Positions 1 to 64,000 of a stretch of DNA of 64,000 bases are shown one piece after another; the stretch's first letter is position 1; the number at the start of each line of letters is the position of its first letter. Source of the stretch: an uncultured Glaciecola sp. (GTDB taxonomy: Bacteria > Pseudomonadota > Gammaproteobacteria > Enterobacterales > Alteromonadaceae); the NCBI RefSeq assembly GCF_937770335.1, contig NZ_CALJHY010000004.1, positions 1 through 64,000 of the forward strand, read 5' to 3'. The translations under genes were made by a program, and so were the position numbers. Under the pieces are notes generated by a model, which was not told the DNA's origin, searched no databases, and saw nothing but the letters and a program-made list of their open reading frames with translations.

Positions 1-162
1 GGATTAACGCCGCGCCCATTAGCGAGCATAGGTATTATTTTCTCTATACTTTGTTTAAAAATCATTCATCGGGTTGATTTTGGCCCTTTAACTTGGCATT
101 AGTTTCTCCTTGCCTTACTATTGCAGTATCATTCCCAATATTTGTCCGAGTGGAAATACCCT

Positions 163-762
163 ATGTTTCGTTTTATATTTGTTTTATCTGTTGTGATTTT
201 CTCATTCTCAGCACCCGCGGCACAGTCAGATAACATCGACTTTCAGCCAAACGCAAACATTACAGATGATCTGACCGTGTTTATTCATACCGGTTCGAGT
301 CGCAACTATCGCATCATAGGCACAATTTTAGCTGGCGCTCCGGTTACTGTGCTTGTTCGGGAGGGTGAACCTGAGTTTGTACAAATAGTCGATGTAGAGG
401 GCAGAAAGGGCTGGGTAGAAGCGCAGTATTTATCTTCAACTGGTTCAATACGCGAGCTATTACCAAGTCTTCAACAACAAGTTGCTACATTAAATCAAGA
501 ACTAACAACTTTACGTGAACAGCATCAACAAGTCAGAAGCCAAAACATCTCGCTCGAGCAACACAACAATCGCATCGCAGGTGAGTTAGCAAATGCACTA
601 GAAGCTTCTGGCGAATTACAAGTCAAAGTAGACAACGCCGATAACACAGCGATGATCGAATGGTTTACGCGCGGTGGTATCGTGGCTGTAATTTGTGTTT
701 TGTTCGGTATTCTAATCACTTATTTTCCAAAGAAACGCAGTCGCGACGGCCAGTGGACATAA
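163..762 (+). CDS. SH3-domain, coiled-coil membrane protein (YgiM/TIGR04211 type)
   Basis: The predicted protein has about 199 residues. It opens with a signal peptide (hydrophobic stretch FIFVLSVVIFSFSAPAAQ), followed by a bacterial SH3 domain (about residues 30-95, including a VLVREG strand and GWVEAQYL). A Gln-rich coiled coil follows (about 100-155), then one C-terminal membrane helix (GGIVAVICVLFGILITYF) and a basic KKRSR tail. This order matches the YgiM-type family of Gammaproteobacteria, an inner-membrane protein with a periplasmic SH3 domain whose role is poorly known. I chose the ATG at 163 because the signal peptide starts there; an upstream in-frame TTG at 121 would only add a non-hydrophobic leader. 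Confidence 0.85.
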   Translation: MFRFIFVLSVVIFSFSAPAAQSDNIDFQPNANITDDLTVFIHTGSSRNYRIIGTILAGAPVTVLVREGEPEFVQIVDVEGRKGWVEAQYLSSTGSIRELLPSLQQQVATLNQELTTLREQHQQVRSQNISLEQHNNRIAGELANALEASGELQVKVDNADNTAMIEWFTRGGIVAVICVLFGILITYFPKKRSRDGQWT

Positions 763-877
763 TTAGAAAAAGCGCTAATTGTCTTTACATGCCTAAACTC
801 AATAATGAATATGGTGATTCTAAATAATACAAAATATGATAAAACTGGCTAGAATGCGGAGTTGAATTTTTAAATAG

Positions 878-1670
878 CTACTGTCGCAATAATGTACCCA
901 GTCTTTTATCTGCTATTTCAATATCTAAGGCTTTTGCTGTAGCCCAATGCAATGCAACATCAGCGGATAATACTGGCACACCAAATTCTTGTTCTAGCTC
1001 CTCTATAATGTTCAAAAATCTAACACCCGTCCCGCCCACTAAAACCATTTCAGCATTGGGTGCAGATGCCCGAGCGAGCCGAATACTTTGTTTTATTTCT
1101 GCTTCACTAAAATGATAATGACGAGCGTCAACTTCTTGTTGTGAACCAAACAAACCTTGTTCAGTGAAGGTTTGACAGCCTTCAATCACTATATCTACTG
1201 ATTGTAAAAATGTTAAAAAACGTTTTTTTCCAATGTTCATCGTAATAAGGACAGGCCAAAACCACACGCTTACAATCTAAATCGAGGATAGCATCAAGCA
1301 CAGCAACACCATTGAGTATCACTTGGCATCCGCACGCATCCTCTAAACGCTGTTGCAAAGCCCTAGCTCCTGCAGATGTATAGTCATTAAAATACGCAAA
1401 AGCGGGGCCCACCTGAATGATCACCTCACTCCCCGCCTCTTTCAGTAACTGCGCTGCAGATTCAAGATGGGGTTCTACTTGTTCTATTTGTTCAAAGCTA
1501 TAATCAAAACCGACAGGAGGCATAATTGTTTGAGCTATATCAATCGCTTGTTGGCATAAATTATAAAATTCTCGGCCGGTTGGATCAATCCAGCCAGGCG
1601 CCGCAATAACACCTAATTTAGGAATACCATCAGACGGCGTTCGCAAAAAATTTTTAGACAAAGCTCTCAT
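878..1670 (-). pseudogene. Asp/Glu racemase superfamily protein (maleate isomerase/AMDase-like), frame broken
   Basis: Two minus-strand reading frames together make one protein of about 263 residues. The first (1670 down to about 1225) carries the N-terminal lobe and ends in RVVLACPYYDEHWKK. The second continues with RFLTFL and carries the C-terminal lobe ending at 878. The break is at a run of seven T on the plus strand (1223-1229); one base fewer restores a single frame. The fold resembles maleate isomerase and arylmalonate decarboxylase. The two positions where those enzymes carry catalytic cysteines read VGPAFAYF and VGGTGVRF, with no cysteine, so an ordinary racemase mechanism is doubtful. 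It is the last gene of the catabolic cluster, behind a hairpin. Sequencing error, true mutation and slippage all remain possible. Confidence 0.7.
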
Positions 1671-1691
1671 AACAAATACTCCGAAACAGCA

Positions 1692-1720
1692 AGAAAAAGA
1701 GCTCCATTTAACGCGGAGCT
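1692..1720 (-). terminator. hairpin/intrinsic terminator after BCCT gene
   Basis: Read on the minus strand, AGCTCC and GGAGCT form a 6-bp stem around a 9-base loop, followed directly by CTTTTTCT. It sits between the transporter stop (1757) and the racemase-like start (1670). It could terminate or attenuate transcription before the last gene of the cluster. Confidence 0.5.
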
Positions 1721-1756
1721 ATTGTAGAAATTAAGTTTGCTTACTGTTAATTTGGA

Positions 1757-3262
1757 TTAACTCGTCGCATAATCTTGTTTTAATGAACTCAAGAACGAGT
1801 AAGTCATTATCATATATACAAATAAAATAGGTAATGACACAACTAAAACAGCAGTCTGCGCAACTTTTAGGCCGCCTACATACATTAAACAAATAGGAAG
1901 TAATGCCAGTGTCAAAGCCCAAAATGTTCGGTGCAGGCGATGGGGATCTTCCCCAACAGGCAGTTCAGCAGTGGCGCTACTGGCAAGAACATAAGAAGCC
2001 GCATCATAAGTTGTTGCTACAAAGATGATACAAACAACACAGAATAAGCCAATAACAATATTAGATAATGGTAATTGCTCAAACACGGTAATAATTGCTT
2101 CAGGTATCCCACTTTCATTCATTAACGTTATCACATCCAAATTACCTGAAAGTTGTTGATACAATGAAAAATTACCAAAAATCATATAAAACAGTGAGCC
2201 CCCAATAGTGCCAAATGTAAGCATACCGACAGTGACTTCTTTAATGGTTCTTCCTTTTGATATTCGGGTAACAAAAATACCAACAAATGGACCAAAAGCG
2301 ACCCACCAAGCCCAATAAAAAACCGTCCAGTTTTCAACAAAATGAGATTCTGTAAAAGGGTCTACCCATGTATTCATTTGGATAAAATTTTGTAACACAG
2401 TACCCAGACCGCTTATACTCGCTTTGAAGATAAATACCGTTGGACCTGCGAATAGAAGAAACGCCAGCAATAAGAATGATAACCAAACATTAGCTGAACT
2501 TAGCCTTTTCATGCCTTTTTCTAAACCAAAATAAACACTAGTTGCAAAAATCGCAACGCACACACAGACAACGATAACTTCAAGCGTGAAATTTGACTCT
2601 ATACCAATTAATCGCGCTATACCTTCGGCAATCAGCGGTGTAGAGAAGCCCAAAGATGAGCCTGCTCCACCAATCAACGCTACCCGAAAAAGAAAGTCAA
2701 TAAATCGTCCGGCGATAGAGTTTTCTTTGCCTCCTAATACATGATGACAGCTGATACTGAACTTTAGCATTGGAATTTTTTTAACGTAATAGGGGTAAGC
2801 GATGGCTAAGGTAGGCAAACAATAAAACGCCCATGCGCTAATACCCCAATGAAATAATCCATACGATGATGCCCACTTAGCCGCTTCTGTTGACATCGGT
2901 TCCGCACCAAACGGAGGGCTTTGGTAATAAAAAGCCCATTCAATCGTCGCCCAATATAATAATCCAGCTCCTACCCCAGCGCAAAATAACATACCACTCC
3001 ACGCAAAATTATTATATTCCGGTTTATCATCTGCATCACCGAGTTTTATGCTGCCGTACCTGCCAAAAGCCAACCAAAGAAGCAAAGGTAATATCGTCGC
3101 GGCAAGAAATACATATAAAAAACCAAAGTTACTACCTATGTATTCATAAGCTCGTTGCATAACTTTTGACGATAATTCTGGTGCCATCATCAAAGGTACC
3201 GTCATCAAAAGCATCACAGCAATTGTTGCGATAAAACCTGGTTTATCAATTCGTTGCTTCAA
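1757..3262 (-). CDS. BCCT-family (betaine/carnitine/choline) transporter
   Basis: This 501-residue membrane protein has about twelve hydrophobic segments. It shows the BCCT glycine-rich helix (GVGAGLLYWATIEW, about residues 96-109) and the family's aromatic signature region WAWWVAFGPFVGIFVTRIS (about 318-336). BCCT carriers import quaternary ammonium or sulfonium compounds by ion symport or exchange them for a product; the substrate cannot be read from sequence. The length is normal for the sodium/proton-coupled type without a long regulatory tail. It starts essentially at the stop of the upstream carboxylesterase, so the two are probably translated together. The esterase may make or use the zwitterion carried here, which is inference. 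Confidence 0.88.
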   Translation of the reverse strand: MKQRIDKPGFIATIAVMLLMTVPLMMAPELSSKVMQRAYEYIGSNFGFLYVFLAATILPLLLWLAFGRYGSIKLGDADDKPEYNNFAWSGMLFCAGVGAGLLYWATIEWAFYYQSPPFGAEPMSTEAAKWASSYGLFHWGISAWAFYCLPTLAIAYPYYVKKIPMLKFSISCHHVLGGKENSIAGRFIDFLFRVALIGGAGSSLGFSTPLIAEGIARLIGIESNFTLEVIVVCVCVAIFATSVYFGLEKGMKRLSSANVWLSFLLLAFLLFAGPTVFIFKASISGLGTVLQNFIQMNTWVDPFTESHFVENWTVFYWAWWVAFGPFVGIFVTRISKGRTIKEVTVGMLTFGTIGGSLFYMIFGNFSLYQQLSGNLDVITLMNESGIPEAIITVFEQLPLSNIVIGLFCVVCIIFVATTYDAASYVLASSATAELPVGEDPHRLHRTFWALTLALLPICLMYVGGLKVAQTAVLVVSLPILFVYMIMTYSFLSSLKQDYATS

Positions 3263-3263
3263 C

Positions 3264-4901
3264 TTAATTCTCCTCTATTATTCTTTTTTTTGAGTTTTGC
3301 TGTAGGACAGGAAATATTTTCTGGCAATTTGAGAAGTCCGGCGCCGCAATTACGGATATGTGAGCCGATAACGCTAACACTTTAGGATCCTTTTCATCAA
3401 ATTGAGGCCAGTTAGGCAGATCAGTAGATTTTGGGTCATTAGGATCTCCATTTTTAGCAAAATTCGTCCAATACCTTACCATCGCCGTTGTTAGCGCTTT
3501 GTCTTCTTTATCGGTTGTCAGCCAGTCGTCATGGCTATCAAAAACATAAGGTATCTCCGCGCCGTGGTATGCCTGTAGCTGCTCCCCGCCTTTGCCGGTT
3601 CGAACACGTTTAAAGCGATAAATATAAGCGCGATTATCTGATTTAACTATTTGCTGTGCATAAGCATAACCAGGACAAACCATATCAATTAGGGTCGAGG
3701 CTTGATCATGCCCACGCGCAATACTTTGCTCTTGTTGTGCTCGTTCTTTTAATACATTTTGGATTTCTTTGGGATAGGATTTAATCATTTTAGCCAATTT
3801 TTCAGGAGAATTATCCAAATACATTAACCATTCATCTTGATTGTTACCGATCAGCAGATCGACCTGTAACTTGCGGTTGAACAGTAAATTTAAGGCTGTA
3901 TCAGGTAGCACATGACCGTCGACGGAGGCACCATAGTAATACTCTGGAAAATCCTGTTTTGCTTTATTAAAGAGGACTGTTGCCGATTCTTTTTTCAGTG
4001 TCGACAGTGAGCGGTCAGTGATATTTAGAGAATTGGCTAAGTCATGACCAAACGTTTGTTGGTTTTTTAATTCAACATTGTTCCATAATTGAAATCCACC
4101 ACTTTGGCTGATCGCTCGTTGAAAAAGGCCATCTGCCAAGGGTGACAAAATTAAGTTACCAATATTAGCCGCACCGGCTGATTCGCCAAAGAGCGTTATG
4201 TTTGAACTGTCTCCACCAAATTGCTCGACGTTTTTATTGATCCACTTTAATGCTTCGATTTGATCTAATAAACCAAAATTTGCGGGTGCGTTGTTTTGTA
4301 TTAATTCAGGGTGAGAGAAGAACCCGAACACACCTAAACGATAGGCGATACTGACCACTATAACCTGTCCTTGTTGCGCAAGCTTAGTACCGATATAATT
4401 TTGTTCGTATGACCATCCCGCCTTATTACTTCCTCCATGTATCCAGACCATGACAGGTAATTTTTTACCTTTACTCAACGATGGCGTCCAAATATTTAGA
4501 TAAAGGCAATCTTCACTAAAGCTTGGATCGGTAAATACCTCAGGAGATACACCAAAAGCTGCCCCCACCCGCTGATACCATTGAGTATTGTAGTTATCTT
4601 GAAAACAAGCATCCGCAAACCTAGTTGCTAACTGTTTACCTGCTCGTGGTTTATGTTGCTCTGGTGCTTTCCAACGACGTTCTTCAACTGGAGGCGCTGC
4701 ATACGGAATGCCCTTAAAAGCCGCTACAGCAGTAATTTGATCAGTGTATTCCCCAATCAAGATTTCACTGCCAGCGTTTACTTCAACCGCGAGGGACTCG
4801 CTTGCACGGCACACTTGGCAAATAATAAGCAAGGGCAGGGCAATACTGAGGACCCACCGGAGAAAACAAACAAATCTTTTAGGGAGTAACAATGTTTTCA
4901 T
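3264..4901 (-). CDS. secreted type-B carboxylesterase
   Basis: The 545-residue product has an N-terminal hydrophobic segment (VLSIALPLLIICQVCRAS) indicating export or membrane anchoring. The alpha/beta-hydrolase domain then shows the oxyanion motif WIHGGSNKAGW, the nucleophile elbow TLFGESAGAANIG (catalytic Ser), a likely acidic residue in NNQDEW, and the catalytic His region AYHGAEIPYVF. Family members hydrolyse carboxylic esters of many kinds. The gene sits 28 bases downstream of the oxidoreductase and directly before the BCCT carrier, so it probably releases the substrate of this cluster in the periplasm. The start at 4901 gives the full signal segment. Confidence 0.88.
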   Translation of the reverse strand: MKTLLLPKRFVCFLRWVLSIALPLLIICQVCRASESLAVEVNAGSEILIGEYTDQITAVAAFKGIPYAAPPVEERRWKAPEQHKPRAGKQLATRFADACFQDNYNTQWYQRVGAAFGVSPEVFTDPSFSEDCLYLNIWTPSLSKGKKLPVMVWIHGGSNKAGWSYEQNYIGTKLAQQGQVIVVSIAYRLGVFGFFSHPELIQNNAPANFGLLDQIEALKWINKNVEQFGGDSSNITLFGESAGAANIGNLILSPLADGLFQRAISQSGGFQLWNNVELKNQQTFGHDLANSLNITDRSLSTLKKESATVLFNKAKQDFPEYYYGASVDGHVLPDTALNLLFNRKLQVDLLIGNNQDEWLMYLDNSPEKLAKMIKSYPKEIQNVLKERAQQEQSIARGHDQASTLIDMVCPGYAYAQQIVKSDNRAYIYRFKRVRTGKGGEQLQAYHGAEIPYVFDSHDDWLTTDKEDKALTTAMVRYWTNFAKNGDPNDPKSTDLPNWPQFDEKDPKVLALSAHISVIAAPDFSNCQKIFPVLQQNSKKRIIEEN

Positions 4902-4929
4902 AATGAGTTGGGTCCTGTAAAACTATAAT

Positions 4930-5919
4930 TTACGCATCTATATCAACGACAACACTTCCGCGTAGTCCACTTGTCTCTATTAACTCATGACTTTTTACCA
5001 TTTGTTTAAAAGGCAGCACATGAGTCACTCTGTGTTGCAAACGCTCTTCTGATAGTGCCTTGTAGATATCGTCAATAGCATGCTGTTTAGCTAACTCTGG
5101 CATTGCATACACTATGGTCATGCGTATAGTTAGGTCCATAAACATCATCTGTAAAAAAGGTAATGTTGGTTCTTTAATCTGCGTATTCCCATAAGTAGCA
5201 ATAACACCACTGGTGCGAATACACTTAAGTACTTCGGGCAAGTTAAAGCCAAAATCAACATCAATAACGCGATCAACTTTTTCACCGTCATTCACTTCTT
5301 GGACCTTATCACCCCAGTTAGCTTCACGATGGTTAATGACTAAGTCAGCTCCTGCGTGAATACAAGTTGCTTCATCTATCGGGTTACTTGCCGTTGCAAT
5401 GACTTTTGCTCCTGCGAGTTTAGCCCATTGAATAGCATAATAACCAACACGGCCAGCTCCGCCGGTAACTAAAACACTCTGTCCATTAACAGAACCGTCT
5501 GATGAAACAACCCGATGAGCAGTCATTGCAGGAATGCCTAAGCAAGCTCCTATTTCAAATGATGTATTGCTCGGCAGCGGGTTAGCTCGCGACGCATCAA
5601 GTGCCACGTATTCAGCAGCCGTTCCAAGAAGACGAGCATACTGCGCCTGGTAAACCCAAACTCGTTCGCCAATTCTGCTTTCAGATACTCCTTTGCCAAC
5701 CGCTTCGATTACACCGGCTCCATCGCTGTGTGGGATCACATGGCCGTTATCCAGTAAATTAGGAAAAGCGCCGACACGCTTTTTAACGTCTGAAGGATTA
5801 ACTCCTGTGGTTTTTAATTTTACTAATACCTGACCAATTCCAGCTACCGGTTTTGGTTGATCACCTATTATTATTGTATCTGCTGCTGTACCGAATTTTT
5901 CGAACCAAGCTGCTTTCAT
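4930..5919 (-). CDS. zinc-independent quinone oxidoreductase / MDR-family dehydrogenase
   Basis: The roughly 329-residue protein is a medium-chain dehydrogenase/reductase. It has the N-terminal GroES-like domain (VNPSDVKKRVGAFP) and the Rossmann motif VLVTGGAGRVGYYAIQWAKLAGAKVIATAS. The cysteine and histidine set for structural and catalytic zinc is missing, which places it with NADPH:quinone reductases. I chose the ATG at 5919 because GGAG sits seven bases before it; the in-frame TTG at 5931 overlaps that ribosome-binding site. It lies between the SDR and esterase genes, as expected for oxidation or reduction of the released alcohol or enone. The substrate is unknown. Confidence 0.83.
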   Translation of the reverse strand: MKAAWFEKFGTAADTIIIGDQPKPVAGIGQVLVKLKTTGVNPSDVKKRVGAFPNLLDNGHVIPHSDGAGVIEAVGKGVSESRIGERVWVYQAQYARLLGTAAEYVALDASRANPLPSNTSFEIGACLGIPAMTAHRVVSSDGSVNGQSVLVTGGAGRVGYYAIQWAKLAGAKVIATASNPIDEATCIHAGADLVINHREANWGDKVQEVNDGEKVDRVIDVDFGFNLPEVLKCIRTSGVIATYGNTQIKEPTLPFLQMMFMDLTIRMTIVYAMPELAKQHAIDDIYKALSEERLQHRVTHVLPFKQMVKSHELIETSGLRGSVVVDIDA

Positions 5920-6010
5920 TATTTTCTCCAATTTTTAACCTCATCGAACTACGTTGCGCTGGGCTATATTTAATTAGTCAGCACCGATTAAACACAACCG
6001 GGCATAATAT

Positions 6011-6808
6011 TTAAAATTTGCTAGATAAATTTTCGGTGTGCCCATCAATTCCGATAGCCTGACCGGAAAGACTAGCTCCCAATTCAGAGCTTAAAAATAC
6101 TGCCATATTGGCGATGTCATCTGGACTGACAAAAAGCCGCAGTGAACTTTGCTCTGCGTAGATATCTCTGACAACATCCGGCGTAACCCCCCGTTTTTCT
6201 GCGTCAAGACGGATGACATTGTCAATTCGGTCTCCTTTGACACTGCCAGGGCATAATGCATTTACGCGAATATTATGTGGACCTAACTCCATCGCCCATG
6301 TTTTTGTTAAACCGATCAATGCCCATTTGGATGCAGCATAAGGCGAGCGCATCGGAAAACCGAAAAAACCAGCATTTGATGAAATATTGATAATGCTGCC
6401 CGAGCCATTTGCCTTAAGTAACGGCACTGCAAACTTAGTACAATGAAACTGCCCATTCAAATCGACATTGATGGTGCGTGCCCAATCGTCAGGATCAATA
6501 TCTTCAACAAATGCTGTTGGACCTGCTATCCCCGCATTATTTACTAACACATCCAGATGCTGATAATTAGTCATTAATTCAGCGAACATTTGTTTAACTT
6601 GAGCGACATTTGCGACATCAGCTACAGAGGCTGTCGCACTGGGATTTGCTTCAATAAAGTCAGCTATAACTTTCTTATCAATGTCGCAAACATGCACTTT
6701 ACAACCATATCCCAAAAATTTTTCTGCTATTTTACGGCCAATACCGCTAGCCCCAGCGGTAACGAGCACAACATGCTCTGGGCCTAATCCGTTGCTAACT
6801 ACAGTCAT
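6011..6808 (-). CDS. short-chain dehydrogenase/reductase
   Basis: A 265-residue classical SDR. It has the nucleotide-binding motif TAGASGIG (about residues 17-24), NNAG (about 90-93), the catalytic Ser strand IINISSN, and YAASK (about 157-161). The acidic residue after strand 2 (VCDID) suggests NAD rather than NADP. The C-terminus resembles the 3-oxoacyl-ACP reductase/alcohol dehydrogenase group. AGGA lies shortly before the ATG at 6808. It follows the TonB receptor gene after a hairpin-containing gap of about 100 bases and precedes the quinone-oxidoreductase gene, so it is probably a redox step of the same catabolic pathway. Confidence 0.87.
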   Translation of the reverse strand: MTVVSNGLGPEHVVLVTAGASGIGRKIAEKFLGYGCKVHVCDIDKKVIADFIEANPSATASVADVANVAQVKQMFAELMTNYQHLDVLVNNAGIAGPTAFVEDIDPDDWARTINVDLNGQFHCTKFAVPLLKANGSGSIINISSNAGFFGFPMRSPYAASKWALIGLTKTWAMELGPHNIRVNALCPGSVKGDRIDNVIRLDAEKRGVTPDVVRDIYAEQSSLRLFVSPDDIANMAVFLSSELGASLSGQAIGIDGHTENLSSKF

Positions 6809-6861
6809 TAGGACGTCCTTATATTACATAAATAAATACTTAAAATTAGGAAAATAAAAGT

Positions 6862-6900
6862 GCGTGTCATGCTCGATTTATTGAACCAGTCAAGACACGC
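6862..6900 (-). terminator. intercistronic hairpin after TonB receptor gene
   Basis: GCGTGTC (6862-6868) pairs with GACACGC (6894-6900) across a loop of about 25 bases. On the minus strand the stem is followed by a T-rich stretch (ACTTTTATTTT). It lies just after the receptor stop and before the SDR start. It could partly terminate transcription or protect the receptor mRNA end, giving more receptor than enzyme. Confidence 0.4.
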
Positions 6901-6909
6901 AAAAAATAT

Positions 6910-9345
6910 TTATTCAAATAACATGTGATACCTGATCCCTACATTTCGCGGTCTGTTAACGGTTACAGTGCTATCATAACTTGCCCCACCACGCGATAAT
7001 TCGGCGCGTTCATCAGTCAAGTTATCGACATACAGATTGACTCCCCAGCCGTCCATATTTATTCCCGCAGACAAATTAACAATGCTATAACTGTTATTAA
7101 TATCACGTAGGTCTGAATTTAAATCACTGGTTTTATACTTGTAGATATCACTGTATGTCTCACCCACATAGGAGTAGACGATTTGCGCAAAGCTATTATA
7201 ATTGCCAAGGACAAAGTTATAACGACTGGTCAAATTCCCTTTGAAATCAGGAACGTTGGGAAGTTCAGTGCCGTCAGGTGATAAGTTACTTCCTACCAAT
7301 AAATCAGCAGCTAACTCAGCTTGATTAAAATTAAATGCTGCAGTTACCGTCCAGTCTGGTGTGAGTAAGTAAGTAAGATCTGATTCCACACCGACAATTT
7401 TTGCTTCACTGGCATTTACTGTTAAACCAACAGGGGAACCATACGATGAATCATAGCGGGTAAACTGCATATCATCCCATTGCATATGATAGACAGCGCC
7501 ATTCCAACGAAGATTATTATCCAACCACATCGTTTTCCAGCCTAGTTCCGTATTTGTGACAAAGTCAGACTTGTAGATACGCCCGACCAAGTCAGTTTCA
7601 TCTCTGTTGATTCCACCTGGGCGGTAACCTTCTGACAAAGTAAGATAGACCATCTTTTTATCATCAATTTTATAAGTTAAATTGAATTTAAAAATACTAT
7701 CACTATCATCATCTTTACTATCAACATTAATGATAGGGAAGCCAGGAGCAATGAGTCCGTAACCCGACACACCCTCTAGCGTACTTTCATTTTTAAACCA
7801 TCTAGCACCAAATGTTGTGGTAAGTTGATCTGTAAAGGCATAGCTCAATTCACCAAACACTGCAGACTGCTTATCTGCTCGTTTTTGATCAGTTAAATAC
7901 CAAAGATTAGAAACTCCAAACTGTCTAAAGTCAGCACCTTGCGCCATTCCATTCATTATCCATTCTTGACGGTAATCATGACTGGCATCCTCGTAATACA
8001 AACCAACAATGTATTGCAGCGGGTCATTGTCTGTTGATTGCAAACGCAGTTCATGAGTATTACGTTTATATTTGTTATCATCATTGTAAAAAATAGCCAT
8101 ACTTGAACAGTCTGCATCTGCAGTACCATAATATTCACAGCCATAATATTGGATCCAACTAGTAGAAAAATAGTCAGCATAGTCAGAGTAATCATTAAAG
8201 TACTGAACATCTCGGTCCATAAACGAGCCCGCATAAACGAGACTAGAAGAACCAAAATCACCCTCTATCGTTAGTGCAGCTTGGCTAAATTCATCATCCA
8301 TTGCATCCGGAAAAAAACGCTGAACCTCTAAGTCATTAACTTCACCACTAGGGTTTTCTGAATCCTGAAACCATACACCTTCAGTGTCCTGCTTTTGAGT
8401 CAGGTAACTTGCTGCTGCGGTCCAGTTATCGTTAATATTTACTTTTAAGGCAACTCTAGCGCCGCTATTAGTTAATTCATTGAAGTTTTCTTTGATTAAA
8501 TCATCATTGTTTTCTTCGACTGTTGAGAAGTTTCCACCATCAGTGAATAATCCATAAGTCCTCGTGCCTGCTACATTATCAATATAACCGCCATCTGTTT
8601 TGGTCCAAGCAACTAAGCGAATTGCTGCATTATCACTGACTGGAAGATTAACAAATCCTTCTAATGAATGGCTGGCATCGCCACTCTTGGTGCTGCCATA
8701 GCTAACATCAAAACCACCTTCAAAAATATCTATTTGGGGTTTGTTGGTAATGATCCTGATAGTACCCGACTGCGAACTGGCCCCAAATAAGGTACTTTGG
8801 GGTCCAGCAAGTGCTTCCACTCGTTCGATATCATAAATATGTAAATCGAGATTTCGTCCGATAGCAGTGACCGGTTGCTCATCTAAATAAATAGCAACAC
8901 TTGGTTGTGAGCCCGATGCATTACCACTGCCTCCATCTGATGCTCCACGCATATAGACTTGTGACAAACCAGGCCCTGCTGATTGATAAGAAAGGCTCGG
9001 TAACATCAATGCGTAATCATCAAAGTTTTCGATTCCTAATTCATCTAACTTAGTGGAGCCCAATGCGGTGATACTCAAGGGTGTATCTTGAAGGTTTTCA
9101 ACACGCTTACGTGACGTAACTATTATTGTCTCGATTCCCTGAGACGACTTATTGTTATCAATTTCGGCTTGAGCATTGTCTGCGTCTTTTGCATTGGCGC
9201 TAGGCATCACTGCCATGCCGCTAACCATCAACGCTGATAAAGCCATACTTTGAAAGTTTTTGTTGTTAATCGAATCACGTATTGCTGCAATTATGGGGTT
9301 TAATCGAGTAGACCTCGTTTTATTTTTTAGATGCTTATCAGTCAT
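6910..9345 (-). CDS. TonB-dependent outer-membrane receptor
   Basis: The 811-residue protein has an extended N-terminus with signal-like hydrophobic segment (ALSALMVSGMAVMPSANA). A TonB-box-like segment ETIIVTSRKR follows (about residues 72-81), then a plug domain (DTPLSITAL through VYMRGASDGG and RVEALAGPQSTLFGAS). The long beta-barrel ends in RPRNVGIRYHMLFE, with a terminal aromatic as barrel proteins require. The style is that of Alteromonadales and sphingomonad receptors for organic substrates rather than siderophores. It lies in line with the esterase, BCCT and oxidoreductase genes, so it probably imports the parent compound. A long AT-rich leader precedes it. Confidence 0.93.
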   Translation of the reverse strand: MTDKHLKNKTRSTRLNPIIAAIRDSINNKNFQSMALSALMVSGMAVMPSANAKDADNAQAEIDNNKSSQGIETIIVTSRKRVENLQDTPLSITALGSTKLDELGIENFDDYALMLPSLSYQSAGPGLSQVYMRGASDGGSGNASGSQPSVAIYLDEQPVTAIGRNLDLHIYDIERVEALAGPQSTLFGASSQSGTIRIITNKPQIDIFEGGFDVSYGSTKSGDASHSLEGFVNLPVSDNAAIRLVAWTKTDGGYIDNVAGTRTYGLFTDGGNFSTVEENNDDLIKENFNELTNSGARVALKVNINDNWTAAASYLTQKQDTEGVWFQDSENPSGEVNDLEVQRFFPDAMDDEFSQAALTIEGDFGSSSLVYAGSFMDRDVQYFNDYSDYADYFSTSWIQYYGCEYYGTADADCSSMAIFYNDDNKYKRNTHELRLQSTDNDPLQYIVGLYYEDASHDYRQEWIMNGMAQGADFRQFGVSNLWYLTDQKRADKQSAVFGELSYAFTDQLTTTFGARWFKNESTLEGVSGYGLIAPGFPIINVDSKDDDSDSIFKFNLTYKIDDKKMVYLTLSEGYRPGGINRDETDLVGRIYKSDFVTNTELGWKTMWLDNNLRWNGAVYHMQWDDMQFTRYDSSYGSPVGLTVNASEAKIVGVESDLTYLLTPDWTVTAAFNFNQAELAADLLVGSNLSPDGTELPNVPDFKGNLTSRYNFVLGNYNSFAQIVYSYVGETYSDIYKYKTSDLNSDLRDINNSYSIVNLSAGINMDGWGVNLYVDNLTDERAELSRGGASYDSTVTVNRPRNVGIRYHMLFE

Positions 9346-9759
9346 TGTGTGTACCTTTTATAATATATATATCAAACAAGTCACAAAGCCCAATAAAATA
9401 GAACTGAGACTCGTAATATCACGTTAAATAGTTAACTAATTATTAACAAATTATTTACAATGGTTTGATAGTAGCAACAGGCTAGCATTCAGAACAAACG
9501 ATTATATCTCTCCCATAGTTGAATAAAACTAAATCATAGAGAAACGTCCAATCAAAAAATAAGAATACACGCTCATCTTTAAATTAATTTAAACATATGA
9601 ATTATATGGATTAATTTATTTTTATGATTAATTTGTATATTTACTTTATAAATTTATAAATGTATTTTTTTGAATCAAGCCTAATAAATAACAAGCGTCT
9701 TACTTATTCTTTTAACACGCTTCTTTTTCGCTATAAATAAAAACGTGAGCGACAACTGA
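9346..9759. other. AT-rich intergenic region upstream of TonB receptor
   Basis: No supported gene. The region is strongly AT-rich, with TA and TTAATT runs. It should hold the promoter of the receptor-to-racemase transcription unit (minus strand) and the end of the sulfotransferase transcript. I see no convincing operator or terminator. Confidence 0.5.
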
Positions 9760-11763
9760 TCACAATATTGATGACAATTTGCTTTGTAGTGGAGTTAGGA
9801 ACTCTTCAAAAGGCTTCCATGCGTCGAGCCCTTTTGTGTTGATAGGCTGTCGAACTTGTTCAGAACTAGCTGTGTTTACCGCGCGAGAATTATTATAAAA
9901 TTCAAGACAGTTATGCTCAAAAGGCAAACCACAAAAATCTAGCACTTGCCTAATCTGATTTTCAAAATCGTTAACTACATCTTCATAAGAGACGGTTAGC
10001 ACCTGATTAGGAAGTACTTTGTGCCAATGATCCATTAAGATGAGATAATCTTGATAGTAGCGGGCAATATTCTCTAAGTCATAACTAAAAGCTTGTCCGG
10101 TGGAAAACAATTGTTTAAAGCCACTAAAGCAAGCGGACATTGGCTGACGACGTGCATCAATGATTTTTGCGTTGGGCAATATAAGCTTAATTAATCCGAT
10201 ATGAGCAAAATTATTGGGCATTTTATCAATGAAAAAAGGTGCATCACCCCGGTGTCTCTTAGTTTTGCTTATATATTCCTTACCCAAAGTAAGGCGTTGC
10301 TCTGCAGAGAGTTCAGCAATAACTTCGGGATATTTAGATACTTCATTACGTTTTTTACGGCCACTTAATTTTCGAACCATCGCAATAATATCTGGCAACT
10401 CCTTGGTACCATCCACCATTGAATGACTTGCTAATATTTGCTCTAGCAACGTAGAACCAGAACGAGGAAGTCCAACTATAAATATTGGATCGCCTCTACT
10501 GCAGCCCTGCTCACTGTTATTTTCGAAAATGGGTGATTGACACGTTTTAATAGTTCGTTCAATTAGTTCTGTTGTTTCGTCAGCATCGTAGCGTTCAATA
10601 CTTTGTTTAGATTCATTACCTAATTTATAATAATGAAATGATTTTTCAAATTCTTTGTTGTCTTCAAGTGCCTTGCCTAATGCAAAACATATATTGATCC
10701 GATCAAATGAAGAGAGCTGTTTTATCTTCATTTGTTTTTTCATTAGTTGTATTTCAAACGGTTCAAAACGAAAGGTCTTTAGATTAGCCAAACTCCAATA
10801 AGCTTCTCCGTAGCTCGGTTCGCACACAATTGCCTGTCTATAAGAAGTAATAGCAGCTTCTTGCTCTCCAATTGTTTTGAGTGCGTGTCCTCTGCTGGTA
10901 TACAGATTTGCTTGTTCAGGTAATACATTAATTAACGCATCATATAGTGCTATTGCTTCTGCAAATTGCCCTAGCCTCACCAAAATAGCCGCTTTGAGTA
11001 TTTGTTGCGGAGGAACATTGGGCTGGTACTTTTCTAAGGTTGCTATTTCTAATAGTGCTTGTTGGCTTTTTTCTTGTTTATTTAAAACATGCGCATAATT
11101 TAAACGGGCAAGATGGTAATCAGGTGCTAAGCTTAAGCAGCGCACAAGCAACTGCTCAGCATCTTCGAATACGCCTAATTTGATTGCTATCTCAGCAAGT
11201 AATCTCAACGCGCTTACATCATCGGGGGATTGTTTCAGATAATCACGGCAGTGGCGCTCACTCAACGCTAATTTACCATCTATGAAGGCTTGCAAAGCCT
11301 TTCCCAGAAGAGGGTGCTTCGCGGAAAAACGTAAGTAACTATTATAGGCTTGTTCGGAAGCGTTGCTGTCACCAATCGCAAGCAGTAATTCAGATAGAAG
11401 TCTCCAACTGTGAATTAAATTAGCATCAATGTTAACGGCATCTTTCAATGATACTATGGCCGGTTTTATTTGTTTTAAGGCATGCAGTGTGAAACCGAGC
11501 TCTTGGTGAGCTAGTGCAAAATGAGGTGTTTGTTTTACTAATACTTGTAAGATTTTTTTAGCTTCACTGAAGCGTTCTAAGCCTTTGAGCGCAAGACCAA
11601 CGATAAAAAGCGCATTGGGTTCTTTAGGAAATGATTTTAGAATTTCCTTACCTTGTTGTTCTGCAGAAGCGAAAGCGTTGTGTTGCAGCATCTCTTGCGC
11701 ATGCTGGACCGCAACACGAATATCATTTGTACTCTGTCCGTTTTGCTCTTCGTATTGAGTCAT
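9760..11763 (-). CDS. TPR-repeat sulfotransferase
   Basis: The roughly 667-residue protein combines an N-terminal array of tetratricopeptide repeats (about residues 10-350, with repeated A..L...G....A motifs) with a C-terminal PAPS-dependent sulfotransferase domain. The 5'-phosphosulfate loop is PIFIVGLPRSGSTLLEQIL (about 425-443), and the 3'-phosphate-binding stretch RRQPMSACFSGFKQLF lies about 110 residues later. The family moves sulfate from PAPS to an unidentified acceptor; in this clade the gene often neighbours TonB receptors. The ATG at 11763 has GAGG six bases upstream, so I preferred it to the upstream TTG at 11814. It is the first minus-strand gene of the cluster, divergent from the LysR gene. 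Confidence 0.85.
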   Translation of the reverse strand: MTQYEEQNGQSTNDIRVAVQHAQEMLQHNAFASAEQQGKEILKSFPKEPNALFIVGLALKGLERFSEAKKILQVLVKQTPHFALAHQELGFTLHALKQIKPAIVSLKDAVNIDANLIHSWRLLSELLLAIGDSNASEQAYNSYLRFSAKHPLLGKALQAFIDGKLALSERHCRDYLKQSPDDVSALRLLAEIAIKLGVFEDAEQLLVRCLSLAPDYHLARLNYAHVLNKQEKSQQALLEIATLEKYQPNVPPQQILKAAILVRLGQFAEAIALYDALINVLPEQANLYTSRGHALKTIGEQEAAITSYRQAIVCEPSYGEAYWSLANLKTFRFEPFEIQLMKKQMKIKQLSSFDRINICFALGKALEDNKEFEKSFHYYKLGNESKQSIERYDADETTELIERTIKTCQSPIFENNSEQGCSRGDPIFIVGLPRSGSTLLEQILASHSMVDGTKELPDIIAMVRKLSGRKKRNEVSKYPEVIAELSAEQRLTLGKEYISKTKRHRGDAPFFIDKMPNNFAHIGLIKLILPNAKIIDARRQPMSACFSGFKQLFSTGQAFSYDLENIARYYQDYLILMDHWHKVLPNQVLTVSYEDVVNDFENQIRQVLDFCGLPFEHNCLEFYNNSRAVNTASSEQVRQPINTKGLDAWKPFEEFLTPLQSKLSSIL

Positions 11764-11886
11764 CAGGATCCTCATTTTTAACATTATATTGACATGCATA
11801 ATTTGCTCTGACAAACTAATTTTACTTGTTCATGGTTGAAATTAATTCAACTGTAATTAGACTCATGAGGTCTAAAGGGTGTTAAT

Positions 11887-12807
11887 TTGCGAAAGAAAAT
11901 CCCACCTTTAAATTCTTTAAAAAGTTTTGAAGCGGCTGCTAGGCATGGTTCATTTAGAAATGCAGCCGATGAGCTATTTGTATCTGTTTCAGCGATAAGT
12001 CATCAAATAAAGCAACTAGAACATGTACTTAATGTCGAGTTATTCATTCGAAGAACACGTTCAGTGGAACTCACTAAAATTGGTAAGCAGTATTATCCTA
12101 TTCTTCGCGACGCTTTTGATAAAATTGCAGAGGGAACAGACTTAATTTTAAGACCAACACGATCAGACGTGTTAACGATTCAATTATATTCAACATTAGC
12201 TATTCGCTGGCTGATACCGAGACTGCCAGACTTTCAAAGCAAGCACCCTAATATCAGTGTTAGACTAAACACCTCACAGTTCGATGTTGATTTTGATAAA
12301 AGTGACGTTGATGCCTGTGTGATGATTGGTAACCGAGCCGCTGATGGCTTGCATTACTCATATTTATTTTCTAGCGATGTTTTTCCCGTGTGTAGCCCTA
12401 ATTTACTCAAAGGAAAAGAGCGACTGGAGCATCCTGAGCAACTAAATGAGTTTACTATATTGCAGGTTTATCCTTCAGATAGGGACTGGTATATTTGGCT
12501 AGATGACGTGGGGTGTACTTCTGTTGATCCCGACTCAGGACTACAGTTTGATAGCTACGATCATTCAATTTCTATTGCCTTACAAGGCATGGGAGTGGCA
12601 CTTGGTATGCAGCCTTATGTCAGCAAAGAGTTAACATCAGGCATGTTGATCGAACCGTTTCCTGAGATGCGTGTTAAACATCACAGTGATTGGTATTTCG
12701 TTTATCGACAGGAAAAATTCGAGCAGAAAAAAATTCAACTATTCGAAGCGTGGTTAATCGAGCAAATAAAAGCCGACCCTGAGCTTAGTATTTCACGAGA
12801 AAGATAA
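11887..12807 (+). CDS. LysR-family transcriptional regulator (GcvA-like)
   Basis: The 306-residue regulator has an N-terminal winged helix (LNSLKSFEAAARHGSFRNAA then SAISHQIKQLE, about residues 6-45) and a substrate-binding domain (about 90-295). The helix reads like GcvA-type LysR proteins. Translation appears to begin at TTG 11887, with AGGG placed upstream and no better ATG in frame. It is divergent from the seven-gene minus-strand cluster with about 120 bases between starts, the usual LysR arrangement, so it probably controls the cluster in response to the substrate or an intermediate. The inducer is unknown. Confidence 0.88.
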   Translation: MRKKIPPLNSLKSFEAAARHGSFRNAADELFVSVSAISHQIKQLEHVLNVELFIRRTRSVELTKIGKQYYPILRDAFDKIAEGTDLILRPTRSDVLTIQLYSTLAIRWLIPRLPDFQSKHPNISVRLNTSQFDVDFDKSDVDACVMIGNRAADGLHYSYLFSSDVFPVCSPNLLKGKERLEHPEQLNEFTILQVYPSDRDWYIWLDDVGCTSVDPDSGLQFDSYDHSISIALQGMGVALGMQPYVSKELTSGMLIEPFPEMRVKHHSDWYFVYRQEKFEQKKIQLFEAWLIEQIKADPELSISRER

Positions 12808-13029
12808 AAAACCTCGACTCTGCTCACCAGCTTCACTCTTAAACGGAGCGCCTTCGTTGGCATCGAAAAATAAACACATCGTCGCAAACGTATTCTTACG
12901 TGTGCTTCAAAAAAGTTTACAGATTACCTTAAAAACAAGCATATACCTTATATCTGCTTTGTTACCTTTACCGACCAAAAATCTAACTCAAAATTAGGCT
13001 GTTTTATTGGCAAGTATCACACTTTATTG

Positions 13030-13977
13030 TCAGCTCATATCTTGCATAACCAATTTAGGTGTTCGGTCTACGTAAAATAGCCCCCAATGTTTTTCGGGCT
13101 CTTGTGGGTCGTCTGAACCCTTCCAAGGTTCATCAAAAGCCTCAAATACAAAAGTAAGTATCTTTTCGCTATTAGTCCAGCTTAACAGCTGTTGATAGTA
13201 CTCAGCTTGCAAGCTATCAGAAGCATTCCATGATTCTATTCCGCAGCCATTAGATTGCGTAGTCCAGCCAGCCTCAGTAATCACAATCGGCACACCCGGG
13301 TTACAATGCTGTACTGAGTAATAATTCTGCTTGGTATACTCGAGTGCATTTTCGATGCTTTGAAACTCCCATACCGGATAGGTATGAATAGAAATAAAGT
13401 CAATCTCCTTAACCAATGGTGCCAGCTTGTTAGTCCACGGCACATAATTTTCGCAAAACGTAATAGGCACTGCAATTTTACTTTTAATACGCTGTGCAAA
13501 CTCCACTAAACGCTCAACTGGCACCATATGATCGGTCCACTCAACGCTAGCTTCGTTACCAATAGATACTGAGCATACGTTATCAGGATAGCGGCTAGTT
13601 AAATCGATTAATCGCTCGATGTCATCGTTATTCGCTTGACGATTCTGCGCTAGCTGTTGTTCGCTAAAATCAGCTCCCCAAGGACAATTTGGATTACTCA
13701 TTTCAGCTGCAATGTCGACTCCCAACATCAATGTAAAGTCGAGATTTTCATTGGTGATTACCGACAGCACTGTTTCGGCATGTTGGCTGCAATCATAAAG
13801 CCGTAGGTAAGACCAATCTGATAATAATAATAAGTCTTCTTTGATTTGTGCGTAACTAGGGTATATGCCTGCTCGTGGGTTTTGCCCTTCTCTATAACCT
13901 GAATAACAGATAGCTTGTCCATGCTTTCGACCCATCAGTTTCTCAAGGGAAGTCAATTGAGCCGATTCATTTGGCAT
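13030..13977 (-). CDS. glycoside hydrolase family 17-like protein (second copy)
   Basis: The 315-residue TIM-barrel protein has the GH17 acid/base strand SVSIGNEASVEW (Glu in GNE) and the nucleophile strand IVITEAGWTT (Glu in TEAGW), plus SYLRLYDCS near the start, like the RIYG region of GH17. GH17 enzymes cut or transfer beta-1,3-glucosyl units. There is no signal peptide, so it should act in the cytoplasm unless exported otherwise. It overlaps the upstream GH17 gene by 11 bases, and the two are clearly co-translated. The two copies are divergent in sequence, suggesting different chain lengths or hydrolase versus transglycosylase roles, which is inference. Confidence 0.85.
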   Translation of the reverse strand: MPNESAQLTSLEKLMGRKHGQAICYSGYREGQNPRAGIYPSYAQIKEDLLLLSDWSYLRLYDCSQHAETVLSVITNENLDFTLMLGVDIAAEMSNPNCPWGADFSEQQLAQNRQANNDDIERLIDLTSRYPDNVCSVSIGNEASVEWTDHMVPVERLVEFAQRIKSKIAVPITFCENYVPWTNKLAPLVKEIDFISIHTYPVWEFQSIENALEYTKQNYYSVQHCNPGVPIVITEAGWTTQSNGCGIESWNASDSLQAEYYQQLLSWTNSEKILTFVFEAFDEPWKGSDDPQEPEKHWGLFYVDRTPKLVMQDMS

Positions 13978-14854
13978 ATTTATGGTTTCCGTCTTTGTCT
14001 AATATGCCCCAATAAGCGCCAACATCACCTTCATCTGCAACCTTCCAGTCTTCATCGAAAGAAGAAAAGTAGAACATATCAATACCCTCTTCTTGCGTCC
14101 AATGATACGCATCCACAAAATAGCGAATCGCGTTTTCATAAGAAGGAACCGCGGCTCTGTCAGGGGTGCCTTGATCCGGCCAGCCAGTTTCACTCACAAT
14201 GACGGGTTTGCCGTTTGCTATTTTTACGGCGCGGGTATACATGTTTTTCATATATGCTAGTGCGTGTTCAGCCGGGTAACCTTCCCAAAAAGGATAGCAA
14301 TTAGCGAAAATAACATCGCATGCATCGGCAACCGAAGGGTGATTTTCAAATAGAAAATATGCATCAACATAACCTACGGGAATGCCCGGAGCGCCTCGTT
14401 TTGCTCTATTAATGTAATCCACCAATTGCTGCTCAGTCATTTCTTCTCGCAACATTACTTCATTGCCTACTGCCAACATGTCTGCGTGACCTGCTTGAGC
14501 AATGTCGATTGCATTACGGAGTTCTTTTTCATTGTTCTCAAAATCATCATCTAACCAAACCCCGACCATCGTTTTTAGTTCGTATTCAGCTGCAATTTTG
14601 GGTATCAATTCATTCCCTTGAGTACATGAAAATGTGCGTATCCATTTTACGTAAGGCAAAATTAACTGTAAACGCTCGTGTATCTGCTTTTCTGTAATTT
14701 GAGTACCAGGTGCTTGACCCGAAACATACGGACTAAATGACAAGCCATGGATCTTACTGTCTAATAGTCTTTTAGCTTCTGTTTGCAATTCAGAAACCGA
14801 TAATTGCGCTGCTGTTAAACGCTGATTACGATAATATTTTCCGGACATAGTCAT
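13967..14854 (-). CDS. glycoside hydrolase family 17-like protein (first copy)
   Basis: The 295-residue TIM-barrel protein carries GH17 signatures: GLSFSPYVSGQ near the start, VKWIRTFSC, the acid/base strand MLAVGNEVMLRE and the nucleophile strand VIVSETGWPDQG. The size fits a bare GH17 catalytic domain with no carbohydrate-binding module. No signal peptide is visible. It is upstream of, and overlaps, the second GH17 gene, and lies 260 bases after the exported hydrolase gene. A second ATG two codons in (14848) has better ribosome-binding-site spacing and may be the true start. Together with the neighbours it points to beta-1,3-glucan (laminarin-like) metabolism or remodelling. Confidence 0.87.
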   Translation of the reverse strand: MTMSGKYYRNQRLTAAQLSVSELQTEAKRLLDSKIHGLSFSPYVSGQAPGTQITEKQIHERLQLILPYVKWIRTFSCTQGNELIPKIAAEYELKTMVGVWLDDDFENNEKELRNAIDIAQAGHADMLAVGNEVMLREEMTEQQLVDYINRAKRGAPGIPVGYVDAYFLFENHPSVADACDVIFANCYPFWEGYPAEHALAYMKNMYTRAVKIANGKPVIVSETGWPDQGTPDRAAVPSYENAIRYFVDAYHWTQEEGIDMFYFSSFDEDWKVADEGDVGAYWGILDKDGNHKYAK

Positions 14855-15114
14855 CTCTATTTAAAAGTTAAGAAACTAAAGCTATTTTAGTGCCTTAATC
14901 ATGTTTATTTATAATATCAACTCGATACCACATTAAAAAAATAAAAAATCGCCCACGGTTTGCACTTGGCAAGCGATTGCTCGAGACCCATTCAATCAAT
15001 GCATAACAACAGAACACTGCTAAAAAACGTTAATTTTCTAACAACCCTATTCTGCGAAATCTATGTACGAAAAACAAAATGGCCTCGATGGGAGCTATTT
15101 AAACGATTATTGAA

Positions 15115-16555
15115 CTACTTCACGTAAAACGGAATGTTCGCATGCGCTGCATTATCATTACCGTCAAACGCATACACAAATAGACGATATGCACCTGACT
15201 TTTCAGGAGCTATTAACTCAATAACGGCATCCTGATTTTTAATCACACCATCTACGATTGGCGGCACATACTCAGAGTCTCCACCGACGCTGTCAGAGCT
15301 TGATTCTGAGCGAATTTTCCAAAGGTAACGAATATTGTCTTCCTCCGAATCAACCACAGTGACCGAGGCTTTATATGCTTGGCCTGCGCCGAGATATACG
15401 TCATCAAAAGCATCCTGCTCATCCAGAATAATCAGACTAATTCGAGGAGCTCGATTTTCAGGCCAGCTGCCACGCCATATATGATGCATAACATCTACGG
15501 CTTCTGTTTTTTCGCCAGTGTCTAAAAACATACCGTACCAAGTAGACGTTTTTTCCTGCTTTTGTCCCCACAAAAATACATAGTTGCCTATTGCCTGCTC
15601 GCTATAATGATTCGAGCACTTGCGAATAGCTTTTTGAATAATTACTGGCTTTTTCCGTACTGGTATTCTCCACTGGCGCGCCCCACTCAGTTGTATGCAC
15701 TTCCCAATGACCAACCGCTCCCCATTCCGTTATGAAATAAGGCTTATCAAAACCAAATTCTTTTATGTATTGGGGTAAATTGAGAAGATCAGCGTACATC
15801 TGAAAGCTAATAAAATCTAAATCTGGTGCTCGCTCGGCTATCGCCACTAGTGCTTTTTTATCGAAGCCTGCTAATGCTGTTGTTGTTGGATGGTTAGGAT
15901 CGAGTTCTTTGATCATTTTCGCAGTATCATTCACCGCATCAAATACTTTTGGATTCGTGAAATCAAAGTTCACTTCATTCCCAATAATCCAGGTTAATAG
16001 TGCTGGGTGATCTTTATACTTTTCAACTCTTACTCTGTTTTCAGCAAGTTGTTTAGCTACTGCGGCATTATCGTCGTAATCAAAGCCATGGCGCTCTCTT
16101 GCGAACTCTAAGCACAATGAAACCGTAATTCCCATTGCGTAAGCTCGGTCTAATAATTGTTCAGCTGGCTCAGCATGGTTATCAACGGCCCAATTGCGCA
16201 TTGAATTACCACCGAATTTGACGAGACTATCGAGATCAGTTGACGAAATACCGGCTCCTCTTACTTGATAAGGTTCTCCCCCCCTAAGTAACTTGTAATT
16301 GCCATTCTCTTCAATAATCTCAACTTTAATTGGCGTTTGATTTTTAATTGCTATTTTACTTCTCTTTACCGCTACATGGCTGTTTCCAGCTACATGGTTT
16401 ATTGCCACTGCATCATTGCTCATGTTGCCGGCCTTTTTAACAGCTAAAGAAGGGGATGAGCTCACCATCCCCGCAGCATAAGCGACGTGACAAACGCTCG
16501 TAGCACTCAATATGCTGGTCACAAAAGCTGATAATAATATTTTACTAGGCTTCAT
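15115..16555 (-). pseudogene. exported clan GH-A glycoside hydrolase (GH2-like TIM barrel), frame broken
   Basis: Two minus-strand frames form one protein of about 479 residues. The first (16555 down to 15602) has a signal peptide (ILLSAFVTSILSATSVCHVAYA), a linker, and a TIM barrel with acid/base WIIGNEVNF and nucleophile YFITEWGAVG. It stops just after SYSQVLES. The second frame continues with YSEQAIGNYVFLWGQKQ, runs through WYGMFLDTGEK and ends with an Ig-like C-terminal domain. Removing one base near 15606 joins them. Similar full-length proteins in marine Gammaproteobacteria are labelled GH2 TIM-barrel proteins. It leads the GH17 genes, so it should be the exported partner. Whether the break is real cannot be told from one sequence. 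Confidence 0.75.
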
Positions 16556-16616
16556 ATTTACTCACACAATTACGTTTTTGCTTGAAATAATATCTTTGCT
16601 GTTCACTTGAAAATAC

Positions 16617-16644
16617 AACTGTTATTATTTTGTTAATAACAGTT
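16617..16644. promoter_or_regulatory. 11-bp-arm inverted repeat, probable operator
   Basis: AACTGTTATTA (16617-16627) and TAATAACAGTT (16634-16644) are perfect inverted copies separated by six bases. The site lies about 60-90 bases before the exported hydrolase start and about 140 bases before the kinase start, in the divergent promoter region. No T-tract follows on a useful side, so an operator is more likely than a terminator. The bound protein is unknown. Confidence 0.5.
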
Positions 16645-16784
16645 TGCGTTGTTTCCCCCTCCGGTCTCAAATAAAATGAGATAGGGTGGTCTTTTTGAAA
16701 GCTAGAATGGATGAATGGCATAGATATGAGCAACTGGGATGTGTAAACTGAGCGCATGTTAATATTAGGTAAACAAACTAGCCA

Positions 16785-17916
16785 ATGATTAGTACAATTA
16801 ACCAATCCGTAAAAATGGCGATAAAACAAGACGCTACCCACCGCTTTTGGTTCTGGCAAGCTAGCTTTTGGCTGTTTCTTAGCACGGTCAGTTTTTTTAC
16901 CTTGACGTTGTGGTACAGCCAAGTCACATTGGCAAATGTAGTACACACACTATTGCAAGCAATCCTTGGTTTATTCTTCTCCGTAATACTCTACAAAATC
17001 TTCGATCGAATATGGGATAAATCCATCATATACAGGCTTTGTATTGGCTTGTTCATGGTATTTATTTTCGCGTTTATTTGGACTATATTCAGAATGCAAG
17101 CGCTCGCTTGGTTGACGCCCGCCGATCAAGTATGGGGTGAGTTTGGCGGTTGGTTTTTTCGCCAGTATATTTATATTCTTATGTTGGACCGGATTATTTC
17201 ACGGTATTCGCTATTATGAATTATTACAGTCCGAGCATGAAATAATGCTTGGCGCTGAGGACGCTACTCGTAAAGAGCATATTAAACGTATTGAAGCCCA
17301 AAGCGTCGCGCGTGACGCCAAATTGAAAATGTTACGCTACCAGCTCAATCCACACTTTTTGTGTAACACGTTAAACGCGATTAATTCGCTTATTGAGATA
17401 CAAGAATCTGAAAAAGCGCAAGCGATGACCGTTCAATTAAGTCAATTTTTACGCCATTCATTGGATAATGATCCCGACACTAAAATCACATTAAGAGATG
17501 AAATTGGCGCGCTAAATCTTTATTTAGAAATTGAAAAGACGCGATTTGCAGACCGCTTAAAACTTGATTTTTTGGTAGATGAACAAGCCCAAGAAGCACT
17601 CGTGCCGAGTTTGCTATTGCAACCCATTATTGAAAACTCGATGAAACACGCCATATCGAAAAACGAAAAAGGTGGTATCATCGTATTGCGAGCGGGTATT
17701 AATCAAGGAAGACTGATCATCGAAATTAGTGATACAGGTGCAAGTCATCCACATAGCAAACCGCTAGACTTTAGAAATGAAACGGGTGTGGGTTTAGAAA
17801 ATATTGAGCAACGTTTGACGGTACTTTACGATGACGACTATCAGATAAATACCATGCGTCGGGCAGAGGGCGGACGCTCTACTTACATTAATATGCCTTT
17901 TGAACTATCGGATTAA
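16785..17916 (+). pseudogene. LytS-type membrane sensor histidine kinase, frame broken
   Basis: Two plus-strand frames make one protein of about 376 residues. The N-terminal frame (16785 to about 17160) gives three membrane helices and runs to EFGGWFF. The second frame supplies the fourth helix (ASIFIFLCWTGLFHG), the His-kinase motif LRYQLNPHFLCNTLNAINSL with the phospho-accepting His, the N-box LLLQPIIENSMKHAI, and G-boxes ISDTG and GVGLENIEQRL. The frames meet at a run of six T (17154-17159); five T would restore one frame. The C-terminal part alone could still be translated from 17137. It is two bases upstream of its response regulator gene, forming a LytS/LytTR pair next to the glucan genes. 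Confidence 0.78.
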
Positions 17917-17918
17917 AA

Positions 17919-18749
17919 ATGACGATATTAAGAACAATCATTGTTGACGACGAACCACTTGCATTAAGATTATTGGCTGCAAAACTGGGTAAGTTGCCGA
18001 ATATAGAGATCGTCGCTCAATGCTCCAATGGCAGAGAAGCGATAGCCGCTATTATTGAACTGACTCCCGACTTACTCTTTTTAGATATTCAAATGCCAGG
18101 CTTAACTGGTTTGGATGTAGTGAAACAACTGCAAAGCGATACAATGCCTCTGGTCGTTTTTGCTACCGCCTATGAACAATATGCATTAGAAGCATTTGAC
18201 GCTCATGCCGTTGATTACGTGCTTAAACCGATTGACGATGAACGTATTCAACGGGCCGTAGCTAGAGCACAAGAACGTTTTTCAATCCGATTAGACGACA
18301 AAATTGAAAACAAAAATGAAGTCATTAGTGCAATTGCTCAAATAGAGCAACAGCATGAGAAAACAATTACTTGGATGGCGACGGATTCAATCCATCAAGA
18401 TCCACAACATACAGATATAAAAAATCGTAAGATTGTTATTAAAGATCGAGACGAAATACATTTATTAAAACAAAAGGACATACAGTGGATTGATGCTGCT
18501 GGGGACTATGTCTGTGTGCATGCGCTGGGCGAAACTCACGTCAAACGTTGCACACTCAAAGAAATGTTAATAGAACTAGATGATACACAGTTTAAACGTG
18601 TTCACCGTTCAACTATCGTCAATTTGGAGTTTATAGACAAAGTTATTCCGCATACTAAAGGCGAGTTTTTCTTAATGATAGGAGAACATGACAAAATTAA
18701 GGTCAGCAGAAACTATAAAGATGTGGTGAAAACTTTTCTAGCGAACTAA
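17919..18749 (+). CDS. LytTR-family response regulator
   Basis: The 276-residue regulator has an N-terminal receiver domain (about residues 3-120, acidic pocket VDDEPLA and phospho-acceptor Asp in LLFLDIQMPG, with the AVDYVLKP switch region). A variable linker of about 60 residues follows, then a C-terminal LytTR DNA-binding domain (about 175-275, with DIQWIDAAGDYVCVH and FKRVHRSTIVNLEFI). It starts two bases after the kinase stop, so the two are co-translated. LytTR proteins bind direct repeats near promoters. The adjacent glycoside hydrolase genes are the obvious candidate targets, but no LytTR repeat was proven here. Confidence 0.9.
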   Translation: MTILRTIIVDDEPLALRLLAAKLGKLPNIEIVAQCSNGREAIAAIIELTPDLLFLDIQMPGLTGLDVVKQLQSDTMPLVVFATAYEQYALEAFDAHAVDYVLKPIDDERIQRAVARAQERFSIRLDDKIENKNEVISAIAQIEQQHEKTITWMATDSIHQDPQHTDIKNRKIVIKDRDEIHLLKQKDIQWIDAAGDYVCVHALGETHVKRCTLKEMLIELDDTQFKRVHRSTIVNLEFIDKVIPHTKGEFFLMIGEHDKIKVSRNYKDVVKTFLAN

Positions 18750-18870
18750 GTTTTATCTACTACGAATTATACGACCGAGCACTTAATATTTAATAAGAAT
18801 ACCGCTCTTATTTGAATTATGCACACCAGCAAAAGCACGTAACAGGTAAGTCAGCAATCGGAGTAGCGTT

Positions 18871-19998
18871 TTGAAAGCCACGCAATATAAATCATATTTT
18901 CATCTTCCGGAGGGTATTTATGCGCTGGCGCATTCTGTAGGACCATTACCTAAAGTATCGAAACTGGCGCTGCAAAATCATTACCTTGCACCTTGGGAAG
19001 AGTTAGGCGGCGATGCATGGCCTAAATGGCTGCACAGTATTGATGATTTTTGTACTTCTATTGCTCGCCTTATTAATGCGACAACTGACGAGATTTGTCC
19101 ACAATCTAACTTAGCCTCTGGTTTTTCAGCATATTTAACCGCCATTGCTAAATTGTCAAAAAATAAAGGCAAATATCGTGTCTTAATGCATCAAGATGCG
19201 TTTGCTTCCATGGGTTTTGTTGTCAGCGGTTTAGCGCAATCATATGGACTAGAATTAGTACTAGTTGAAGACAATCCAAATGATCTTAGTGCATGGACAA
19301 ACGAGCTTTCTAAGGGCCATGTGTTGGCATGTTTATTTACGCATGTGCATTCAAACACCTCTATCAAATCTGATATTGTGAGCTTAGTCAAACTAACAAA
19401 AGAACATGACACTTATGCTTTGGTTGATATTGCGCAGTCTGTCGGAGTCGTTCCCGTTGATGCTAGAATATGGGGCGCGGATGCGATATTTGGATCTTGT
19501 GTGAAATGGCTTTGTGGCGGCCCTGGTGCTGGCTTTATGTTTGTTGAAGCAACTCAAATTTGCACATTAAACCCGGATCCAGTCGGTTGGTTTTCGCATG
19601 AAAATCCGTTTGAGTTTGATATAAAGCATTATACTGCAGCCAACAATGCTAGGCGCTTTTGGGGCGGAACCCCCAGCGTTGCCTCGTACGTAACTGCTTT
19701 TGCCTCCATCAATATGATCCTCAACATCGGTGTCGACCAGGTTGCTCTGCATAATTTGGAGTTAAAGCGTTATCTATTGCAACGCTTACCAAGTAACGTG
19801 ACAATCAAGCCAACCGAAGATGAACTTCATCAACAAGGTGGCAGTTTGTGTATTGGCTGCAATGACATGGACGGCGCGGCAACAAAATTGACCCAAGCTG
19901 GGGTGAGATATGATCGTCGCGGTGATATATTTCGATTATCACTGCATATCTCAAATGACCATGATGATGCCGAAAAAATAGCAAACTGTTTCGCTTAA
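18871..19998 (+). CDS. aminotransferase class V-fold enzyme, kynureninase-like
   Basis: The 375-residue PLP-dependent enzyme has a lysine motif FGSCVKWLCGGPGAGF (about residues 208-223) that closely resembles the kynureninase segment (KW/YLNGGPG), and the acidic ALVDIAQSVGVVPVDA strand that holds the pyridine nitrogen. Translation probably starts at TTG 18871, with GGAG eight bases upstream. No other tryptophan/kynurenine genes are nearby, so true kynureninase activity is uncertain; a cysteine desulfurase-like or other C-S/C-C lyase is possible. Its 3' end overlaps the convergent phosphotransferase gene by four bases, stop codon against stop codon. Confidence 0.75.
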   Translation: MKATQYKSYFHLPEGIYALAHSVGPLPKVSKLALQNHYLAPWEELGGDAWPKWLHSIDDFCTSIARLINATTDEICPQSNLASGFSAYLTAIAKLSKNKGKYRVLMHQDAFASMGFVVSGLAQSYGLELVLVEDNPNDLSAWTNELSKGHVLACLFTHVHSNTSIKSDIVSLVKLTKEHDTYALVDIAQSVGVVPVDARIWGADAIFGSCVKWLCGGPGAGFMFVEATQICTLNPDPVGWFSHENPFEFDIKHYTAANNARRFWGGTPSVASYVTAFASINMILNIGVDQVALHNLELKRYLLQRLPSNVTIKPTEDELHQQGGSLCIGCNDMDGAATKLTQAGVRYDRRGDIFRLSLHISNDHDDAEKIANCFA

Positions 19999-21068
19999 CA
20001 GTTTGCTAAAGCGATATTAGTCTGTTGTTTCATGAAACCATTTAATTTGTAATGTTCGCTTGCCCAACCAATTAAAAAACGTTCGAAATCAGCCCATGCA
20101 AAAGGAAGTAACTCTCGCCACTCAGCTTCAAGAGCAACAAAATCAGTATTAACATGGTAATGCTCAACTGCCAATTTCAATATTGAAAAGTATTCGTCTA
20201 ACAACCTATCTGCATATAACGCCAACTCAGATTCGTTTAAGCAACTACCCAGAAAATACATCACGTCTTTAATACCGGCGCCACGGCCGACATATTGAAA
20301 GTCGACAGCTGCTAAGTCACTGCCATTGGCAGAAAAACAAAAGTTCGCTAGCTTTGCGTCGCCGTGCAACAGGGTTTGAAAACGTGCATTGTTGAGCGCG
20401 TTATCAATCTCGTGTGCTTTACTCTTGAGTTCACTTTCAGGCATGTTGGTAAATTCATCAGGCCGAGTGTCTAAATGCCAATAAGTGCCTACAGGCCATA
20501 CATTGTGCAATGCTTGATTCAAAAATTTAGCATGAAAATAAGCCAACCATCTTATACCTAATTTTACTGTATTTAATGAGGCTTCGTGATATCGATTAAT
20601 AAACCCAGCTTGGTCTAAATCTTCCATAATCAGTAAACTGGTTACACTGTTTTTTTCATTTTGAGCAGAACTGGAAGGTTCTCCGGTAAACGAAAAGTAG
20701 CATAAGGGTGTGCGGCATAAGCTATCAGTGCGTGGGCTATACTGTTTGTAAAAAATAGACTCGTTGATGTACGAATCAAGTTTTCGCTGATGAGAAAGCA
20801 TGCCATCCCAACCTCTAGGATGATTGCTTTGCATTTGTGGTGTTACTATTTTAACGATAACTGAATTATCGATACTCGGCACAAAATATCGCGCAATTTC
20901 ACCATAACCACTCCAAAGGGTTTGGATACTGGACATTTTGACCGCATTACGGTCACCAAAGCTGGATTCGATAAATCGAAGCGGATTGTTATCGCACAAA
21001 TTATCAGGTGAATTGTCAACGTGTGTTTGTTCATTACACGCTTTGTCATCAGATACTTTAGACGTCAT
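19995..21068 (-). CDS. APH/ecdysteroid-kinase-like phosphotransferase
   Basis: The 357-residue protein has a protein-kinase-like small-molecule phosphotransferase fold: the catalytic loop LLHGDAKLANFCFS (about residues 236-249, the H.D....N motif) and the metal-binding AVDFQYVGRG (DFG equivalent). The distribution of motifs fits the EcKinase/CHK group more than aminoglycoside phosphotransferases proper. The substrate is unknown; antibiotic resistance should not be assumed. It is convergent with the kynureninase-like gene and divergent from katG. An AGAG-containing leader precedes the ATG at 21068. Confidence 0.75.
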   Translation of the reverse strand: MTSKVSDDKACNEQTHVDNSPDNLCDNNPLRFIESSFGDRNAVKMSSIQTLWSGYGEIARYFVPSIDNSVIVKIVTPQMQSNHPRGWDGMLSHQRKLDSYINESIFYKQYSPRTDSLCRTPLCYFSFTGEPSSSAQNEKNSVTSLLIMEDLDQAGFINRYHEASLNTVKLGIRWLAYFHAKFLNQALHNVWPVGTYWHLDTRPDEFTNMPESELKSKAHEIDNALNNARFQTLLHGDAKLANFCFSANGSDLAAVDFQYVGRGAGIKDVMYFLGSCLNESELALYADRLLDEYFSILKLAVEHYHVNTDFVALEAEWRELLPFAWADFERFLIGWASEHYKLNGFMKQQTNIALANC

Positions 21069-21179
21069 CTATTGCTCTCTTACCTGGCTATACCCTAACG
21101 ATGAAACAGTTTGCCATGTGCTAAGAATAGATTCAAATTCAAGCGCTATTCAGTTAATTTAATATAATCGATTAAATAG

Positions 21180-23480
<2,301 letters not shown>

Positions 23481-23562
23481 TCCGTCACTATAAGGTGGGT
23501 AGTTTTAAAGATTATTTTGATAATACATTTAAAAATACTCACGAGTGCTGTATAAACGCGTC

Positions 23563-24423
23563 ATGAAAATTCCAAAACGTTTACAGCCTCTTATTGAAGA
23601 TGGCCTTATTGATGATGTACTTTATCAGCTCATGAGTGGCAAGGAAGCCACCGTGTTCGCTGTTACCAGTCAGGGCGAGGTTCGTTGCGCCAAAGTCTAT
23701 AAAGAAGCCATGAAACGCAGCTTTAAAAAAGCGGCGCAATATCAAGAAGGTAGAAAAGTTAAAAATAGCCGTCGCGCGCGAGCGATGGAGAAAGGTTCAA
23801 GCTTCGGTCGCAAGCAGCAAGAAGATGCTTGGCAGAATGCTGAGGTCGATGCTCTATTCACTTTATCCAAAGCCGGTGTCAGAGTCCCCCAACCTTTTGG
23901 TTGTTACGACGGTGTCTTGCTAATGGAGTTAGTTACTGATGACGAAGGCAATGTTGCCCCACGCCTTAACGACGTGTCAATGTCAGCTGAACAAGCCTTA
24001 GAAGACCACGCACAGGTTATGCATTATGTTTTATTGATGTTGTGCGCAGGCATCGTGCATGGCGACTTGTCTGAGTTTAATGTCCTTGTTGACGACTACG
24101 GTCCAGTTATTATCGACCTACCCCAAGCGGTTAATGCCGCTGCAAACAACAATGCGTTTAGCATGTTGCAACGAGATGTTCGCAATATGACCGATTACTA
24201 TGCTGAGTTTGCTCCAGAGTTAAAAGAAACTCATTACGCAGAAGAAATGTGGGCATTATTTCAAACCGGTAAATTAACGCCTGAAACCGAATTAACCGGC
24301 TACTTTGAATTTGACGAAAGCGAAACTGATGTCGATACCGTGCTTGAAGAAATTAAAGCGGCATTCGAAGAAGAGCAAGCTAGGATCGAGCGGATGAGTG
24401 ATGCTAAGTCTGATGACGAGTAA
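23563..24423 (+). CDS. RIO-type serine protein kinase
   Basis: The roughly 286-residue protein is a bacterial RIO1-like atypical kinase. It has the ATP-binding region LMSGKEATVFAV with Lys in CAKVYK, the catalytic loop GIVHGDLSEFNVLV and the metal-binding IIDLPQAV. An acidic C-terminal tail follows (DESETDVDTVLEEI). The family is found in many Gammaproteobacteria, with unknown targets. I placed the start at ATG 23563 because relatives begin with MKIPKR-type sequence; an in-frame GTG lies at 23545. It is alone between katG and the GDSL esterase. Confidence 0.88.
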   Translation: MKIPKRLQPLIEDGLIDDVLYQLMSGKEATVFAVTSQGEVRCAKVYKEAMKRSFKKAAQYQEGRKVKNSRRARAMEKGSSFGRKQQEDAWQNAEVDALFTLSKAGVRVPQPFGCYDGVLLMELVTDDEGNVAPRLNDVSMSAEQALEDHAQVMHYVLLMLCAGIVHGDLSEFNVLVDDYGPVIIDLPQAVNAAANNNAFSMLQRDVRNMTDYYAEFAPELKETHYAEEMWALFQTGKLTPETELTGYFEFDESETDVDTVLEEIKAAFEEEQARIERMSDAKSDDE

Positions 24424-24611
24424 TACGATTTAGTCGGTCATTTTTTAAATAAAAAAACAGTCACCTTTGCGCTATTATTTGCCGAATGTAGCTATCTTTA
24501 GATATAAATAGAATTTGGTTTTGAAAAGTATAAACTAGCGACTATGCTTAGTTGCAAACTTGTTTTATCCTACTCAATGGCTCAACTCTACTATTACTGA
24601 TAAACCATATC

Positions 24612-25283
24612 ATGCAACGCCCCTTGTCATGCATCCCAACAAAACGCACTGAAGAATGGTGGCTGCAGCGTCATGATCAAAAAATGACTGAAAAGGCTGC
24701 TGCAGAAACTACAGACAACAACAAGTCCTTCGATCTGATTTTTATTGGTGACTCGATTGTGCATGCATGGGAACTTGAGGGTGAGGACGCCTGGCATACT
24801 CACTTCAGTCATTTAACCACATTGAATTTAGGTTATGCCGGTGACCGCACCGAACATGCTTTATGGCGAATAGAAAATGGAGAGATTGACAATATTGCAG
24901 CATCCTATGTGGTGTTACTAATTGGAACAAACAACGCCGGACATCGGCACGATAAACCAAATGAAATTGCTGACGGCATAAAACGCATAATAGGTACGAT
25001 TACAAAGAAAATCCCTCATTGTAAAATCATTCTTACGGCACTATTTCCGCGAAGTAGAAACAAACATAAGCGCATGCGCATAGCTGTAGATGAAACCAAT
25101 GAAATCATTCGCACACTCGCAAATAACCAGTCAATAATTTGGTTTGATATTAACCCGTATTTTCTTGATGACACTGGCGTTTTACATGAGTCAGTGATGC
25201 CCGATTTACTCCATCCTAATGCATTACAATATGAGGTTTGGGCCAAAGAACTCATTAAGTTTATGAGCCCATTCTCGGTTTGA
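24612..25283 (+). CDS. GDSL/SGNH-family esterase (PAF-acetylhydrolase-like)
   Basis: The roughly 223-residue SGNH hydrolase has block I FIGDSIVHAW (catalytic Ser), the block II Gly in LNLGYAGDRT, block III LIGTNNAGH (Asn) and block V DLLHPNALQYEVWA (Asp and His). This order resembles the PAF-acetylhydrolase IB subunit group. No signal peptide is seen from ATG 24612; an in-frame start at 24552 would add a short hydrophobic leader and might give export. Substrate is unknown; acyl or acetyl esters, including glycan acetyl groups, are usual for the group. Confidence 0.83.
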   Translation: MQRPLSCIPTKRTEEWWLQRHDQKMTEKAAAETTDNNKSFDLIFIGDSIVHAWELEGEDAWHTHFSHLTTLNLGYAGDRTEHALWRIENGEIDNIAASYVVLLIGTNNAGHRHDKPNEIADGIKRIIGTITKKIPHCKIILTALFPRSRNKHKRMRIAVDETNEIIRTLANNQSIIWFDINPYFLDDTGVLHESVMPDLLHPNALQYEVWAKELIKFMSPFSV

Positions 25284-25359
25284 TAAACACCACGTCATTA
25301 AATATACAAGGTCGCGTCAACTGATTTGCAAAAATAAGGAGCGTTGCGGTAGACGAGGC

Positions 25360-25986
25360 TTACTTGTTCGACAAATATCTATAAAGAGTGGTGTATGCTT
25401 GTAACACTTGCTGCGAACCCTCTACGCTGCCACCTTTGTCAGGGTGAATTGCATGCTGTAACTTGCGGTATTGCTGTTTAAGTTGAAGCAAAGATACAGT
25501 GTCAATCGAGTCTATTTTTAAGGTTAATGTTGCTTCATTTATCGTTTCCTGGGAAAAGTGATAGTTAGCATTAACACCTGCCAATTTCTGCCAAAAATTA
25601 TTCAATAATTCCTCAACACCAGCATGATCAGTGGCGTTTAGGTTTTTCCAATCTAGATAATAATCTCCTACCGGATCGACTGTTTGTAAACCTGCATCAA
25701 CGGACAAAACCGGAAGTAGCTTTATTTGCGTAAGTCCTATCTCTAATTCACCTACTTTTTGCCGACGCCACTTATTACGCAAATGATACAAAGAGTGAAA
25801 AAGCACAAAGTGGGTTTGAAATAAGGTCAGAGGATCGCGTAAAGCATCCTCATCGAATAGCGAATACGGCGGTTGCTTCAACAAGGTTATTATCTCGAAC
25901 TCAGTTCTGCCCTCAATAAATTGAGAGCGAAGTGTATTCAAAACGTCTTGTAACAGCATCTGCAGTTCATCGTGATTATCAGGCAA
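25360..25986 (-). CDS. DNAJ-related domain protein with C-terminal J domain
   Basis: The 208-residue protein has an N-terminal DNAJ-related domain (about residues 1-130: LFDEDALRDPLTLFQTHFVLFHSLY) and a C-terminal J-domain (about 155-205) with the DnaK-stimulating motif HPDKGG. Proteins of this layout are conserved in Alteromonadales and Vibrionales and are thought to be Hsp70 co-chaperones. Length and domain order are typical. The gene converges on the GDSL esterase and lies behind acuI in the same direction, with no clear operon. Confidence 0.85.
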   Translation of the reverse strand: MPDNHDELQMLLQDVLNTLRSQFIEGRTEFEIITLLKQPPYSLFDEDALRDPLTLFQTHFVLFHSLYHLRNKWRRQKVGELEIGLTQIKLLPVLSVDAGLQTVDPVGDYYLDWKNLNATDHAGVEELLNNFWQKLAGVNANYHFSQETINEATLTLKIDSIDTVSLLQLKQQYRKLQHAIHPDKGGSVEGSQQVLQAYTTLYRYLSNK

Positions 25987-26055
25987 TATTTACCCTACTG
26001 ACAAATTTCGTCATTTGAATCTTCTAACCTCAGCTATATCTTTGTTGTTATCTTA

Positions 26056-27042
26056 CTAGTTCTTATTTACGTCAACAACTACGCGCCCTCTTACTTTGCC
26101 TTCAAGAAGTTGACCTGCTGTTTCGATAACCTGATCAAGGCCGATAACAGTCGAAATATCCGCAAAATCGTCTTCTGTCAAAATAGTAGCTAGTCTTTCC
26201 CATGCTTCAACTCTATCCGCAATCGGGCGCATAACACTGTCGATGCCCTTAAGAGTAATGCCACGCAATATAAAAGGAGCGACGCTGGCTGGAAAATCCA
26301 TGCCTTGTGCAAGGCCACAGGCAGCGATAGTGCCACCATATTTTGTACTAGCGCATATATTGGCTAAGGTATAGCTACCAACTGAGTCTACAGCGCCAGC
26401 CCAACGCTCTCTCGCCATCGGTTTACCTGGTTCGGACAACGTATTGCGATCAATCACCTCACTTGCTCCGAGCTTGGTCAAGTAGTCACTTTCATTCATT
26501 CGACCCGTAGACGCCACAACCTTATAGCCTAATTTTGACAATATCGTGATAGCAAAACTTCCTACTCCTCCATTGGCGCCGGTCACTAGTATTTCGCCGG
26601 ACTCCGGCGTTACACCATTATTTTCTAATGCAATAACGCAAAGCATAGCGGTATAACCAGCGGTACCGATAGCCATTGCATTTTTAGGTGTCATGCCACT
26701 TGGTAACGCAATCAACCAGTCGCTTTTCAAGCGAGCTTTTTGAGCTAAACCACCGCAGTGCGCTTCACCAACGCCGAAACCGTTGAGTAGAACCGTATCA
26801 CCTGCGCTAAACTTATCTGCTGTAGATTGAGTCACAGTTCCTACCAAATCTATGCCTGGCACCATAGGGAAACGACGCACAACAGGACTTTTCCCTGTAA
26901 TAGCAAGTCCATCTTTGTAGTTTAATGTACTGAACATTACATCAATATCTACATCGCCCTCGGGTAACACCGCTTCATCAATATCTTGTAATCTAACCGT
27001 ATACTTATCATCAATTTTATCTATTAAAATACCTTTAAACAT
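26056..27042 (-). CDS. acuI: acrylyl-CoA reductase-like MDR protein (AcuI/YhdH)
   Basis: The 328-residue medium-chain reductase of the YhdH/AcuI type has the N-terminal VMFSTLNYKDGLAITG, the nucleotide-binding VTGANGGVGSFAI and the C-terminal GRVVVDVN ending. AcuI reduces acrylyl-CoA to propionyl-CoA with NADPH, protecting cells from acrylate made from DMSP or from 3-hydroxypropionate. No DMSP lyase or prpE gene is near, and most proteobacteria keep this gene as housekeeping detoxification. It starts at ATG 27042. The call to this subfamily is confident; the in vivo substrate is inferred. Confidence 0.85.
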   Translation of the reverse strand: MFKGILIDKIDDKYTVRLQDIDEAVLPEGDVDIDVMFSTLNYKDGLAITGKSPVVRRFPMVPGIDLVGTVTQSTADKFSAGDTVLLNGFGVGEAHCGGLAQKARLKSDWLIALPSGMTPKNAMAIGTAGYTAMLCVIALENNGVTPESGEILVTGANGGVGSFAITILSKLGYKVVASTGRMNESDYLTKLGASEVIDRNTLSEPGKPMARERWAGAVDSVGSYTLANICASTKYGGTIAACGLAQGMDFPASVAPFILRGITLKGIDSVMRPIADRVEAWERLATILTEDDFADISTVIGLDQVIETAGQLLEGKVRGRVVVDVNKN

Positions 27043-27445
27043 AATCGTTGTTCACCTTAATATTGAAGCGTTAATTAACTGTTGGCGGCTCTATACCGAT
27101 AAATGGTAAAGACGCCAGTATCCGGATGATAAAAAGAATAGGTCTTAAGGTTGATTATCGCAACAAGTAGCACGGTGCTTTTAATGGTAAGTACAAACAG
27201 TAAAAAACTGACTTTACAAGCAACATAAGCAAACGCGCGGATTGCAGCTTAATGCTTTATTTTCTTTAGTTTTTCCACTTACTACTATTGTCTTAGAACG
27301 CACATGTAAATGTGCTTGCATAAATAGTATAGAGTTCTTGTGTAGCCATTGATTTTTTGGCAATCTATATTGACTTACTTATACTGAAACGCAGTCGGAC
27401 TTTGAGCTCCTGTGCATATATCCACTCTTTTAATAAGGAATTTAA
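27043..27445. other. intergenic region before amidohydrolase
   Basis: No supported gene in about 400 bases between the divergent acuI and amidohydrolase genes. The right end holds an AAGGA ribosome-binding site seven bases before ATG 27446. Promoters for both genes must lie here, but I see no clear operator or hairpin. Confidence 0.5.
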
Positions 27446-28726
27446 ATGAAAACAATAACAAAAAATTACTGGTTTATGGCTTTTACTTTGTTGTCTATAT
27501 TCAGCAACAGCGCATTTTCCCAACAAATACTCATTAAGGCAGACGCATTACTTGACGTTTCAAATGGTAAAACAATCAAAAATGTATCCGTGCTAGTTGA
27601 AAATAATAAAATTATTAGCGTAAGCCAGCAAGGCACTATCAATCCGACAGATGCAACGGTAGTTGACCTAAAAGGAATGACATTAGTACCCGGATTAATG
27701 GATATGCATGTTCATTTAACCGGTGATGCTACAGATAATTTTTTAGCCGCTAAAGGGAATTCAGTACCGCGAGTAACGGTAAAAGCAGTTAAAAATGCGG
27801 AAGTAACGCTGATGGCCGGTTTTACTACCATAAGAAATTTAGGCGCCAAAGGTTATTCTGTTATTGCGGTTCGAGATGGTATTAATGCGGGAGAAGTCCC
27901 TGGGCCAAGAATATGGGCAGCAGGTTATTCAGTTGGGGTCACTGGTGGTCATTGTGACGATAACTTTTCGCCTCCTGAAGCACAAAGTAAATCGACCGGC
28001 GTTGCCGACGGGCCTTGGGCTGTAAGAGCAAAGGTGCGTGAAAACATAAAATATGGAGCGAATACAATTAAGGTTTGTGCAACCGGTGGCGTATTCTCCA
28101 AAGGGACAAAGGTTGGCATTCAACAACTAACAGAGGAAGAAATTAGAGCGGCGGTTGAAGAAGCGCACATGCGAGGATTAATAGCAGCGGCTCATGCACA
28201 TGGAACCAACGGTATTAAGGCAGCTATTCGCGCAGGCATAGATTCGATAGAACATTGCAGTTTTCTGGACGATGAAGCAATTGAATTAGCACTCAAAATG
28301 GGCACATATTTCTCATGCGATATTTATAATACGGAATATACGCTTGCCTTTGGCGAAGCCAATGGTGTTCCAGAAGAAAATATCAATAAGGAAAAACTAG
28401 TCTCACAAGCCCAGCGCGACAGTTTTACAAAAGCCGTTAAAGCTGGTGTTAAAATGGTTTTCGGCTCTGACGCCGCTATTTACCCCCATGGCGACAACGG
28501 TAAGCAATTTTCTCGCATGGTTCGCTTTGGTATGACGCCTTTACAAGCTATACAAGCCGCAACCATTAATAGTGCAACGCTACTGAAACAAGAGGCTGAC
28601 CTTGGACAAATCAAAGCAGGCTTTTTAGCCGACATTATTGCGGTGAAAGGCAATCCATTGGAGAATATTTCGCTTTTAGAAAACGTCCATTTTGTCATGA
28701 AGGATGGAAAAGTTTACAAACAATAA
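27446..28726 (+). CDS. exported metal-dependent amidohydrolase
   Basis: The 426-residue protein has an N-terminal signal peptide (WFMAFTLLSIFSNSAFS). The amidohydrolase TIM barrel follows: metal site MDMHVHL (HxH), a lysine in IKVCATGG that may be carboxylated, His residues in AAHAHG and IEHCSF, and the Asp in FGSDAAIYPHG. The IEHCSF and AAHAHG motifs match the imidazolonepropionase/prolidase-like group that includes exported Xaa-Pro dipeptidases and organophosphate-active enzymes. It probably cleaves a dipeptide or cyclic amide in the periplasm. It stands alone; no pathway partner is visible. Confidence 0.85.
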   Translation: MKTITKNYWFMAFTLLSIFSNSAFSQQILIKADALLDVSNGKTIKNVSVLVENNKIISVSQQGTINPTDATVVDLKGMTLVPGLMDMHVHLTGDATDNFLAAKGNSVPRVTVKAVKNAEVTLMAGFTTIRNLGAKGYSVIAVRDGINAGEVPGPRIWAAGYSVGVTGGHCDDNFSPPEAQSKSTGVADGPWAVRAKVRENIKYGANTIKVCATGGVFSKGTKVGIQQLTEEEIRAAVEEAHMRGLIAAAHAHGTNGIKAAIRAGIDSIEHCSFLDDEAIELALKMGTYFSCDIYNTEYTLAFGEANGVPEENINKEKLVSQAQRDSFTKAVKAGVKMVFGSDAAIYPHGDNGKQFSRMVRFGMTPLQAIQAATINSATLLKQEADLGQIKAGFLADIIAVKGNPLENISLLENVHFVMKDGKVYKQ

Positions 28727-28994
28727 GTTGTGCAGATGGCAGCCTTTATTCAATGACCAACAATTAATTACCCGTTTATTGATGGCTGCTATCTAAAAAT
28801 GGGAATTAACAACTTTTCTAAGAAACATAAGCCATAAACATCAGCTCTTAATAATTGAGTGATATGCGCGTTGTGGGTTACTTATTCTGCAAGCCTATTC
28901 CAATGATATAGGTTGATCGTGAACTGCTTGACGAATCAATACACAACGACCAAAAGTTGTTTACCGATGAGGTCGAAATTAATAAACTCTATAG

Positions 28995-29564
28995 CTATAA
29001 CTGATAAGCGTAATTAAAGTAATAAATATTAGCGCCATGATTAATATCAGCCAACTGAGCATTTGAATAGTGGTTGATACTAAATGAAAGTCGATGACGT
29101 TCGAGCAACTTTATACCAACTTCAAACTTATCTTCAAATAAGAGCCTAGCACCAAGTTGACGATCCAGCCAGCGGTCGCTGCTTGTATAGGCTAGACCAA
29201 TTCCAACGCCTAAGTACAATTCCTGATTCAAACTTGGGATGTAATAGCGCCACATAGGGTTAAAAACGACTCCATTCTTTGCTTTATTTAAAAATGAGTC
29301 TTTCCAGTGGTGAACCCCAAATTCAAACTCTAACCGTAATTTATGATCCGCAGCAAACTCCCACTCCCAATCAGTTGGATGAATATACGCAAGCCTAATC
29401 GCATCCGGCGTTTTCTCACCGCCGACTTTAAATGAATACCGAGATGCTCCCTCGCCCCAAGATAAGCTGAGTTCACCAGCGGTGGCTGTGCACTGTGGGA
29501 AATAAAGAAAAAATAGATATAACAAGGTAGGACAAAAAACTATTTTATTCAAGATAGATATCAC
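28995..29564 (-). CDS. pagL: lipid A 3-O-deacylase (PagL-like, acyloxyacyl hydrolase)
   Basis: The 189-residue outer-membrane beta-barrel enzyme has a hydrophobic leader (about residues 8-28) and alternating strands. Near the C-terminus is the PagL catalytic HYSNAQ motif (His and Ser) in SINHYSNAQLADINHGAN, and the protein ends with a terminal YAYQL strand. PagL removes the 3-O acyl chain of lipid A in the outer leaflet and lowers its immune recognition or alters membrane barrier. Length is typical. The start appears to be GTG 29564; a downstream TTG is possible. It is isolated. Confidence 0.82.
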   Translation of the reverse strand: MISILNKIVFCPTLLYLFFLYFPQCTATAGELSLSWGEGASRYSFKVGGEKTPDAIRLAYIHPTDWEWEFAADHKLRLEFEFGVHHWKDSFLNKAKNGVVFNPMWRYYIPSLNQELYLGVGIGLAYTSSDRWLDRQLGARLLFEDKFEVGIKLLERHRLSFSINHYSNAQLADINHGANIYYFNYAYQL

Positions 29565-30128
29565 TATGTGGTACGGATATAAATAACCAGATTATACGCG
29601 TTTTGAGAATGAGAGGCTAGCTCACGAATTGTTATTGATCCACTTTATGAGATTAGGAATAATAAAAGGCAATGACTGTGTTTATTGTTACTGCAGGCGA
29701 ATTTACCAACTCCTTTAAATATTTAACGTCCCGTGATGCAAGGGCTAGACAGTGTTCGGCGGAGAGAGATTTTTAGGTCTTTCCAGAACGCTTTGGTTTG
29801 ACTGCGCAAATAGTCGCCGGCTACATGGTAGATAAAAAAGTGGTTTGTGAACGCCTCAATTCCCTGGATAAACAGAGATAACCAAGCAAATTTTAATCCT
29901 AATATTGCACAACAACGTACCGAGTAAATTAAGAGTGTCACATGGGTTTATACGATTGCAGTTGGCTATCGGTTTTAATTGAATAGACTAGTAAATATAC
30001 ACTACAATAATTACTAAATAATGTAGCCGCAATGGTTCAATCAAGTGGCAGCATGACTTTAAAAACAATAAACAGAGAGAAAACACGGTGTATTATTACT
30101 GTCCACCGATTTGTAAAAAGGAATTAAA
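29565..30128. other. intergenic region with possible gene remnant
   Basis: About 560 bases without a convincing gene. On the plus strand near 29780-29880 one frame reads VFPERFGLTAQIVAGYMVDKK and stops 34 codons after a stop, which looks like the C-terminal remnant of a decayed gene. No start or partner frame supports it. The right end (30119-30128) holds AAGGA before the carbonic anhydrase ATG. A minus-strand ORF across 29723-29941 appears spurious. Confidence 0.35.
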
Positions 30129-31007
30129 ATGAAGGATATTAATATGAAGAGATCCACCTCTAAAAAGAGTGCGATTACCATTGCACTTTCAACCGTTTTT
30201 TTATTTGCCAGCGCAGTAAATGCAAAATCAGTGGCCGACAGTGTTGTTTCTGAGCAACGCGCAGCCCTTGAAAAAAACACTGTCAATCAAGGTTTTGGTC
30301 CACAGTCACCGCGTGATATTAGCCAAAATTATGGGACCAATTTACGTAGATTTGGAACGGCTCCTAACCACAATGAGCTTAACCTATGTAACATTCATTT
30401 CCATAAAAACGCAGAGCATAAAGGTGGCGATTTCACCTCTTATGCTGGCAACGGTGACGGCAAAGGCAAGAACACTGGTTTCCTATATAACGGTAAATTA
30501 TCAGCAGCACAAATGAAGCCAGTTAGTAGCCAAGTATGTGCAGCCAAAGGCGACGCATTGCAATCTGGTGACACTTTAGAAGTGCATTTTGTATATTCAA
30601 CTGCCAACGTTGCACCAGGCCCCACGCTCGGCGCTTGTTTAGCTGAGAGCACAATGAACCCAGGTTTACGGGTTGAAGGCCAAGTGATTGTGCTTGCCAA
30701 TGATGAAAACGCGATGAACTTCGGTAAATTGGCAGAAGTTACTGAAGTAAATGGTTATTATCAAGCGCCAAACGTACCGACCAATATGGGTGTACCTATT
30801 CAGTATTTAGGGTCAACTACCGGTCCATCATATAATGAAAAAGCATCACCTTTGCAAGTAAGCTGGAGTGTCCGACCACAAGTTGCGGTTGTTGATATTA
30901 ACAGTATTAGGGAATGGTGTAACGACAACGTATTCAAAGAAGACCATGCTCATGGCGTGCGTAATTTAGTCCAAAACCCCAAATTGCTATCACCAATTGG
31001 TAATTAA
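30129..31007 (+). CDS. delta-class carbonic anhydrase (periplasmic)
   Basis: The 292-residue protein has a signal peptide (ITIALSTVFLFASAVNA, cleaved about residue 37). The core carries NLCNIHFHKNAEHKGGDF, with paired His ligands as in zinc carbonic anhydrases, and a second TLEVHFVYS strand that could give the third His. This pattern matches the delta class first found in diatoms and since seen in marine Gammaproteobacteria. It would interconvert CO2 and bicarbonate in the periplasm. Four or more cysteines (LCNIH, SQVCA, GACLA, EWCND) could form disulfides. AAGGA six bases before ATG 30129 supports the start. It ends with a strong terminator and is monocistronic. Confidence 0.8.
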   Translation: MKDINMKRSTSKKSAITIALSTVFLFASAVNAKSVADSVVSEQRAALEKNTVNQGFGPQSPRDISQNYGTNLRRFGTAPNHNELNLCNIHFHKNAEHKGGDFTSYAGNGDGKGKNTGFLYNGKLSAAQMKPVSSQVCAAKGDALQSGDTLEVHFVYSTANVAPGPTLGACLAESTMNPGLRVEGQVIVLANDENAMNFGKLAEVTEVNGYYQAPNVPTNMGVPIQYLGSTTGPSYNEKASPLQVSWSVRPQVAVVDINSIREWCNDNVFKEDHAHGVRNLVQNPKLLSPIGN

Positions 31008-31047
31008 TATATAGGGCTAAGCGGCAGCCATTACCGCGTAAAACCTG

Positions 31048-31080
31048 AAAAGAGAGCTGCGGCTCTCTTTTTTATTTTTT
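31048..31080 (+). terminator. intrinsic terminator of carbonic anhydrase gene
   Basis: AAAAGAGAGC (31048-31057) pairs with GCTCTCTTTT (31062-31071) across a four-base loop, and a run of T follows to 31080. It lies 40 bases after the stop codon and is a textbook rho-independent terminator. Confidence 0.85.
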
Positions 31081-31132
31081 TCTCAATCTACTGGCATAAA
31101 AATCAGGGAGTTTTTAGGCGGATCTATTTGGT

Positions 31133-32053
31133 TTATCCGGCCAATTTAGGATCTTTAATGAACAAAATATCCATGATGATTGATGGGTCCCATTCTCGCA
31201 TTGCGGCCTCGCAGCTTATGCGAATGTCATCAAGCTCACTGATAGTGGCAACTGAAAATGATTCATCAACTATGATATGTACTAATATATACAGATCTCT
31301 CCCTCTTTTACTGATCCGCACTTCAACATGTTCATAAGGAACGGCGACAAGCGTTTGCTTGAGTTTTTTCTCAATAACCGCCGTGATGGCTTCGGGCGGT
31401 GCTTTATTGATCACTTCCTTGAGACTATCGAGCATAATTTTGCCTGGTATAGGTAAAATCGCAGTACCCAGTAGAATAAGCAATATTGGGTCAACAAGGG
31501 GGGCGTAAACCGCAAAACTAGTTTGTTCAATAAAATAAGCAAGGGCAAAACCAAGCAGTATGGAGGCACTGAGTACGCCATCCACAAACCAAGTTCGGGA
31601 ATCAACACCAACCAAATCTGAGCGCAAATTTTTACCTTGGTATTTCATATAACTGGATACGGCAAAACAACCTATTGTTGCCACCGCACCATAAATCATA
31701 GCCAGCCCGTACTCCGCTGAATTGCCACCCGTCATTAAGCTATTTACTGAACCTACGACGGCATACAAACAAGTGGCAATGATAATTAATGACTTAAACA
31801 GATTGAGAGTGGGTTCGATGGCGGTATAGCCAAAATGAAACCGGTCGTCATCGGGCATCTGCACAAGATTGGCGACTTTGAGGGTTAACAACGCCATGAA
31901 GAACGCAATAAGAGAATAGATGCCGTCAAATAAGATGGCGCTAGAATGGGTAATAAGTGCAAATCCCAACGCGACAAAAACGAATAATCCAGCCACATAG
32001 AAAGACAGTGTTAATAGGCGTTTTTCTTTTTTCTCGTGAAAACCAATAATCAT
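31133..32053 (-). CDS. cation diffusion facilitator (CDF) transporter
   Basis: The 306-residue protein has six membrane helices and a C-terminal cytoplasmic domain. The metal-site helices show HSSAILFDGIYSL (helix 2, with Asp) and DSRTWFVDGVLSAS (helix 5, with two Asp). In helix 2 the usual HD/DD tetrahedral site has a Ser-rich variant, so metal choice (Zn, Fe, Mn, Co) is unclear. CDF carriers export divalent metals from the cytoplasm using protons. It is transcribed toward the carbonic anhydrase gene and looks monocistronic. ATG 32053 is kept as start. Confidence 0.82.
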   Translation of the reverse strand: MIIGFHEKKEKRLLTLSFYVAGLFVFVALGFALITHSSAILFDGIYSLIAFFMALLTLKVANLVQMPDDDRFHFGYTAIEPTLNLFKSLIIIATCLYAVVGSVNSLMTGGNSAEYGLAMIYGAVATIGCFAVSSYMKYQGKNLRSDLVGVDSRTWFVDGVLSASILLGFALAYFIEQTSFAVYAPLVDPILLILLGTAILPIPGKIMLDSLKEVINKAPPEAITAVIEKKLKQTLVAVPYEHVEVRISKRGRDLYILVHIIVDESFSVATISELDDIRISCEAAMREWDPSIIMDILFIKDPKLAG

Positions 32054-32242
32054 GGCAAGTAAACTGAGAGGGTGATAATTTGCGGAGTCTACTCCACTTT
32101 TTGGAATTAGATAGTGATTTTAAAAAATATTTTATAAGTGCTTTAAACAGATATTTCAAGTTGCTTTTTTTGACCCTGCATAGGATTAAAAATTCGCGTT
32201 TTTACCATTTATTGCTCTCAATATCGAGTTTCAATCTTAATT

Positions 32243-32274
32243 AAAAGAGCCCTCTTAGTGGTAAAGAGAGCTCC
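32243..32274 (-). terminator. intrinsic terminator of the CBM-like lipoprotein gene
   Basis: On the minus strand an 11-bp stem with two G-U pairs (GGAGCTCTCTT with AAGAGGGCTCT) closes a seven-base loop and is followed by TTTTAATT. It begins about ten bases after the lipoprotein stop codon. Confidence 0.6.
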
Positions 32275-32283
32275 TTAATATTA

Positions 32284-34401
32284 TTAATAAAAGTAAATAT
32301 TATCTAGGTATACCGAATCGCTGGTTGTTCCCCACAACTGCAGACCTAATTGATTTAATGTTGCTGGATTAAAGTTCCCAGTGGGATTAACAAGCTCTGC
32401 AAATGGTATTTCTACTGTTATCCATCGCTCTGTTGGCACCGGTAACATAGTTGAAATACCCGGCCCTGATGCAGAAACAATTTGGTATACCGCTTGCGTT
32501 ATGCCGGATGTTGCATACATATCAAAACGCAATCCTGTGGCACTGGCAACATTTACAACACCTCCTTGAACGCCATATTGAATACCAGTAACACCGCCTT
32601 CTACACCATCAGGTATAATTTGAAACTTAGCAATGTTGTCATTTTCTATGCTTACTTGAGAAAACGTTGGTGCATTCCACCAATTATCTGACCAATAGGA
32701 AATCGGTTTGTCTACGGTTAATACGTCACTGTATAATACAAAGGCTTCATCATTTGAAGCAGTAGGTGCGGGTGCACCTGCCGTCGGCCCGACGTTTAAT
32801 GGGACTAAACCAATTGATAAACTGGTATCGCCACCTGCAATGACTTTATTGTCTTGTGCAAGGCCAAAACCAGTCGCATCAACCACCACTTTATACTCAC
32901 CTTCAGTCAGGTTTAATAAAGCAATACCGGTCGCATCAGTATTTACCGAAATATTTCCAACAGACACATTTGCATTAGCAATTGGCGTATCATTGTTATC
33001 AGAAACACTCACAGATAAGCCATATGCGACGGAGGTGCCCGAAAAATAAATATTATCAACAAAAACGGATGTTCCCTCGGGCCCCCAAAGTTGAATACCA
33101 ATACTTTCGAGTAAGCTACTATTAAGAGCACCAGAGCCACTGGCATCGTTGTCAGTTAGTTCATTGAACAAAAGGGCGGAAGATATCCAAGTACCTGTAG
33201 GCGGGTTATCCATTACATATTTAGCACCACCTTCGCTTGACACTAATTGCACTTCGACTTTAGAAATTCCGCTCTCAATAAACAAATCAAAATTCCATGT
33301 TGTTGTTGTTGACGCATCTAAAGCACCATTTTCGAAACCAAATTCTAAGCCGGTTACGCCGCCTTCAACACCGCCAGCTGTAATTTCATACTTGGCAAAA
33401 TTATTACCATTAATATCGCCTTCTGCGTATATAGGTGCATTCCACCAGTTTGCGTTCCAAACTCCTATAAAACTGTCTTGGTTTAATGAGTCACTATATA
33501 AAACAATCACTTCTTGGTCAGCATAATCGGGGGGATTTGGTGCAGCTGTTGGCGGTCCGGTAACAGGCTCGGCTTCTAAAATAGTGAAGTAGACATCAGC
33601 TAGTAGAACAGTCGTACCGGCATCGCCAATAAAGTTTAAAGAGAACCATGTCATGTCGTCAAAGCCGGGTAAACTCACTTGCATTTCAACCCAGCCATTG
33701 CCTAAATCGGAACCTGAAGAAAAATTATATATAATACTAGATTCTGGGATTGATGCGCTTTGCACAACTACTTGAATGGAAGTAAATGTATCCGTTTTTA
33801 CTTTGAATTTAGCGTGGGTATAATTAGAAACATCAATACTATTTTCTACTTCATTACCCCAAGCGATAACGGTTCCCCAAGCGCTACTTTTAGAAATCTC
33901 CAGGGCTTTAGAATAAGTTGTATCGGATGGTTGGTCGGTGTATACCGTATCGGTTCCCCATGTATCTCCCCAATATTCCATTGAAAATGAGTCGTCATTG
34001 CCTGAATGAAAAATATATGCGTCAGACAACGGTGCAGGACTGGCATCTTCTTCTACAATAACCTCTCGGCTGATACTTGCTTGATTATTAGCAGCATCAG
34101 TTGCCGTGTAAGTAATGATGTATGAAGCGACCGTACCTGTATCAACCGAACCGGATATGCTTGCTGTCAAATCAGTATCGACGTTGTCAGAAATAGTAAC
34201 ACCTGGTTCTTCGTAAGTATCGCCAACCATCAGGTTGATGACTGCGTCACCTACGAGCGTAATAACCGGAGCTTCATTATCTACAGTAACCGCGATTATA
34301 GGAGCTATAGTGTCTTGAGTTTGCGCATCGTCGCCGCTACCACAGCCGGCTAAGACGAATAAAAAGAAGAGTACTAATAAACATTTAGCGTGATTTTCCA
34401 T
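32284..34401 (-). CDS. multi-module lipoprotein: DUF5011 Ig-like domain plus three carbohydrate-binding-like domains
   Basis: The 705-residue lipoprotein has lipobox LAGC (Cys about 20). A DUF5011 Ig-like domain follows (PVITLVGDAVINLMVGD to ISREVIVEE, about residues 48-117). Next comes a beta-sandwich module (YIFHSGNDDSFSMEYWGDTW, about 128-275), then a module beginning VIVLYSDSLNQDSFIGVWN (about 295-455). A carboxypeptidase-regulatory-like domain (PIANANVSVG.. to VDATGFGL) precedes a repeat of the second module (VLYSDVLTVDKPISYWSDNWW, about 555-705). The repeated modules share NWWNAP, EGGVTG and GIQLWG with DNIYF ends, as in laminarinase-associated binding modules. No catalytic domain is seen. 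It is probably a cell-surface glycan-binding protein. Confidence 0.75.
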   Translation of the reverse strand: MENHAKCLLVLFFLFVLAGCGSGDDAQTQDTIAPIIAVTVDNEAPVITLVGDAVINLMVGDTYEEPGVTISDNVDTDLTASISGSVDTGTVASYIITYTATDAANNQASISREVIVEEDASPAPLSDAYIFHSGNDDSFSMEYWGDTWGTDTVYTDQPSDTTYSKALEISKSSAWGTVIAWGNEVENSIDVSNYTHAKFKVKTDTFTSIQVVVQSASIPESSIIYNFSSGSDLGNGWVEMQVSLPGFDDMTWFSLNFIGDAGTTVLLADVYFTILEAEPVTGPPTAAPNPPDYADQEVIVLYSDSLNQDSFIGVWNANWWNAPIYAEGDINGNNFAKYEITAGGVEGGVTGLEFGFENGALDASTTTTWNFDLFIESGISKVEVQLVSSEGGAKYVMDNPPTGTWISSALLFNELTDNDASGSGALNSSLLESIGIQLWGPEGTSVFVDNIYFSGTSVAYGLSVSVSDNNDTPIANANVSVGNISVNTDATGIALLNLTEGEYKVVVDATGFGLAQDNKVIAGGDTSLSIGLVPLNVGPTAGAPAPTASNDEAFVLYSDVLTVDKPISYWSDNWWNAPTFSQVSIENDNIAKFQIIPDGVEGGVTGIQYGVQGGVVNVASATGLRFDMYATSGITQAVYQIVSASGPGISTMLPVPTERWITVEIPFAELVNPTGNFNPATLNQLGLQLWGTTSDSVYLDNIYFY

Positions 34402-34751
34402 CGATTTCTCTATTTAAATTTTACAACTGATTTTCATTTAGTTAACAAGATAGACAATGAAAATGGATTGCATCAAAAAAAAAGTCGAATAGGCCATAAA
34501 ACGCGATGAAATGGCTACTTTGAGTAATTCAGAACGTTTTTATGTGCTTTGCACATTGAACAGATATCATAGGCCCCATACAAAATCATTAGCCGCCGAT
34601 GTCGGCTCTGGGCTGGGTTTGAAATAACCTGGCGATTGCCAGTAACCGTTATATTGTAGTAGGGTTAAGGAAGGTTACTGGGATTAATCCTTACCATCCC
34701 TTTGGTTAGTTTTATCCACATTCTTTGTAGTTAGCGGAGTAAATATAAAAT
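34402..34751. other. intergenic region between lipoprotein and GST genes
   Basis: About 350 bases with no supported gene. It contains an imperfect inverted repeat (TAAGGA at 34666-34671 and TCCTTA at 34688-34693, with flanking GGG/CCC) and a short TGGC-GATT-GCCA hairpin near 34630. Either could be regulatory for the divergent genes; neither is assigned. Confidence 0.3.
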
Positions 34752-35369
34752 ATGGTCACAATACATCATTTGAGAATTGGGCGATCCATCTTCACCGTTT
34801 GGTTGATGGAAGAGTTAGGCATACAATACGAATTGAAAGAATACCTGCGCGATCCAAACACAATGCGTTCTCAAGCTGATCTGAAGGTGGTCCACCCTCT
34901 AGGCAAATCGCCGGTGATTGAAGACGATGGTTTGGTTCTCTGTGAGTCAGGTGCCATTACCTCTTATTTTTTAGAGAAGTTCGACCCTGAACATAAATTT
35001 TCGCCTCGCCGCGAAGACCTTAAAGCTTGGGCAACTTATTCGCAGTGGCTTCACTATTCAGAAGGATCGGTGTTTTCGCCGATGTTGATTCAGCTATTAT
35101 TGATTCGCGACGATGCGCCAAGCGCAATGCTGAGTGGTTTCAGTCAGGCCGAGATAAATTTGCATCTCAACAACATTGCCGCACACCTTGGTGGCAATGA
35201 GTTCATTTTGGGTGAGCAAATCAGTGGAGCAGATTTTGGTATTACTTACGCAGTGTCTATGGCTAATCGTTTAGGTAAGCTAGGGGGCCATCCTACCTTA
35301 CAAGCCTACATCGATCGCAATATGACTCGCCCTGCATTCAAGGCTGCATTGAAACGCGCTATAGAGTAG
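34752..35369 (+). CDS. glutathione S-transferase family protein
   Basis: The 205-residue protein has an N-terminal thioredoxin-like domain (about residues 1-78) with the cis-Pro motif GKSPVI and the ESGAITSYFLEKF glutathione-binding segment. The alpha-helical C-terminal domain follows, with FILGEQISGADFGITY. Length and layout are those of bacterial GSTs. It has SRR-type residues (GRSIFTVW) near the usual catalytic Ser/Tyr/Cys site; the precise catalytic residue is uncertain. It stands alone, convergent with the ABC operon. Confidence 0.85.
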   Translation: MVTIHHLRIGRSIFTVWLMEELGIQYELKEYLRDPNTMRSQADLKVVHPLGKSPVIEDDGLVLCESGAITSYFLEKFDPEHKFSPRREDLKAWATYSQWLHYSEGSVFSPMLIQLLLIRDDAPSAMLSGFSQAEINLHLNNIAAHLGGNEFILGEQISGADFGITYAVSMANRLGKLGGHPTLQAYIDRNMTRPAFKAALKRAIE

Positions 35370-35389
35370 CTGCTTTATGCAACTCGCCA

Positions 35390-35422
35390 TAACTGACTGC
35401 TAAACAGCACAGCAGTCAGTTA
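35390..35422. terminator. 12-bp-arm hairpin between convergent genes
   Basis: TAACTGACTGCT (35390-35401) and AGCAGTCAGTTA (35411-35422) are perfect inverted copies around a nine-base loop, 20 bases after the GST stop. No long T-run follows immediately, but the position between convergent genes suits a bidirectional terminator. Confidence 0.5.
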
Positions 35423-35504
35423 ATGACCTCGTTTTTTATAATGCTTTTAATGGTTATGACGCGAATTCACAAACTCAAATAAATAAACCTTATTATTGAC
35501 GCAC

Positions 35505-37202
35505 TTACTTTATCGTTGCGTTGTACCTAATTCGCAGCCAAATAATCAAGCCAACAATAATGAAAGAAAAAGGTAAAAAGAAGAGAACGACGATAACTTG
35601 TCGTTTTTGCTTACTGGTTAAATCTAAACGCTCTACAGCCATTTTTTTATCGCCAAGAAATGTTTTATAATCCAGCTCAGAGAGCCAATTTACAATGTTA
35701 AGTCCCATCTGCGCATTACTGTATTGATCAATATAAACATTAGTTAAAAAATCGGCATCGGTGAAAACTATTAATCGAGTATCAGACGTTTTACCGCCTT
35801 TCATATTCTGGGTGTTTTTTTCATCAATAACAACATAAGACAAAGCTATAGGGCCTGCTCTATCCTCGTTTTCATCAAATTTCACATCTAAATTTCGATT
35901 AGTTTCAGCCCAACTGTTTGTGGTTGAGGCTGTTGAGGCAATAACTGCATGTTTTATGTTTGGGCGACGATTTTCTAATAGGGTAATAGAGCGCGGACGA
36001 ACATAAAACGTATAATCCAAACCTTCGGTGATCGCTTTATGATTCTGATAATTTTTGGTTGCCGGACTACCAACGTCATCACCAACATGGCTAGTTAAAT
36101 CAACAACAATATCGGATTCAACATTGAGTCCCCATTTGTTGAGAAGTGAATTTAAGTCAGGATTTTTTTGCAACTGTTCTGCACTCAGCGGTTTATCTGC
36201 AGTGCTAACAAGTGTATGTTCAATTAGAAATAAAGCGTCTCCCCCTTTTGATAAATAGTCTGCAATTAAGGCTTCTTCGTCTTGGGTTAGTTGATTTTTT
36301 GGTCCTGCAATAATCAATACATCGCAGTCCTGGGGAATCGACTGACTAATACCGAGCATCAAAGGCTTACTCAAAATATTGTTGTCCGCAAGTAACTGAG
36401 AAAGCGTAGATAAACCCGTATTATCTTCATTTAACATTGAATATTCGCCATGCCCCGTAAGAAAGTAAGCTGTCTTTTGCGTTCTACTCACACTGGCAAT
36501 AGCATTAGTTAGGCGCTCTTCAGACAAGGATTCCTGAGTAAAGTCGACATCTTTGCGGGTGTTGCCGGATTGAACAATCACTTTTTGCTCTTGGCTGTTA
36601 ATCACGTTACCAAATTTTGCCGCGTAGGCAACTTGTTCAATCGGGTCGATGATTTCAGTCATCACTAAACCACCAGAGGTTCTCTCATATTCTTTGAATA
36701 AGTCTTGTAAATATTTAGGAGGAGCCCCCACATAAAATGCGGTTAGTTGAACCTGACGTTCCAATACACGGATAAATTCGACTGTGTTAGTAGACAAAGT
36801 GTGTTGTTTGTCCTTTGTTATATCCCATCGTAGTGTCGAATTATTAGCTAGATAGTTACTCCCACCAATAAAGCTCAAGCTAGCAATCATTACAAAAGTC
36901 ACCGTAGCTAACCTCTTCCATCGGCTAAGTTCGAAAGAAGCGTCGACGCTAGCGGGCGTTGCTTCCCTCAAAGGCGTCACGATGTCAGCTTTTGTATTAC
37001 TAAATCGATAGGTAATTAGCATGCCTAATAAAATAATAAGGAAAGTCGCACTGATGCTAAGCAGGCCGATTGTCAGGTAAGAAAGCCGTTGGTCTATATA
37101 AAAAACTGAGGCACCTGCTGCGAGAAGTAAAAGTAAAAAACCGAAACAGAATGGCAGTAAAGTGGGCAACACTGAACGCAGATTAAAAGTTGATTTGCTC
37201 AT
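35505..37202 (-). CDS. GldG-like ABC system component
   Basis: The roughly 565-residue protein has two N-terminal membrane helices, a third helix before the large periplasmic domain (about residues 110-540), and a C-terminal helix (VIVVLFFLPFSFIIVGLIIWL). The soluble part resembles the ABC-type uncharacterised transport domain shared with gliding protein GldG (VDFTQESLSEERLTNAI, AYFLTGHGEY, DCDVLIIAGPKNQL). Translation should begin at ATG 37202, overlapping the permease stop codon in a TAATG. Together with the ATPase and permease it forms a three-gene GldA/GldF/GldG-like exporter, of unknown substrate, common in bacteria that do not glide. Confidence 0.82.
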   Translation of the reverse strand: MSKSTFNLRSVLPTLLPFCFGFLLLLLAAGASVFYIDQRLSYLTIGLLSISATFLIILLGMLITYRFSNTKADIVTPLREATPASVDASFELSRWKRLATVTFVMIASLSFIGGSNYLANNSTLRWDITKDKQHTLSTNTVEFIRVLERQVQLTAFYVGAPPKYLQDLFKEYERTSGGLVMTEIIDPIEQVAYAAKFGNVINSQEQKVIVQSGNTRKDVDFTQESLSEERLTNAIASVSRTQKTAYFLTGHGEYSMLNEDNTGLSTLSQLLADNNILSKPLMLGISQSIPQDCDVLIIAGPKNQLTQDEEALIADYLSKGGDALFLIEHTLVSTADKPLSAEQLQKNPDLNSLLNKWGLNVESDIVVDLTSHVGDDVGSPATKNYQNHKAITEGLDYTFYVRPRSITLLENRRPNIKHAVIASTASTTNSWAETNRNLDVKFDENEDRAGPIALSYVVIDEKNTQNMKGGKTSDTRLIVFTDADFLTNVYIDQYSNAQMGLNIVNWLSELDYKTFLGDKKMAVERLDLTSKQKRQVIVVLFFLPFSFIIVGLIIWLRIRYNATIK

Positions 37203-37912
37203 TATTGCCACAGCCTATTGTCGATACTCAACCTTGTTAAAACTAAACAAAGTATGGTTCCTGTTAAATAATAAGTAACATTGCTAGGCGTGATTATGCC
37301 GATTGCAAAATTTTCTAAGTGCGTACGCGTGCTAATCTGTACCAAAAAATGCTCTACAGAACCGCTAAAATACTTGGTAAAGCTAGCGGCAAAATAAAGT
37401 AAAAATATCAACGCGTAAGACACTAATGCGGCAATTATCTGATTCCGCGTCCAAGAAGAAACAAGCAAGCCAATCGCTATAAAAAATGCACCTTCCAACC
37501 AGATTCCAATATAGCCAGAAAGGATGCTCATGGGGTCTGGATTGCCAAAGTATTCCAAAATAAAATAGTAAGTAGCGGTCATGCTGATCAATAAGGTGAA
37601 GAAAATCAGCATACTAAAATACTTACCTAACACGATCATAGTCAGCGTTAGTGGTGATGTGAGTAAAAACTCCATCGTGCCATTGGCTTTTTCTTCAGAG
37701 AACATTCTCATTGTCAGCAGCGGAATTAAGAATACGAACATAAACTCCATCAATATAAAAATATCGCGTAATGAAGCTTCGTGGTTCTGGTCAATAATGA
37801 GAAAAAAGAAAACGTTAAATAGCGACAATGTTGCGATCAAAATAAGGTATGCAATAGGTGAGCTAAAGTAGCTATGCAATTCCTTTTTAACTATTGCGAA
37901 GGTTTTATTCAT
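37202..37912 (-). CDS. ABC-2 type permease (GldF-like)
   Basis: The roughly 236-residue protein has six membrane helices and the ABC-2 features KKELHSYFSSPIAY at the start and MRMFSEEKANGTMEFLLTSPL in the middle. I chose ATG 37912 over TTG 37918. It directly follows the ATPase gene and overlaps the GldG-like gene by one base, so all three are co-translated. It forms the membrane channel of the exporter. Confidence 0.85.
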   Translation of the reverse strand: MNKTFAIVKKELHSYFSSPIAYLILIATLSLFNVFFFLIIDQNHEASLRDIFILMEFMFVFLIPLLTMRMFSEEKANGTMEFLLTSPLTLTMIVLGKYFSMLIFFTLLISMTATYYFILEYFGNPDPMSILSGYIGIWLEGAFFIAIGLLVSSWTRNQIIAALVSYALIFLLYFAASFTKYFSGSVEHFLVQISTRTHLENFAIGIITPSNVTYYLTGTILCLVLTRLSIDNRLWQ

Positions 37913-37918
37913 CGTCAA

Positions 37919-38677
37919 CTAACCCTGTGTTGATAATTGCGTTAAAGGCGTGTCTTGATGATAATCGATGAAGATTTGCTCCAAGGTAACGGGGTGTGAT
38001 TGAGTTAATTGTTTCTTTTTTAGTAACTCATCTAAAGATTCATCAAGTACAATTTGACCCGACTTCAACATTAATACGCGCTGAGCAACTTGCTCAATTT
38101 CATTTAACGTATGAGTGCTTAGTAAGACGGTTCTCTGCTCTCTTTGATTTTTAATTAAGGCTAGAACCTGCATAATTTGAATGGGGTCGAGACCACTTGT
38201 CGGCTCATCCAAAATAAGCAATTTAGGCTCATGAATGATGGCTTGCGCTATACCCACTCGTTGCTGATAACCTTTGGATAAAGTGGAAATTTTTTGCTTA
38301 TCAACTCGAGTTAAGCCGCAATCATCCAGTACTTTTGCAACTTGCCATGATTCTTTCTTCGCAGAAACACCTTTTATTTGAGCCGCAAATTTTAAATAAC
38401 TCTTCACTGTCATCTCGCCATATAAGGGCGGCTTTTCGGGCAAGTAGCCTATTTTCTCTCTAACCGTTAGGGAATGCTTGGTAATATCTTCTCCATCAAT
38501 GAGGACTGAACCGGAGGATGCGGTGATAAAAGTGGTCAGTATGCGCATTAATGTCGTTTTCCCTGCGCCATTTTTACCTAAAAAACCAACAATATCGCCT
38601 TTATTTATTTCGAATGAAACATTATCCAACGCTTGGTATGCACCAAATTTTTTACTGATATGTTTAGCAACCAACAT
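37919..38677 (-). CDS. ABC transporter ATP-binding protein (GldA-like)
   Basis: The roughly 252-residue ATPase has Walker A GKNGAGKTT (about residues 38-46), signature LSKGYQQRVG, Walker B LLILDEPTSGLD and the switch His in STHTLNE. The best start is ATG 38677, with GAGG nine bases upstream; an in-frame TTG is at 38686. It is the first gene of the exporter operon and powers the adjacent permease. Confidence 0.9.
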   Translation of the reverse strand: MLVAKHISKKFGAYQALDNVSFEINKGDIVGFLGKNGAGKTTLMRILTTFITASSGSVLIDGEDITKHSLTVREKIGYLPEKPPLYGEMTVKSYLKFAAQIKGVSAKKESWQVAKVLDDCGLTRVDKQKISTLSKGYQQRVGIAQAIIHEPKLLILDEPTSGLDPIQIMQVLALIKNQREQRTVLLSTHTLNEIEQVAQRVLMLKSGQIVLDESLDELLKKKQLTQSHPVTLEQIFIDYHQDTPLTQLSTQG

Positions 38678-38804
38678 TGAAATCAAGCCTCACGCACTCG
38701 TGCGATAAAAAAATTAAGCACTTAAAAAACATAAGTATAGAACATACTCTTAATTAGGAAAGCTAAATAACCATGCAATCATTCCCTACTCAGATTTTAA
38801 AGAC

Positions 38805-40436
38805 CTACACATTGATCTCTTCCTCTTTCTTTGGCTCTATTGGTAAATTGAGTTTTACTTGTAAGTTTGCAAAGTTATTGAGTTTATCTTTTAGTCTTTG
38901 CGAGTAAGTCACAAAATTTATTAATGCACCTGCATCCTCCCGGGATGTGTCAGCAATGAGCAAGAGCAAACTCCGATTCACATCGTTAATTTCATGCTGC
39001 AACTCTTTTTCTTTTGAGGTTAATAATCGCTTTTCAGTGTGGTTTTGCATATCGAGCATTTCACTCGCAATTTCATCGAATACATCTAGGGTTTTAATAG
39101 ATAATCCTCGTATTAAAAGAAGTAAATCACTTTTTAATTCGATATATTTTTCGTTTGTTACCCGTTTGGCTTCAAATAAATCGGTAATTGAATCGTGTAT
39201 TTGAAACAAATAATCAAACTGGTTAATAAGCTTGATTAAGGCCTTTGATTCATTTTTTTGATTGATCAAAATTACGGCGCTAGAAAAATAATGCATGTAT
39301 TGATTCTTAAGAAAATTAACGTATTCAATTCTTTTCTCGGCTGCGTCGTATACGCCTTTATAATTGGTCTCAATACTTAGCGTTACCAGATTATAATTTT
39401 CCTGTAAAAAGCGAAATAACTGTTCAGAAGAAGAGTCTAACGTTTGCTTTACGGACGCAAAATTATCATTTTCTTTTAACCTAGGTAATTCAATTCGCTC
39501 AAAATCCATTTTGCCTTCTCCGAATAAATAATCGACGAAACGGGTAAATGGGGTAATGAATGCTGTAAAAATCAGACTCGCTGTTACATTAAAAATTAAA
39601 TGGATGTTAGCCAAAGCAATTGCAGGGTTTTGATTAAACTCAGCTAACTTGTATCCAAATATAAGCAACACTGGAAAAAAAAGTATGACTCCCCCTACAT
39701 TAAATAGAAAGTGACTGAACGCTGCTTTTTTAGCCGCAATATCCATAGTAATGACCGCTAAGAAGGCGGTGGCAGTTGTGCCAATATTGGCACCTAAAAT
39801 CAAAGGGACTGCATTTTCAAGGCCTAGCACGCCCTGCTGCGTAAAGATAATAGCTAAACCAGTTGTCACTGAACTTGACTGCACTAGCGCAGTGAACAAA
39901 CATCCAATCAATAAAGCATAAAGCGGATTTTGTGGTTGAATTAAGATTGAGACTAGTGTCTCGTTATTTTGCAAAGGCTCGAGCGTCCTAGATATCAAGT
40001 TAAGACTGAAGAATACAAAACCAAAATAAAATACAGACTTACCAAAAATAGACGCTTTGCTATTGGTAATCGTTAATATAAAACCAATGATGATTACAAT
40101 CGGAGCAAAATTAGTTAGCTTAAAAGCGACAAGCTGCGCAGTAATCGTGGTACCTATGTTACTTCCAAAAATAATGCCCACACTATTTTTAAAGGACAGG
40201 ACACCCGCGTTTACTAAGCCAATAGAGATAACAGATGTTGCTGAGCTAGATTGAACCACCATCGTCACTAGCGCGCCAATAAGCACACCCAAAATGGGAA
40301 CATTAGTTGCCGAACTCAAAAAGTTTCTAAATCGCTCACCAGAGATTTGCTCAATTTCTCGCGAAAAATTATCAAGGCCAAATACAAACAGAATTATTGC
40401 GGTTATTCCGGTCATAATGAGTTCTAGAAGTGCCAT
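38805..40436 (-). CDS. Na/Pi cotransporter family protein with PhoU-like tail
   Basis: The 543-residue protein has two inverted repeats of the Na/Pi-cotransporter fold, each with the QSSSATS-type loop: VVQSSSATSVISIG (about residues 61-74) and LVQSSSVTTGLAII (about 185-198). A PhoU-like helical cytoplasmic domain follows (about 330-535). Such proteins take up phosphate with sodium or act in phosphate homeostasis. It lies 23 bases after the P-type ATPase and is the last gene of the USP-DUF211-VIT-ATPase operon driven from the FNR-type box at 44521. Confidence 0.88.
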   Translation of the reverse strand: MALLELIMTGITAIILFVFGLDNFSREIEQISGERFRNFLSSATNVPILGVLIGALVTMVVQSSSATSVISIGLVNAGVLSFKNSVGIIFGSNIGTTITAQLVAFKLTNFAPIVIIIGFILTITNSKASIFGKSVFYFGFVFFSLNLISRTLEPLQNNETLVSILIQPQNPLYALLIGCLFTALVQSSSVTTGLAIIFTQQGVLGLENAVPLILGANIGTTATAFLAVITMDIAAKKAAFSHFLFNVGGVILFFPVLLIFGYKLAEFNQNPAIALANIHLIFNVTASLIFTAFITPFTRFVDYLFGEGKMDFERIELPRLKENDNFASVKQTLDSSSEQLFRFLQENYNLVTLSIETNYKGVYDAAEKRIEYVNFLKNQYMHYFSSAVILINQKNESKALIKLINQFDYLFQIHDSITDLFEAKRVTNEKYIELKSDLLLLIRGLSIKTLDVFDEIASEMLDMQNHTEKRLLTSKEKELQHEINDVNRSLLLLIADTSREDAGALINFVTYSQRLKDKLNNFANLQVKLNLPIEPKKEEEINV

Positions 40437-40459
40437 TTTAACCTCCTGCTATACACATT

Positions 40460-43093
40460 TTAGATCGCTTTCGTGGTTGAAAAATAAATAATTTTGCGCC
40501 TAATTAACAACTTTTCGATTTCTACTGCGATGAAAACAATAGATGCTATTGCCACACATAACCCTAAGTCCGATAACGGTAATGGCTGGGTTCGAAATAG
40601 TTCGTTTAACATCGGTGTATAAATGACTACCAGTTGCAGAAGCACGCTAATCGCGACTGCTACTAGTAAAAAGGGGTTTGTGAAAATGCCTTGTGTAAAC
40701 AAAGACTCAATATCAGACCTCACAGCTAAACTTTGAAATAGTTGAGAAAAAACAAGGACCGTAAAAACCATCGTTTGCCAATAATCTAGCTTTTGATCAA
40801 GAGCCCAATATAAGGTGCCTAAACACAGGACACCAACTAAAATTCCAACCCAAAGAATATGTTGCCACATACCGTTTGCAAAAATACTTTCTTGCTGCTT
40901 ACGAGGTGCTTTTTGCATCACTCCTTTTTCAGCAGGTTCACCACTAAAGGCGAGTCCTGGTAGGCCGTCTGTTACCAGATTTATCCATAGTATATGGATA
41001 GGTAAAAGTGGTATCGGCATACCTAATATCGGCGCCATTAATAAAGTCCAAATTTCACCTGAATTAGAACTCATCGTGTACTTAATAAACTTACGAATAT
41101 TATCGTAAATACGCCTTCCTGCTGCAACGGCTTTTACGATGGTTGAAAAGTCATCATTTAGCAAAATCATATCCGCCGCCGCCCTAGCCACATCCGTTCC
41201 CTTTTGGCCCATGGCAATGCCAATATTGGCGTGTTGCAATGCCGGAGCATCATTCACACCATCACCTGTCATAGCAACAAAATGTCCTTGTTGTTGAAGT
41301 GCTCTAACAATTTTTAGTTTTTGTTCAGGCGTAACTCGAGTGTATACATTTGTTTTAGTCACCTGTGTAACGAAGTCATCATCGGACAACGCTTGAAGTT
41401 GATCGCCATTTAAAGAAATTATTTGTCCGTTTCCAAGTCCTAATTCTTTGGCTACTGCTATTGCGGTACCTTGATGGTCACCGGTAATCATCACCGGTGT
41501 TATGCCAGCGCTAATACAATTTTGAACGGCAGTGGGCACTTCGCTTCGAATGGGATCGGAGATAGCAATTAACCCTAAAAATGTGAGTGTAGATTCGACG
41601 TCACTTAAGTCATGAATGTTGGGTAACGAAGTCAATTTCCGCATTGCTAATGCTAAAACTCGCTGTCCCTTTGATGACAGTTCATCTACTTTTTCAAGAA
41701 TACTTTGTGCACAAAAGTCACATCCTTGGGTAGCGCATTCACTGTTTATACAATTTGCTAGTATGCGTTCGGGAGCACCTTTGGTGAATGAAATAAAGCC
41801 ATTTTCATGCTGATGAATAGTTGTCATCTGCTTACGGTTACTATCAAAAGGTATTGTATTGACCAAGGGGAAAGTATCTAACAATTCATTTTTATGAAAG
41901 CCGTGTAACGCGGCCATATTAAATAAAGCAACTTCGGTAGCTTCGCCAACGGCTTGGTCATTGCGTAATTCAACGTCATTACTGATCGCCATACCGACAG
42001 CCAGTAAATAATGATCGTCAGTCAACACAGATGCATAATCACAGCCATCGAAAACCTGATTGGCGAGCATTTTATTTTCAGTTAACGTGCCTGTTTTATC
42101 GGCACATATAAAGGTGACCGCACCCAAGGTCTCAACGGCTGGCAAATTCTTAATTAAAGCTTGTTGCTTCAGTAACTTACTTGCACCAAGGGCAAGTGAA
42201 ATAGTGATCACTGCGGGTAAAGCCTCGGGCACAGCGGCAACAGCCAAACTGAGAGAAGTTAGTAGCATGGTCATAAAAGGTTGGCCTTGCGCAACGCCGG
42301 CCAATAACACAATGATACATATACATAAAATAGCCAACACTAGGTGTTTGCTAAATAAACTAAGGCGCAATTGTAACGGCGTTTTCGCCTCTTTTTCCTG
42401 ATCTAGCAAATTCGCTATGCGCCCAATTTCTGTTTTAATTCCAGTCGCAAAAACAACACCACTCGCTTTCCCCAAAGTTACGATGCTGCTTTTGAAAACA
42501 AGATTGGTTTTATCACCCAGGGCAATGGCGGGTAACTCTATCAACTCAATATGTTTATTTACCGCTAACGACTCTCCAGTAAGTGTCGACTCATCAACTT
42601 GTAATCCTTGCACAGTTAACAATCTAATGTCAGCAGGCACTATATCGCCCTGTTCCAACATGACGATATCGCCAGGAACTAACTGTCGTGTGGGAATAAT
42701 AATGACACCATTATCACGTTTGACCCTGACTTGGGGTGTCGCAAGCTCTTTTAAAGCCAATAGCGCCTGTTGCGCCCTGCGCTCTTGATATGCGCTCAGC
42801 GTTGCGTTTAAAATCAATATTATTAAAATTATTAATGGGTCAGTAAATTCACCTAACACGCCTGAAATCACGACTGCTATTAATAAAATAATGATCATAA
42901 TCTCTTTAAACTGACGTAAAAAAAGCATGATAATGCTAGCAGACTTGGCCTCCGGAAGCTGGTTTTCACCAAAGATTGCCAAGGCTTTTTTGGCTTCAGA
43001 ATTGCTTAAGCCTTTAAGGCTTGAACTCAATACATTAAGACTATTTTGAGTTGTTAGTGTGTGCCAGTTAGTTTGATCGTTAGTGCTATTCAT
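40460..43093 (-). CDS. cation-translocating P-type ATPase (Ca2+-ATPase/PMR1-like, type II)
   Basis: The 877-residue pump has an N-terminal cation-ATPase domain (ALAIFGENQLPEA), an actuator with DESTLTGES, the helix-4 motif AAVPEALPAVITISLALG, the phosphorylation site FICADKTGTLTENK, the nucleotide domain, MVTGDH-like PVMITGDHQGTAIA, and the hinge VAMTGDGVNDAPALQHANIGIAMG. The PE(A)LPA helix and layout match bacterial type II (Ca2+/Mn2+-type) pumps. It follows the VIT gene without a gap. The ion is inferred, not proven. The pump is in the FNR-box-linked operon, so it is probably induced at low oxygen. Confidence 0.88.
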   Translation of the reverse strand: MNSTNDQTNWHTLTTQNSLNVLSSSLKGLSNSEAKKALAIFGENQLPEAKSASIIMLFLRQFKEIMIIILLIAVVISGVLGEFTDPLIILIILILNATLSAYQERRAQQALLALKELATPQVRVKRDNGVIIIPTRQLVPGDIVMLEQGDIVPADIRLLTVQGLQVDESTLTGESLAVNKHIELIELPAIALGDKTNLVFKSSIVTLGKASGVVFATGIKTEIGRIANLLDQEKEAKTPLQLRLSLFSKHLVLAILCICIIVLLAGVAQGQPFMTMLLTSLSLAVAAVPEALPAVITISLALGASKLLKQQALIKNLPAVETLGAVTFICADKTGTLTENKMLANQVFDGCDYASVLTDDHYLLAVGMAISNDVELRNDQAVGEATEVALFNMAALHGFHKNELLDTFPLVNTIPFDSNRKQMTTIHQHENGFISFTKGAPERILANCINSECATQGCDFCAQSILEKVDELSSKGQRVLALAMRKLTSLPNIHDLSDVESTLTFLGLIAISDPIRSEVPTAVQNCISAGITPVMITGDHQGTAIAVAKELGLGNGQIISLNGDQLQALSDDDFVTQVTKTNVYTRVTPEQKLKIVRALQQQGHFVAMTGDGVNDAPALQHANIGIAMGQKGTDVARAAADMILLNDDFSTIVKAVAAGRRIYDNIRKFIKYTMSSNSGEIWTLLMAPILGMPIPLLPIHILWINLVTDGLPGLAFSGEPAEKGVMQKAPRKQQESIFANGMWQHILWVGILVGVLCLGTLYWALDQKLDYWQTMVFTVLVFSQLFQSLAVRSDIESLFTQGIFTNPFLLVAVAISVLLQLVVIYTPMLNELFRTQPLPLSDLGLCVAIASIVFIAVEIEKLLIRRKIIYFSTTKAI

Positions 43094-43672
43094 CTAACTG
43101 GATCCAACAATAAAGTAAATTAGAAAAGCTGTAGAAAACCCAATCGCCAGTGTCTTTAAGCCACTCAAATACCATGGAATACCTGCGATATCACTGAGTA
43201 CCACACCGAGTGCAAATAATAATAGTCCGGCAACACATAAGCTGGCCCAAAGTGGCGCAGTAACCCATGCAAAACCAGCTTCATTTAGCCAAAGAGGTAT
43301 CATGATTAGCGAAGAGATAATAAGAGGAGCTAAGCCATTTACTAGTGCGACTACAATGGGAACAAGCTGCGCAGCACGCGCATGCGAAGAATCACTTAAG
43401 TCACTTAACATCGCATCTTCTAGTTTATGAAGTAGAAACTTTCGTTCTGCACGTTCACTCACATAAGCACTGCTAACACCCGATACACTTAGCGCTATTG
43501 CCGCACCCAAACAAACATTAATGACACTAACCACTTCGATTTCTTTGCTCAACATAAAGCCTAGAATCAAGCCAAACATGGTGAGTGCTCCGTCAAACCC
43601 ATTAACCACAAAGTAACGTCTTATGATCGACTGCGCTTGACTTAAGCGTATGAGATTTAATAATCCCTTCAT
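43094..43672 (-). CDS. VIT1/CCC1-family transporter-like membrane protein
   Basis: The 192-residue protein has five or so membrane helices. The first helix, YFVVNGFDGALTMFGLILGF, is the VIT1/CCC1 pattern (Asp and Gly-rich, lining the metal path). VIT/CCC1 proteins move iron or manganese out of the cytosol. The cytoplasmic metal-binding region is short here, so the substrate is uncertain. It lies between the DUF211 gene and the P-type ATPase; DUF211 and VIT genes are frequent neighbours. Confidence 0.75.
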   Translation of the reverse strand: MKGLLNLIRLSQAQSIIRRYFVVNGFDGALTMFGLILGFMLSKEIEVVSVINVCLGAAIALSVSGVSSAYVSERAERKFLLHKLEDAMLSDLSDSSHARAAQLVPIVVALVNGLAPLIISSLIMIPLWLNEAGFAWVTAPLWASLCVAGLLLFALGVVLSDIAGIPWYLSGLKTLAIGFSTAFLIYFIVGSS

Positions 43673-43690
43673 CCTGTTTTCGCCAAACTA

Positions 43691-43957
43691 TTAATTTGAC
43701 GACCCTCCATTTGCTTCGACTGCGTCAATGCTATGTATGGTTGCTCCTAATTCGTTTATTTTGTTCTGTAGATTATCGAAATTAATATGTATACCAGTCA
43801 CCTCTAAGCAAATAGATTCGGTGCTTTCATCAATTTCCACGACTTCAATTGCTACGTTCCAAGTAGGGTCTAATTCTGACAGTGCTAAGGCAAAATCATA
43901 AGCATTAGGTTTATGAGGTTTCAAAACATCCAGCTGCAAGCGACTGATATTTGCCAT
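43691..43957 (-). CDS. DUF211 family protein
   Basis: The 88-residue protein starts with ISRLQLDVLKPHKPNAYDFA and contains VVEIDESTESICLEVTG and ATIHSIDAV. These match the DUF211 fold, an alpha/beta ferredoxin-like protein mostly known from archaea, with unknown function and possible metal binding. It is co-operonic with the VIT-like membrane protein (18 bases downstream) and follows the stress protein gene by 23 bases. A role as a soluble partner of the transporter is inferred from this pairing. Confidence 0.8.
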   Translation of the reverse strand: MANISRLQLDVLKPHKPNAYDFALALSELDPTWNVAIEVVEIDESTESICLEVTGIHINFDNLQNKINELGATIHSIDAVEANGGSSN

Positions 43958-43980
43958 ATAGAATCCCCTTCCGACACCAA

Positions 43981-44421
43981 CTATTTTCCATCATGTACCC
44001 GAACGGCAAGAACATCCTGTTTTACGCCATGCAATACGGCGTTGGCAGTCGATCCGAGAAGCAATTTAATTCCACTTCTACCATGCGTACCGATCACAAT
44101 TAAGTCAGCATGAATTTCATTCGCAAAGTTCTGTATCTCATCGGCTGGATCACCGGCTTTTAAATAAACATTGTTCTTTTTAATAGCAAATTTATGCGCA
44201 ATGTCATCCAGCTTTTTTTGAGCCCTAGCCATCCGGTCAGAATCATCTATCTCGCTGTAATCTGCTCCATAAAGATAGGGTTGAATATAAACTGAGGATA
44301 ACGGGACATAGACCAGATTGAGATCGTCCACAGACTGAGAAACTGTCAGTGCTTTCTGAATAACGCTTTCATAATCTGCATTAATATCTATGGCGACTAA
44401 TATTTTCTTGTAATTGCTCAT
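43981..44421 (-). CDS. universal stress protein (UspA family), copy 1
   Basis: The 146-residue protein starts MSNYKKILVAIDINADYE and ends with the nucleotide-binding motif VIGTHGRSGIKLLLGSTANAVLH, the G..G.....GS pattern of ATP-binding USPs. ATG 44421 aligns with the paralog at 59898 (MKNYKRIVAAIDV) and has AAGGG nine bases upstream; the earlier ATG at 44430 sits on top of that site. It is the first gene of the operon behind the box at 44521. USPs of this kind are typical of FNR/ANR regulons. Confidence 0.9.
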   Translation of the reverse strand: MSNYKKILVAIDINADYESVIQKALTVSQSVDDLNLVYVPLSSVYIQPYLYGADYSEIDDSDRMARAQKKLDDIAHKFAIKKNNVYLKAGDPADEIQNFANEIHADLIVIGTHGRSGIKLLLGSTANAVLHGVKQDVLAVRVHDGK

Positions 44422-44520
44422 GTTGTTCATCCCTTAGGGGCTGGTGATCACAATCGTAATCACATAACGGCCGTTTGTTGTCAAATTAACTTCATATTAA
44501 CAAAGTAAAAACGGAGGAAA

Positions 44521-44534
44521 TTGACCCAAATCAA
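44521..44534. promoter_or_regulatory. FNR/ANR-type box (divergent)
   Basis: TTGACCCAAATCAA fits TTGAT-N4-ATCAA with one mismatch. On the minus strand a TAATAT hexamer lies 22-27 bases past the box; on the plus strand a TATTTT lies at the same distance. One site could therefore activate both the stress-protein operon and the cytochrome gene. Confidence 0.75.
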
Positions 44535-44636
44535 ATCTAGATCCTATTTTTGGTTTATTTTGGATTAGGTGTAATAACCTAACGTTGAAAGCTATGCATT
44601 GCCTTCGCAATACAAGTGACTTAAGGGGATATTAGG

Positions 44637-45119
44637 ATGAGTAAAGGCACTATTTTATTTGGTCTAACATGTATTTTCGTATTGGCTGGTTGTGATACAG
44701 GAGTCGATTCACCAAGAGGCTTTAGTTTACCTGAGGGGGATCCTGAAGTAGGTAAGCGTGTGTTTTTGAAGTATCAATGTCTCGACTGTCATAGTATCGC
44801 TGGTTTTCAAGATGAACATATCGGACGCAAGAATGAACCTCCAATTGAACTTGGGTCGAATTCGGCAATAGTGAAGACGTATGCAGAATTGGTTACCAGC
44901 ATCATCAATCCCTCACATAGGTTATCGAGAGGCGCTCAGTGGGTAACCCTAGATGAAAATGGAGATTCCGTGATGCCCATTTATAATGATGTGCTCACGG
45001 TCTCTGAATTAATAGATATGGTTTCCTACATACAACCATATTACAAAGTCACTCCTTGGCCATATACGGTTTATCCAAATTACCAAATACACCAAGAAGG
45101 GGTTCTTAAAAAACCATAG
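44637..45119 (+). CDS. lipoprotein c-type cytochrome, copy 1
   Basis: The 160-residue protein has lipobox LAGC (Cys19) and one heme site CLDCH (residues 48-52), with a possible axial Met in SVMPIYND. A paralog at 61150 shares Cys19, the heme at 48-52, DSPRGFSLP and TYAELVTSIINPSH. It should sit in the membrane facing the periplasm and carry electrons; the partner is unknown. Its stop overlaps the convergent metallo-beta-lactamase gene by 14 bases. Confidence 0.85.
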   Translation: MSKGTILFGLTCIFVLAGCDTGVDSPRGFSLPEGDPEVGKRVFLKYQCLDCHSIAGFQDEHIGRKNEPPIELGSNSAIVKTYAELVTSIINPSHRLSRGAQWVTLDENGDSVMPIYNDVLTVSELIDMVSYIQPYYKVTPWPYTVYPNYQIHQEGVLKKP

Positions 45120-46509
45120 AGTCACCACGTTGAGGTACTCTCACCCGTATATTTAGGTCGTTCCATATAAGGTTTGATAGCGCGTCTAATGCCTTTGGTT
45201 CTCCATGCACTAACACAACTGATGGATTGTTTTTAAAACCTGTTAACCATTCCATCAGTTGATCCTGCCCAGCGTGAGCAGAAAACCCACCCAAAGTTTC
45301 AATTTGGGCTTTAACGGCAAAATCATCATTAAAAATCTTAATGTGCTTTTTACCATCGACGAGTAATCGTCCCAATGTCCCATTAGCTTGGTAACCACAG
45401 AAAATAAGCGTATTTCGAGAGTCCCAAATTCGTTGTTTAAAATGATGACGAATTCTTCCACCTGTACACATTCCGCTACCTGCGATAATGATTGCGCCTT
45501 TTTGAATACGATTAATGGCAATTGATTCTTCAACTGACACCGCCAAGTATAAATTGGGAATGAAATCTTTTAAAATAGAAGTAGCGTCTGGGCTGGCTAA
45601 TTGAATTTCGGCTTGATCCAACGCACTAAACCATTTGTCGTATACTCTTGTCACTTCAATCGCCATTGGACTATCAAGCGCAACGTGCCAGTTTTTTAAA
45701 AGCCCCTCCTTATGCAAAGTACCGAGGTAAAAAAGTATTTCCTGAGTACGACCGACGGCAAATGCAGGTATCATAATATTGCCACCGCGCGCCTGCGTGT
45801 CGATTAAAATGGTTCTCAACTGCTCCAAGGTATCTTCTATTTTTTTGTGATTACGATCACCGTAAGTGCTTTCCATCAGCACAACATCGGCCTCTTCGAT
45901 AATACTTAAGTCTTTCATTAACACCGCATTTTTATTGCCTAAGTCACCCGAAAACACGAGCTTTTTATGCAAACCCTGCTCATGAATGAAAAGCGTTACG
46001 ATTGCCGACCCAAGTATGTGCCCCGCATCTTGCAGTTGAATAGTTAAGCCATTCAACACTTCAACTTCTTTTTTGTATTCGATACCTTTGCAACGCTTAA
46101 GTGTATTTTCTACATCTTCGTCAGTATATTCTGGTAGCAGTGGTTCTTTACCTTTTCTAGCTCTGCGCACATTTTCTCTTTCGAGATCGCCAAAGTAAAT
46201 GCCGGCCGAATCTTTTAGCATTATATCCAGTAAACCAACGGTCGCTTTTGAGCAATAAATGTTACCTGAAAATCCCTGACTGACTAATTTTGGAAGCATT
46301 CCGCTATGATCAAGATGAGCATGCGATAATATGACAGCGTCTATTTCTTCTGGATTAAACTCAAAAACTTCTTTTTGAATTCGGTCAACATTGTGCCCCC
46401 CCTGATGCATCCCACAATCCAGTAAAATGCGACCAAAACTGGATGATTCAACCATGTGACAAGACCCTGTCACTTCTTGTGCTGCGCCATGAAACGTAAT
46501 TGTTGCCAT
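45106..46509 (-). CDS. metallo-beta-lactamase/beta-CASP RNase-like protein
   Basis: The 467-residue protein has the metal motif ILSHAHLDHSG (HxHxDH), the Asp motif VFSGDLGNKN, the beta-CASP insertion (GGNIMIPAFAVGRTQEIL and IIIAGSGMCTGGRIRHH) and the C-terminal His motif FSAHAGQDQL with VLVHGEPKA. This combination is the bacterial RNA-processing exo/endonuclease-like family (CPSF73-type). An FNR-type box lies 60 bases upstream of the start, so transcript turnover may be changed at low oxygen. Confidence 0.88.
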   Translation of the reverse strand: MATITFHGAAQEVTGSCHMVESSSFGRILLDCGMHQGGHNVDRIQKEVFEFNPEEIDAVILSHAHLDHSGMLPKLVSQGFSGNIYCSKATVGLLDIMLKDSAGIYFGDLERENVRRARKGKEPLLPEYTDEDVENTLKRCKGIEYKKEVEVLNGLTIQLQDAGHILGSAIVTLFIHEQGLHKKLVFSGDLGNKNAVLMKDLSIIEEADVVLMESTYGDRNHKKIEDTLEQLRTILIDTQARGGNIMIPAFAVGRTQEILFYLGTLHKEGLLKNWHVALDSPMAIEVTRVYDKWFSALDQAEIQLASPDATSILKDFIPNLYLAVSVEESIAINRIQKGAIIIAGSGMCTGGRIRHHFKQRIWDSRNTLIFCGYQANGTLGRLLVDGKKHIKIFNDDFAVKAQIETLGGFSAHAGQDQLMEWLTGFKNNPSVVLVHGEPKALDALSNLIWNDLNIRVRVPQRGDSMVF

Positions 46510-46568
46510 TAGCTTTCCTTATCAATAGGTGGTGCACCTAAGACTACTTTAGTAGCTAGTTATAGTTG

Positions 46569-46582
46569 TTGATGTCTATCAA
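46569..46582 (-). promoter_or_regulatory. FNR/ANR-type box before beta-CASP gene
   Basis: TTGATGTCTATCAA is a perfect match to TTGAT-N4-ATCAA. It ends 60 bases before the start at 46509, and TAGTCT lies at class II -10 distance. The identical -10-like hexamer occurs behind the acs box. Confidence 0.8.
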
Positions 46583-46649
46583 TATCTTTAGCTATTATGT
46601 AAAGGCAACGTAAGAACAGAGGTTTGTTACGAAGCTACAACTTCAAACT

Positions 46650-47498
46650 TTAACAATATTGAAAATATTGAGGATATAAGTGCGCTACCGTATTGGCCTT
46701 TTCAAGTGCTAAAAATTCATCATAACGATATGTTGGCCCCTGTTTACAAGCGTATGTGCTGCCAATATAACAGTGGCCACACAGGCCAACGCCACAGCGC
46801 ATTCTCCGCTCAATAGACATCCATATATCAGTACTTTTGAAGCCTAAGTCAACGCACATTTTCGCAACATTACTCATCATCGCTTCAGGCCCACAAGTGA
46901 GTAATATATCAGGATGGTGATCTACCTTATTTAAAACAGCAGAAAGATGTTCAGTCGGTAACCCTGAATGATCCTTGTCACCTTGAATATCGAGTGTCTC
47001 ATAAACGTTAATTTTCGACTGCCAACGCTCTCTTTCCTGTTTCAGTACCTGTGACTCTTGATCACGTGACGCATATAAAAGTGTGACAGAATTAGCTCGA
47101 CCTTGATCTATTAAATAATCGATGGCAGTTGTCACTGGCGCTAAACCGCAACCACCTGCCACAATTAATACCTCTTTTTGGTTTATTTCAGCCAGCGGCC
47201 ACCCATTGCCATAAGGCCCGTTATAACCCAACAGATCACCCTTTTTACAGGTGAATAATTGGTCGGTTAACTTACCTACTTTTCTAATAAGGGCATTAAA
47301 ACGGCCCTGTTCATCAGGGAATGATGTGTAAGTAAATGGCGCAAGCCCTCTGCTAGGCACCGTCAACATAAAAAACTGACCAATGGCTATTGGGCTCTCG
47401 AGTGCAAAGCCTATCGGCTCAAAAGTAAAATGCCGAGAGTCAGTTCCATCATCATAGAAATCGACTATTCGAATTGTTTGGGGGGTTAGTTGCAACAT
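46650..47498 (-). CDS. FAD/NAD(P)-binding oxidoreductase, sulfhydrogenase gamma-like (HydG)
   Basis: The 282-residue protein has an FAD domain (PFTYTSFPDEQGRF), the NAD(P)-binding VLIVAGGCGLAPVTTAIDYL (glycine-rich), LLTCGPEAMM and a C-terminal 2Fe-2S site (MRCGVGLCGHCYIGSTYACKQ, four Cys). This is the gamma subunit type of archaeal sulfhydrogenase and of DHOD-B-like flavoproteins. It overlaps the beta-like gene by 13 bases. Together they should move electrons between formate dehydrogenase and NAD(P). Confidence 0.87.
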   Translation of the reverse strand: MLQLTPQTIRIVDFYDDGTDSRHFTFEPIGFALESPIAIGQFFMLTVPSRGLAPFTYTSFPDEQGRFNALIRKVGKLTDQLFTCKKGDLLGYNGPYGNGWPLAEINQKEVLIVAGGCGLAPVTTAIDYLIDQGRANSVTLLYASRDQESQVLKQERERWQSKINVYETLDIQGDKDHSGLPTEHLSAVLNKVDHHPDILLTCGPEAMMSNVAKMCVDLGFKSTDIWMSIERRMRCGVGLCGHCYIGSTYACKQGPTYRYDEFLALEKANTVAHLYPQYFQYC

Positions 47499-48547
47499 AC
47501 TTCATCAATCCTTTTCATCACTGAATGAACACCAATTGTGCCTGGACAGGTCTGTTCACAACGCCCACACCCGACGCAACCATGTCGCTCAAATTCAGGA
47601 AGATATTCATCCGAAAACTTGTGAAACCAAAACCGCTCTACTCTTTGAGCTGCTTTATGACTTGGATTGTGGTCGCTAGCTTCACGCTGAAATGATTCAA
47701 ACAAACATGAATCCCAACATCTGACCGTCTCAAATTCCAATGTATTACTAATCGGCTCAGCTTCAATCACCTCAAAAGTACTGTAACAAGAACAAGTGGG
47801 ACAAAGATTGGTACAACCTGAACAACTCAAGCATCTAACACTCAGTTCTTCCCATAACTGTGCAGGAATTGACTTGTCGTTTAGATACTCAATTGCATTT
47901 GAAATATAACTAAAATCAGCAAACTGAGAACGCACTTGATCGCCTAATTTAGTTCTCAATTTAAAATGCCCTTCATCTGCTTTTTCCAGTGTGAGATCAC
48001 GTAGGCTGTCGACACCTTTTTCGCTTGATGCAACGATAAGCCACTCTGATGTATTCGTTCTGTCATCTATTTTTAAACGGCTTAAAATTAAATCCGCAGT
48101 GGCACTGTTAACATGCGGTCCGGCATTAACTTCAGCACAGAAACCGTTTTTGCAGGGTGCCTCGCAGTCTATGCCAACCAGCAAAACACTATCGCGCCTT
48201 GTTTGGTAATAAGGATCATGTTTGAAAAATTGGTCTTGGTATGCAATTGCGGTTAAATCGCAAGCCTGAACGCCAAATAGGACGATTGGTTTCACTTTAG
48301 GGTGTATGGTCTCAAAGGTTTTACCATCAAACTTATATAACGATTCTTGTTCTGGAAAAAAGAAGGCCTTGGGAGATGTAAGAGGTAAATTCGCATGGCC
48401 GAACAAAGGCGCACTGGTTGCCCCAGCTTGTTCCGTCCAAGTCACCTCACCATCGGTATCTTTTGCAAGTCGTACAACTGAATAATGCTGAGCAAGATGA
48501 GCGTTTAATATACTTAAATCTTTGAGTAAATAGATATCGTTTAGCAT
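47486..48547 (-). CDS. 4Fe-4S electron-transfer subunit, sulfhydrogenase beta-like (HydB)
   Basis: The 353-residue protein ends with two 4Fe-4S clusters: CLSCSGCTNLCPTCSC (about residues 225-240) and CVGCGRCEQTCPGTIG (about 328-343). The N-terminal two-thirds matches the sulfhydrogenase beta/anaerobic sulfite reductase A family (IVLFGVQACDLTAIAY, VGIDCEAPC). It sits 15 bases after the formate dehydrogenase gene and before the flavoprotein, so it should bridge the molybdenum subunit and the flavin subunit. No hydrogenase large subunit is nearby. Confidence 0.87.
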   Translation of the reverse strand: MLNDIYLLKDLSILNAHLAQHYSVVRLAKDTDGEVTWTEQAGATSAPLFGHANLPLTSPKAFFFPEQESLYKFDGKTFETIHPKVKPIVLFGVQACDLTAIAYQDQFFKHDPYYQTRRDSVLLVGIDCEAPCKNGFCAEVNAGPHVNSATADLILSRLKIDDRTNTSEWLIVASSEKGVDSLRDLTLEKADEGHFKLRTKLGDQVRSQFADFSYISNAIEYLNDKSIPAQLWEELSVRCLSCSGCTNLCPTCSCYSTFEVIEAEPISNTLEFETVRCWDSCLFESFQREASDHNPSHKAAQRVERFWFHKFSDEYLPEFERHGCVGCGRCEQTCPGTIGVHSVMKRIDEVCCN

Positions 48548-48562
48548 ATATATTCCTTGTGC

Positions 48563-50668
48563 TTATTGAATCACCCAGTCTTCAATATCAGTCGATATAG
48601 AAGATGGGCATGGCGATTGATTTTTGGGCAGAGGGACAATATTAACTGCACAAACCTTTAGCTCTGGCATTTCAGTGGTAGGGTCCATTGCATCATTGGT
48701 TAGCATATTAGAAGGCGCTTCTTTAAAATGATAAGGCATGCTCAATAAACCCGGTACCAGCTCATTGCTTAATACAATGCGAGTTTCGAGATAACCACGC
48801 CTAGATGAAACAGTTACCGCTTGATGGTTTTTCAAGCCCAGATCCAAGGCGTCTTGAGGATGAATATACAAAAGTCCATTTGGCGTTTCTCTCTCGAGTA
48901 AAGGAGATTGGCGAGTCATGGAACCGCACCCATAATGATAATGTAATCGTGTTGTAGTAAACCAAAAAGGATAGTAGGCGTCAGGTTGCTCATTCGTTGG
49001 CACGTGATCAACAGGAATAAGTTTACCTTTTCCTATTGGGAAAGTGGTTGTATGCAGCCAACGACTTCCCTTTGGATGCTCAGCATTGCATGGCCACTGT
49101 ATTCCGTTTTTCTTGGCTAAAAGAGAATAAGTCATACCACTAAACGAGCTAGTCAACTGAGCCATTTCATCAAATATTTGCTCACTTGTCTGCCAGTTCA
49201 TCAACCCACCTAAGCCCATTTTTTTAGCTATTTCGGACAATATTTGCCAATCAGCCTTAGCTTCACCCGGCGGTTCAATCGCTTTATGGATTAATTGAAC
49301 GCGGCGCTCACAGTTTGTAAACGTTCCGTCTTTTTCAGCAAAACTAGCAGCGGGCAGCACAATATCAGCCATTTTCGCAGTTTCTGTCATAAACAGTTCA
49401 ACAACTACTAATAAGTCCATCGCGCGCATGCTCGCTTCAACCTTATTGCGATCTGGATCGGTCACAATCGGGTCTTCACCACAAATAATGAGTCCTCTGA
49501 ATTTTCCATTTCGTGCCTGATTGCTCATTCCTAACGAAGTTAATCCTGGCGCTTGTGCAACCGTTGTATTCCAAGCATGACTAAATTTTTCACGTACTTT
49601 TTTGTCAGCTGCACTTTGATAATCTGGATACACGTTAGGCAAACTGCCCATATCGCAAGCACCTTGCACGTTATTTTGTCCACGTAATGGATTAACGCCC
49701 GTACCTTCTCTACCAATTTGACCGCACACAAGTGCCAGATTAGATACTGCGATAACGTTATTTGTGCCACTAATGAATTGTGTAATTCCGATTCCGTATG
49801 CAAGAAATGCGGCATTTGCTTGGCTATATAATTTAGCTGCCTCTACTAATTTTTGACCTTCTATCCCAGTCAGTTCTGCAACTTTGTCCAGCGGATAGTC
49901 AGCAACGTGCTTCTTGAGAGCATCGGTGCCTTCACAGCGACGGGCAAGAAAATCGTCATTTTGCCAATTGTGCTGAAAAATGATATTCAGTAAACCATTC
50001 AACAGCGCAATATTGCTTCCAATGTTAAGTTGCAGGTGCAAGTCGGCAATTTGTGCGAGACGAGTTTGTCGAGGATCAACAACAATAAGCTTGGCGCCAC
50101 GAAGTTTCGCTTGCATGATATGCCCACCAATAATGGCGTGATTCTCGGTGGAATCTGCGCCAATTATCAAAATGACGTCGGCTTTGGCCACATCATCGAT
50201 GCTGTTTGTCATTGCACCTGAGCCCAAGGTTTGCTTCAGACCTACTACCGACGGGCTGTGACAAATTCGGGCACAATGATCAATGTTATTGGTTTTTAAT
50301 ACGGCTCTAGCAAACTTTTGGGCCGCGTAATTATCTTCATTTGTTGCTCTAGCACTGCTAATCACGCCGACACTTTGAGAGCCACTTTCACGAATACATT
50401 TTTGCAGGTTTTGTGCAATGTAGGTCAATGCCTCTTGCCAACCAATAACTTCAAACACACCCTCCTTTTTCATTAAAGGCTGAGTTATTCTATTGTGCTT
50501 GCTGATCCCAAATGGAGTGTTCCAACCTTTAGCGCACAACTTCCCCTGGCTAATGGGATGTTTACTAAGTGGTTTTACAGCATTTATACAGCCGTCGTTG
50601 ACGACAAGACCCATGCCACAACCGACTCCGCAAAATGGACATATGCTATTAACTTGAGTTTGACTCAT
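48563..50668 (-). CDS. fdhF: formate dehydrogenase molybdopterin subunit (Cys type)
   Basis: The 701-residue molybdo-enzyme has a 4Fe-4S site C10-x2-C13-x3-C17-x27-C45 and the active-site ARICHSP in which Cys136 (normally Cys or selenocysteine) is followed by His137. Molybdopterin-binding motifs follow (VILIIGADSTENHAIIGGHI, LRGQNNVQGACDMG) and the C-terminal guanine-dinucleotide domain (TTTRLHYHYGCGSMT). The compact length resembles E. coli FdhF rather than the long NAD-linked FdsA type. It leads the fdh-hydB-hydG operon with a good FNR box upstream, and a formate channel gene lies next. It probably oxidises formate to CO2. Confidence 0.88.
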   Translation of the reverse strand: MSQTQVNSICPFCGVGCGMGLVVNDGCINAVKPLSKHPISQGKLCAKGWNTPFGISKHNRITQPLMKKEGVFEVIGWQEALTYIAQNLQKCIRESGSQSVGVISSARATNEDNYAAQKFARAVLKTNNIDHCARICHSPSVVGLKQTLGSGAMTNSIDDVAKADVILIIGADSTENHAIIGGHIMQAKLRGAKLIVVDPRQTRLAQIADLHLQLNIGSNIALLNGLLNIIFQHNWQNDDFLARRCEGTDALKKHVADYPLDKVAELTGIEGQKLVEAAKLYSQANAAFLAYGIGITQFISGTNNVIAVSNLALVCGQIGREGTGVNPLRGQNNVQGACDMGSLPNVYPDYQSAADKKVREKFSHAWNTTVAQAPGLTSLGMSNQARNGKFRGLIICGEDPIVTDPDRNKVEASMRAMDLLVVVELFMTETAKMADIVLPAASFAEKDGTFTNCERRVQLIHKAIEPPGEAKADWQILSEIAKKMGLGGLMNWQTSEQIFDEMAQLTSSFSGMTYSLLAKKNGIQWPCNAEHPKGSRWLHTTTFPIGKGKLIPVDHVPTNEQPDAYYPFWFTTTRLHYHYGCGSMTRQSPLLERETPNGLLYIHPQDALDLGLKNHQAVTVSSRRGYLETRIVLSNELVPGLLSMPYHFKEAPSNMLTNDAMDPTTEMPELKVCAVNIVPLPKNQSPCPSSISTDIEDWVIQ

Positions 50669-50727
50669 AACCAGCTCTGCGTATTAATCAATAAGTCCCT
50701 ATTAAAGTAGATAATGGGCATAATAAA

Positions 50728-50741
50728 TTGACGCTTATCAA
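50728..50741 (-). promoter_or_regulatory. FNR/ANR-type box before formate dehydrogenase operon
   Basis: TTGACGCTTATCAA (plus strand) fits TTGAT-N4-ATCAA with one mismatch. It ends 60 bases before the start at 50668, the same distance as the beta-CASP box, with a TACTTTAAT region near -10. Confidence 0.75.
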
Positions 50742-50860
50742 TATTTCGATGCTTATTTAAATGTGTCTATATAGGTTTATGCAGATGCAGCATTGATTTT
50801 CTCTGTGCTTCTCGATAAATGAATCAGCGACCCGTGACTCAGCGACAACTATGTTATGAC

Positions 50861-51685
50861 TTAGGTTGGCTTGTTATTTCGTTGATAAATCAGGTGATAC
50901 ACCAGACCAACGAATACACTACCGCCGAGCAGATTACCTAAAATGACGAAGAAAAGATTTCTCATAAAAGCATAAGATGTGATCAAATGCTCACTCGTTT
51001 CCACAACCGAAAAATAGTGAATTAACCAAGCGACTGGATAAAAATACATGTTAGCTACACTATGCTCAAATCCTGCAGCAACAAATCCGGTAACCGGAAA
51101 TATGATAGCAATGACTTTGTCTGTGACTGTTTTTCCAGCCAATGCCATCCAAACTGCCAGACAAACTAAAACATTGCATAAAACGCCTCTGAAAAAGGCT
51201 TCTGTATTGGATAAAGCGATTTTTGTTTCCACAATATGGATGTATTGCTGTGCTATTAAGCCCTCATTCATGAGTAAGTGTCCCGACAAGAAAACAAGTA
51301 TAGCCATACTCACTGCCCCGATAAGATTGGCTATACAAACGACAGTCCAATTTCGGAAAAGCTCGTACAAAGAAATTTTCTTATCGGCCCATGCGATGAC
51401 AATTAAGTTATTCCCGGTAAACAGTTCGGCTCCCGCCACAACAACTAATATAAGTCCAAGAGAAAATGCCAAGCCCCCGACTAATTGAGCGGTAGCAAAA
51501 CTTAAGGTAAGGTCCGATTTAACTAGAGCAAATAACATTCCGCCAATTCCGATAAATGCGCCAGCTAATAGTCCGAGCATCACCAATGATAGTAATGGAA
51601 GTTTGGCTTTTGCAACGCCGATTTTGTCAACTTGTGCAGCTATTTGAGCAGGTGAGTAAGCACTAAAACCATATATATTGCTCAT
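50861..51685 (-). CDS. focA: formate/nitrite transporter family channel (FocA/FdhC)
   Basis: The 274-residue protein has six membrane helices with the FNT signatures GAELFTGNNLIVIAWADKKI and CNVLVCLAVWMAL plus GFEHSVANMYFYP (conserved His that gates the channel). FNT channels pass formate or nitrite with protons. It lies between the acyl carrier protein gene (149 bases upstream) and the formate dehydrogenase operon, so formate uptake is the likely job. I found no FNR box directly before it; it may be read from the acs-pdh promoter. Confidence 0.88.
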   Translation of the reverse strand: MSNIYGFSAYSPAQIAAQVDKIGVAKAKLPLLSLVMLGLLAGAFIGIGGMLFALVKSDLTLSFATAQLVGGLAFSLGLILVVVAGAELFTGNNLIVIAWADKKISLYELFRNWTVVCIANLIGAVSMAILVFLSGHLLMNEGLIAQQYIHIVETKIALSNTEAFFRGVLCNVLVCLAVWMALAGKTVTDKVIAIIFPVTGFVAAGFEHSVANMYFYPVAWLIHYFSVVETSEHLITSYAFMRNLFFVILGNLLGGSVFVGLVYHLIYQRNNKPT

Positions 51686-51833
51686 TTATTTTCCCTTACA
51701 TAACTATGTTAATAGGTAAGATGATTACTTTTTTATTTTACTTCGGTTATATTTCAAGGTTTTTAAGCATAAAAAATATTTACCTCGGTAAAATACAAGA
51801 TTACTTTATACAAGCTAACTACGTGGCGACTTT

Positions 51834-52079
51834 CTAGGTTCTATTTTCAATATAATTAACCATCGACTGCAGCGACTGTACCTTGTCATAATCACTTTCT
51901 GATATCGTAATACTCGTTTCCAAAGAGACCGCTTCCAGTAGTTTCATGAAATCGATAGAGTCTAAATCCAGTTCTTCTCTAAGGTCTTCATTAGGGTCAA
52001 GTGACTCGATATCAACCTCAGGTGCAATGTCTAAAATGAGGCGGCAGATGAGTGTTTTTAATGCTAGTTTTTTATTCAT
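51834..52079 (-). CDS. acyl carrier protein-like (phosphopantetheine) protein
   Basis: The 81-residue protein has the phosphopantetheine attachment motif EELDLDSIDFMKLLEAV with Ser41. It overlaps the E2 stop codon by four bases (ATGA), so it is translated with pyruvate dehydrogenase. An acyl carrier protein at the end of a PDH operon is unusual, and it is distinct from housekeeping AcpP in its N-terminus. It may accept the acetyl group or serve in another transfer. The function is unknown. Confidence 0.82.
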   Translation of the reverse strand: MNKKLALKTLICRLILDIAPEVDIESLDPNEDLREELDLDSIDFMKLLEAVSLETSITISESDYDKVQSLQSMVNYIENRT

Positions 52080-53434
52080 AGTAACTTCTCTGGGGTTTGC
52101 AGTAATTTATTGATTTTGTTAAGTAGGCGAGCCCCAGAATGACCATCACTAACTCTATGATCTGCGGCTAAACTAATGTTAACGATGGTGGCACCAACAA
52201 TCTCATCATCTATTATCCAAGGCATTTTTCGTGGCCTGCCAATACCAAAAATAGCAACTTGAGGTGGAAAAATAATACTTTGAATACTGTCTGAACCTCT
52301 ATCACCGAGATTGGACACCGTCACTGTGGCATCTTGTACCTCCGACATCCTTAATCCGCCTTCTCTCGCTCGGGTCACTTGGTCGGTGATCTTATCCATT
52401 AACTCAATTGCACCTAGGCGATGTGCATTATGGATGGATGCGACAATGAGTCCACCAGTACGTAAACTAATAGCGTTTCCTAAATGCACTTCGTCTGATG
52501 CGTGATACTTACCGTCGTTATAAAAGCCATTAAAAGCAGGAAAGGTAGTTAGCGACCGAGCGATAGCACAATAAACCAAGGCATTAACTAATATTCTCTT
52601 GCTTGGAGGTAAATCTGCATTGTGGATACTTAAGCGGTCAAGTGCCTTGTTTAGCACAACATCAAGTTGCAAATAGTAGTGAGGGATTTCACGTTTAGAA
52701 CGACTCACGTTGGCAGAGATGGCTTGGCGCATCATTTCAGCAGGTTTAGGTTTTGTCTCTGTGATAGCTTTGGGCTGTGAAACCGTATCAGGCTGAAGGC
52801 TTTTTTCAGGCTGAAGGCTCTTTTCAGGCTGTAGGCTCTTTTCAGACTGAGAGCTCGATTGAACACGTATGTTTTTTGCCGTCTCAATATCTTGCAAAAT
52901 GATCGCACCTGCAGGACCATGCCCATGCTCGAGTTGACGCCAATCAAGACCTAGTTCTAGCGCTCGTTTGCGCGCTACGGGGGAGACAAGTAACGGTTTA
53001 TTTGGTTGCGCGTCTTGGCTTTGTTGGCTTTGTTGACTTAGCTCAGTCCTCGCTTCCTCTTTTTTAGTCCTGATGTCAGCCTCTTGCTTGCTCTGCGACA
53101 CGGTATTAGCTTTTACGTCAATCTCAGTCTCAGTCTCAGTACTCGGGATATTAACAACACTCTGCTTTTCTATATTGCTAGTGCTTACCGTGTTTTCGCT
53201 CAGCAAGCGCAATTGGGCAATGGGAGCACCTATGTCAAGTTCTTCACCTTCATCAGCCAGTAGTGAATCTATTGTACCGTTGTCAAACACCTCCATATCT
53301 ATTAGGCCTTTCATGGTATCGATACTCGCAATAATATCGCCCTTAGACACAGTTTGCCCCTCTTTAACATGCCATTGTGCGAGTGTCCCCGTTGCCATAT
53401 CAGAGCCAAAAGAAGGCATGGTGAGTATTTTCAT
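52076..53434 (-). CDS. pdhC: 2-oxo acid dehydrogenase E2 (pyruvate dehydrogenase acetyltransferase)
   Basis: The roughly 452-residue protein has one lipoyl domain (Lys42 in [12 protein letters not shown]), a long low-complexity linker (about 80-195), a peripheral subunit-binding domain ([15 protein letters not shown]), a second repetitive linker, and the catalytic domain with [14 protein letters not shown] 53434 overlaps the E1 beta stop by four bases (ATGA); upstream in-frame codons to 53578 lie inside E1 beta and are not used. The lipoyl motif DTMKG differs from the common DKA type. No E3 gene is nearby. Confidence 0.88.
52789..52860 (-). repeat. 18-bp tandem repeat in E2 linker
   Basis: Three clean copies of an 18-base unit (CAGGCTGAAGGCTCTTTT type; 52789-52806, 52807-52824, 52825-52842) plus one degenerate copy to 52860 encode repeated KSLQPE. 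The unit keeps frame, so copy number could vary without breaking the protein. Confidence 0.8.
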
Positions 53435-54426
53435 GAGACGATTTCTTGCTTTAATAAACCCAGTACTGCCTCGACAATTTTTGCAACTTGCGGTGTAACG
53501 GCGTCCTCTAAATGTTTTGGGTACGGGATCGGCACTTCTTCGCTGCACACTCTTATTGGAGGAGCGTCTAATGACCAAAAACAGTTTTCAGCTACCAATG
53601 CACATAATTCGCCCGCTAAACTTCCAGTGCGCCAACCTTCATCAACCACTATTAAGCGATGGGTTTTCTCAACAGAGCGGAATAGCGTGCCTGTATCAAG
53701 TGGTCTTAAGCTCCTCAAGTCTATTACTTCAACACTAACATTCTGTTGCGCCAATTGACGGGCGGCTTCCAACGCTTTGGGAAGCGATCCACCATAGGTT
53801 ACTAGGCTTATATCAGTGCCAGTTTGCCTAACTAGGGCACTGCACATATCTGGACAATCCTCAGGCATTGGGATTGCGGCCGATTCGTTATATAGCATAA
53901 CGTGTTCGAAAAACATGACAGGGTTGGGATCCTTTAATGCCATGCCAAGCATATAGCGCGCATCAGCAACAGTTGCTGGCGCTAGCACCTTGATACCTGG
54001 AACGTGTGCGTACCAATTTTCAAAACTATGAGAATGCTGCGCCGCAAGTTGTTTTCCAGCGCCCGTAGCCATGCGAATGACTAAGGGAATACTTACCTGA
54101 TTACCTGACATATGGCGTATTGTTGCTGCATTATTTACAATTTGATCCAGCGCTAGCAGACTAAAATTAACTGTCATAATTTCTACAATGGGCCGCATTC
54201 CACCAATAGCAGCTCCAATTCCGGCGCCAACAAACCCCGATTCGGACAAAGGAGTATCGATAATTCGATTTGATCCAAAGGTTTCTGATAAGCCTTTGGA
54301 TACAGCATAACAACCACCATAATTACCGACGTCCTCACCCAACAAAACAACACGTTCATCGGCATTCATAGCTTCTTCTATCGCTATTCTAAGTGCTTCT
54401 CGATACGTTAAAGTTTGACTTTTCAA
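53431..54426 (-). CDS. pdhB: pyruvate dehydrogenase E1 beta subunit
   Basis: The 331-residue protein has the thiamine-diphosphate transketolase-like beta layout: [16 protein letters not shown] near the start, [24 protein letters not shown], and a C-terminal [14 protein letters not shown]. Its start overlaps the E1 alpha stop by four bases. Together with E1 alpha it forms the alpha2-beta2 E1 enzyme that decarboxylates pyruvate and acetylates E2. Length is usual for heteromeric E1. Confidence 0.92.
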
Positions 54427-55499
54427 GACTCCTCCTCCGCGTAAACACCGAGGTATAAGTCTGATATCTCTTCTAATGGGGATCCCTCTGCGAAAACGAT
54501 TGCTTGGTTTATTTCGGCAGCGACTTCGTCTTCAATTTCAATTAATTCATCAGCACTGAGCTTGTCATTGGCTTCAAGCCAGCGTTTTAATTTTTTAATA
54601 GGCCCTTTACTTTTCCATTCATCTACCTCATCTGCTTTACGATATAATTGCGTATCAAACATAGAATGGCCACGAAAACGATAGGTCTTACATTCTAACA
54701 AACAGGGCCCATCACCATTTCTAATGCTGTTACAGTATTGGCTTGCTGCTGACTCAACTTCAACGACATTCATACCATCCACGGCATGTGCGGCTAAACC
54801 ATAACTTTGCGCTTTACGAAAAATATGTTGTTCAGATTCTGAGATAGCTAGTGCTGTGCCCATGGCATAACCATTGTTTTCGCAGACAAATAAAATGGGG
54901 AGGTGCCACAGTTTTGCCAAATTAAGACTTTCATGAAACTCACCTTCAGCTACCGCTCCTTCACCAAAGAAACAAACGACAACATTTTTTTTGTTTTGCA
55001 TTTTGTTTGCTAAAGCTAAACCGACAGCCAAAGGCAAGGCTCCAGCAACAATGGCATTACCCCCATAAAACTGTTTTTCAACATCAAAGATATGCATAGA
55101 ACCGCCTCGGCCTCGGCTGCTGCCAGTGACCTTGCCAAACATTTCTGACATCACCTTATCCATACTTAAGCCTCGAGCTAAGGCATGACCATGCTCACGA
55201 TAAGTTCCAAATACCGCATCCTCTGGCTTGAGTGCTTGCATGATACCAACGGCAACGGCCTCTTCACCTATGTACAAGTGTAGGAAGCCACGGATCTTTT
55301 CCTGCGTGTATAGTTCTGCACACTTTTCTTCAAAACGCCTAATCCTAAGCATTTGCTTAAAGAGGAATTTAATATGCGCTATATCCATGTGTATTTTGTT
55401 GATATCGGTGTGTTTCTTGCTAATGTCGGTTTGCATAGTGTTTGTGCTCTTCGTACTGGCTATTTGACTAAGGAAGTCATATTTAGGTGGTTTCGTCAC
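54423..55499 (-). CDS. pdhA: pyruvate dehydrogenase E1 alpha subunit
   Basis: The 358-residue protein has [28 protein letters not shown], the thiamine-diphosphate motif [17 protein letters not shown] (GDG...N type) and the phosphorylation-loop-like [15 protein letters not shown]. These fit pyruvate rather than acetoin or branched-chain E1. An N-terminal leader of about 35 residues contains short repeats (DISKKH, DINKIH) and may be extra; GTG 55499 is the ORF start and the ATG at about 55436 is an alternative. It overlaps acs by 17 bases. Confidence 0.88.
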
Positions 55500-57243
55500 T
55501 TTCTAATGTAGAAATATCTCCCTCAGGGAGGCCAAGTTCGCGAGCCTTTAATAACCGCCGCATAATTTTTCCGCTACGAGTTTTAGGTAGATTTTGCTTG
55601 ATACAAATTTCTCGAGGGGCTAATGCGGGCCCTAATTTTTTACGTGCATGCGCCATGATGCTTTTGCTTAAAGCCGCATCAGCTTTGTAGCCATCGTTGA
55701 GCGATACAAACGCTTTTACTAATTCTCCTGCTATTGGGTCTGGAACACCAATTACCCCAGCTTCGACGACAGCCGGATGTTCTATTAAGACGCTTTCTAT
55801 CTCGAATGGCCCAATTAAATGTCCGGCTGATTTAATCAAATCTGAACGCCTGCCAACGAACCAGAAATACCCATCATCATCTTTGTATGCCAAGTCACCA
55901 CTGAGATACCAGTCATCGTTAAAGCAATCTTGATAGCGCTTAGTTTCATGCAAGTAATCACGAAACATCGAGGGCCAACCTTTTTTAAAGGCTAACTCTC
56001 CGGTTTTATTGGATGCAGTTACTTCGGTTAAATGCCCCTGATCATCGACCTCAACAATACCTGCCTTAATGCCAGGCAAAGGCTGACCCATTGACCCTGG
56101 TTTCACATTCTCACTAATAAAATTAGCAAGCATAATTCCGCCGGTTTCTGTTTGCCACCAGTTATCATGGAATACTTTGCCTAAATATTTCTGGCTCCAT
56201 ATGACCGCTTCCGGATTTAACGGCTCACCAACACTGGCCAAGAAACGTAAATGCGAAAGGTCATAATTAAGGGATAGCAAGTTTCCAGCTTTCATTAACA
56301 TACGAATGGCTGTTGGCGCGGTGTACCAAATATTGACGTTTTCTTTCTCTAGGATGTTGTACCAACGAATTGCGTCAAATTCAGCATTATCAACGACCAA
56401 TGTTGCGCGGTTACATAATGGCGAAATTACGCCATAGGATATTCCGGTAACCCAACCGGGGTCAGCCGTGCACCAAAACACATCTTGAGGATGTATATCA
56501 AGCGCATAGTAACCCGAATATTTGTGATATATGACCGCTTCATGCACATGCACCACCCCTTTGGGTTTGCCCGTTGTGCCACTGGTGAAATGTATTAGTG
56601 CCGTATCTTGTGCAGCCGTTTCGCATATAGTGAATTGGTCACTTTGTTGAACCAAAACATGGTCTAAATCAATGCAGTCGCTAGGACATTCTCCATCGCA
56701 GTCATATAGTAATACGGTCTTTAGGGCTAGATATTCATGACGCCAAGTAGCCACCTTCTTTTTGTAAAGCTTGCCACTAGTGAGCAGAACCGTCGCACCG
56801 CCGATCTTCATTCTAGATTTTATCGGCTCCGGCCCAAAAGCAGAAAACAAAGGACTGAACACCACTCCAGACTTTAAACAACCAATCACCGCTGTATATA
56901 GAATAGGACTGCGGTCGGTTAAGCTGCAAAGTAGATGTCCTTTATCTACTTTTAAGCTTTTTAAAAGATTGGCAAAACGATTGCTCGTTTGTTGTAACTG
57001 AGCATAAGAGAATACTTTACGCTGCTGTTTTTTTTCTAAAAATATGAGTGCCGTTTGGTCTCCATATCCTTCTTCAACATGCCGGTCAACGGCTTCATAA
57101 GCCATATTGATACCATTTTTATATCCCTTAATAAGCTGTTGAGCTTCATGCCAATTAAAATCATCATAACTTTGGTGGTAGTTGACCATGTTAGCCAGTT
57201 TATTTGTGGCACTTACGTCTTTCTTAATTGGTGCATATTCCAT
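55483..57243 (-). CDS. acsA: AMP-forming acyl/acetyl-CoA synthetase
   Basis: The roughly 586-residue adenylate-forming ligase has [18 protein letters not shown] (P-loop), [40 protein letters not shown], and the C-terminal Lys motif [12 protein letters not shown]. These match acetate-CoA ligase; it is shorter than E. coli Acs and like the AcsA type. ATG 57243 has GGAG five bases upstream. It is the first gene of acs-pdhA-pdhB-pdhC-acp and has an FNR box 67 bases upstream. The substrate (acetate or other short acids) is inferred. Confidence 0.85.
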
Positions 57244-57309
57244 GTTGACTCCAAAGTAGACCATTGGCAAAAGCATCAATGTAGACTAATCAAATGGGTA
57301 GATTAAGGT

Positions 57310-57323
57310 TTGATCTGTATCAA
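57310..57323 (-). promoter_or_regulatory. FNR/ANR-type box before acs-pdh operon
   Basis: TTGATCTGTATCAA is a perfect match to TTGAT-N4-ATCAA. It lies 67 bases before the start at 57243, with TAGTCT at class II -10 distance. Confidence 0.82.
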
Positions 57324-57399
57324 AATTGAAGACGATAGCCTGACGTGATTAGGTCACATAATGCGTCGACAAACTCACTAATACCAAACGTAGATTATG

Positions 57400-57413
57400 T
57401 TGACCTGCATCAA
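57400..57413 (+). promoter_or_regulatory. FNR/ANR-type box before DUF4136-cbpA operon
   Basis: TTGACCTGCATCAA fits TTGAT-N4-ATCAA with one mismatch. TAGAAT lies 22-27 bases further on, a good -10, and the lipoprotein start is 77 bases from the box. With the box at 57310 it gives the divergent pair of promoters. Confidence 0.8.
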
Positions 57414-57489
57414 CATACTTTGACCCATAAAACGTAGAATTGGCACTTCAGAGTTGAGGGTTTATTTATTAAGTTTTAGGAGAGTAGCT

Positions 57490-58060
57490 ATGATCGCAAG
57501 AATAACGCTAACGATTAAAACCATTATTTTATTGCTGTCGATGTCAACCTTATTTGCTTGTACAGCAACCCCAAAAAATTCATAGTATGGTTGACGAAAC
57601 TGTCCAATTCAATAGTTACCAAACTTACGACTTCCACCCTAATACCATCGCATCTGGCAACAATTACGATAGTTTGTCTGCTCGGTATATAAAGCAAGCG
57701 ATACAAAATGAAATGCGCAAAAAAGGTTACACGCAAACAGAAGATGCCGAGCTATGGATCAATTTTAATGTGTATGTTCAAGATAAATTAGAAGTCGATA
57801 CTATGCCATCAATGTCTTTGTATTATGGTTTTAGGCGAGGTTACGGTGTCTGGGGGAACTACCCTTTGATACAAGAACGAATTAAACAATATACTGAAGG
57901 CACACTTACTATTGACCTTATTGACCATAAAACGAACCTTTTATTGTGGGAAGCGGTGGCTATCGGCAGAGTATCAAGTCGTACTTATGACAACCTTGAA
58001 TTTAAGATCAATGAAACAGTGAAACTGATGTTTGAGCGGCTTCCAAGTGACGCTCTTTGA
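57490..58060 (+). CDS. DUF4136-type lipoprotein, possible N-terminal frame break
   Basis: From ATG 57490 (GGAG upstream) the frame gives a signal with lipobox LFAC (Cys about 26), then stops a few codons after a run of six A (57573-57578). The rest, HSMVDETVQFNSYQTYDFHP onward, is in the frame one base over. Five A would give one protein of about 189 residues with a lipoprotein signal and a DUF4136 domain (DAELWINFNVYV, LTIDLIDHKTNLLLWEAVA). Function is unknown. If the break is real, translation from about 57554 would give an unlipidated product. It precedes cbpA and cbpM. Confidence 0.7.
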
Positions 58061-58099
58061 ACAAAGGAGTTCAGGTTATTTACACAGAAGGATTAATTG

Positions 58100-59044
58100 A
58101 TGAAATTCAAAGACTACTACAAAATTTTGCAGGTAGGCGAGACCGCAGATTTAAAAGAAATCAAAAAGGCCTATCGTAAACTTGCGCTTAAATTTCATCC
58201 AGATACTAGCTCTGAAGCCGACACCGAAGATAAATTTAAAGAAGTGGCCGAAGCCTATGAAGTATTAAAAGACAGTACCAAGAGAGCTGAATATGATGAA
58301 TTAAGGCGCTATGGCGGAAGTTCATCGGCAGGTTTTGATGTCCCCCCAGGTTGGCAGTCTTCGGCCAGAAATAATCAGTATCATGGAGACGAACATGGTG
58401 ATTTTTCTGATTTTTTTAATTCGTTCTTCGCTGGCAGAGCACAAAATAATCAGCAACAACAACACCATGATTCTGATTTATTTAAAGGTCAAGACCTTGA
58501 AATGGAATTACCTGTCTTTTTAGAAGAGACGCTGTCTGGTAAAACTAAAGCTATTGATTACCATGTTCCCACCTATGCGAACAATCAAGTCAAACAAGTC
58601 AAAAAAACACTTAAAGTAAAAATTCCTTTGGGTGTGGCAGACGGCGAAAGGATCAGGCTCAAAGGACAAGGTGCTCCTGGCAGTGAAAACAAATTAAATG
58701 GTGATTTATATCTAGTCATTCGTTTAGTACCCCACCCACTCTTTGACGTGCAAGGCATAAACTTAATTTTAAGTTTACCACTCACGCCTTGGGAAGCCGC
58801 TCTTGGAACCAAACTTGAGATCCCGACCCTAGATGGCAAAGTAAAACTCAGCATCCCAGCCAACAGCCAGTCTGGTCAAAAGTTACGAGTAAAAGGCAAA
58901 GGACTAAAAAGTAAAACAAGCCAAGGTGATTTATTTGCTGTTATAAAAATAGATATTCCACCCTCAACCAATAGTGAAACAAAGCGTTTGTGGAGCGAGT
59001 TGGCTGAGGCAGATAAATATAACCCAAGAGCGGACTGGAGTTAA
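58100..59044 (+). CDS. cbpA: curved DNA-binding/DnaJ-class co-chaperone CbpA
   Basis: The roughly 314-residue protein has an N-terminal J domain (KDYYKILQVGETADLKEIK with the HPD motif in KFHPDT) and a linker containing FSDFFNSFFAG. The two C-terminal substrate-binding beta domains follow (VKIPLGVADGERIRLKGQG), with no zinc-finger region. This is the CbpA layout. ATG 58100 has AAGGA about eight bases upstream. The cognate modulator gene follows after five bases. It should stimulate DnaK and, in relatives, bind curved DNA under starvation. Confidence 0.9.
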   Translation: MKFKDYYKILQVGETADLKEIKKAYRKLALKFHPDTSSEADTEDKFKEVAEAYEVLKDSTKRAEYDELRRYGGSSSAGFDVPPGWQSSARNNQYHGDEHGDFSDFFNSFFAGRAQNNQQQQHHDSDLFKGQDLEMELPVFLEETLSGKTKAIDYHVPTYANNQVKQVKKTLKVKIPLGVADGERIRLKGQGAPGSENKLNGDLYLVIRLVPHPLFDVQGINLILSLPLTPWEAALGTKLEIPTLDGKVKLSIPANSQSGQKLRVKGKGLKSKTSQGDLFAVIKIDIPPSTNSETKRLWSELAEADKYNPRADWS

Positions 59045-59049
59045 CAGCT

Positions 59050-59349
59050 ATGGTTGATATCACCCTATATATTCCCATTGATGAGTTGTGCGAAAACGCA
59101 AGTATAAAAATCGAGGTCATTTTAGAAATAGTTGAATATGGTATAGCAACACCTCAAGGGGGCGTGACTCTGTCAGATTGGGTTTTCGATTTAGAAAGTG
59201 CTCATTGGATTAAAAAAGCAATTAAATTAAATCAGGATTTTTTACTTGATTGGGTCGCCATCAGCATAGTCATTGATCTAATGAAAGAGAAGGAAAAATT
59301 GAAACAGGAAAATGAACGACTAAAAAGCAGATTAAGCAGGCTACTTTAG
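59050..59349 (+). CDS. cbpM: CbpM-like chaperone modulator (MerR-type helix)
   Basis: The 99-residue protein has the CbpM fold (LCENASIKIEVILEIVEYGIATPQGG then DLESAHWIKKAIKLNQDF) and a C-terminal coiled coil (KEKEKLKQENERLKSRLS). CbpM binds the J domain of CbpA and blocks both DnaK stimulation and DNA binding. It begins five bases after cbpA and is surely co-translated. Confidence 0.85.
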   Translation: MVDITLYIPIDELCENASIKIEVILEIVEYGIATPQGGVTLSDWVFDLESAHWIKKAIKLNQDFLLDWVAISIVIDLMKEKEKLKQENERLKSRLSRLL

Positions 59350-59451
59350 CTATTATTCCAGCCTGTCGCTGTAATAATATTAAAAGACCTTTTTCCCCAT
59401 AGGGAAATTAGCTTATTAAATGCAGAATGAAGATGAATAAAATGTCAAAAG

Positions 59452-59898
59452 CTACTGTGGAATTAACTTAGTATCGCCACCTCTCACAGCTAAAACATCT
59501 TGTTTTGCACAATGAAGTAGGCTATTCGCTGCTGATCCCAATAACACTTCATGTTCGTTCCCACCGCGAGTGCCAACAATAATCATATCGGCTTTAATAT
59601 CACTGGCAAAATCACATATTTCGCTTGCTATATATCCAACAGGTGTATGGATGTTGTCTTGCGGTATTTCAAATTTACGAGCAATTTGGCTCAATCTAGT
59701 TTTAGCTTGCAGGGTTATATCTGTCACATATTCAACCCCAACTGAACTAATGTAAGGTTGAAAATAAGTGATTGGTAGCGTAACAAAAACTAAATATACT
59801 TGGTTGGCTTTTTTTGCAATGCACAGCGCACTTTGCAACACATGATCATACTCAGCATAAACATCGATTGCCGCAACGATACGTTTATAATTTTTCAT
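59452..59898 (-). CDS. universal stress protein (UspA family), copy 2
   Basis: The roughly 148-residue paralog of the protein at 43981-44421 shares MKNYKRIVAAIDV and the nucleotide motif IVGTRGGNEHEVLLGSAANSLLH. ATG 59898 has GGAG six bases upstream. It lies downstream of the Crp/Fnr regulator gene on the same strand, with 79 bases between, and converges on cbpM. No FNR box of its own was seen. Confidence 0.87.
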   Translation of the reverse strand: MKNYKRIVAAIDVYAEYDHVLQSALCIAKKANQVYLVFVTLPITYFQPYISSVGVEYVTDITLQAKTRLSQIARKFEIPQDNIHTPVGYIASEICDFASDIKADMIIVGTRGGNEHEVLLGSAANSLLHCAKQDVLAVRGGDTKLIPQ

Positions 59899-59976
59899 AT
59901 CTAGCTCCAAGTCCTAGCGTATTGCGTTTAATGATTGCCCTATTAAAGGCAAACTACAGCAGCGCAAATATCAAAC

Positions 59977-60801
59977 TTATCGATGAGTCCTTACATAGGG
60001 ACTAGAAACTGAATTATCGTTCTCTGATTTAGAGACGAAAAATGAGTCGCCCATAGATATTTTACTATGTGAGCTAGTCGACAATGAATTCGAGCTCAGG
60101 TCTCTCGAGAGAATATGACTTAACGCTGTAATATCTAAAATTGATAGTTGGCGATTGCTGACAGAAACTAATTTTTTGAGCTGAAAGCCTGCAAATATTC
60201 GGCTAACCGTTTCAAGTGCCATTCCCAAGTAATTTGCAATGTCGGTGCGTGACATACTAAGTCTAAATTGTGTCCCACTAAGCCCTAGACATGCAAAGTG
60301 ATCTGCTCGCTCAAGAATAAAATGGGCAACTTTCTGCTCACTAGAATAGGAGCTTAAACACATCAGCATTGAACTGTCGCACGTTAACGTATGACTTATT
60401 GCTTTTAATAAACTATGACGAAAATCATCTTGATTTCTAACTAAGTCATTCAAATCAGATTCTTTGATAAAACACACACTGCTTGTTTCGAGAAAAAGTA
60501 CGTTGTGCATATGAATATGTTGGTCAAACCCATCGACTCCTAATATGTCTCCGGGATAAAAAAACTTCGTAATATACTCTTCTCCGTCTGCAGAGTTAAT
60601 AACTGCCTTAGCAGAGCCTGAGCGCAATATGTATAGACCCTCGAATTCGTCTCCGACCGATATTAGCGTTTGTCTTGTATGATAAACTCGATGCGAAGGC
60701 CCAAGTGTATAATTGCCTGATTTTGACGCACTTTCCAAGCAAGCTTCTAACGAAGAATAGTCTTTATTTAGGTAATTAGCATTCCAAGATGAAATTGTCA
60801 T
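59977..60801 (-). CDS. Crp/Fnr-family regulator, FNR-like DNA helix without Fe-S cysteine set
   Basis: The 274-residue regulator has a cyclic-nucleotide-binding-like sensor (about residues 30-145: GDEFEGLYILRSGSAKAV) and a winged helix with MSRTDIANYLGMALETVSRIF. The E..SR residues are those by which FNR reads TTGAT. The N-terminus has only one Cys (Cys21), not the three needed with a fourth for 4Fe-4S. A Ser-rich tail of about 45 residues follows the DNA-binding domain. ATG 60801 is preferred to the TTG at 60843. It is probably the controller of the boxes at 44521, 46569, 50728, 57310, 57400 and 61047. The signal it senses is unknown. Confidence 0.87.
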   Translation of the reverse strand: MTISSWNANYLNKDYSSLEACLESASKSGNYTLGPSHRVYHTRQTLISVGDEFEGLYILRSGSAKAVINSADGEEYITKFFYPGDILGVDGFDQHIHMHNVLFLETSSVCFIKESDLNDLVRNQDDFRHSLLKAISHTLTCDSSMLMCLSSYSSEQKVAHFILERADHFACLGLSGTQFRLSMSRTDIANYLGMALETVSRIFAGFQLKKLVSVSNRQLSILDITALSHILSRDLSSNSLSTSSHSKISMGDSFFVSKSENDNSVSSPYVRTHR

Positions 60802-60834
60802 AATTTTCGAAACCTCTATATTTATGTTAGTCCA

Positions 60835-60848
60835 TTGACGCAAATCAG
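60835..60848 (-). promoter_or_regulatory. degenerate FNR-type box before regulator gene
   Basis: TTGACGCAAATCAG matches TTGAT-N4-ATCAA with two mismatches and lies 34 bases before the regulator start. That is close for activation, so autorepression is more likely if the site is real. Confidence 0.4.
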
Positions 60849-61046
60849 AAGCGAATATATCTAGCAGTCAAAATTTTTCTATGTAACAAATGGTAGCGGT
60901 AAAAAACTATACTAACCATCCGAATGACTACCTAATTAGTTGCGGAAAACACCTATTTCAGATGTAAACAAGTACGCTTATTACAATAGCAATAGCGTCA
61001 AATTAAATGACTCGTCGGGTTCTATTAAATCCCATACACCTTCAAC

Positions 61047-61060
61047 TTGATCTGCATCAA
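61047..61060 (+). promoter_or_regulatory. FNR/ANR-type box before second cytochrome gene
   Basis: TTGATCTGCATCAA is a perfect match to TTGAT-N4-ATCAA, 90 bases before the start at 61150. CACAAT lies near -10 distance. The rest of the 60849-61149 region is AT-rich with no further feature seen. Confidence 0.82.
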
Positions 61061-61149
61061 TAATTAAAAATACGTAAGCTACACAATAATTAAAGTAGGG
61101 TTTATGAAATTTATTAGTTGACCCAAAAATTGAGGTTCAAGGAAAAAAA

Positions 61150-61602
61150 ATGAAAAAATATTCTATTTTACTGATAACAATTGGAACGATTTCTCTGACC
61201 GCTTGTGATTCTGGTCCAGACTCCCCAAGAGGGTTTAGTTTACCTCAAGGCGATGCAGCAGATGGCCAACAAGTATTAATCAAACATCAGTGCCTTGCAT
61301 GTCATACGATGGAAGGATTAGATGCAGAGGGGCTCGCCCCTGAGCTACAGCTCCGGGTTAGATTAGGCGGCGAGGCAAGCAAAGTGACAACTTATGCAGA
61401 GCTAGTGACCAGCATAATTAATCCATCTCATAAAATCGCGAAAGGCTATGAACTAGATTCAATAACAGAATCGGGCATGTCCAAAATGCGCAATTATAAT
61501 GATATTATGACCGTTACAGAACTGGTAGATTTAGTGACTTACCTGCAACCTCATTATAAAGTAAAACCATATGAATATACCCCATATGGTCGTTATTATT
61601 AA
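61150..61602 (+). CDS. lipoprotein c-type cytochrome, copy 2
   Basis: The 150-residue paralog of the protein at 44637 has lipobox LTAC (Cys19) and heme site CLACH (48-52) at identical positions, with DSPRGFSLP and TYAELVTSIINPSH conserved. The first copy has MPIYND as possible axial Met; here it reads SKMRNYND. A perfect FNR box precedes it. AAGG-like AAGGAAA precedes the ATG. It is the right boundary of the island. The electron partner is unknown. Confidence 0.85.
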   Translation: MKKYSILLITIGTISLTACDSGPDSPRGFSLPQGDAADGQQVLIKHQCLACHTMEGLDAEGLAPELQLRVRLGGEASKVTTYAELVTSIINPSHKIAKGYELDSITESGMSKMRNYNDIMTVTELVDLVTYLQPHYKVKPYEYTPYGRYY

Positions 61603-61693
61603 TACTGACAGATACAGAGAGAAGCTGTTCTTCATTTTTAGCCTAATGGATTTACTGTTGCAATCTCTAGGTTATTCCGATTAATATCATTTA

Positions 61694-61885
61694 ATGGGAA
61701 AATCCAAAAGAAACCGCGAGTTAAAGCTATGCGATAAGTGCAGCAAGGGCGAATCTGTGCTTTATCGAGTTCGAATGCAAGCACAAAATCCATGGCTTTT
61801 TGTCTGCGTGAGCTGTCAATCAATAGCAAAGCTGCAAGCCGCATATCAATATGGAGGAACTTGGAAACAGAATAAACGAAATTAA
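61694..61885 (+). CDS. small zinc-ribbon-like protein
   Basis: The 63-residue protein has two CxxC pairs (CDKC at 13-16 and CVSC at 38-41), as in a zinc ribbon, and basic ends (KSKRNRE, KQNKR). It may bind nucleic acid. The upstream sequence has no strong Shine-Dalgarno motif. The protein is short but coherent and I judge it real. Confidence 0.6.
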   Translation: MGKSKRNRELKLCDKCSKGESVLYRVRMQAQNPWLFVCVSCQSIAKLQAAYQYGGTWKQNKRN

Positions 61886-61914
61886 ACGTAATTTCGTAAG
61901 AGATTCAAAGGCGA

Positions 61915-62106
61915 TTAGTCTTGTTTATCATTGAGGCGAACATACAGAACGATAAGAACCAATATGATAGCAACCGGCAATAAAGCGACTATTGGAGAGC
62001 CAGATAATGCGAATTGGCCAGCAGTGTAGACAAGAAAAGCAACTCCCGCAAAGACGCCTAGCGTAGCAATTAGTTTAATCATTTTTTTCATAAATTTACT
62101 AGGCAC
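61915..62106 (-). CDS. small two-helix membrane protein
   Basis: A 63-residue protein with a basic start (KKMIKL), two hydrophobic helices (ATLGVFAGVAFLVYTAG and PIVALLPVAIILVLIVLYV) and a polar tail. ATG codons at 62091 or 62082 may be the real start; the GTG at 62106 is weaker, and no clear ribosome site is seen. Function is unknown. Confidence 0.5.
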   Translation of the reverse strand: MPSKFMKKMIKLIATLGVFAGVAFLVYTAGQFALSGSPIVALLPVAIILVLIVLYVRLNDKQD

Positions 62107-62234
62107 ATTACGTATAAAATATGCCTATCTCCTTGTACTTGTCACATTATATTAAGATTATAGTTTTCTTCGTTTTTATAACTTAAGCATTTATCAAATA
62201 AATAGTAATACGCGGGCTAGGAATAATTGGGCCA

Positions 62235-62612
62235 TTAATCCCCTAACATTTCTCGAAGTTTACGTTCTGCTAACTCCCCAGGCGTTAAGCTCTCATCACT
62301 GTTATTCTCCACTTCGGGCTCGTCACCGAAGAGGGCTGCTAGTTGCGCTTTGGCATTCTGTTGTTTTTCTCTGGTTGTCTTTAAAAAAATTTCTCCCGAG
62401 GGTGAGAAATAGTCACAAAAATTAGCTTTTTCTCTATCAGTGACATCTTCGGCAATCGGTTCGTTACAACTATTTCGGCCATCAAATTCCTTACACATTT
62501 TGCAAACATGTTGATCGGAATCGCACACAGAACAAACTTCGCGGCGTGACATCGGAAAAATAACATCTTCAAGGAGATTACCACATTGCCAGCAAGTTAG
62601 ATTTAGAGACAT
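62235..62612 (-). CDS. cysteine-rich zinc-binding hypothetical protein
   Basis: The roughly 125-residue protein has CWQCG, CSVCDSDQHVCKMC, NSC and FCDYF cysteines in its first 70 residues, like a zinc-ribbon array, and a polar acidic C-terminus (DESLTPGELAERKLREMLGD). ATG 62612 is preferred; ATG 62618 is two codons upstream. Relatives occur in Gammaproteobacteria without assigned function. It is monocistronic. Confidence 0.65.
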   Translation of the reverse strand: MSLNLTCWQCGNLLEDVIFPMSRREVCSVCDSDQHVCKMCKEFDGRNSCNEPIAEDVTDREKANFCDYFSPSGEIFLKTTREKQQNAKAQLAALFGDEPEVENNSDESLTPGELAERKLREMLGD

Positions 62613-62833
62613 AAGCACTGCTTTTAATCGTTAATTTACACAAGATAAAATTATATTAGTACAAACAGGAACTGAGTCAACTCATTGAATATAAATGTAA
62701 GACACAAAACACAAAGCTTGGGGGAAGACAACCAGCCTTTTGGCTCCCGGTCTTAATAGTATGAGTATTGGCAAAGCCAATGTCCTCTCTCGCTCCGATT
62801 AAGATAATTAGAGTAAACAATTTTTAGAAGCAT

Positions 62834-62868
62834 AATAATTTTAATAATTTTAATAATTTTAATAATTA
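62834..62868. repeat. 9-bp AT tandem repeat
   Basis: AATAATTTT is repeated nearly four times (62834-62842, 62843-62851, 62852-62860 and a partial copy). It is an intergenic microsatellite-like array. No function is assigned. Confidence 0.7.
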
Positions 62869-62883
62869 TTGCGTAACACCCTA

Positions 62884-63111
62884 CTAAAGTCTAGCTTCCT
62901 TTATAAGAACAGAATATAACCTTCGCAGTGATAAGTTAAACTTTTTACTATCTGTAATATGGCGGTGGAGCACGATAGAACCAACAAAGAGATTCGCTCC
63001 GAGGAAAGTTAATCTAATTAAAATTGACATAGATGCAAGCGGTAATAATACAAAGATTACACCAAAATCGAATAACCAATGCCATATCTGAATTAAGGGG
63101 CTTACTGTCAA
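62884..63111 (-). CDS. possible small membrane protein
   Basis: A 75-residue ORF starting at TTG 63111 (AGG five bases upstream) has two hydrophobic segments (FDFGVIFVLLPLASMSIL and LGANLFVGSIVLH) and a basic tail (NLSLRRLYS). It could be a real small membrane protein. The non-ATG start and lack of recognised family make it weak. Confidence 0.3.
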   Translation of the reverse strand: MTVSPLIQIWHWLFDFGVIFVLLPLASMSILIRLTFLGANLFVGSIVLHRHITDSKKFNLSLRRLYSVLIKEARL

Positions 63112-63187
63112 ATAAGCCTGCTTTGCGAATAGTAATTATCCACGGAGTGAGCTAACCAATGCTCAATATGAATAAAGGTACTTAAAA

Positions 63188-63877
63188 GTGATAAAAATTG
63201 AGTCAATATCCATCTTGCATGAGAAAACAAATTATATTGTATATCCCAGGGTCGAGCTAATCACAGACTGTCTGTCGAAAAAAAACAGTATCTTCGAGGT
63301 CCTATGTCTTGTGATGGATGGTGATACAGAGGCATGCGCTGCGCATTTTTTTGGTGAGCTAAGCAGCCGAGAAACTTACATAATTTATCGCCATGCATTA
63401 GAGAAATTAAAATCACAAACAACTGCAGCTATTTCGCTCAATGTGAACATTAACTTTTTAAAGTCTTGTTACGTTGAAATGCTTTTTTCGGAATTTGGTA
63501 GCGATACCATCATATTGGAATTGGTTGAAAGTACTCCCTTACACTCAATAATTCAGATTCAAGACCGATTAAATGAAATTAGAAAAAATCCTAGAGTACG
63601 CATCTGGCTCGACGACTTTGGAACAGAACGGTCAAATTTTGATATCATGAATGTGATCAATTTTGATGGTGTAAAAATGTCAAAAGAGCTTTTTTGGGAT
63701 TTACATAAAAATGATCAAATTTTGTTAAAACACATGATTAAAATGATGAAAAGAAAGTCTGAAAACTTGATAATTGAAGGCGTTGACAGCTTTGACAAGT
63801 ATATTTTTTGCAAGGAACAGAATTGTCTGATGCAAGGTTACTTCTTTAATGAAATTAAAAATAGTGCCGTTTCTTGA
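63188..63877 (+). CDS. EAL-domain protein (divergent c-di-GMP phosphodiesterase)
   Basis: The 229-residue protein has a single EAL domain in which EAL reads EVL (IFEVLCLV). Other sites are SLNVNINFL (Asn), ILELVEST, IWLDDFGTERSNFD, DGVKMSKE, LIIEGVDS and MQGYFF. Glu, Asn, Asp, Lys and Glu of the metal and base sites are present, so phosphodiesterase activity is possible, but loop 6 is altered (FGTER). No GGDEF or membrane part is present. A partial gene follows two bases after the stop. Confidence 0.78.
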   Translation: MIKIESISILHEKTNYIVYPRVELITDCLSKKNSIFEVLCLVMDGDTEACAAHFFGELSSRETYIIYRHALEKLKSQTTAAISLNVNINFLKSCYVEMLFSEFGSDTIILELVESTPLHSIIQIQDRLNEIRKNPRVRIWLDDFGTERSNFDIMNVINFDGVKMSKELFWDLHKNDQILLKHMIKMMKRKSENLIIEGVDSFDKYIFCKEQNCLMQGYFFNEIKNSAVS

Positions 63878-63879
63878 TT

Positions 63880-64000
63880 ATGAATTCGCAATTACACCAA
63901 ACTACGTTGAGTCTAATTTCGTTGATACAGGTTTATCAACAAACTAGTGGTGACAACGAGAAGATAAGGTGTGCGGTGACATATTCTAAGTTACTTAAGC
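63880..64000 (+). CDS. partial gene downstream of EAL gene
   Basis: ATG 63880 opens a frame that runs off the window end (MNSQLHQTTLSLISLIQVY and about 20 more residues). It begins two bases after the EAL stop, so it is probably co-translated. The fragment is too short to identify. Confidence 0.45.
   Translation, partial: MNSQLHQTTLSLISLIQVYQQTSGDNEKIRCAVTYSKLLK

Follow-up and report, generated by a model that had tools for sequence, protein, structure and literature searches.

A dense cluster of FNR-type boxes in an Alteromonadaceae genome and a putative FixLJ-FixK-type relay involving a second FNR lineage

In the FixL-FixJ-FixK system of Alphaproteobacteria (Sinorhizobium, Bradyrhizobium, Caulobacter), a heme-PAS kinase and a FixJ-type response regulator are found with an FNR-lineage activator that is without Fe-S cysteines and retains the FNR helix, and a conserved element lies 5' of the activator gene; these features are shared with the system described here. 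The canonical FNR regulon of E. coli, characterized by the box TTGAY-N4-ATCAA, class II spacing and the recognition helix of its regulator, has all three in common with the island that we analyzed. The mycobacterial DosR dormancy regulon contains genes for Usp, Hsp20, CBS and Ca-type P-ATPase proteins and for phosphofructokinase, and similar kinds of gene stand near the boxes reported below, a likeness of content only. FixKf of Rhizobium, a Cys-less branch near FnrN that is under the two-component system hFixL/FxkR in Alphaproteobacteria, likewise pairs a Cys-less FNR-type regulator with a two-component system, as outlined by Tsoy et al. 2016 (PMC4999443). A literature search by title and start of abstract, with most subscription journals outside its scope, found no report of a FixLJ system, or of an FNR system without cysteines, in Alteromonadaceae; searched in the same way, beta-CASP together with FNR and Usp gave no report, and none combining formate dehydrogenase with PDH and FocA was among the matches listed.

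FNR boxes and the genes that follow them

We counted exact matches to TTGAY-N4-ATCAA in a 3.85 Mb Paraglaciecola-like genome of the Alteromonadaceae and in one 64,000-nucleotide stretch of it (the window), part of which an initial annotation had described as a self-contained, conserved or mobile FNR-box island. Seven exact sites fall within 16.5 kb of the window, six of them intergenic. All six boxes listed initially are present, and the three that had been called perfect (46569..46582, 57310..57323 and 61047..61060) match exactly on both strands. The box TTGACCCAAATCAA (44521..44534, plus strand) lies between divergent usp1 (43981-44430, minus) and the gene for a c-type cytochrome-like lipoprotein (44637..45119, plus), whose product has no Pfam match and carries CLDCH, a c-type heme motif recognized by eye. 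Downstream of this box on the minus strand, usp1 is the first gene of a run (38805..44430) that includes DUF211 and VIT-family genes, a Ca-type P-ATPase (40460-43093) and a Na/Pi cotransporter (38805-40436). The box at 46569 stands 60 bp 5' of a gene whose family matches identify an RNase-like beta-CASP/RMMBL metallo-hydrolase (45106..46509, minus). That at 50728..50741 stands 60 bp 5' of fdhA (48563-50668), which with HydB/AsrA-like (47486-48547) and HydG/AsrB-like (46650-47498) genes, all on the minus strand, would encode a soluble NAD(P)-linked formate dehydrogenase.

The box at 57310 precedes the acsA-pdh genes, also on the minus strand: an AcsA-type acetate--CoA ligase (55483..57279; 844 bits, cut-off 729) and, by family matches, PDH-type E1 alpha (54423-55499), E1 beta (53431-54426) and E2 (52076-53578). 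Nearby on this strand are an acyl-carrier-protein-like gene (51834..52079; LDSI site by eye) and a FocA-like gene (50861..51685), whose product reaches the cut-off of the formate/nitrite transporter family and not that of the FocA equivalog (229 of 290 bits). The box at 57400..57413 (plus) is 5' of DUF4136-cbpA-cbpM on the plus strand (57554..58060, 58097-59044 and 59050-59349); CbpA and CbpM are the best NCBIfam families for the latter two products, at scores under the cut-off (381 of 403 and 75 of 138 bits). The box at 61047 precedes a cytochrome c gene (61150..61602, plus; family match) by 90 bp. The seventh site (52934..52947, plus), absent from the initial list, lies within the PDH E2 gene and is probably a chance match. 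The gene distances of 60-105 bp given initially apply to usp1 (91 bp), the lipoprotein gene (103 bp) and the beta-CASP, fdhA and cytochrome c genes; the acsA ORF starts 31 bp from its box, with an alternative ATG at 67 bp, and the start of DUF4136 is ambiguous, with a possible frameshift upstream. The gene content supports the earlier assignment to low-oxygen and energy-stress functions.

A -10-like hexamer at class II distance, previously noted at most boxes, was found at seven of seven window promoters, beginning 21 bases past the box in six and 22 in one (both directions of box 44521 counted) and agreeing with the consensus at three to five of six bases. Across 44 oriented promoters, the mean -10 score was 2.89 at gap 21 and 1.66 (sd 0.17) at other gaps, and TxxxxT occurred at gap 21 in 26/44 gene-facing directions versus 7/40 directions away from the gene; 28 promoters outside the island have the identical spacing. 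With a -10 about 21-22 bases past the box, the six intergenic window boxes look like class II FNR promoters.

Random clustering of a short motif would account for some of the genome-wide pattern: by a simple ORF rule, 34 of the 56 distinct exact places are intergenic and 22 intragenic, so that many matches must be chance. For the window such an explanation is close to untenable. The genome scan proposed initially revealed enrichment, with seven sites where 0.21 would be expected in 16,540 bp (Poisson 3e-9), and the pattern read backwards gave 19+12 matches genome-wide against 39+39 for the true pattern. When sites were placed uniformly at random, a cluster this dense arose in 1 of 20,000 runs with all 56 sites, and a cluster of six in 0 of 20,000 with the 34 intergenic ones, the span having been picked after the boxes were already known. 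The -10 spacing at the boxes and their recurrence 5' of orthologs also argue against chance, and the window boxes are a true cluster of FNR-type sites.

This recurrence is seen at several genes. Beta-CASP loci have a box (at most one mismatch, no more than 250 bp upstream) in 17/30 cases, against a background of 18 matches per 81,750 bp. Exact boxes lie 5' of fdhA in G003, G092, L107 and L108, while none adjoins fdhA of G181, G095 or L109-L114. Boxes also precede acsA in the congener G003, cbpA in G003 and L108, and the cytochrome c gene in G003, G010, G020 and G175; the G003 intergene matching that of box 44521 has one as well. A comparison of gene order with relatives, as suggested by the initial annotation, confirmed that blocks with boxes recur, but not as one unit: the order is modular, and in G003 about 0.5 Mb separates the formate/acetyl-CoA block from the remainder, with boxes in both parts. 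Among 13 congeners, box counts overlapped between those with and those without the regulator described below, FNR2, which was therefore rejected as the cause of a higher box number.

The idea of a self-contained regulon had to be given up because 49 of the 56 exact sites fall outside the window; in addition, the same -10 spacing occurs at the 28 non-island promoters, and contig C7 encodes a canonical Fe-S FNR with the same helix. Nor did we find direct support for mobility. A mobile genomic island that brought its own control circuit would fit the patchy distribution among congeners and the differing places in which blocks appear with boxes alongside, but no integrase or transposase family matched any of 30 proteins scanned (31 to 64 kb), a tRNA search of the window with ARAGORN was negative, and G+C is flat (0.37-0.44). 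Boxes and related regulators are moreover dispersed over the genome rather than confined, and we consider such an island very improbable. The island is best explained as the densest patch of a putative low-oxygen regulon that spans the genome and has class II promoters of the FNR type.

The island regulator and its FNR2 relatives

As first annotated, the island encodes an FNR-family protein with a matching recognition helix (59977..60801, minus; likely ATG at 60801, with the ORF opening at 60843). Its sequence places it in a second FNR lineage, here termed FNR2, of which this genome has two genes, one in the window and one on contig C13. Window FNR2 has an ETVSR helix, conforming to the FNR pattern E-T-x-S-R; the CxxC..C cluster ligands are absent and the central Cys (ETSSVCFI) is kept. 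The initial annotation mentioned neither the missing Fe-S cysteines nor the conserved element upstream of the gene. Cluster cysteines are missing in 9/18 FNR2 proteins, including that of the window, and present in 38/38 canonical-type sequences; the canonical FNR of this genome, on C7, has both CxxC..C and an ETISR helix, and can in principle read the island boxes. Against NCBIfam NF008365 (FNR, cut-off 228 bits), window FNR2 scored 147, the C13 protein 154 and canonical FNR 353 bits.

An FNR-type helix without Fe-S ligands is the combination found in FixK. Orthology with alphaproteobacterial FixK is not borne out by profile-model scores: the FNR2 proteins reached 72-78 bits with the Caulobacter FixK model (cut-off 300), below their scores of 147-154 with the FNR model. 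A single loss of the cysteines in the FNR2 tree was not rejected (p-AU 0.146, in a test that left out L173, a distant Crp-type protein present in an earlier tree), and so, while the tree prefers two to three changes, we do not claim repeated loss as established. A universal stress protein gene (59452..59910, minus; family match) adjoins FNR2 in the window, and a Usp also adjoins it in G003, G010, G092, G209 and G175. A candidate FNR box right before FNR2 (60835, one mismatch) was dismissed, as inspection of the C13 and G003 regions by eye showed no equivalent.

The FixL/FixJ-like pair and the element upstream of fnr2

In 10/16 neighborhoods examined, FNR2 has beside it the genes for a FixL-like kinase with a heme-PAS and for a FixJ-like regulator, and such pairs stand next to relatives both with and without cysteines. 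In this genome the pair adjoins the second FNR2 gene on C13; it does not adjoin window FNR2, and none is near the canonical fnr. With a threshold of at least 300 bits, which was set afterwards, a FixL-like kinase is present in 13/15 FNR2-bearing genomes and 0/7 congeners without FNR2; G006 has a weaker match, and G002 has a Cys-less FNR2 yet no FixL-like match. The PAS piece of the kinase matched FixL in the PDB at E<=1e-8 in 7/7 sequences, and in 15/15 kinases the alignment columns for the heme-binding His and for what we take to be Arg220 are conserved, as expected of a FixL-type histidine kinase with predicted heme binding. Its score with the rhizobial FixL model of NCBIfam is below the cut-off (328 of 850 bits) and the best of 60 families. 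The regulator has a receiver and a LuxR-type HTH, and its best PDB match is FixJ (145 bits), narrowly ahead of 1yio (143 bits); the NCBIfam FixJ model is the best of 26 families, again below the cut-off (225 of 255 bits).

Upstream of window FNR2 lies a conserved element, TAGGTGTTTTCCGCAA with a second part (60916..60955, minus), that is a putative FixJ-type operator. Its core occurs upstream of 10/18 FNR2 genes and 0/38 canonical fnr genes (expected 0.02 each), the pattern having been defined after most positive regions were known and one of eight previously unseen regions having it. This genome contains two exact copies, both 5' of its FNR2 genes; elsewhere the element sits between FNR2 and the FixLJ-like genes. 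Because the strict core tracks adjacency of the pair (8/9 FNR2 genes with it, 2/9 without, namely window and G209b), it may act on a divergent fixLJ promoter, either in addition to fnr2 or in its place. The element agrees with the S. meliloti FixJ site at 11/16 positions, a likeness reached by 654/2000 shuffles of the C13 region and thus discarded as stand-alone proof of FixJ binding, which we treat as putative.

A proposed relay and its relation to known systems

What can be read directly from the DNA is the clustering of the boxes and their conservation at several genes, the -10 spacing, the absence of the cysteines, the linkage to kinase and regulator genes, the heme-PAS residues and the conservation of the element. 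The reading that we favor, with modest confidence, is a FixLJ-FixK-type relay rebuilt from FNR, in which FNR2 activates the island boxes and canonical FNR is also able to read them. FNR2 would most likely be FixK-like in mode, with its Fe-S ligands lost and its DNA-recognition helix retained. Falling oxygen, the presumed signal, would act through the FixL-like kinase and FixJ-like regulator encoded on C13, and the latter would switch on the fnr2 genes via the conserved TAGGTATTTTCCGCAA-type element. With FNR2 occupying the TTGAY-N4-ATCAA boxes in turn, the genes for stress proteins, the beta-CASP protein, CbpA/CbpM, ion transporters and cytochromes would be turned on, as would the formate/acetyl-CoA module.

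That canonical FNR is the only reader of the boxes, FNR2 being a decaying or specialized paralog with other targets, is in our estimate unlikely, although several observations agree with it: canonical FNR retains its ligands and helix, box numbers are similar in congeners without FNR2, non-island boxes have the same -10 spacing, the tree gives most FNR2 sequences longer end branches than canonical ones, and G009 has a short FNR2-like fragment with stops that may be a remnant. Plain decay, however, would not preserve the recognition helix together with the upstream element (10/18 cases). We think it quite unlikely that FNR2 itself senses NO, heme, redox or a nucleotide instead of being controlled by its amount. 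FNR-superfamily proteins without N-terminal cysteines include the NO-responsive DNR/NnrR, and the effector domain of window FNR2 is recognized by Pfam; but oxygen input through the element and the linked FixLJ-like pair would be simpler, and no scanned window protein scored above the curated threshold for any family tied to nitric oxide or denitrification.

The FixLJ-FixK-type relay may also have a history and a metabolic role that we put forward tentatively, as a possibility below an expectation. A second FNR lineage would have come under heme FixL/FixJ control while it still had Fe-S ligands, giving a serial arrangement of two oxygen sensors (G034, G088 and G175 would be of this kind), and the ligands would then have been lost at least once, possibly several times (window, C13, G003, G010, G020, G092, G209, L108). 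The outcome would be an activator controlled by its amount, with FNR-box genes answering at an oxygen level other than that of FNR. This relay would feed a route from pyruvate to acetyl-CoA and formate via PDH and soluble NAD(P)-linked formate dehydrogenase, replacing pyruvate formate-lyase, for which no PF02901 match was found in the 11 genomes searched. Regulators of the FixK kind seem to be FNR-related proteins whose own oxygen sensor was given up after a kinase relay supplied the signal. Because close relatives have both cysteine states beside the same type of kinase pair, and canonical FNR and Cys-less FNR2 can share one genome, the order of events and the benefit of sensor loss would be directly testable in marine bacteria.

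Compared with the systems outlined at the start, the island regulator differs from E. coli FNR in being without cluster ligands and in falling short of the curated FNR threshold (147 bits, 228 required), and from DosR in both regulator family and site; FixKf is tied to hFixL/FxkR and to Alphaproteobacteria (PMC4999443). With respect to FixL-FixJ-FixK, the host here is a gammaproteobacterial Alteromonadaceae member, the activator is nearest FNR (147-154 bits, against 72-78 for FixK), the same type of kinase pair stands beside relatives with and without cysteines, and the predicted target genes serve stress and energy functions, with no scanned protein above the curated cut-off of a nitrogen-fixation family. 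If the relay is true, an unusually dense cluster of low-oxygen sites may be served by a regulator that seems to be without a sensor of its own and is turned on by a separate oxygen-sensing kinase, rather as in nitrogen-fixing rhizobia.

FNR boxes in the island and across the genome

All six FNR boxes (TTGAY-N4-ATCAA) named in the initial annotation were recovered by a motif scan of the window, which placed one further box inside the PDH E2 gene. With seven boxes in 16.5 kb against 0.21 expected, the box cluster was confirmed, and density in the island exceeded background. The initial interpretation was right only in part: its class II-like promoters were borne out, but the regulon is not self-contained, as exact sites also occur elsewhere. 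The genome carrying the window (contig C4; 3.85 Mb in 18 contigs) contains 56 distinct exact sites, 34 intergenic and 22 intragenic by a simple ORF rule. A Pfam scan of 20 of the 28 candidate target proteins outside the island assigned a family to 17, including cytochrome oxidase subunit I, Usp, Hsp20, Cpn10, a ferritin-like protein, phosphofructokinase, an ATP synthase beta-type subunit, a CBS protein and a 2-hydroxyacid dehydrogenase; less informative targets (an HlyD protein, HMG-CoA reductase and a mechanosensitive channel) were also present. The whole box set seems to mark an ordinary low-oxygen regulon of the FNR type that is densest in the island.

We scored a -10 hexamer at each spacing, with boxes oriented to their genes, in 44 promoters (7 from the window, 23 hand-picked near island-type genes of relatives, and 14 bCASP loci). 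The score peaked at a 21-base gap, at 2.89 vs 1.66 (sd 0.17) at the remaining gaps, in a set whose promoters are not independent because many are orthologues. For 40 promoters scored in the direction leading away from the gene, the 21-base gap gave 1.93 and other gaps up to 2.08. Twenty-eight promoters outside the island in the window's genome likewise had their maximum at gap 21 (2.79 vs 1.74, sd 0.22). Class II-like spacing is common to the island and the rest of the regulon, and this architecture fits class II activation, as had been proposed from the -10-like hexamers.

Several loci were noted alongside. At window 57490-57560, a frame with an ATG at 57490 that encodes a lipoprotein-like signal peptide stops near the opening of a DUF4136 frame, and a run of A adjoins the junction; the DUF4136 gene looks frameshifted or misassembled there. 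On contig C2, at 34100, an exact box has a gene for HMG-CoA reductase on one side and, on the other, a small gene without a Pfam match. On contig C13 (1468-6966), another separates a divergent N-type ATPase operon, which includes an AtpR subunit, from phosphofructokinase, close to the genome's second FNR2 gene and to the FixLJ-like genes.

Island genes and their conservation in relatives

The beta-CASP gene bCASP (45106..46509, minus strand) was matched in 93 of 196 family genomes. Of its 30 best-matching loci, 17 carried, in the 250 bp upstream, a box departing from the motif at no more than one position, six of them exact (background: 18 matches at this stringency, 3 exact, per 81,750 bp). 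The best NCBIfam match of its product was the type VII Cas14 model, far below cut-off (379 of 800 bits). Among related genomes and loci, exact boxes also precede usp1 (G003, G209, G172), cytc (G003, G010, G020, G175), fdhA (G003, G092, L107, L108), focA (G092, L107, L108), cbpA (G003, L108) and acsA (G003); neighbourhood scans found none beside fdhA in G181, G095 or L109-L114, which counts against conservation. In G003, about 0.5 Mb separates the formate/acetyl-CoA block from a usp-bCASP-cbpA-FNR2 block, each with boxes; in G092, Ca-ATPase, VIT, DUF211, Usp, FNR2, cytc and formate dehydrogenase genes lie inside ~16 kb. Orthologues of bCASP scoring at least 560 bits, a threshold chosen afterwards, occurred in 8/14 FNR2-bearing family genomes vs 18/182 others, the genomes compared being related. 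Among nine loci found for the AsrA-like protein, the two named relatives belong to Paraglaciecola (69 and 68% identity), which makes the host probably a member of the Alteromonadaceae in this genus or close to it.

FdhA is a formate dehydrogenase alpha subunit (776 bits, NCBIfam cut-off 666), with Cys at the alignment position that is X, presumably Sec, in 9t1s. Its nearest structures are the F420-linked enzyme and FdhF of hydrogen-dependent CO2 reductase; its partner proteins resemble the gamma and beta subunits of sulfhydrogenase, pointing to NAD(P) as redox partner. The block also encodes a FocA-like transporter, a PDH-type complex and AcsA. Pyruvate formate-lyase had no match in the 11 genomes searched, and acetate kinase, matched in five of these, had no match in this genome. 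With this gene content, the putative formate block could either convert pyruvate to acetyl-CoA and formate or take up and use external formate and acetate. A small acyl-carrier-protein-like gene (51834-52079) lies beside PDH E2, as in L107 and G181.

The FNR2 regulator and its FixLJ-like neighbors

The FNR-family regulator reported in the island (59977..60801, minus strand) does carry the matching recognition helix, but lacks the CxxC..C ligands. Family-wide searches place it in a second FNR lineage, FNR2, which trees separate from canonical FNR with strong support and on mostly longer branches. The motif is kept in 38/38 canonical-type sequences and in 9 of 18 FNR2 proteins compared, being absent from the other nine; the partial L108 sequence also reads Cys-less. 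Both forms coexist in G092 and in G209, and a single cysteine loss was not rejected (p-AU 0.146). In G009 (contig C17:83725-83907), there is a short FNR2-like stretch (query residues 219-279) with two internal stops, possibly a remnant of a lost FNR2; a FixL-like kinase with a weaker match (243 bits) is encoded ~6 kb away.

The C13 FNR2 is adjoined by a PAS-HisKA kinase and a receiver-LuxR regulator. Such a pair was adjacent in 10 of 16 FNR2 neighborhoods scanned, beside Cys-less (C13, G003, G010, G020, G092a, G209a, L108) and Cys-bearing (G175a, G034, G088) forms; G006 has an adjacent kinase with a weaker match. Neighborhood scans found no adjacent pair at the window copy, G002, G172, G209b or G092b, nor any near the genome's canonical fnr. 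A FixL-like gene lies ~8-27 kb from FNR2 in G172 and in G122, G149 and G191, the last three being outside the 16 neighborhoods. Kinases of at least 300 bits, a threshold chosen afterwards, were found in 13/15 FNR2-bearing genomes vs 0/7 congeners without FNR2 (Fisher 2e-4, on related genomes); two of the seven had weaker matches (231-243 bits). At E<=1e-8 the kinase PAS domain matched FixL structures only (7/7), and the columns of the heme His and Arg220 (FixL numbering) are kept in 15/15 aligned kinases. FixJ is the response regulator's nearest match by a narrow margin. Because both proteins score under the NCBIfam curated cut-offs for FixL and FixJ, we call them FixL-like and FixJ-like. In PMC11526790, FixLJ is cited in the reference list only.

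A conserved element upstream of FNR2 genes

An element of ~40 bases, TAGGTATTTTCCGCAA followed by TTA(C/G)G...AT, aligns across ten intergenic regions. Its strict core lies upstream of 10/18 FNR2 genes vs 0/38 canonical fnr genes (0.02 expected per group), a count that is not independent because the pattern was drawn up after most positive regions were already visible in the alignment; among the eight FNR2 regions not seen beforehand, only G209b has it. The core precedes 8/9 FNR2 genes with an adjacent FixLJ-like pair vs 2/9 without (window, G209b). Since the element tracks this adjacency, it could also act at the fixLJ promoter; it is tied to fnr2 mainly because the window and G209b carry copies. 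The window's own genome has just two exact copies of the 16-base form, one upstream of each of its two FNR2 genes, and five further matches with two mismatches each; read backwards, it gave 4+3 matches.

The element agrees at 11/16 with the S. meliloti FixJ site as quoted in PMC4999443, a likeness not significant alone, and we therefore infer from linkage that the FixJ-like protein is its putative binder. What is new here is that control of the island's regulator is likely FixK-like.
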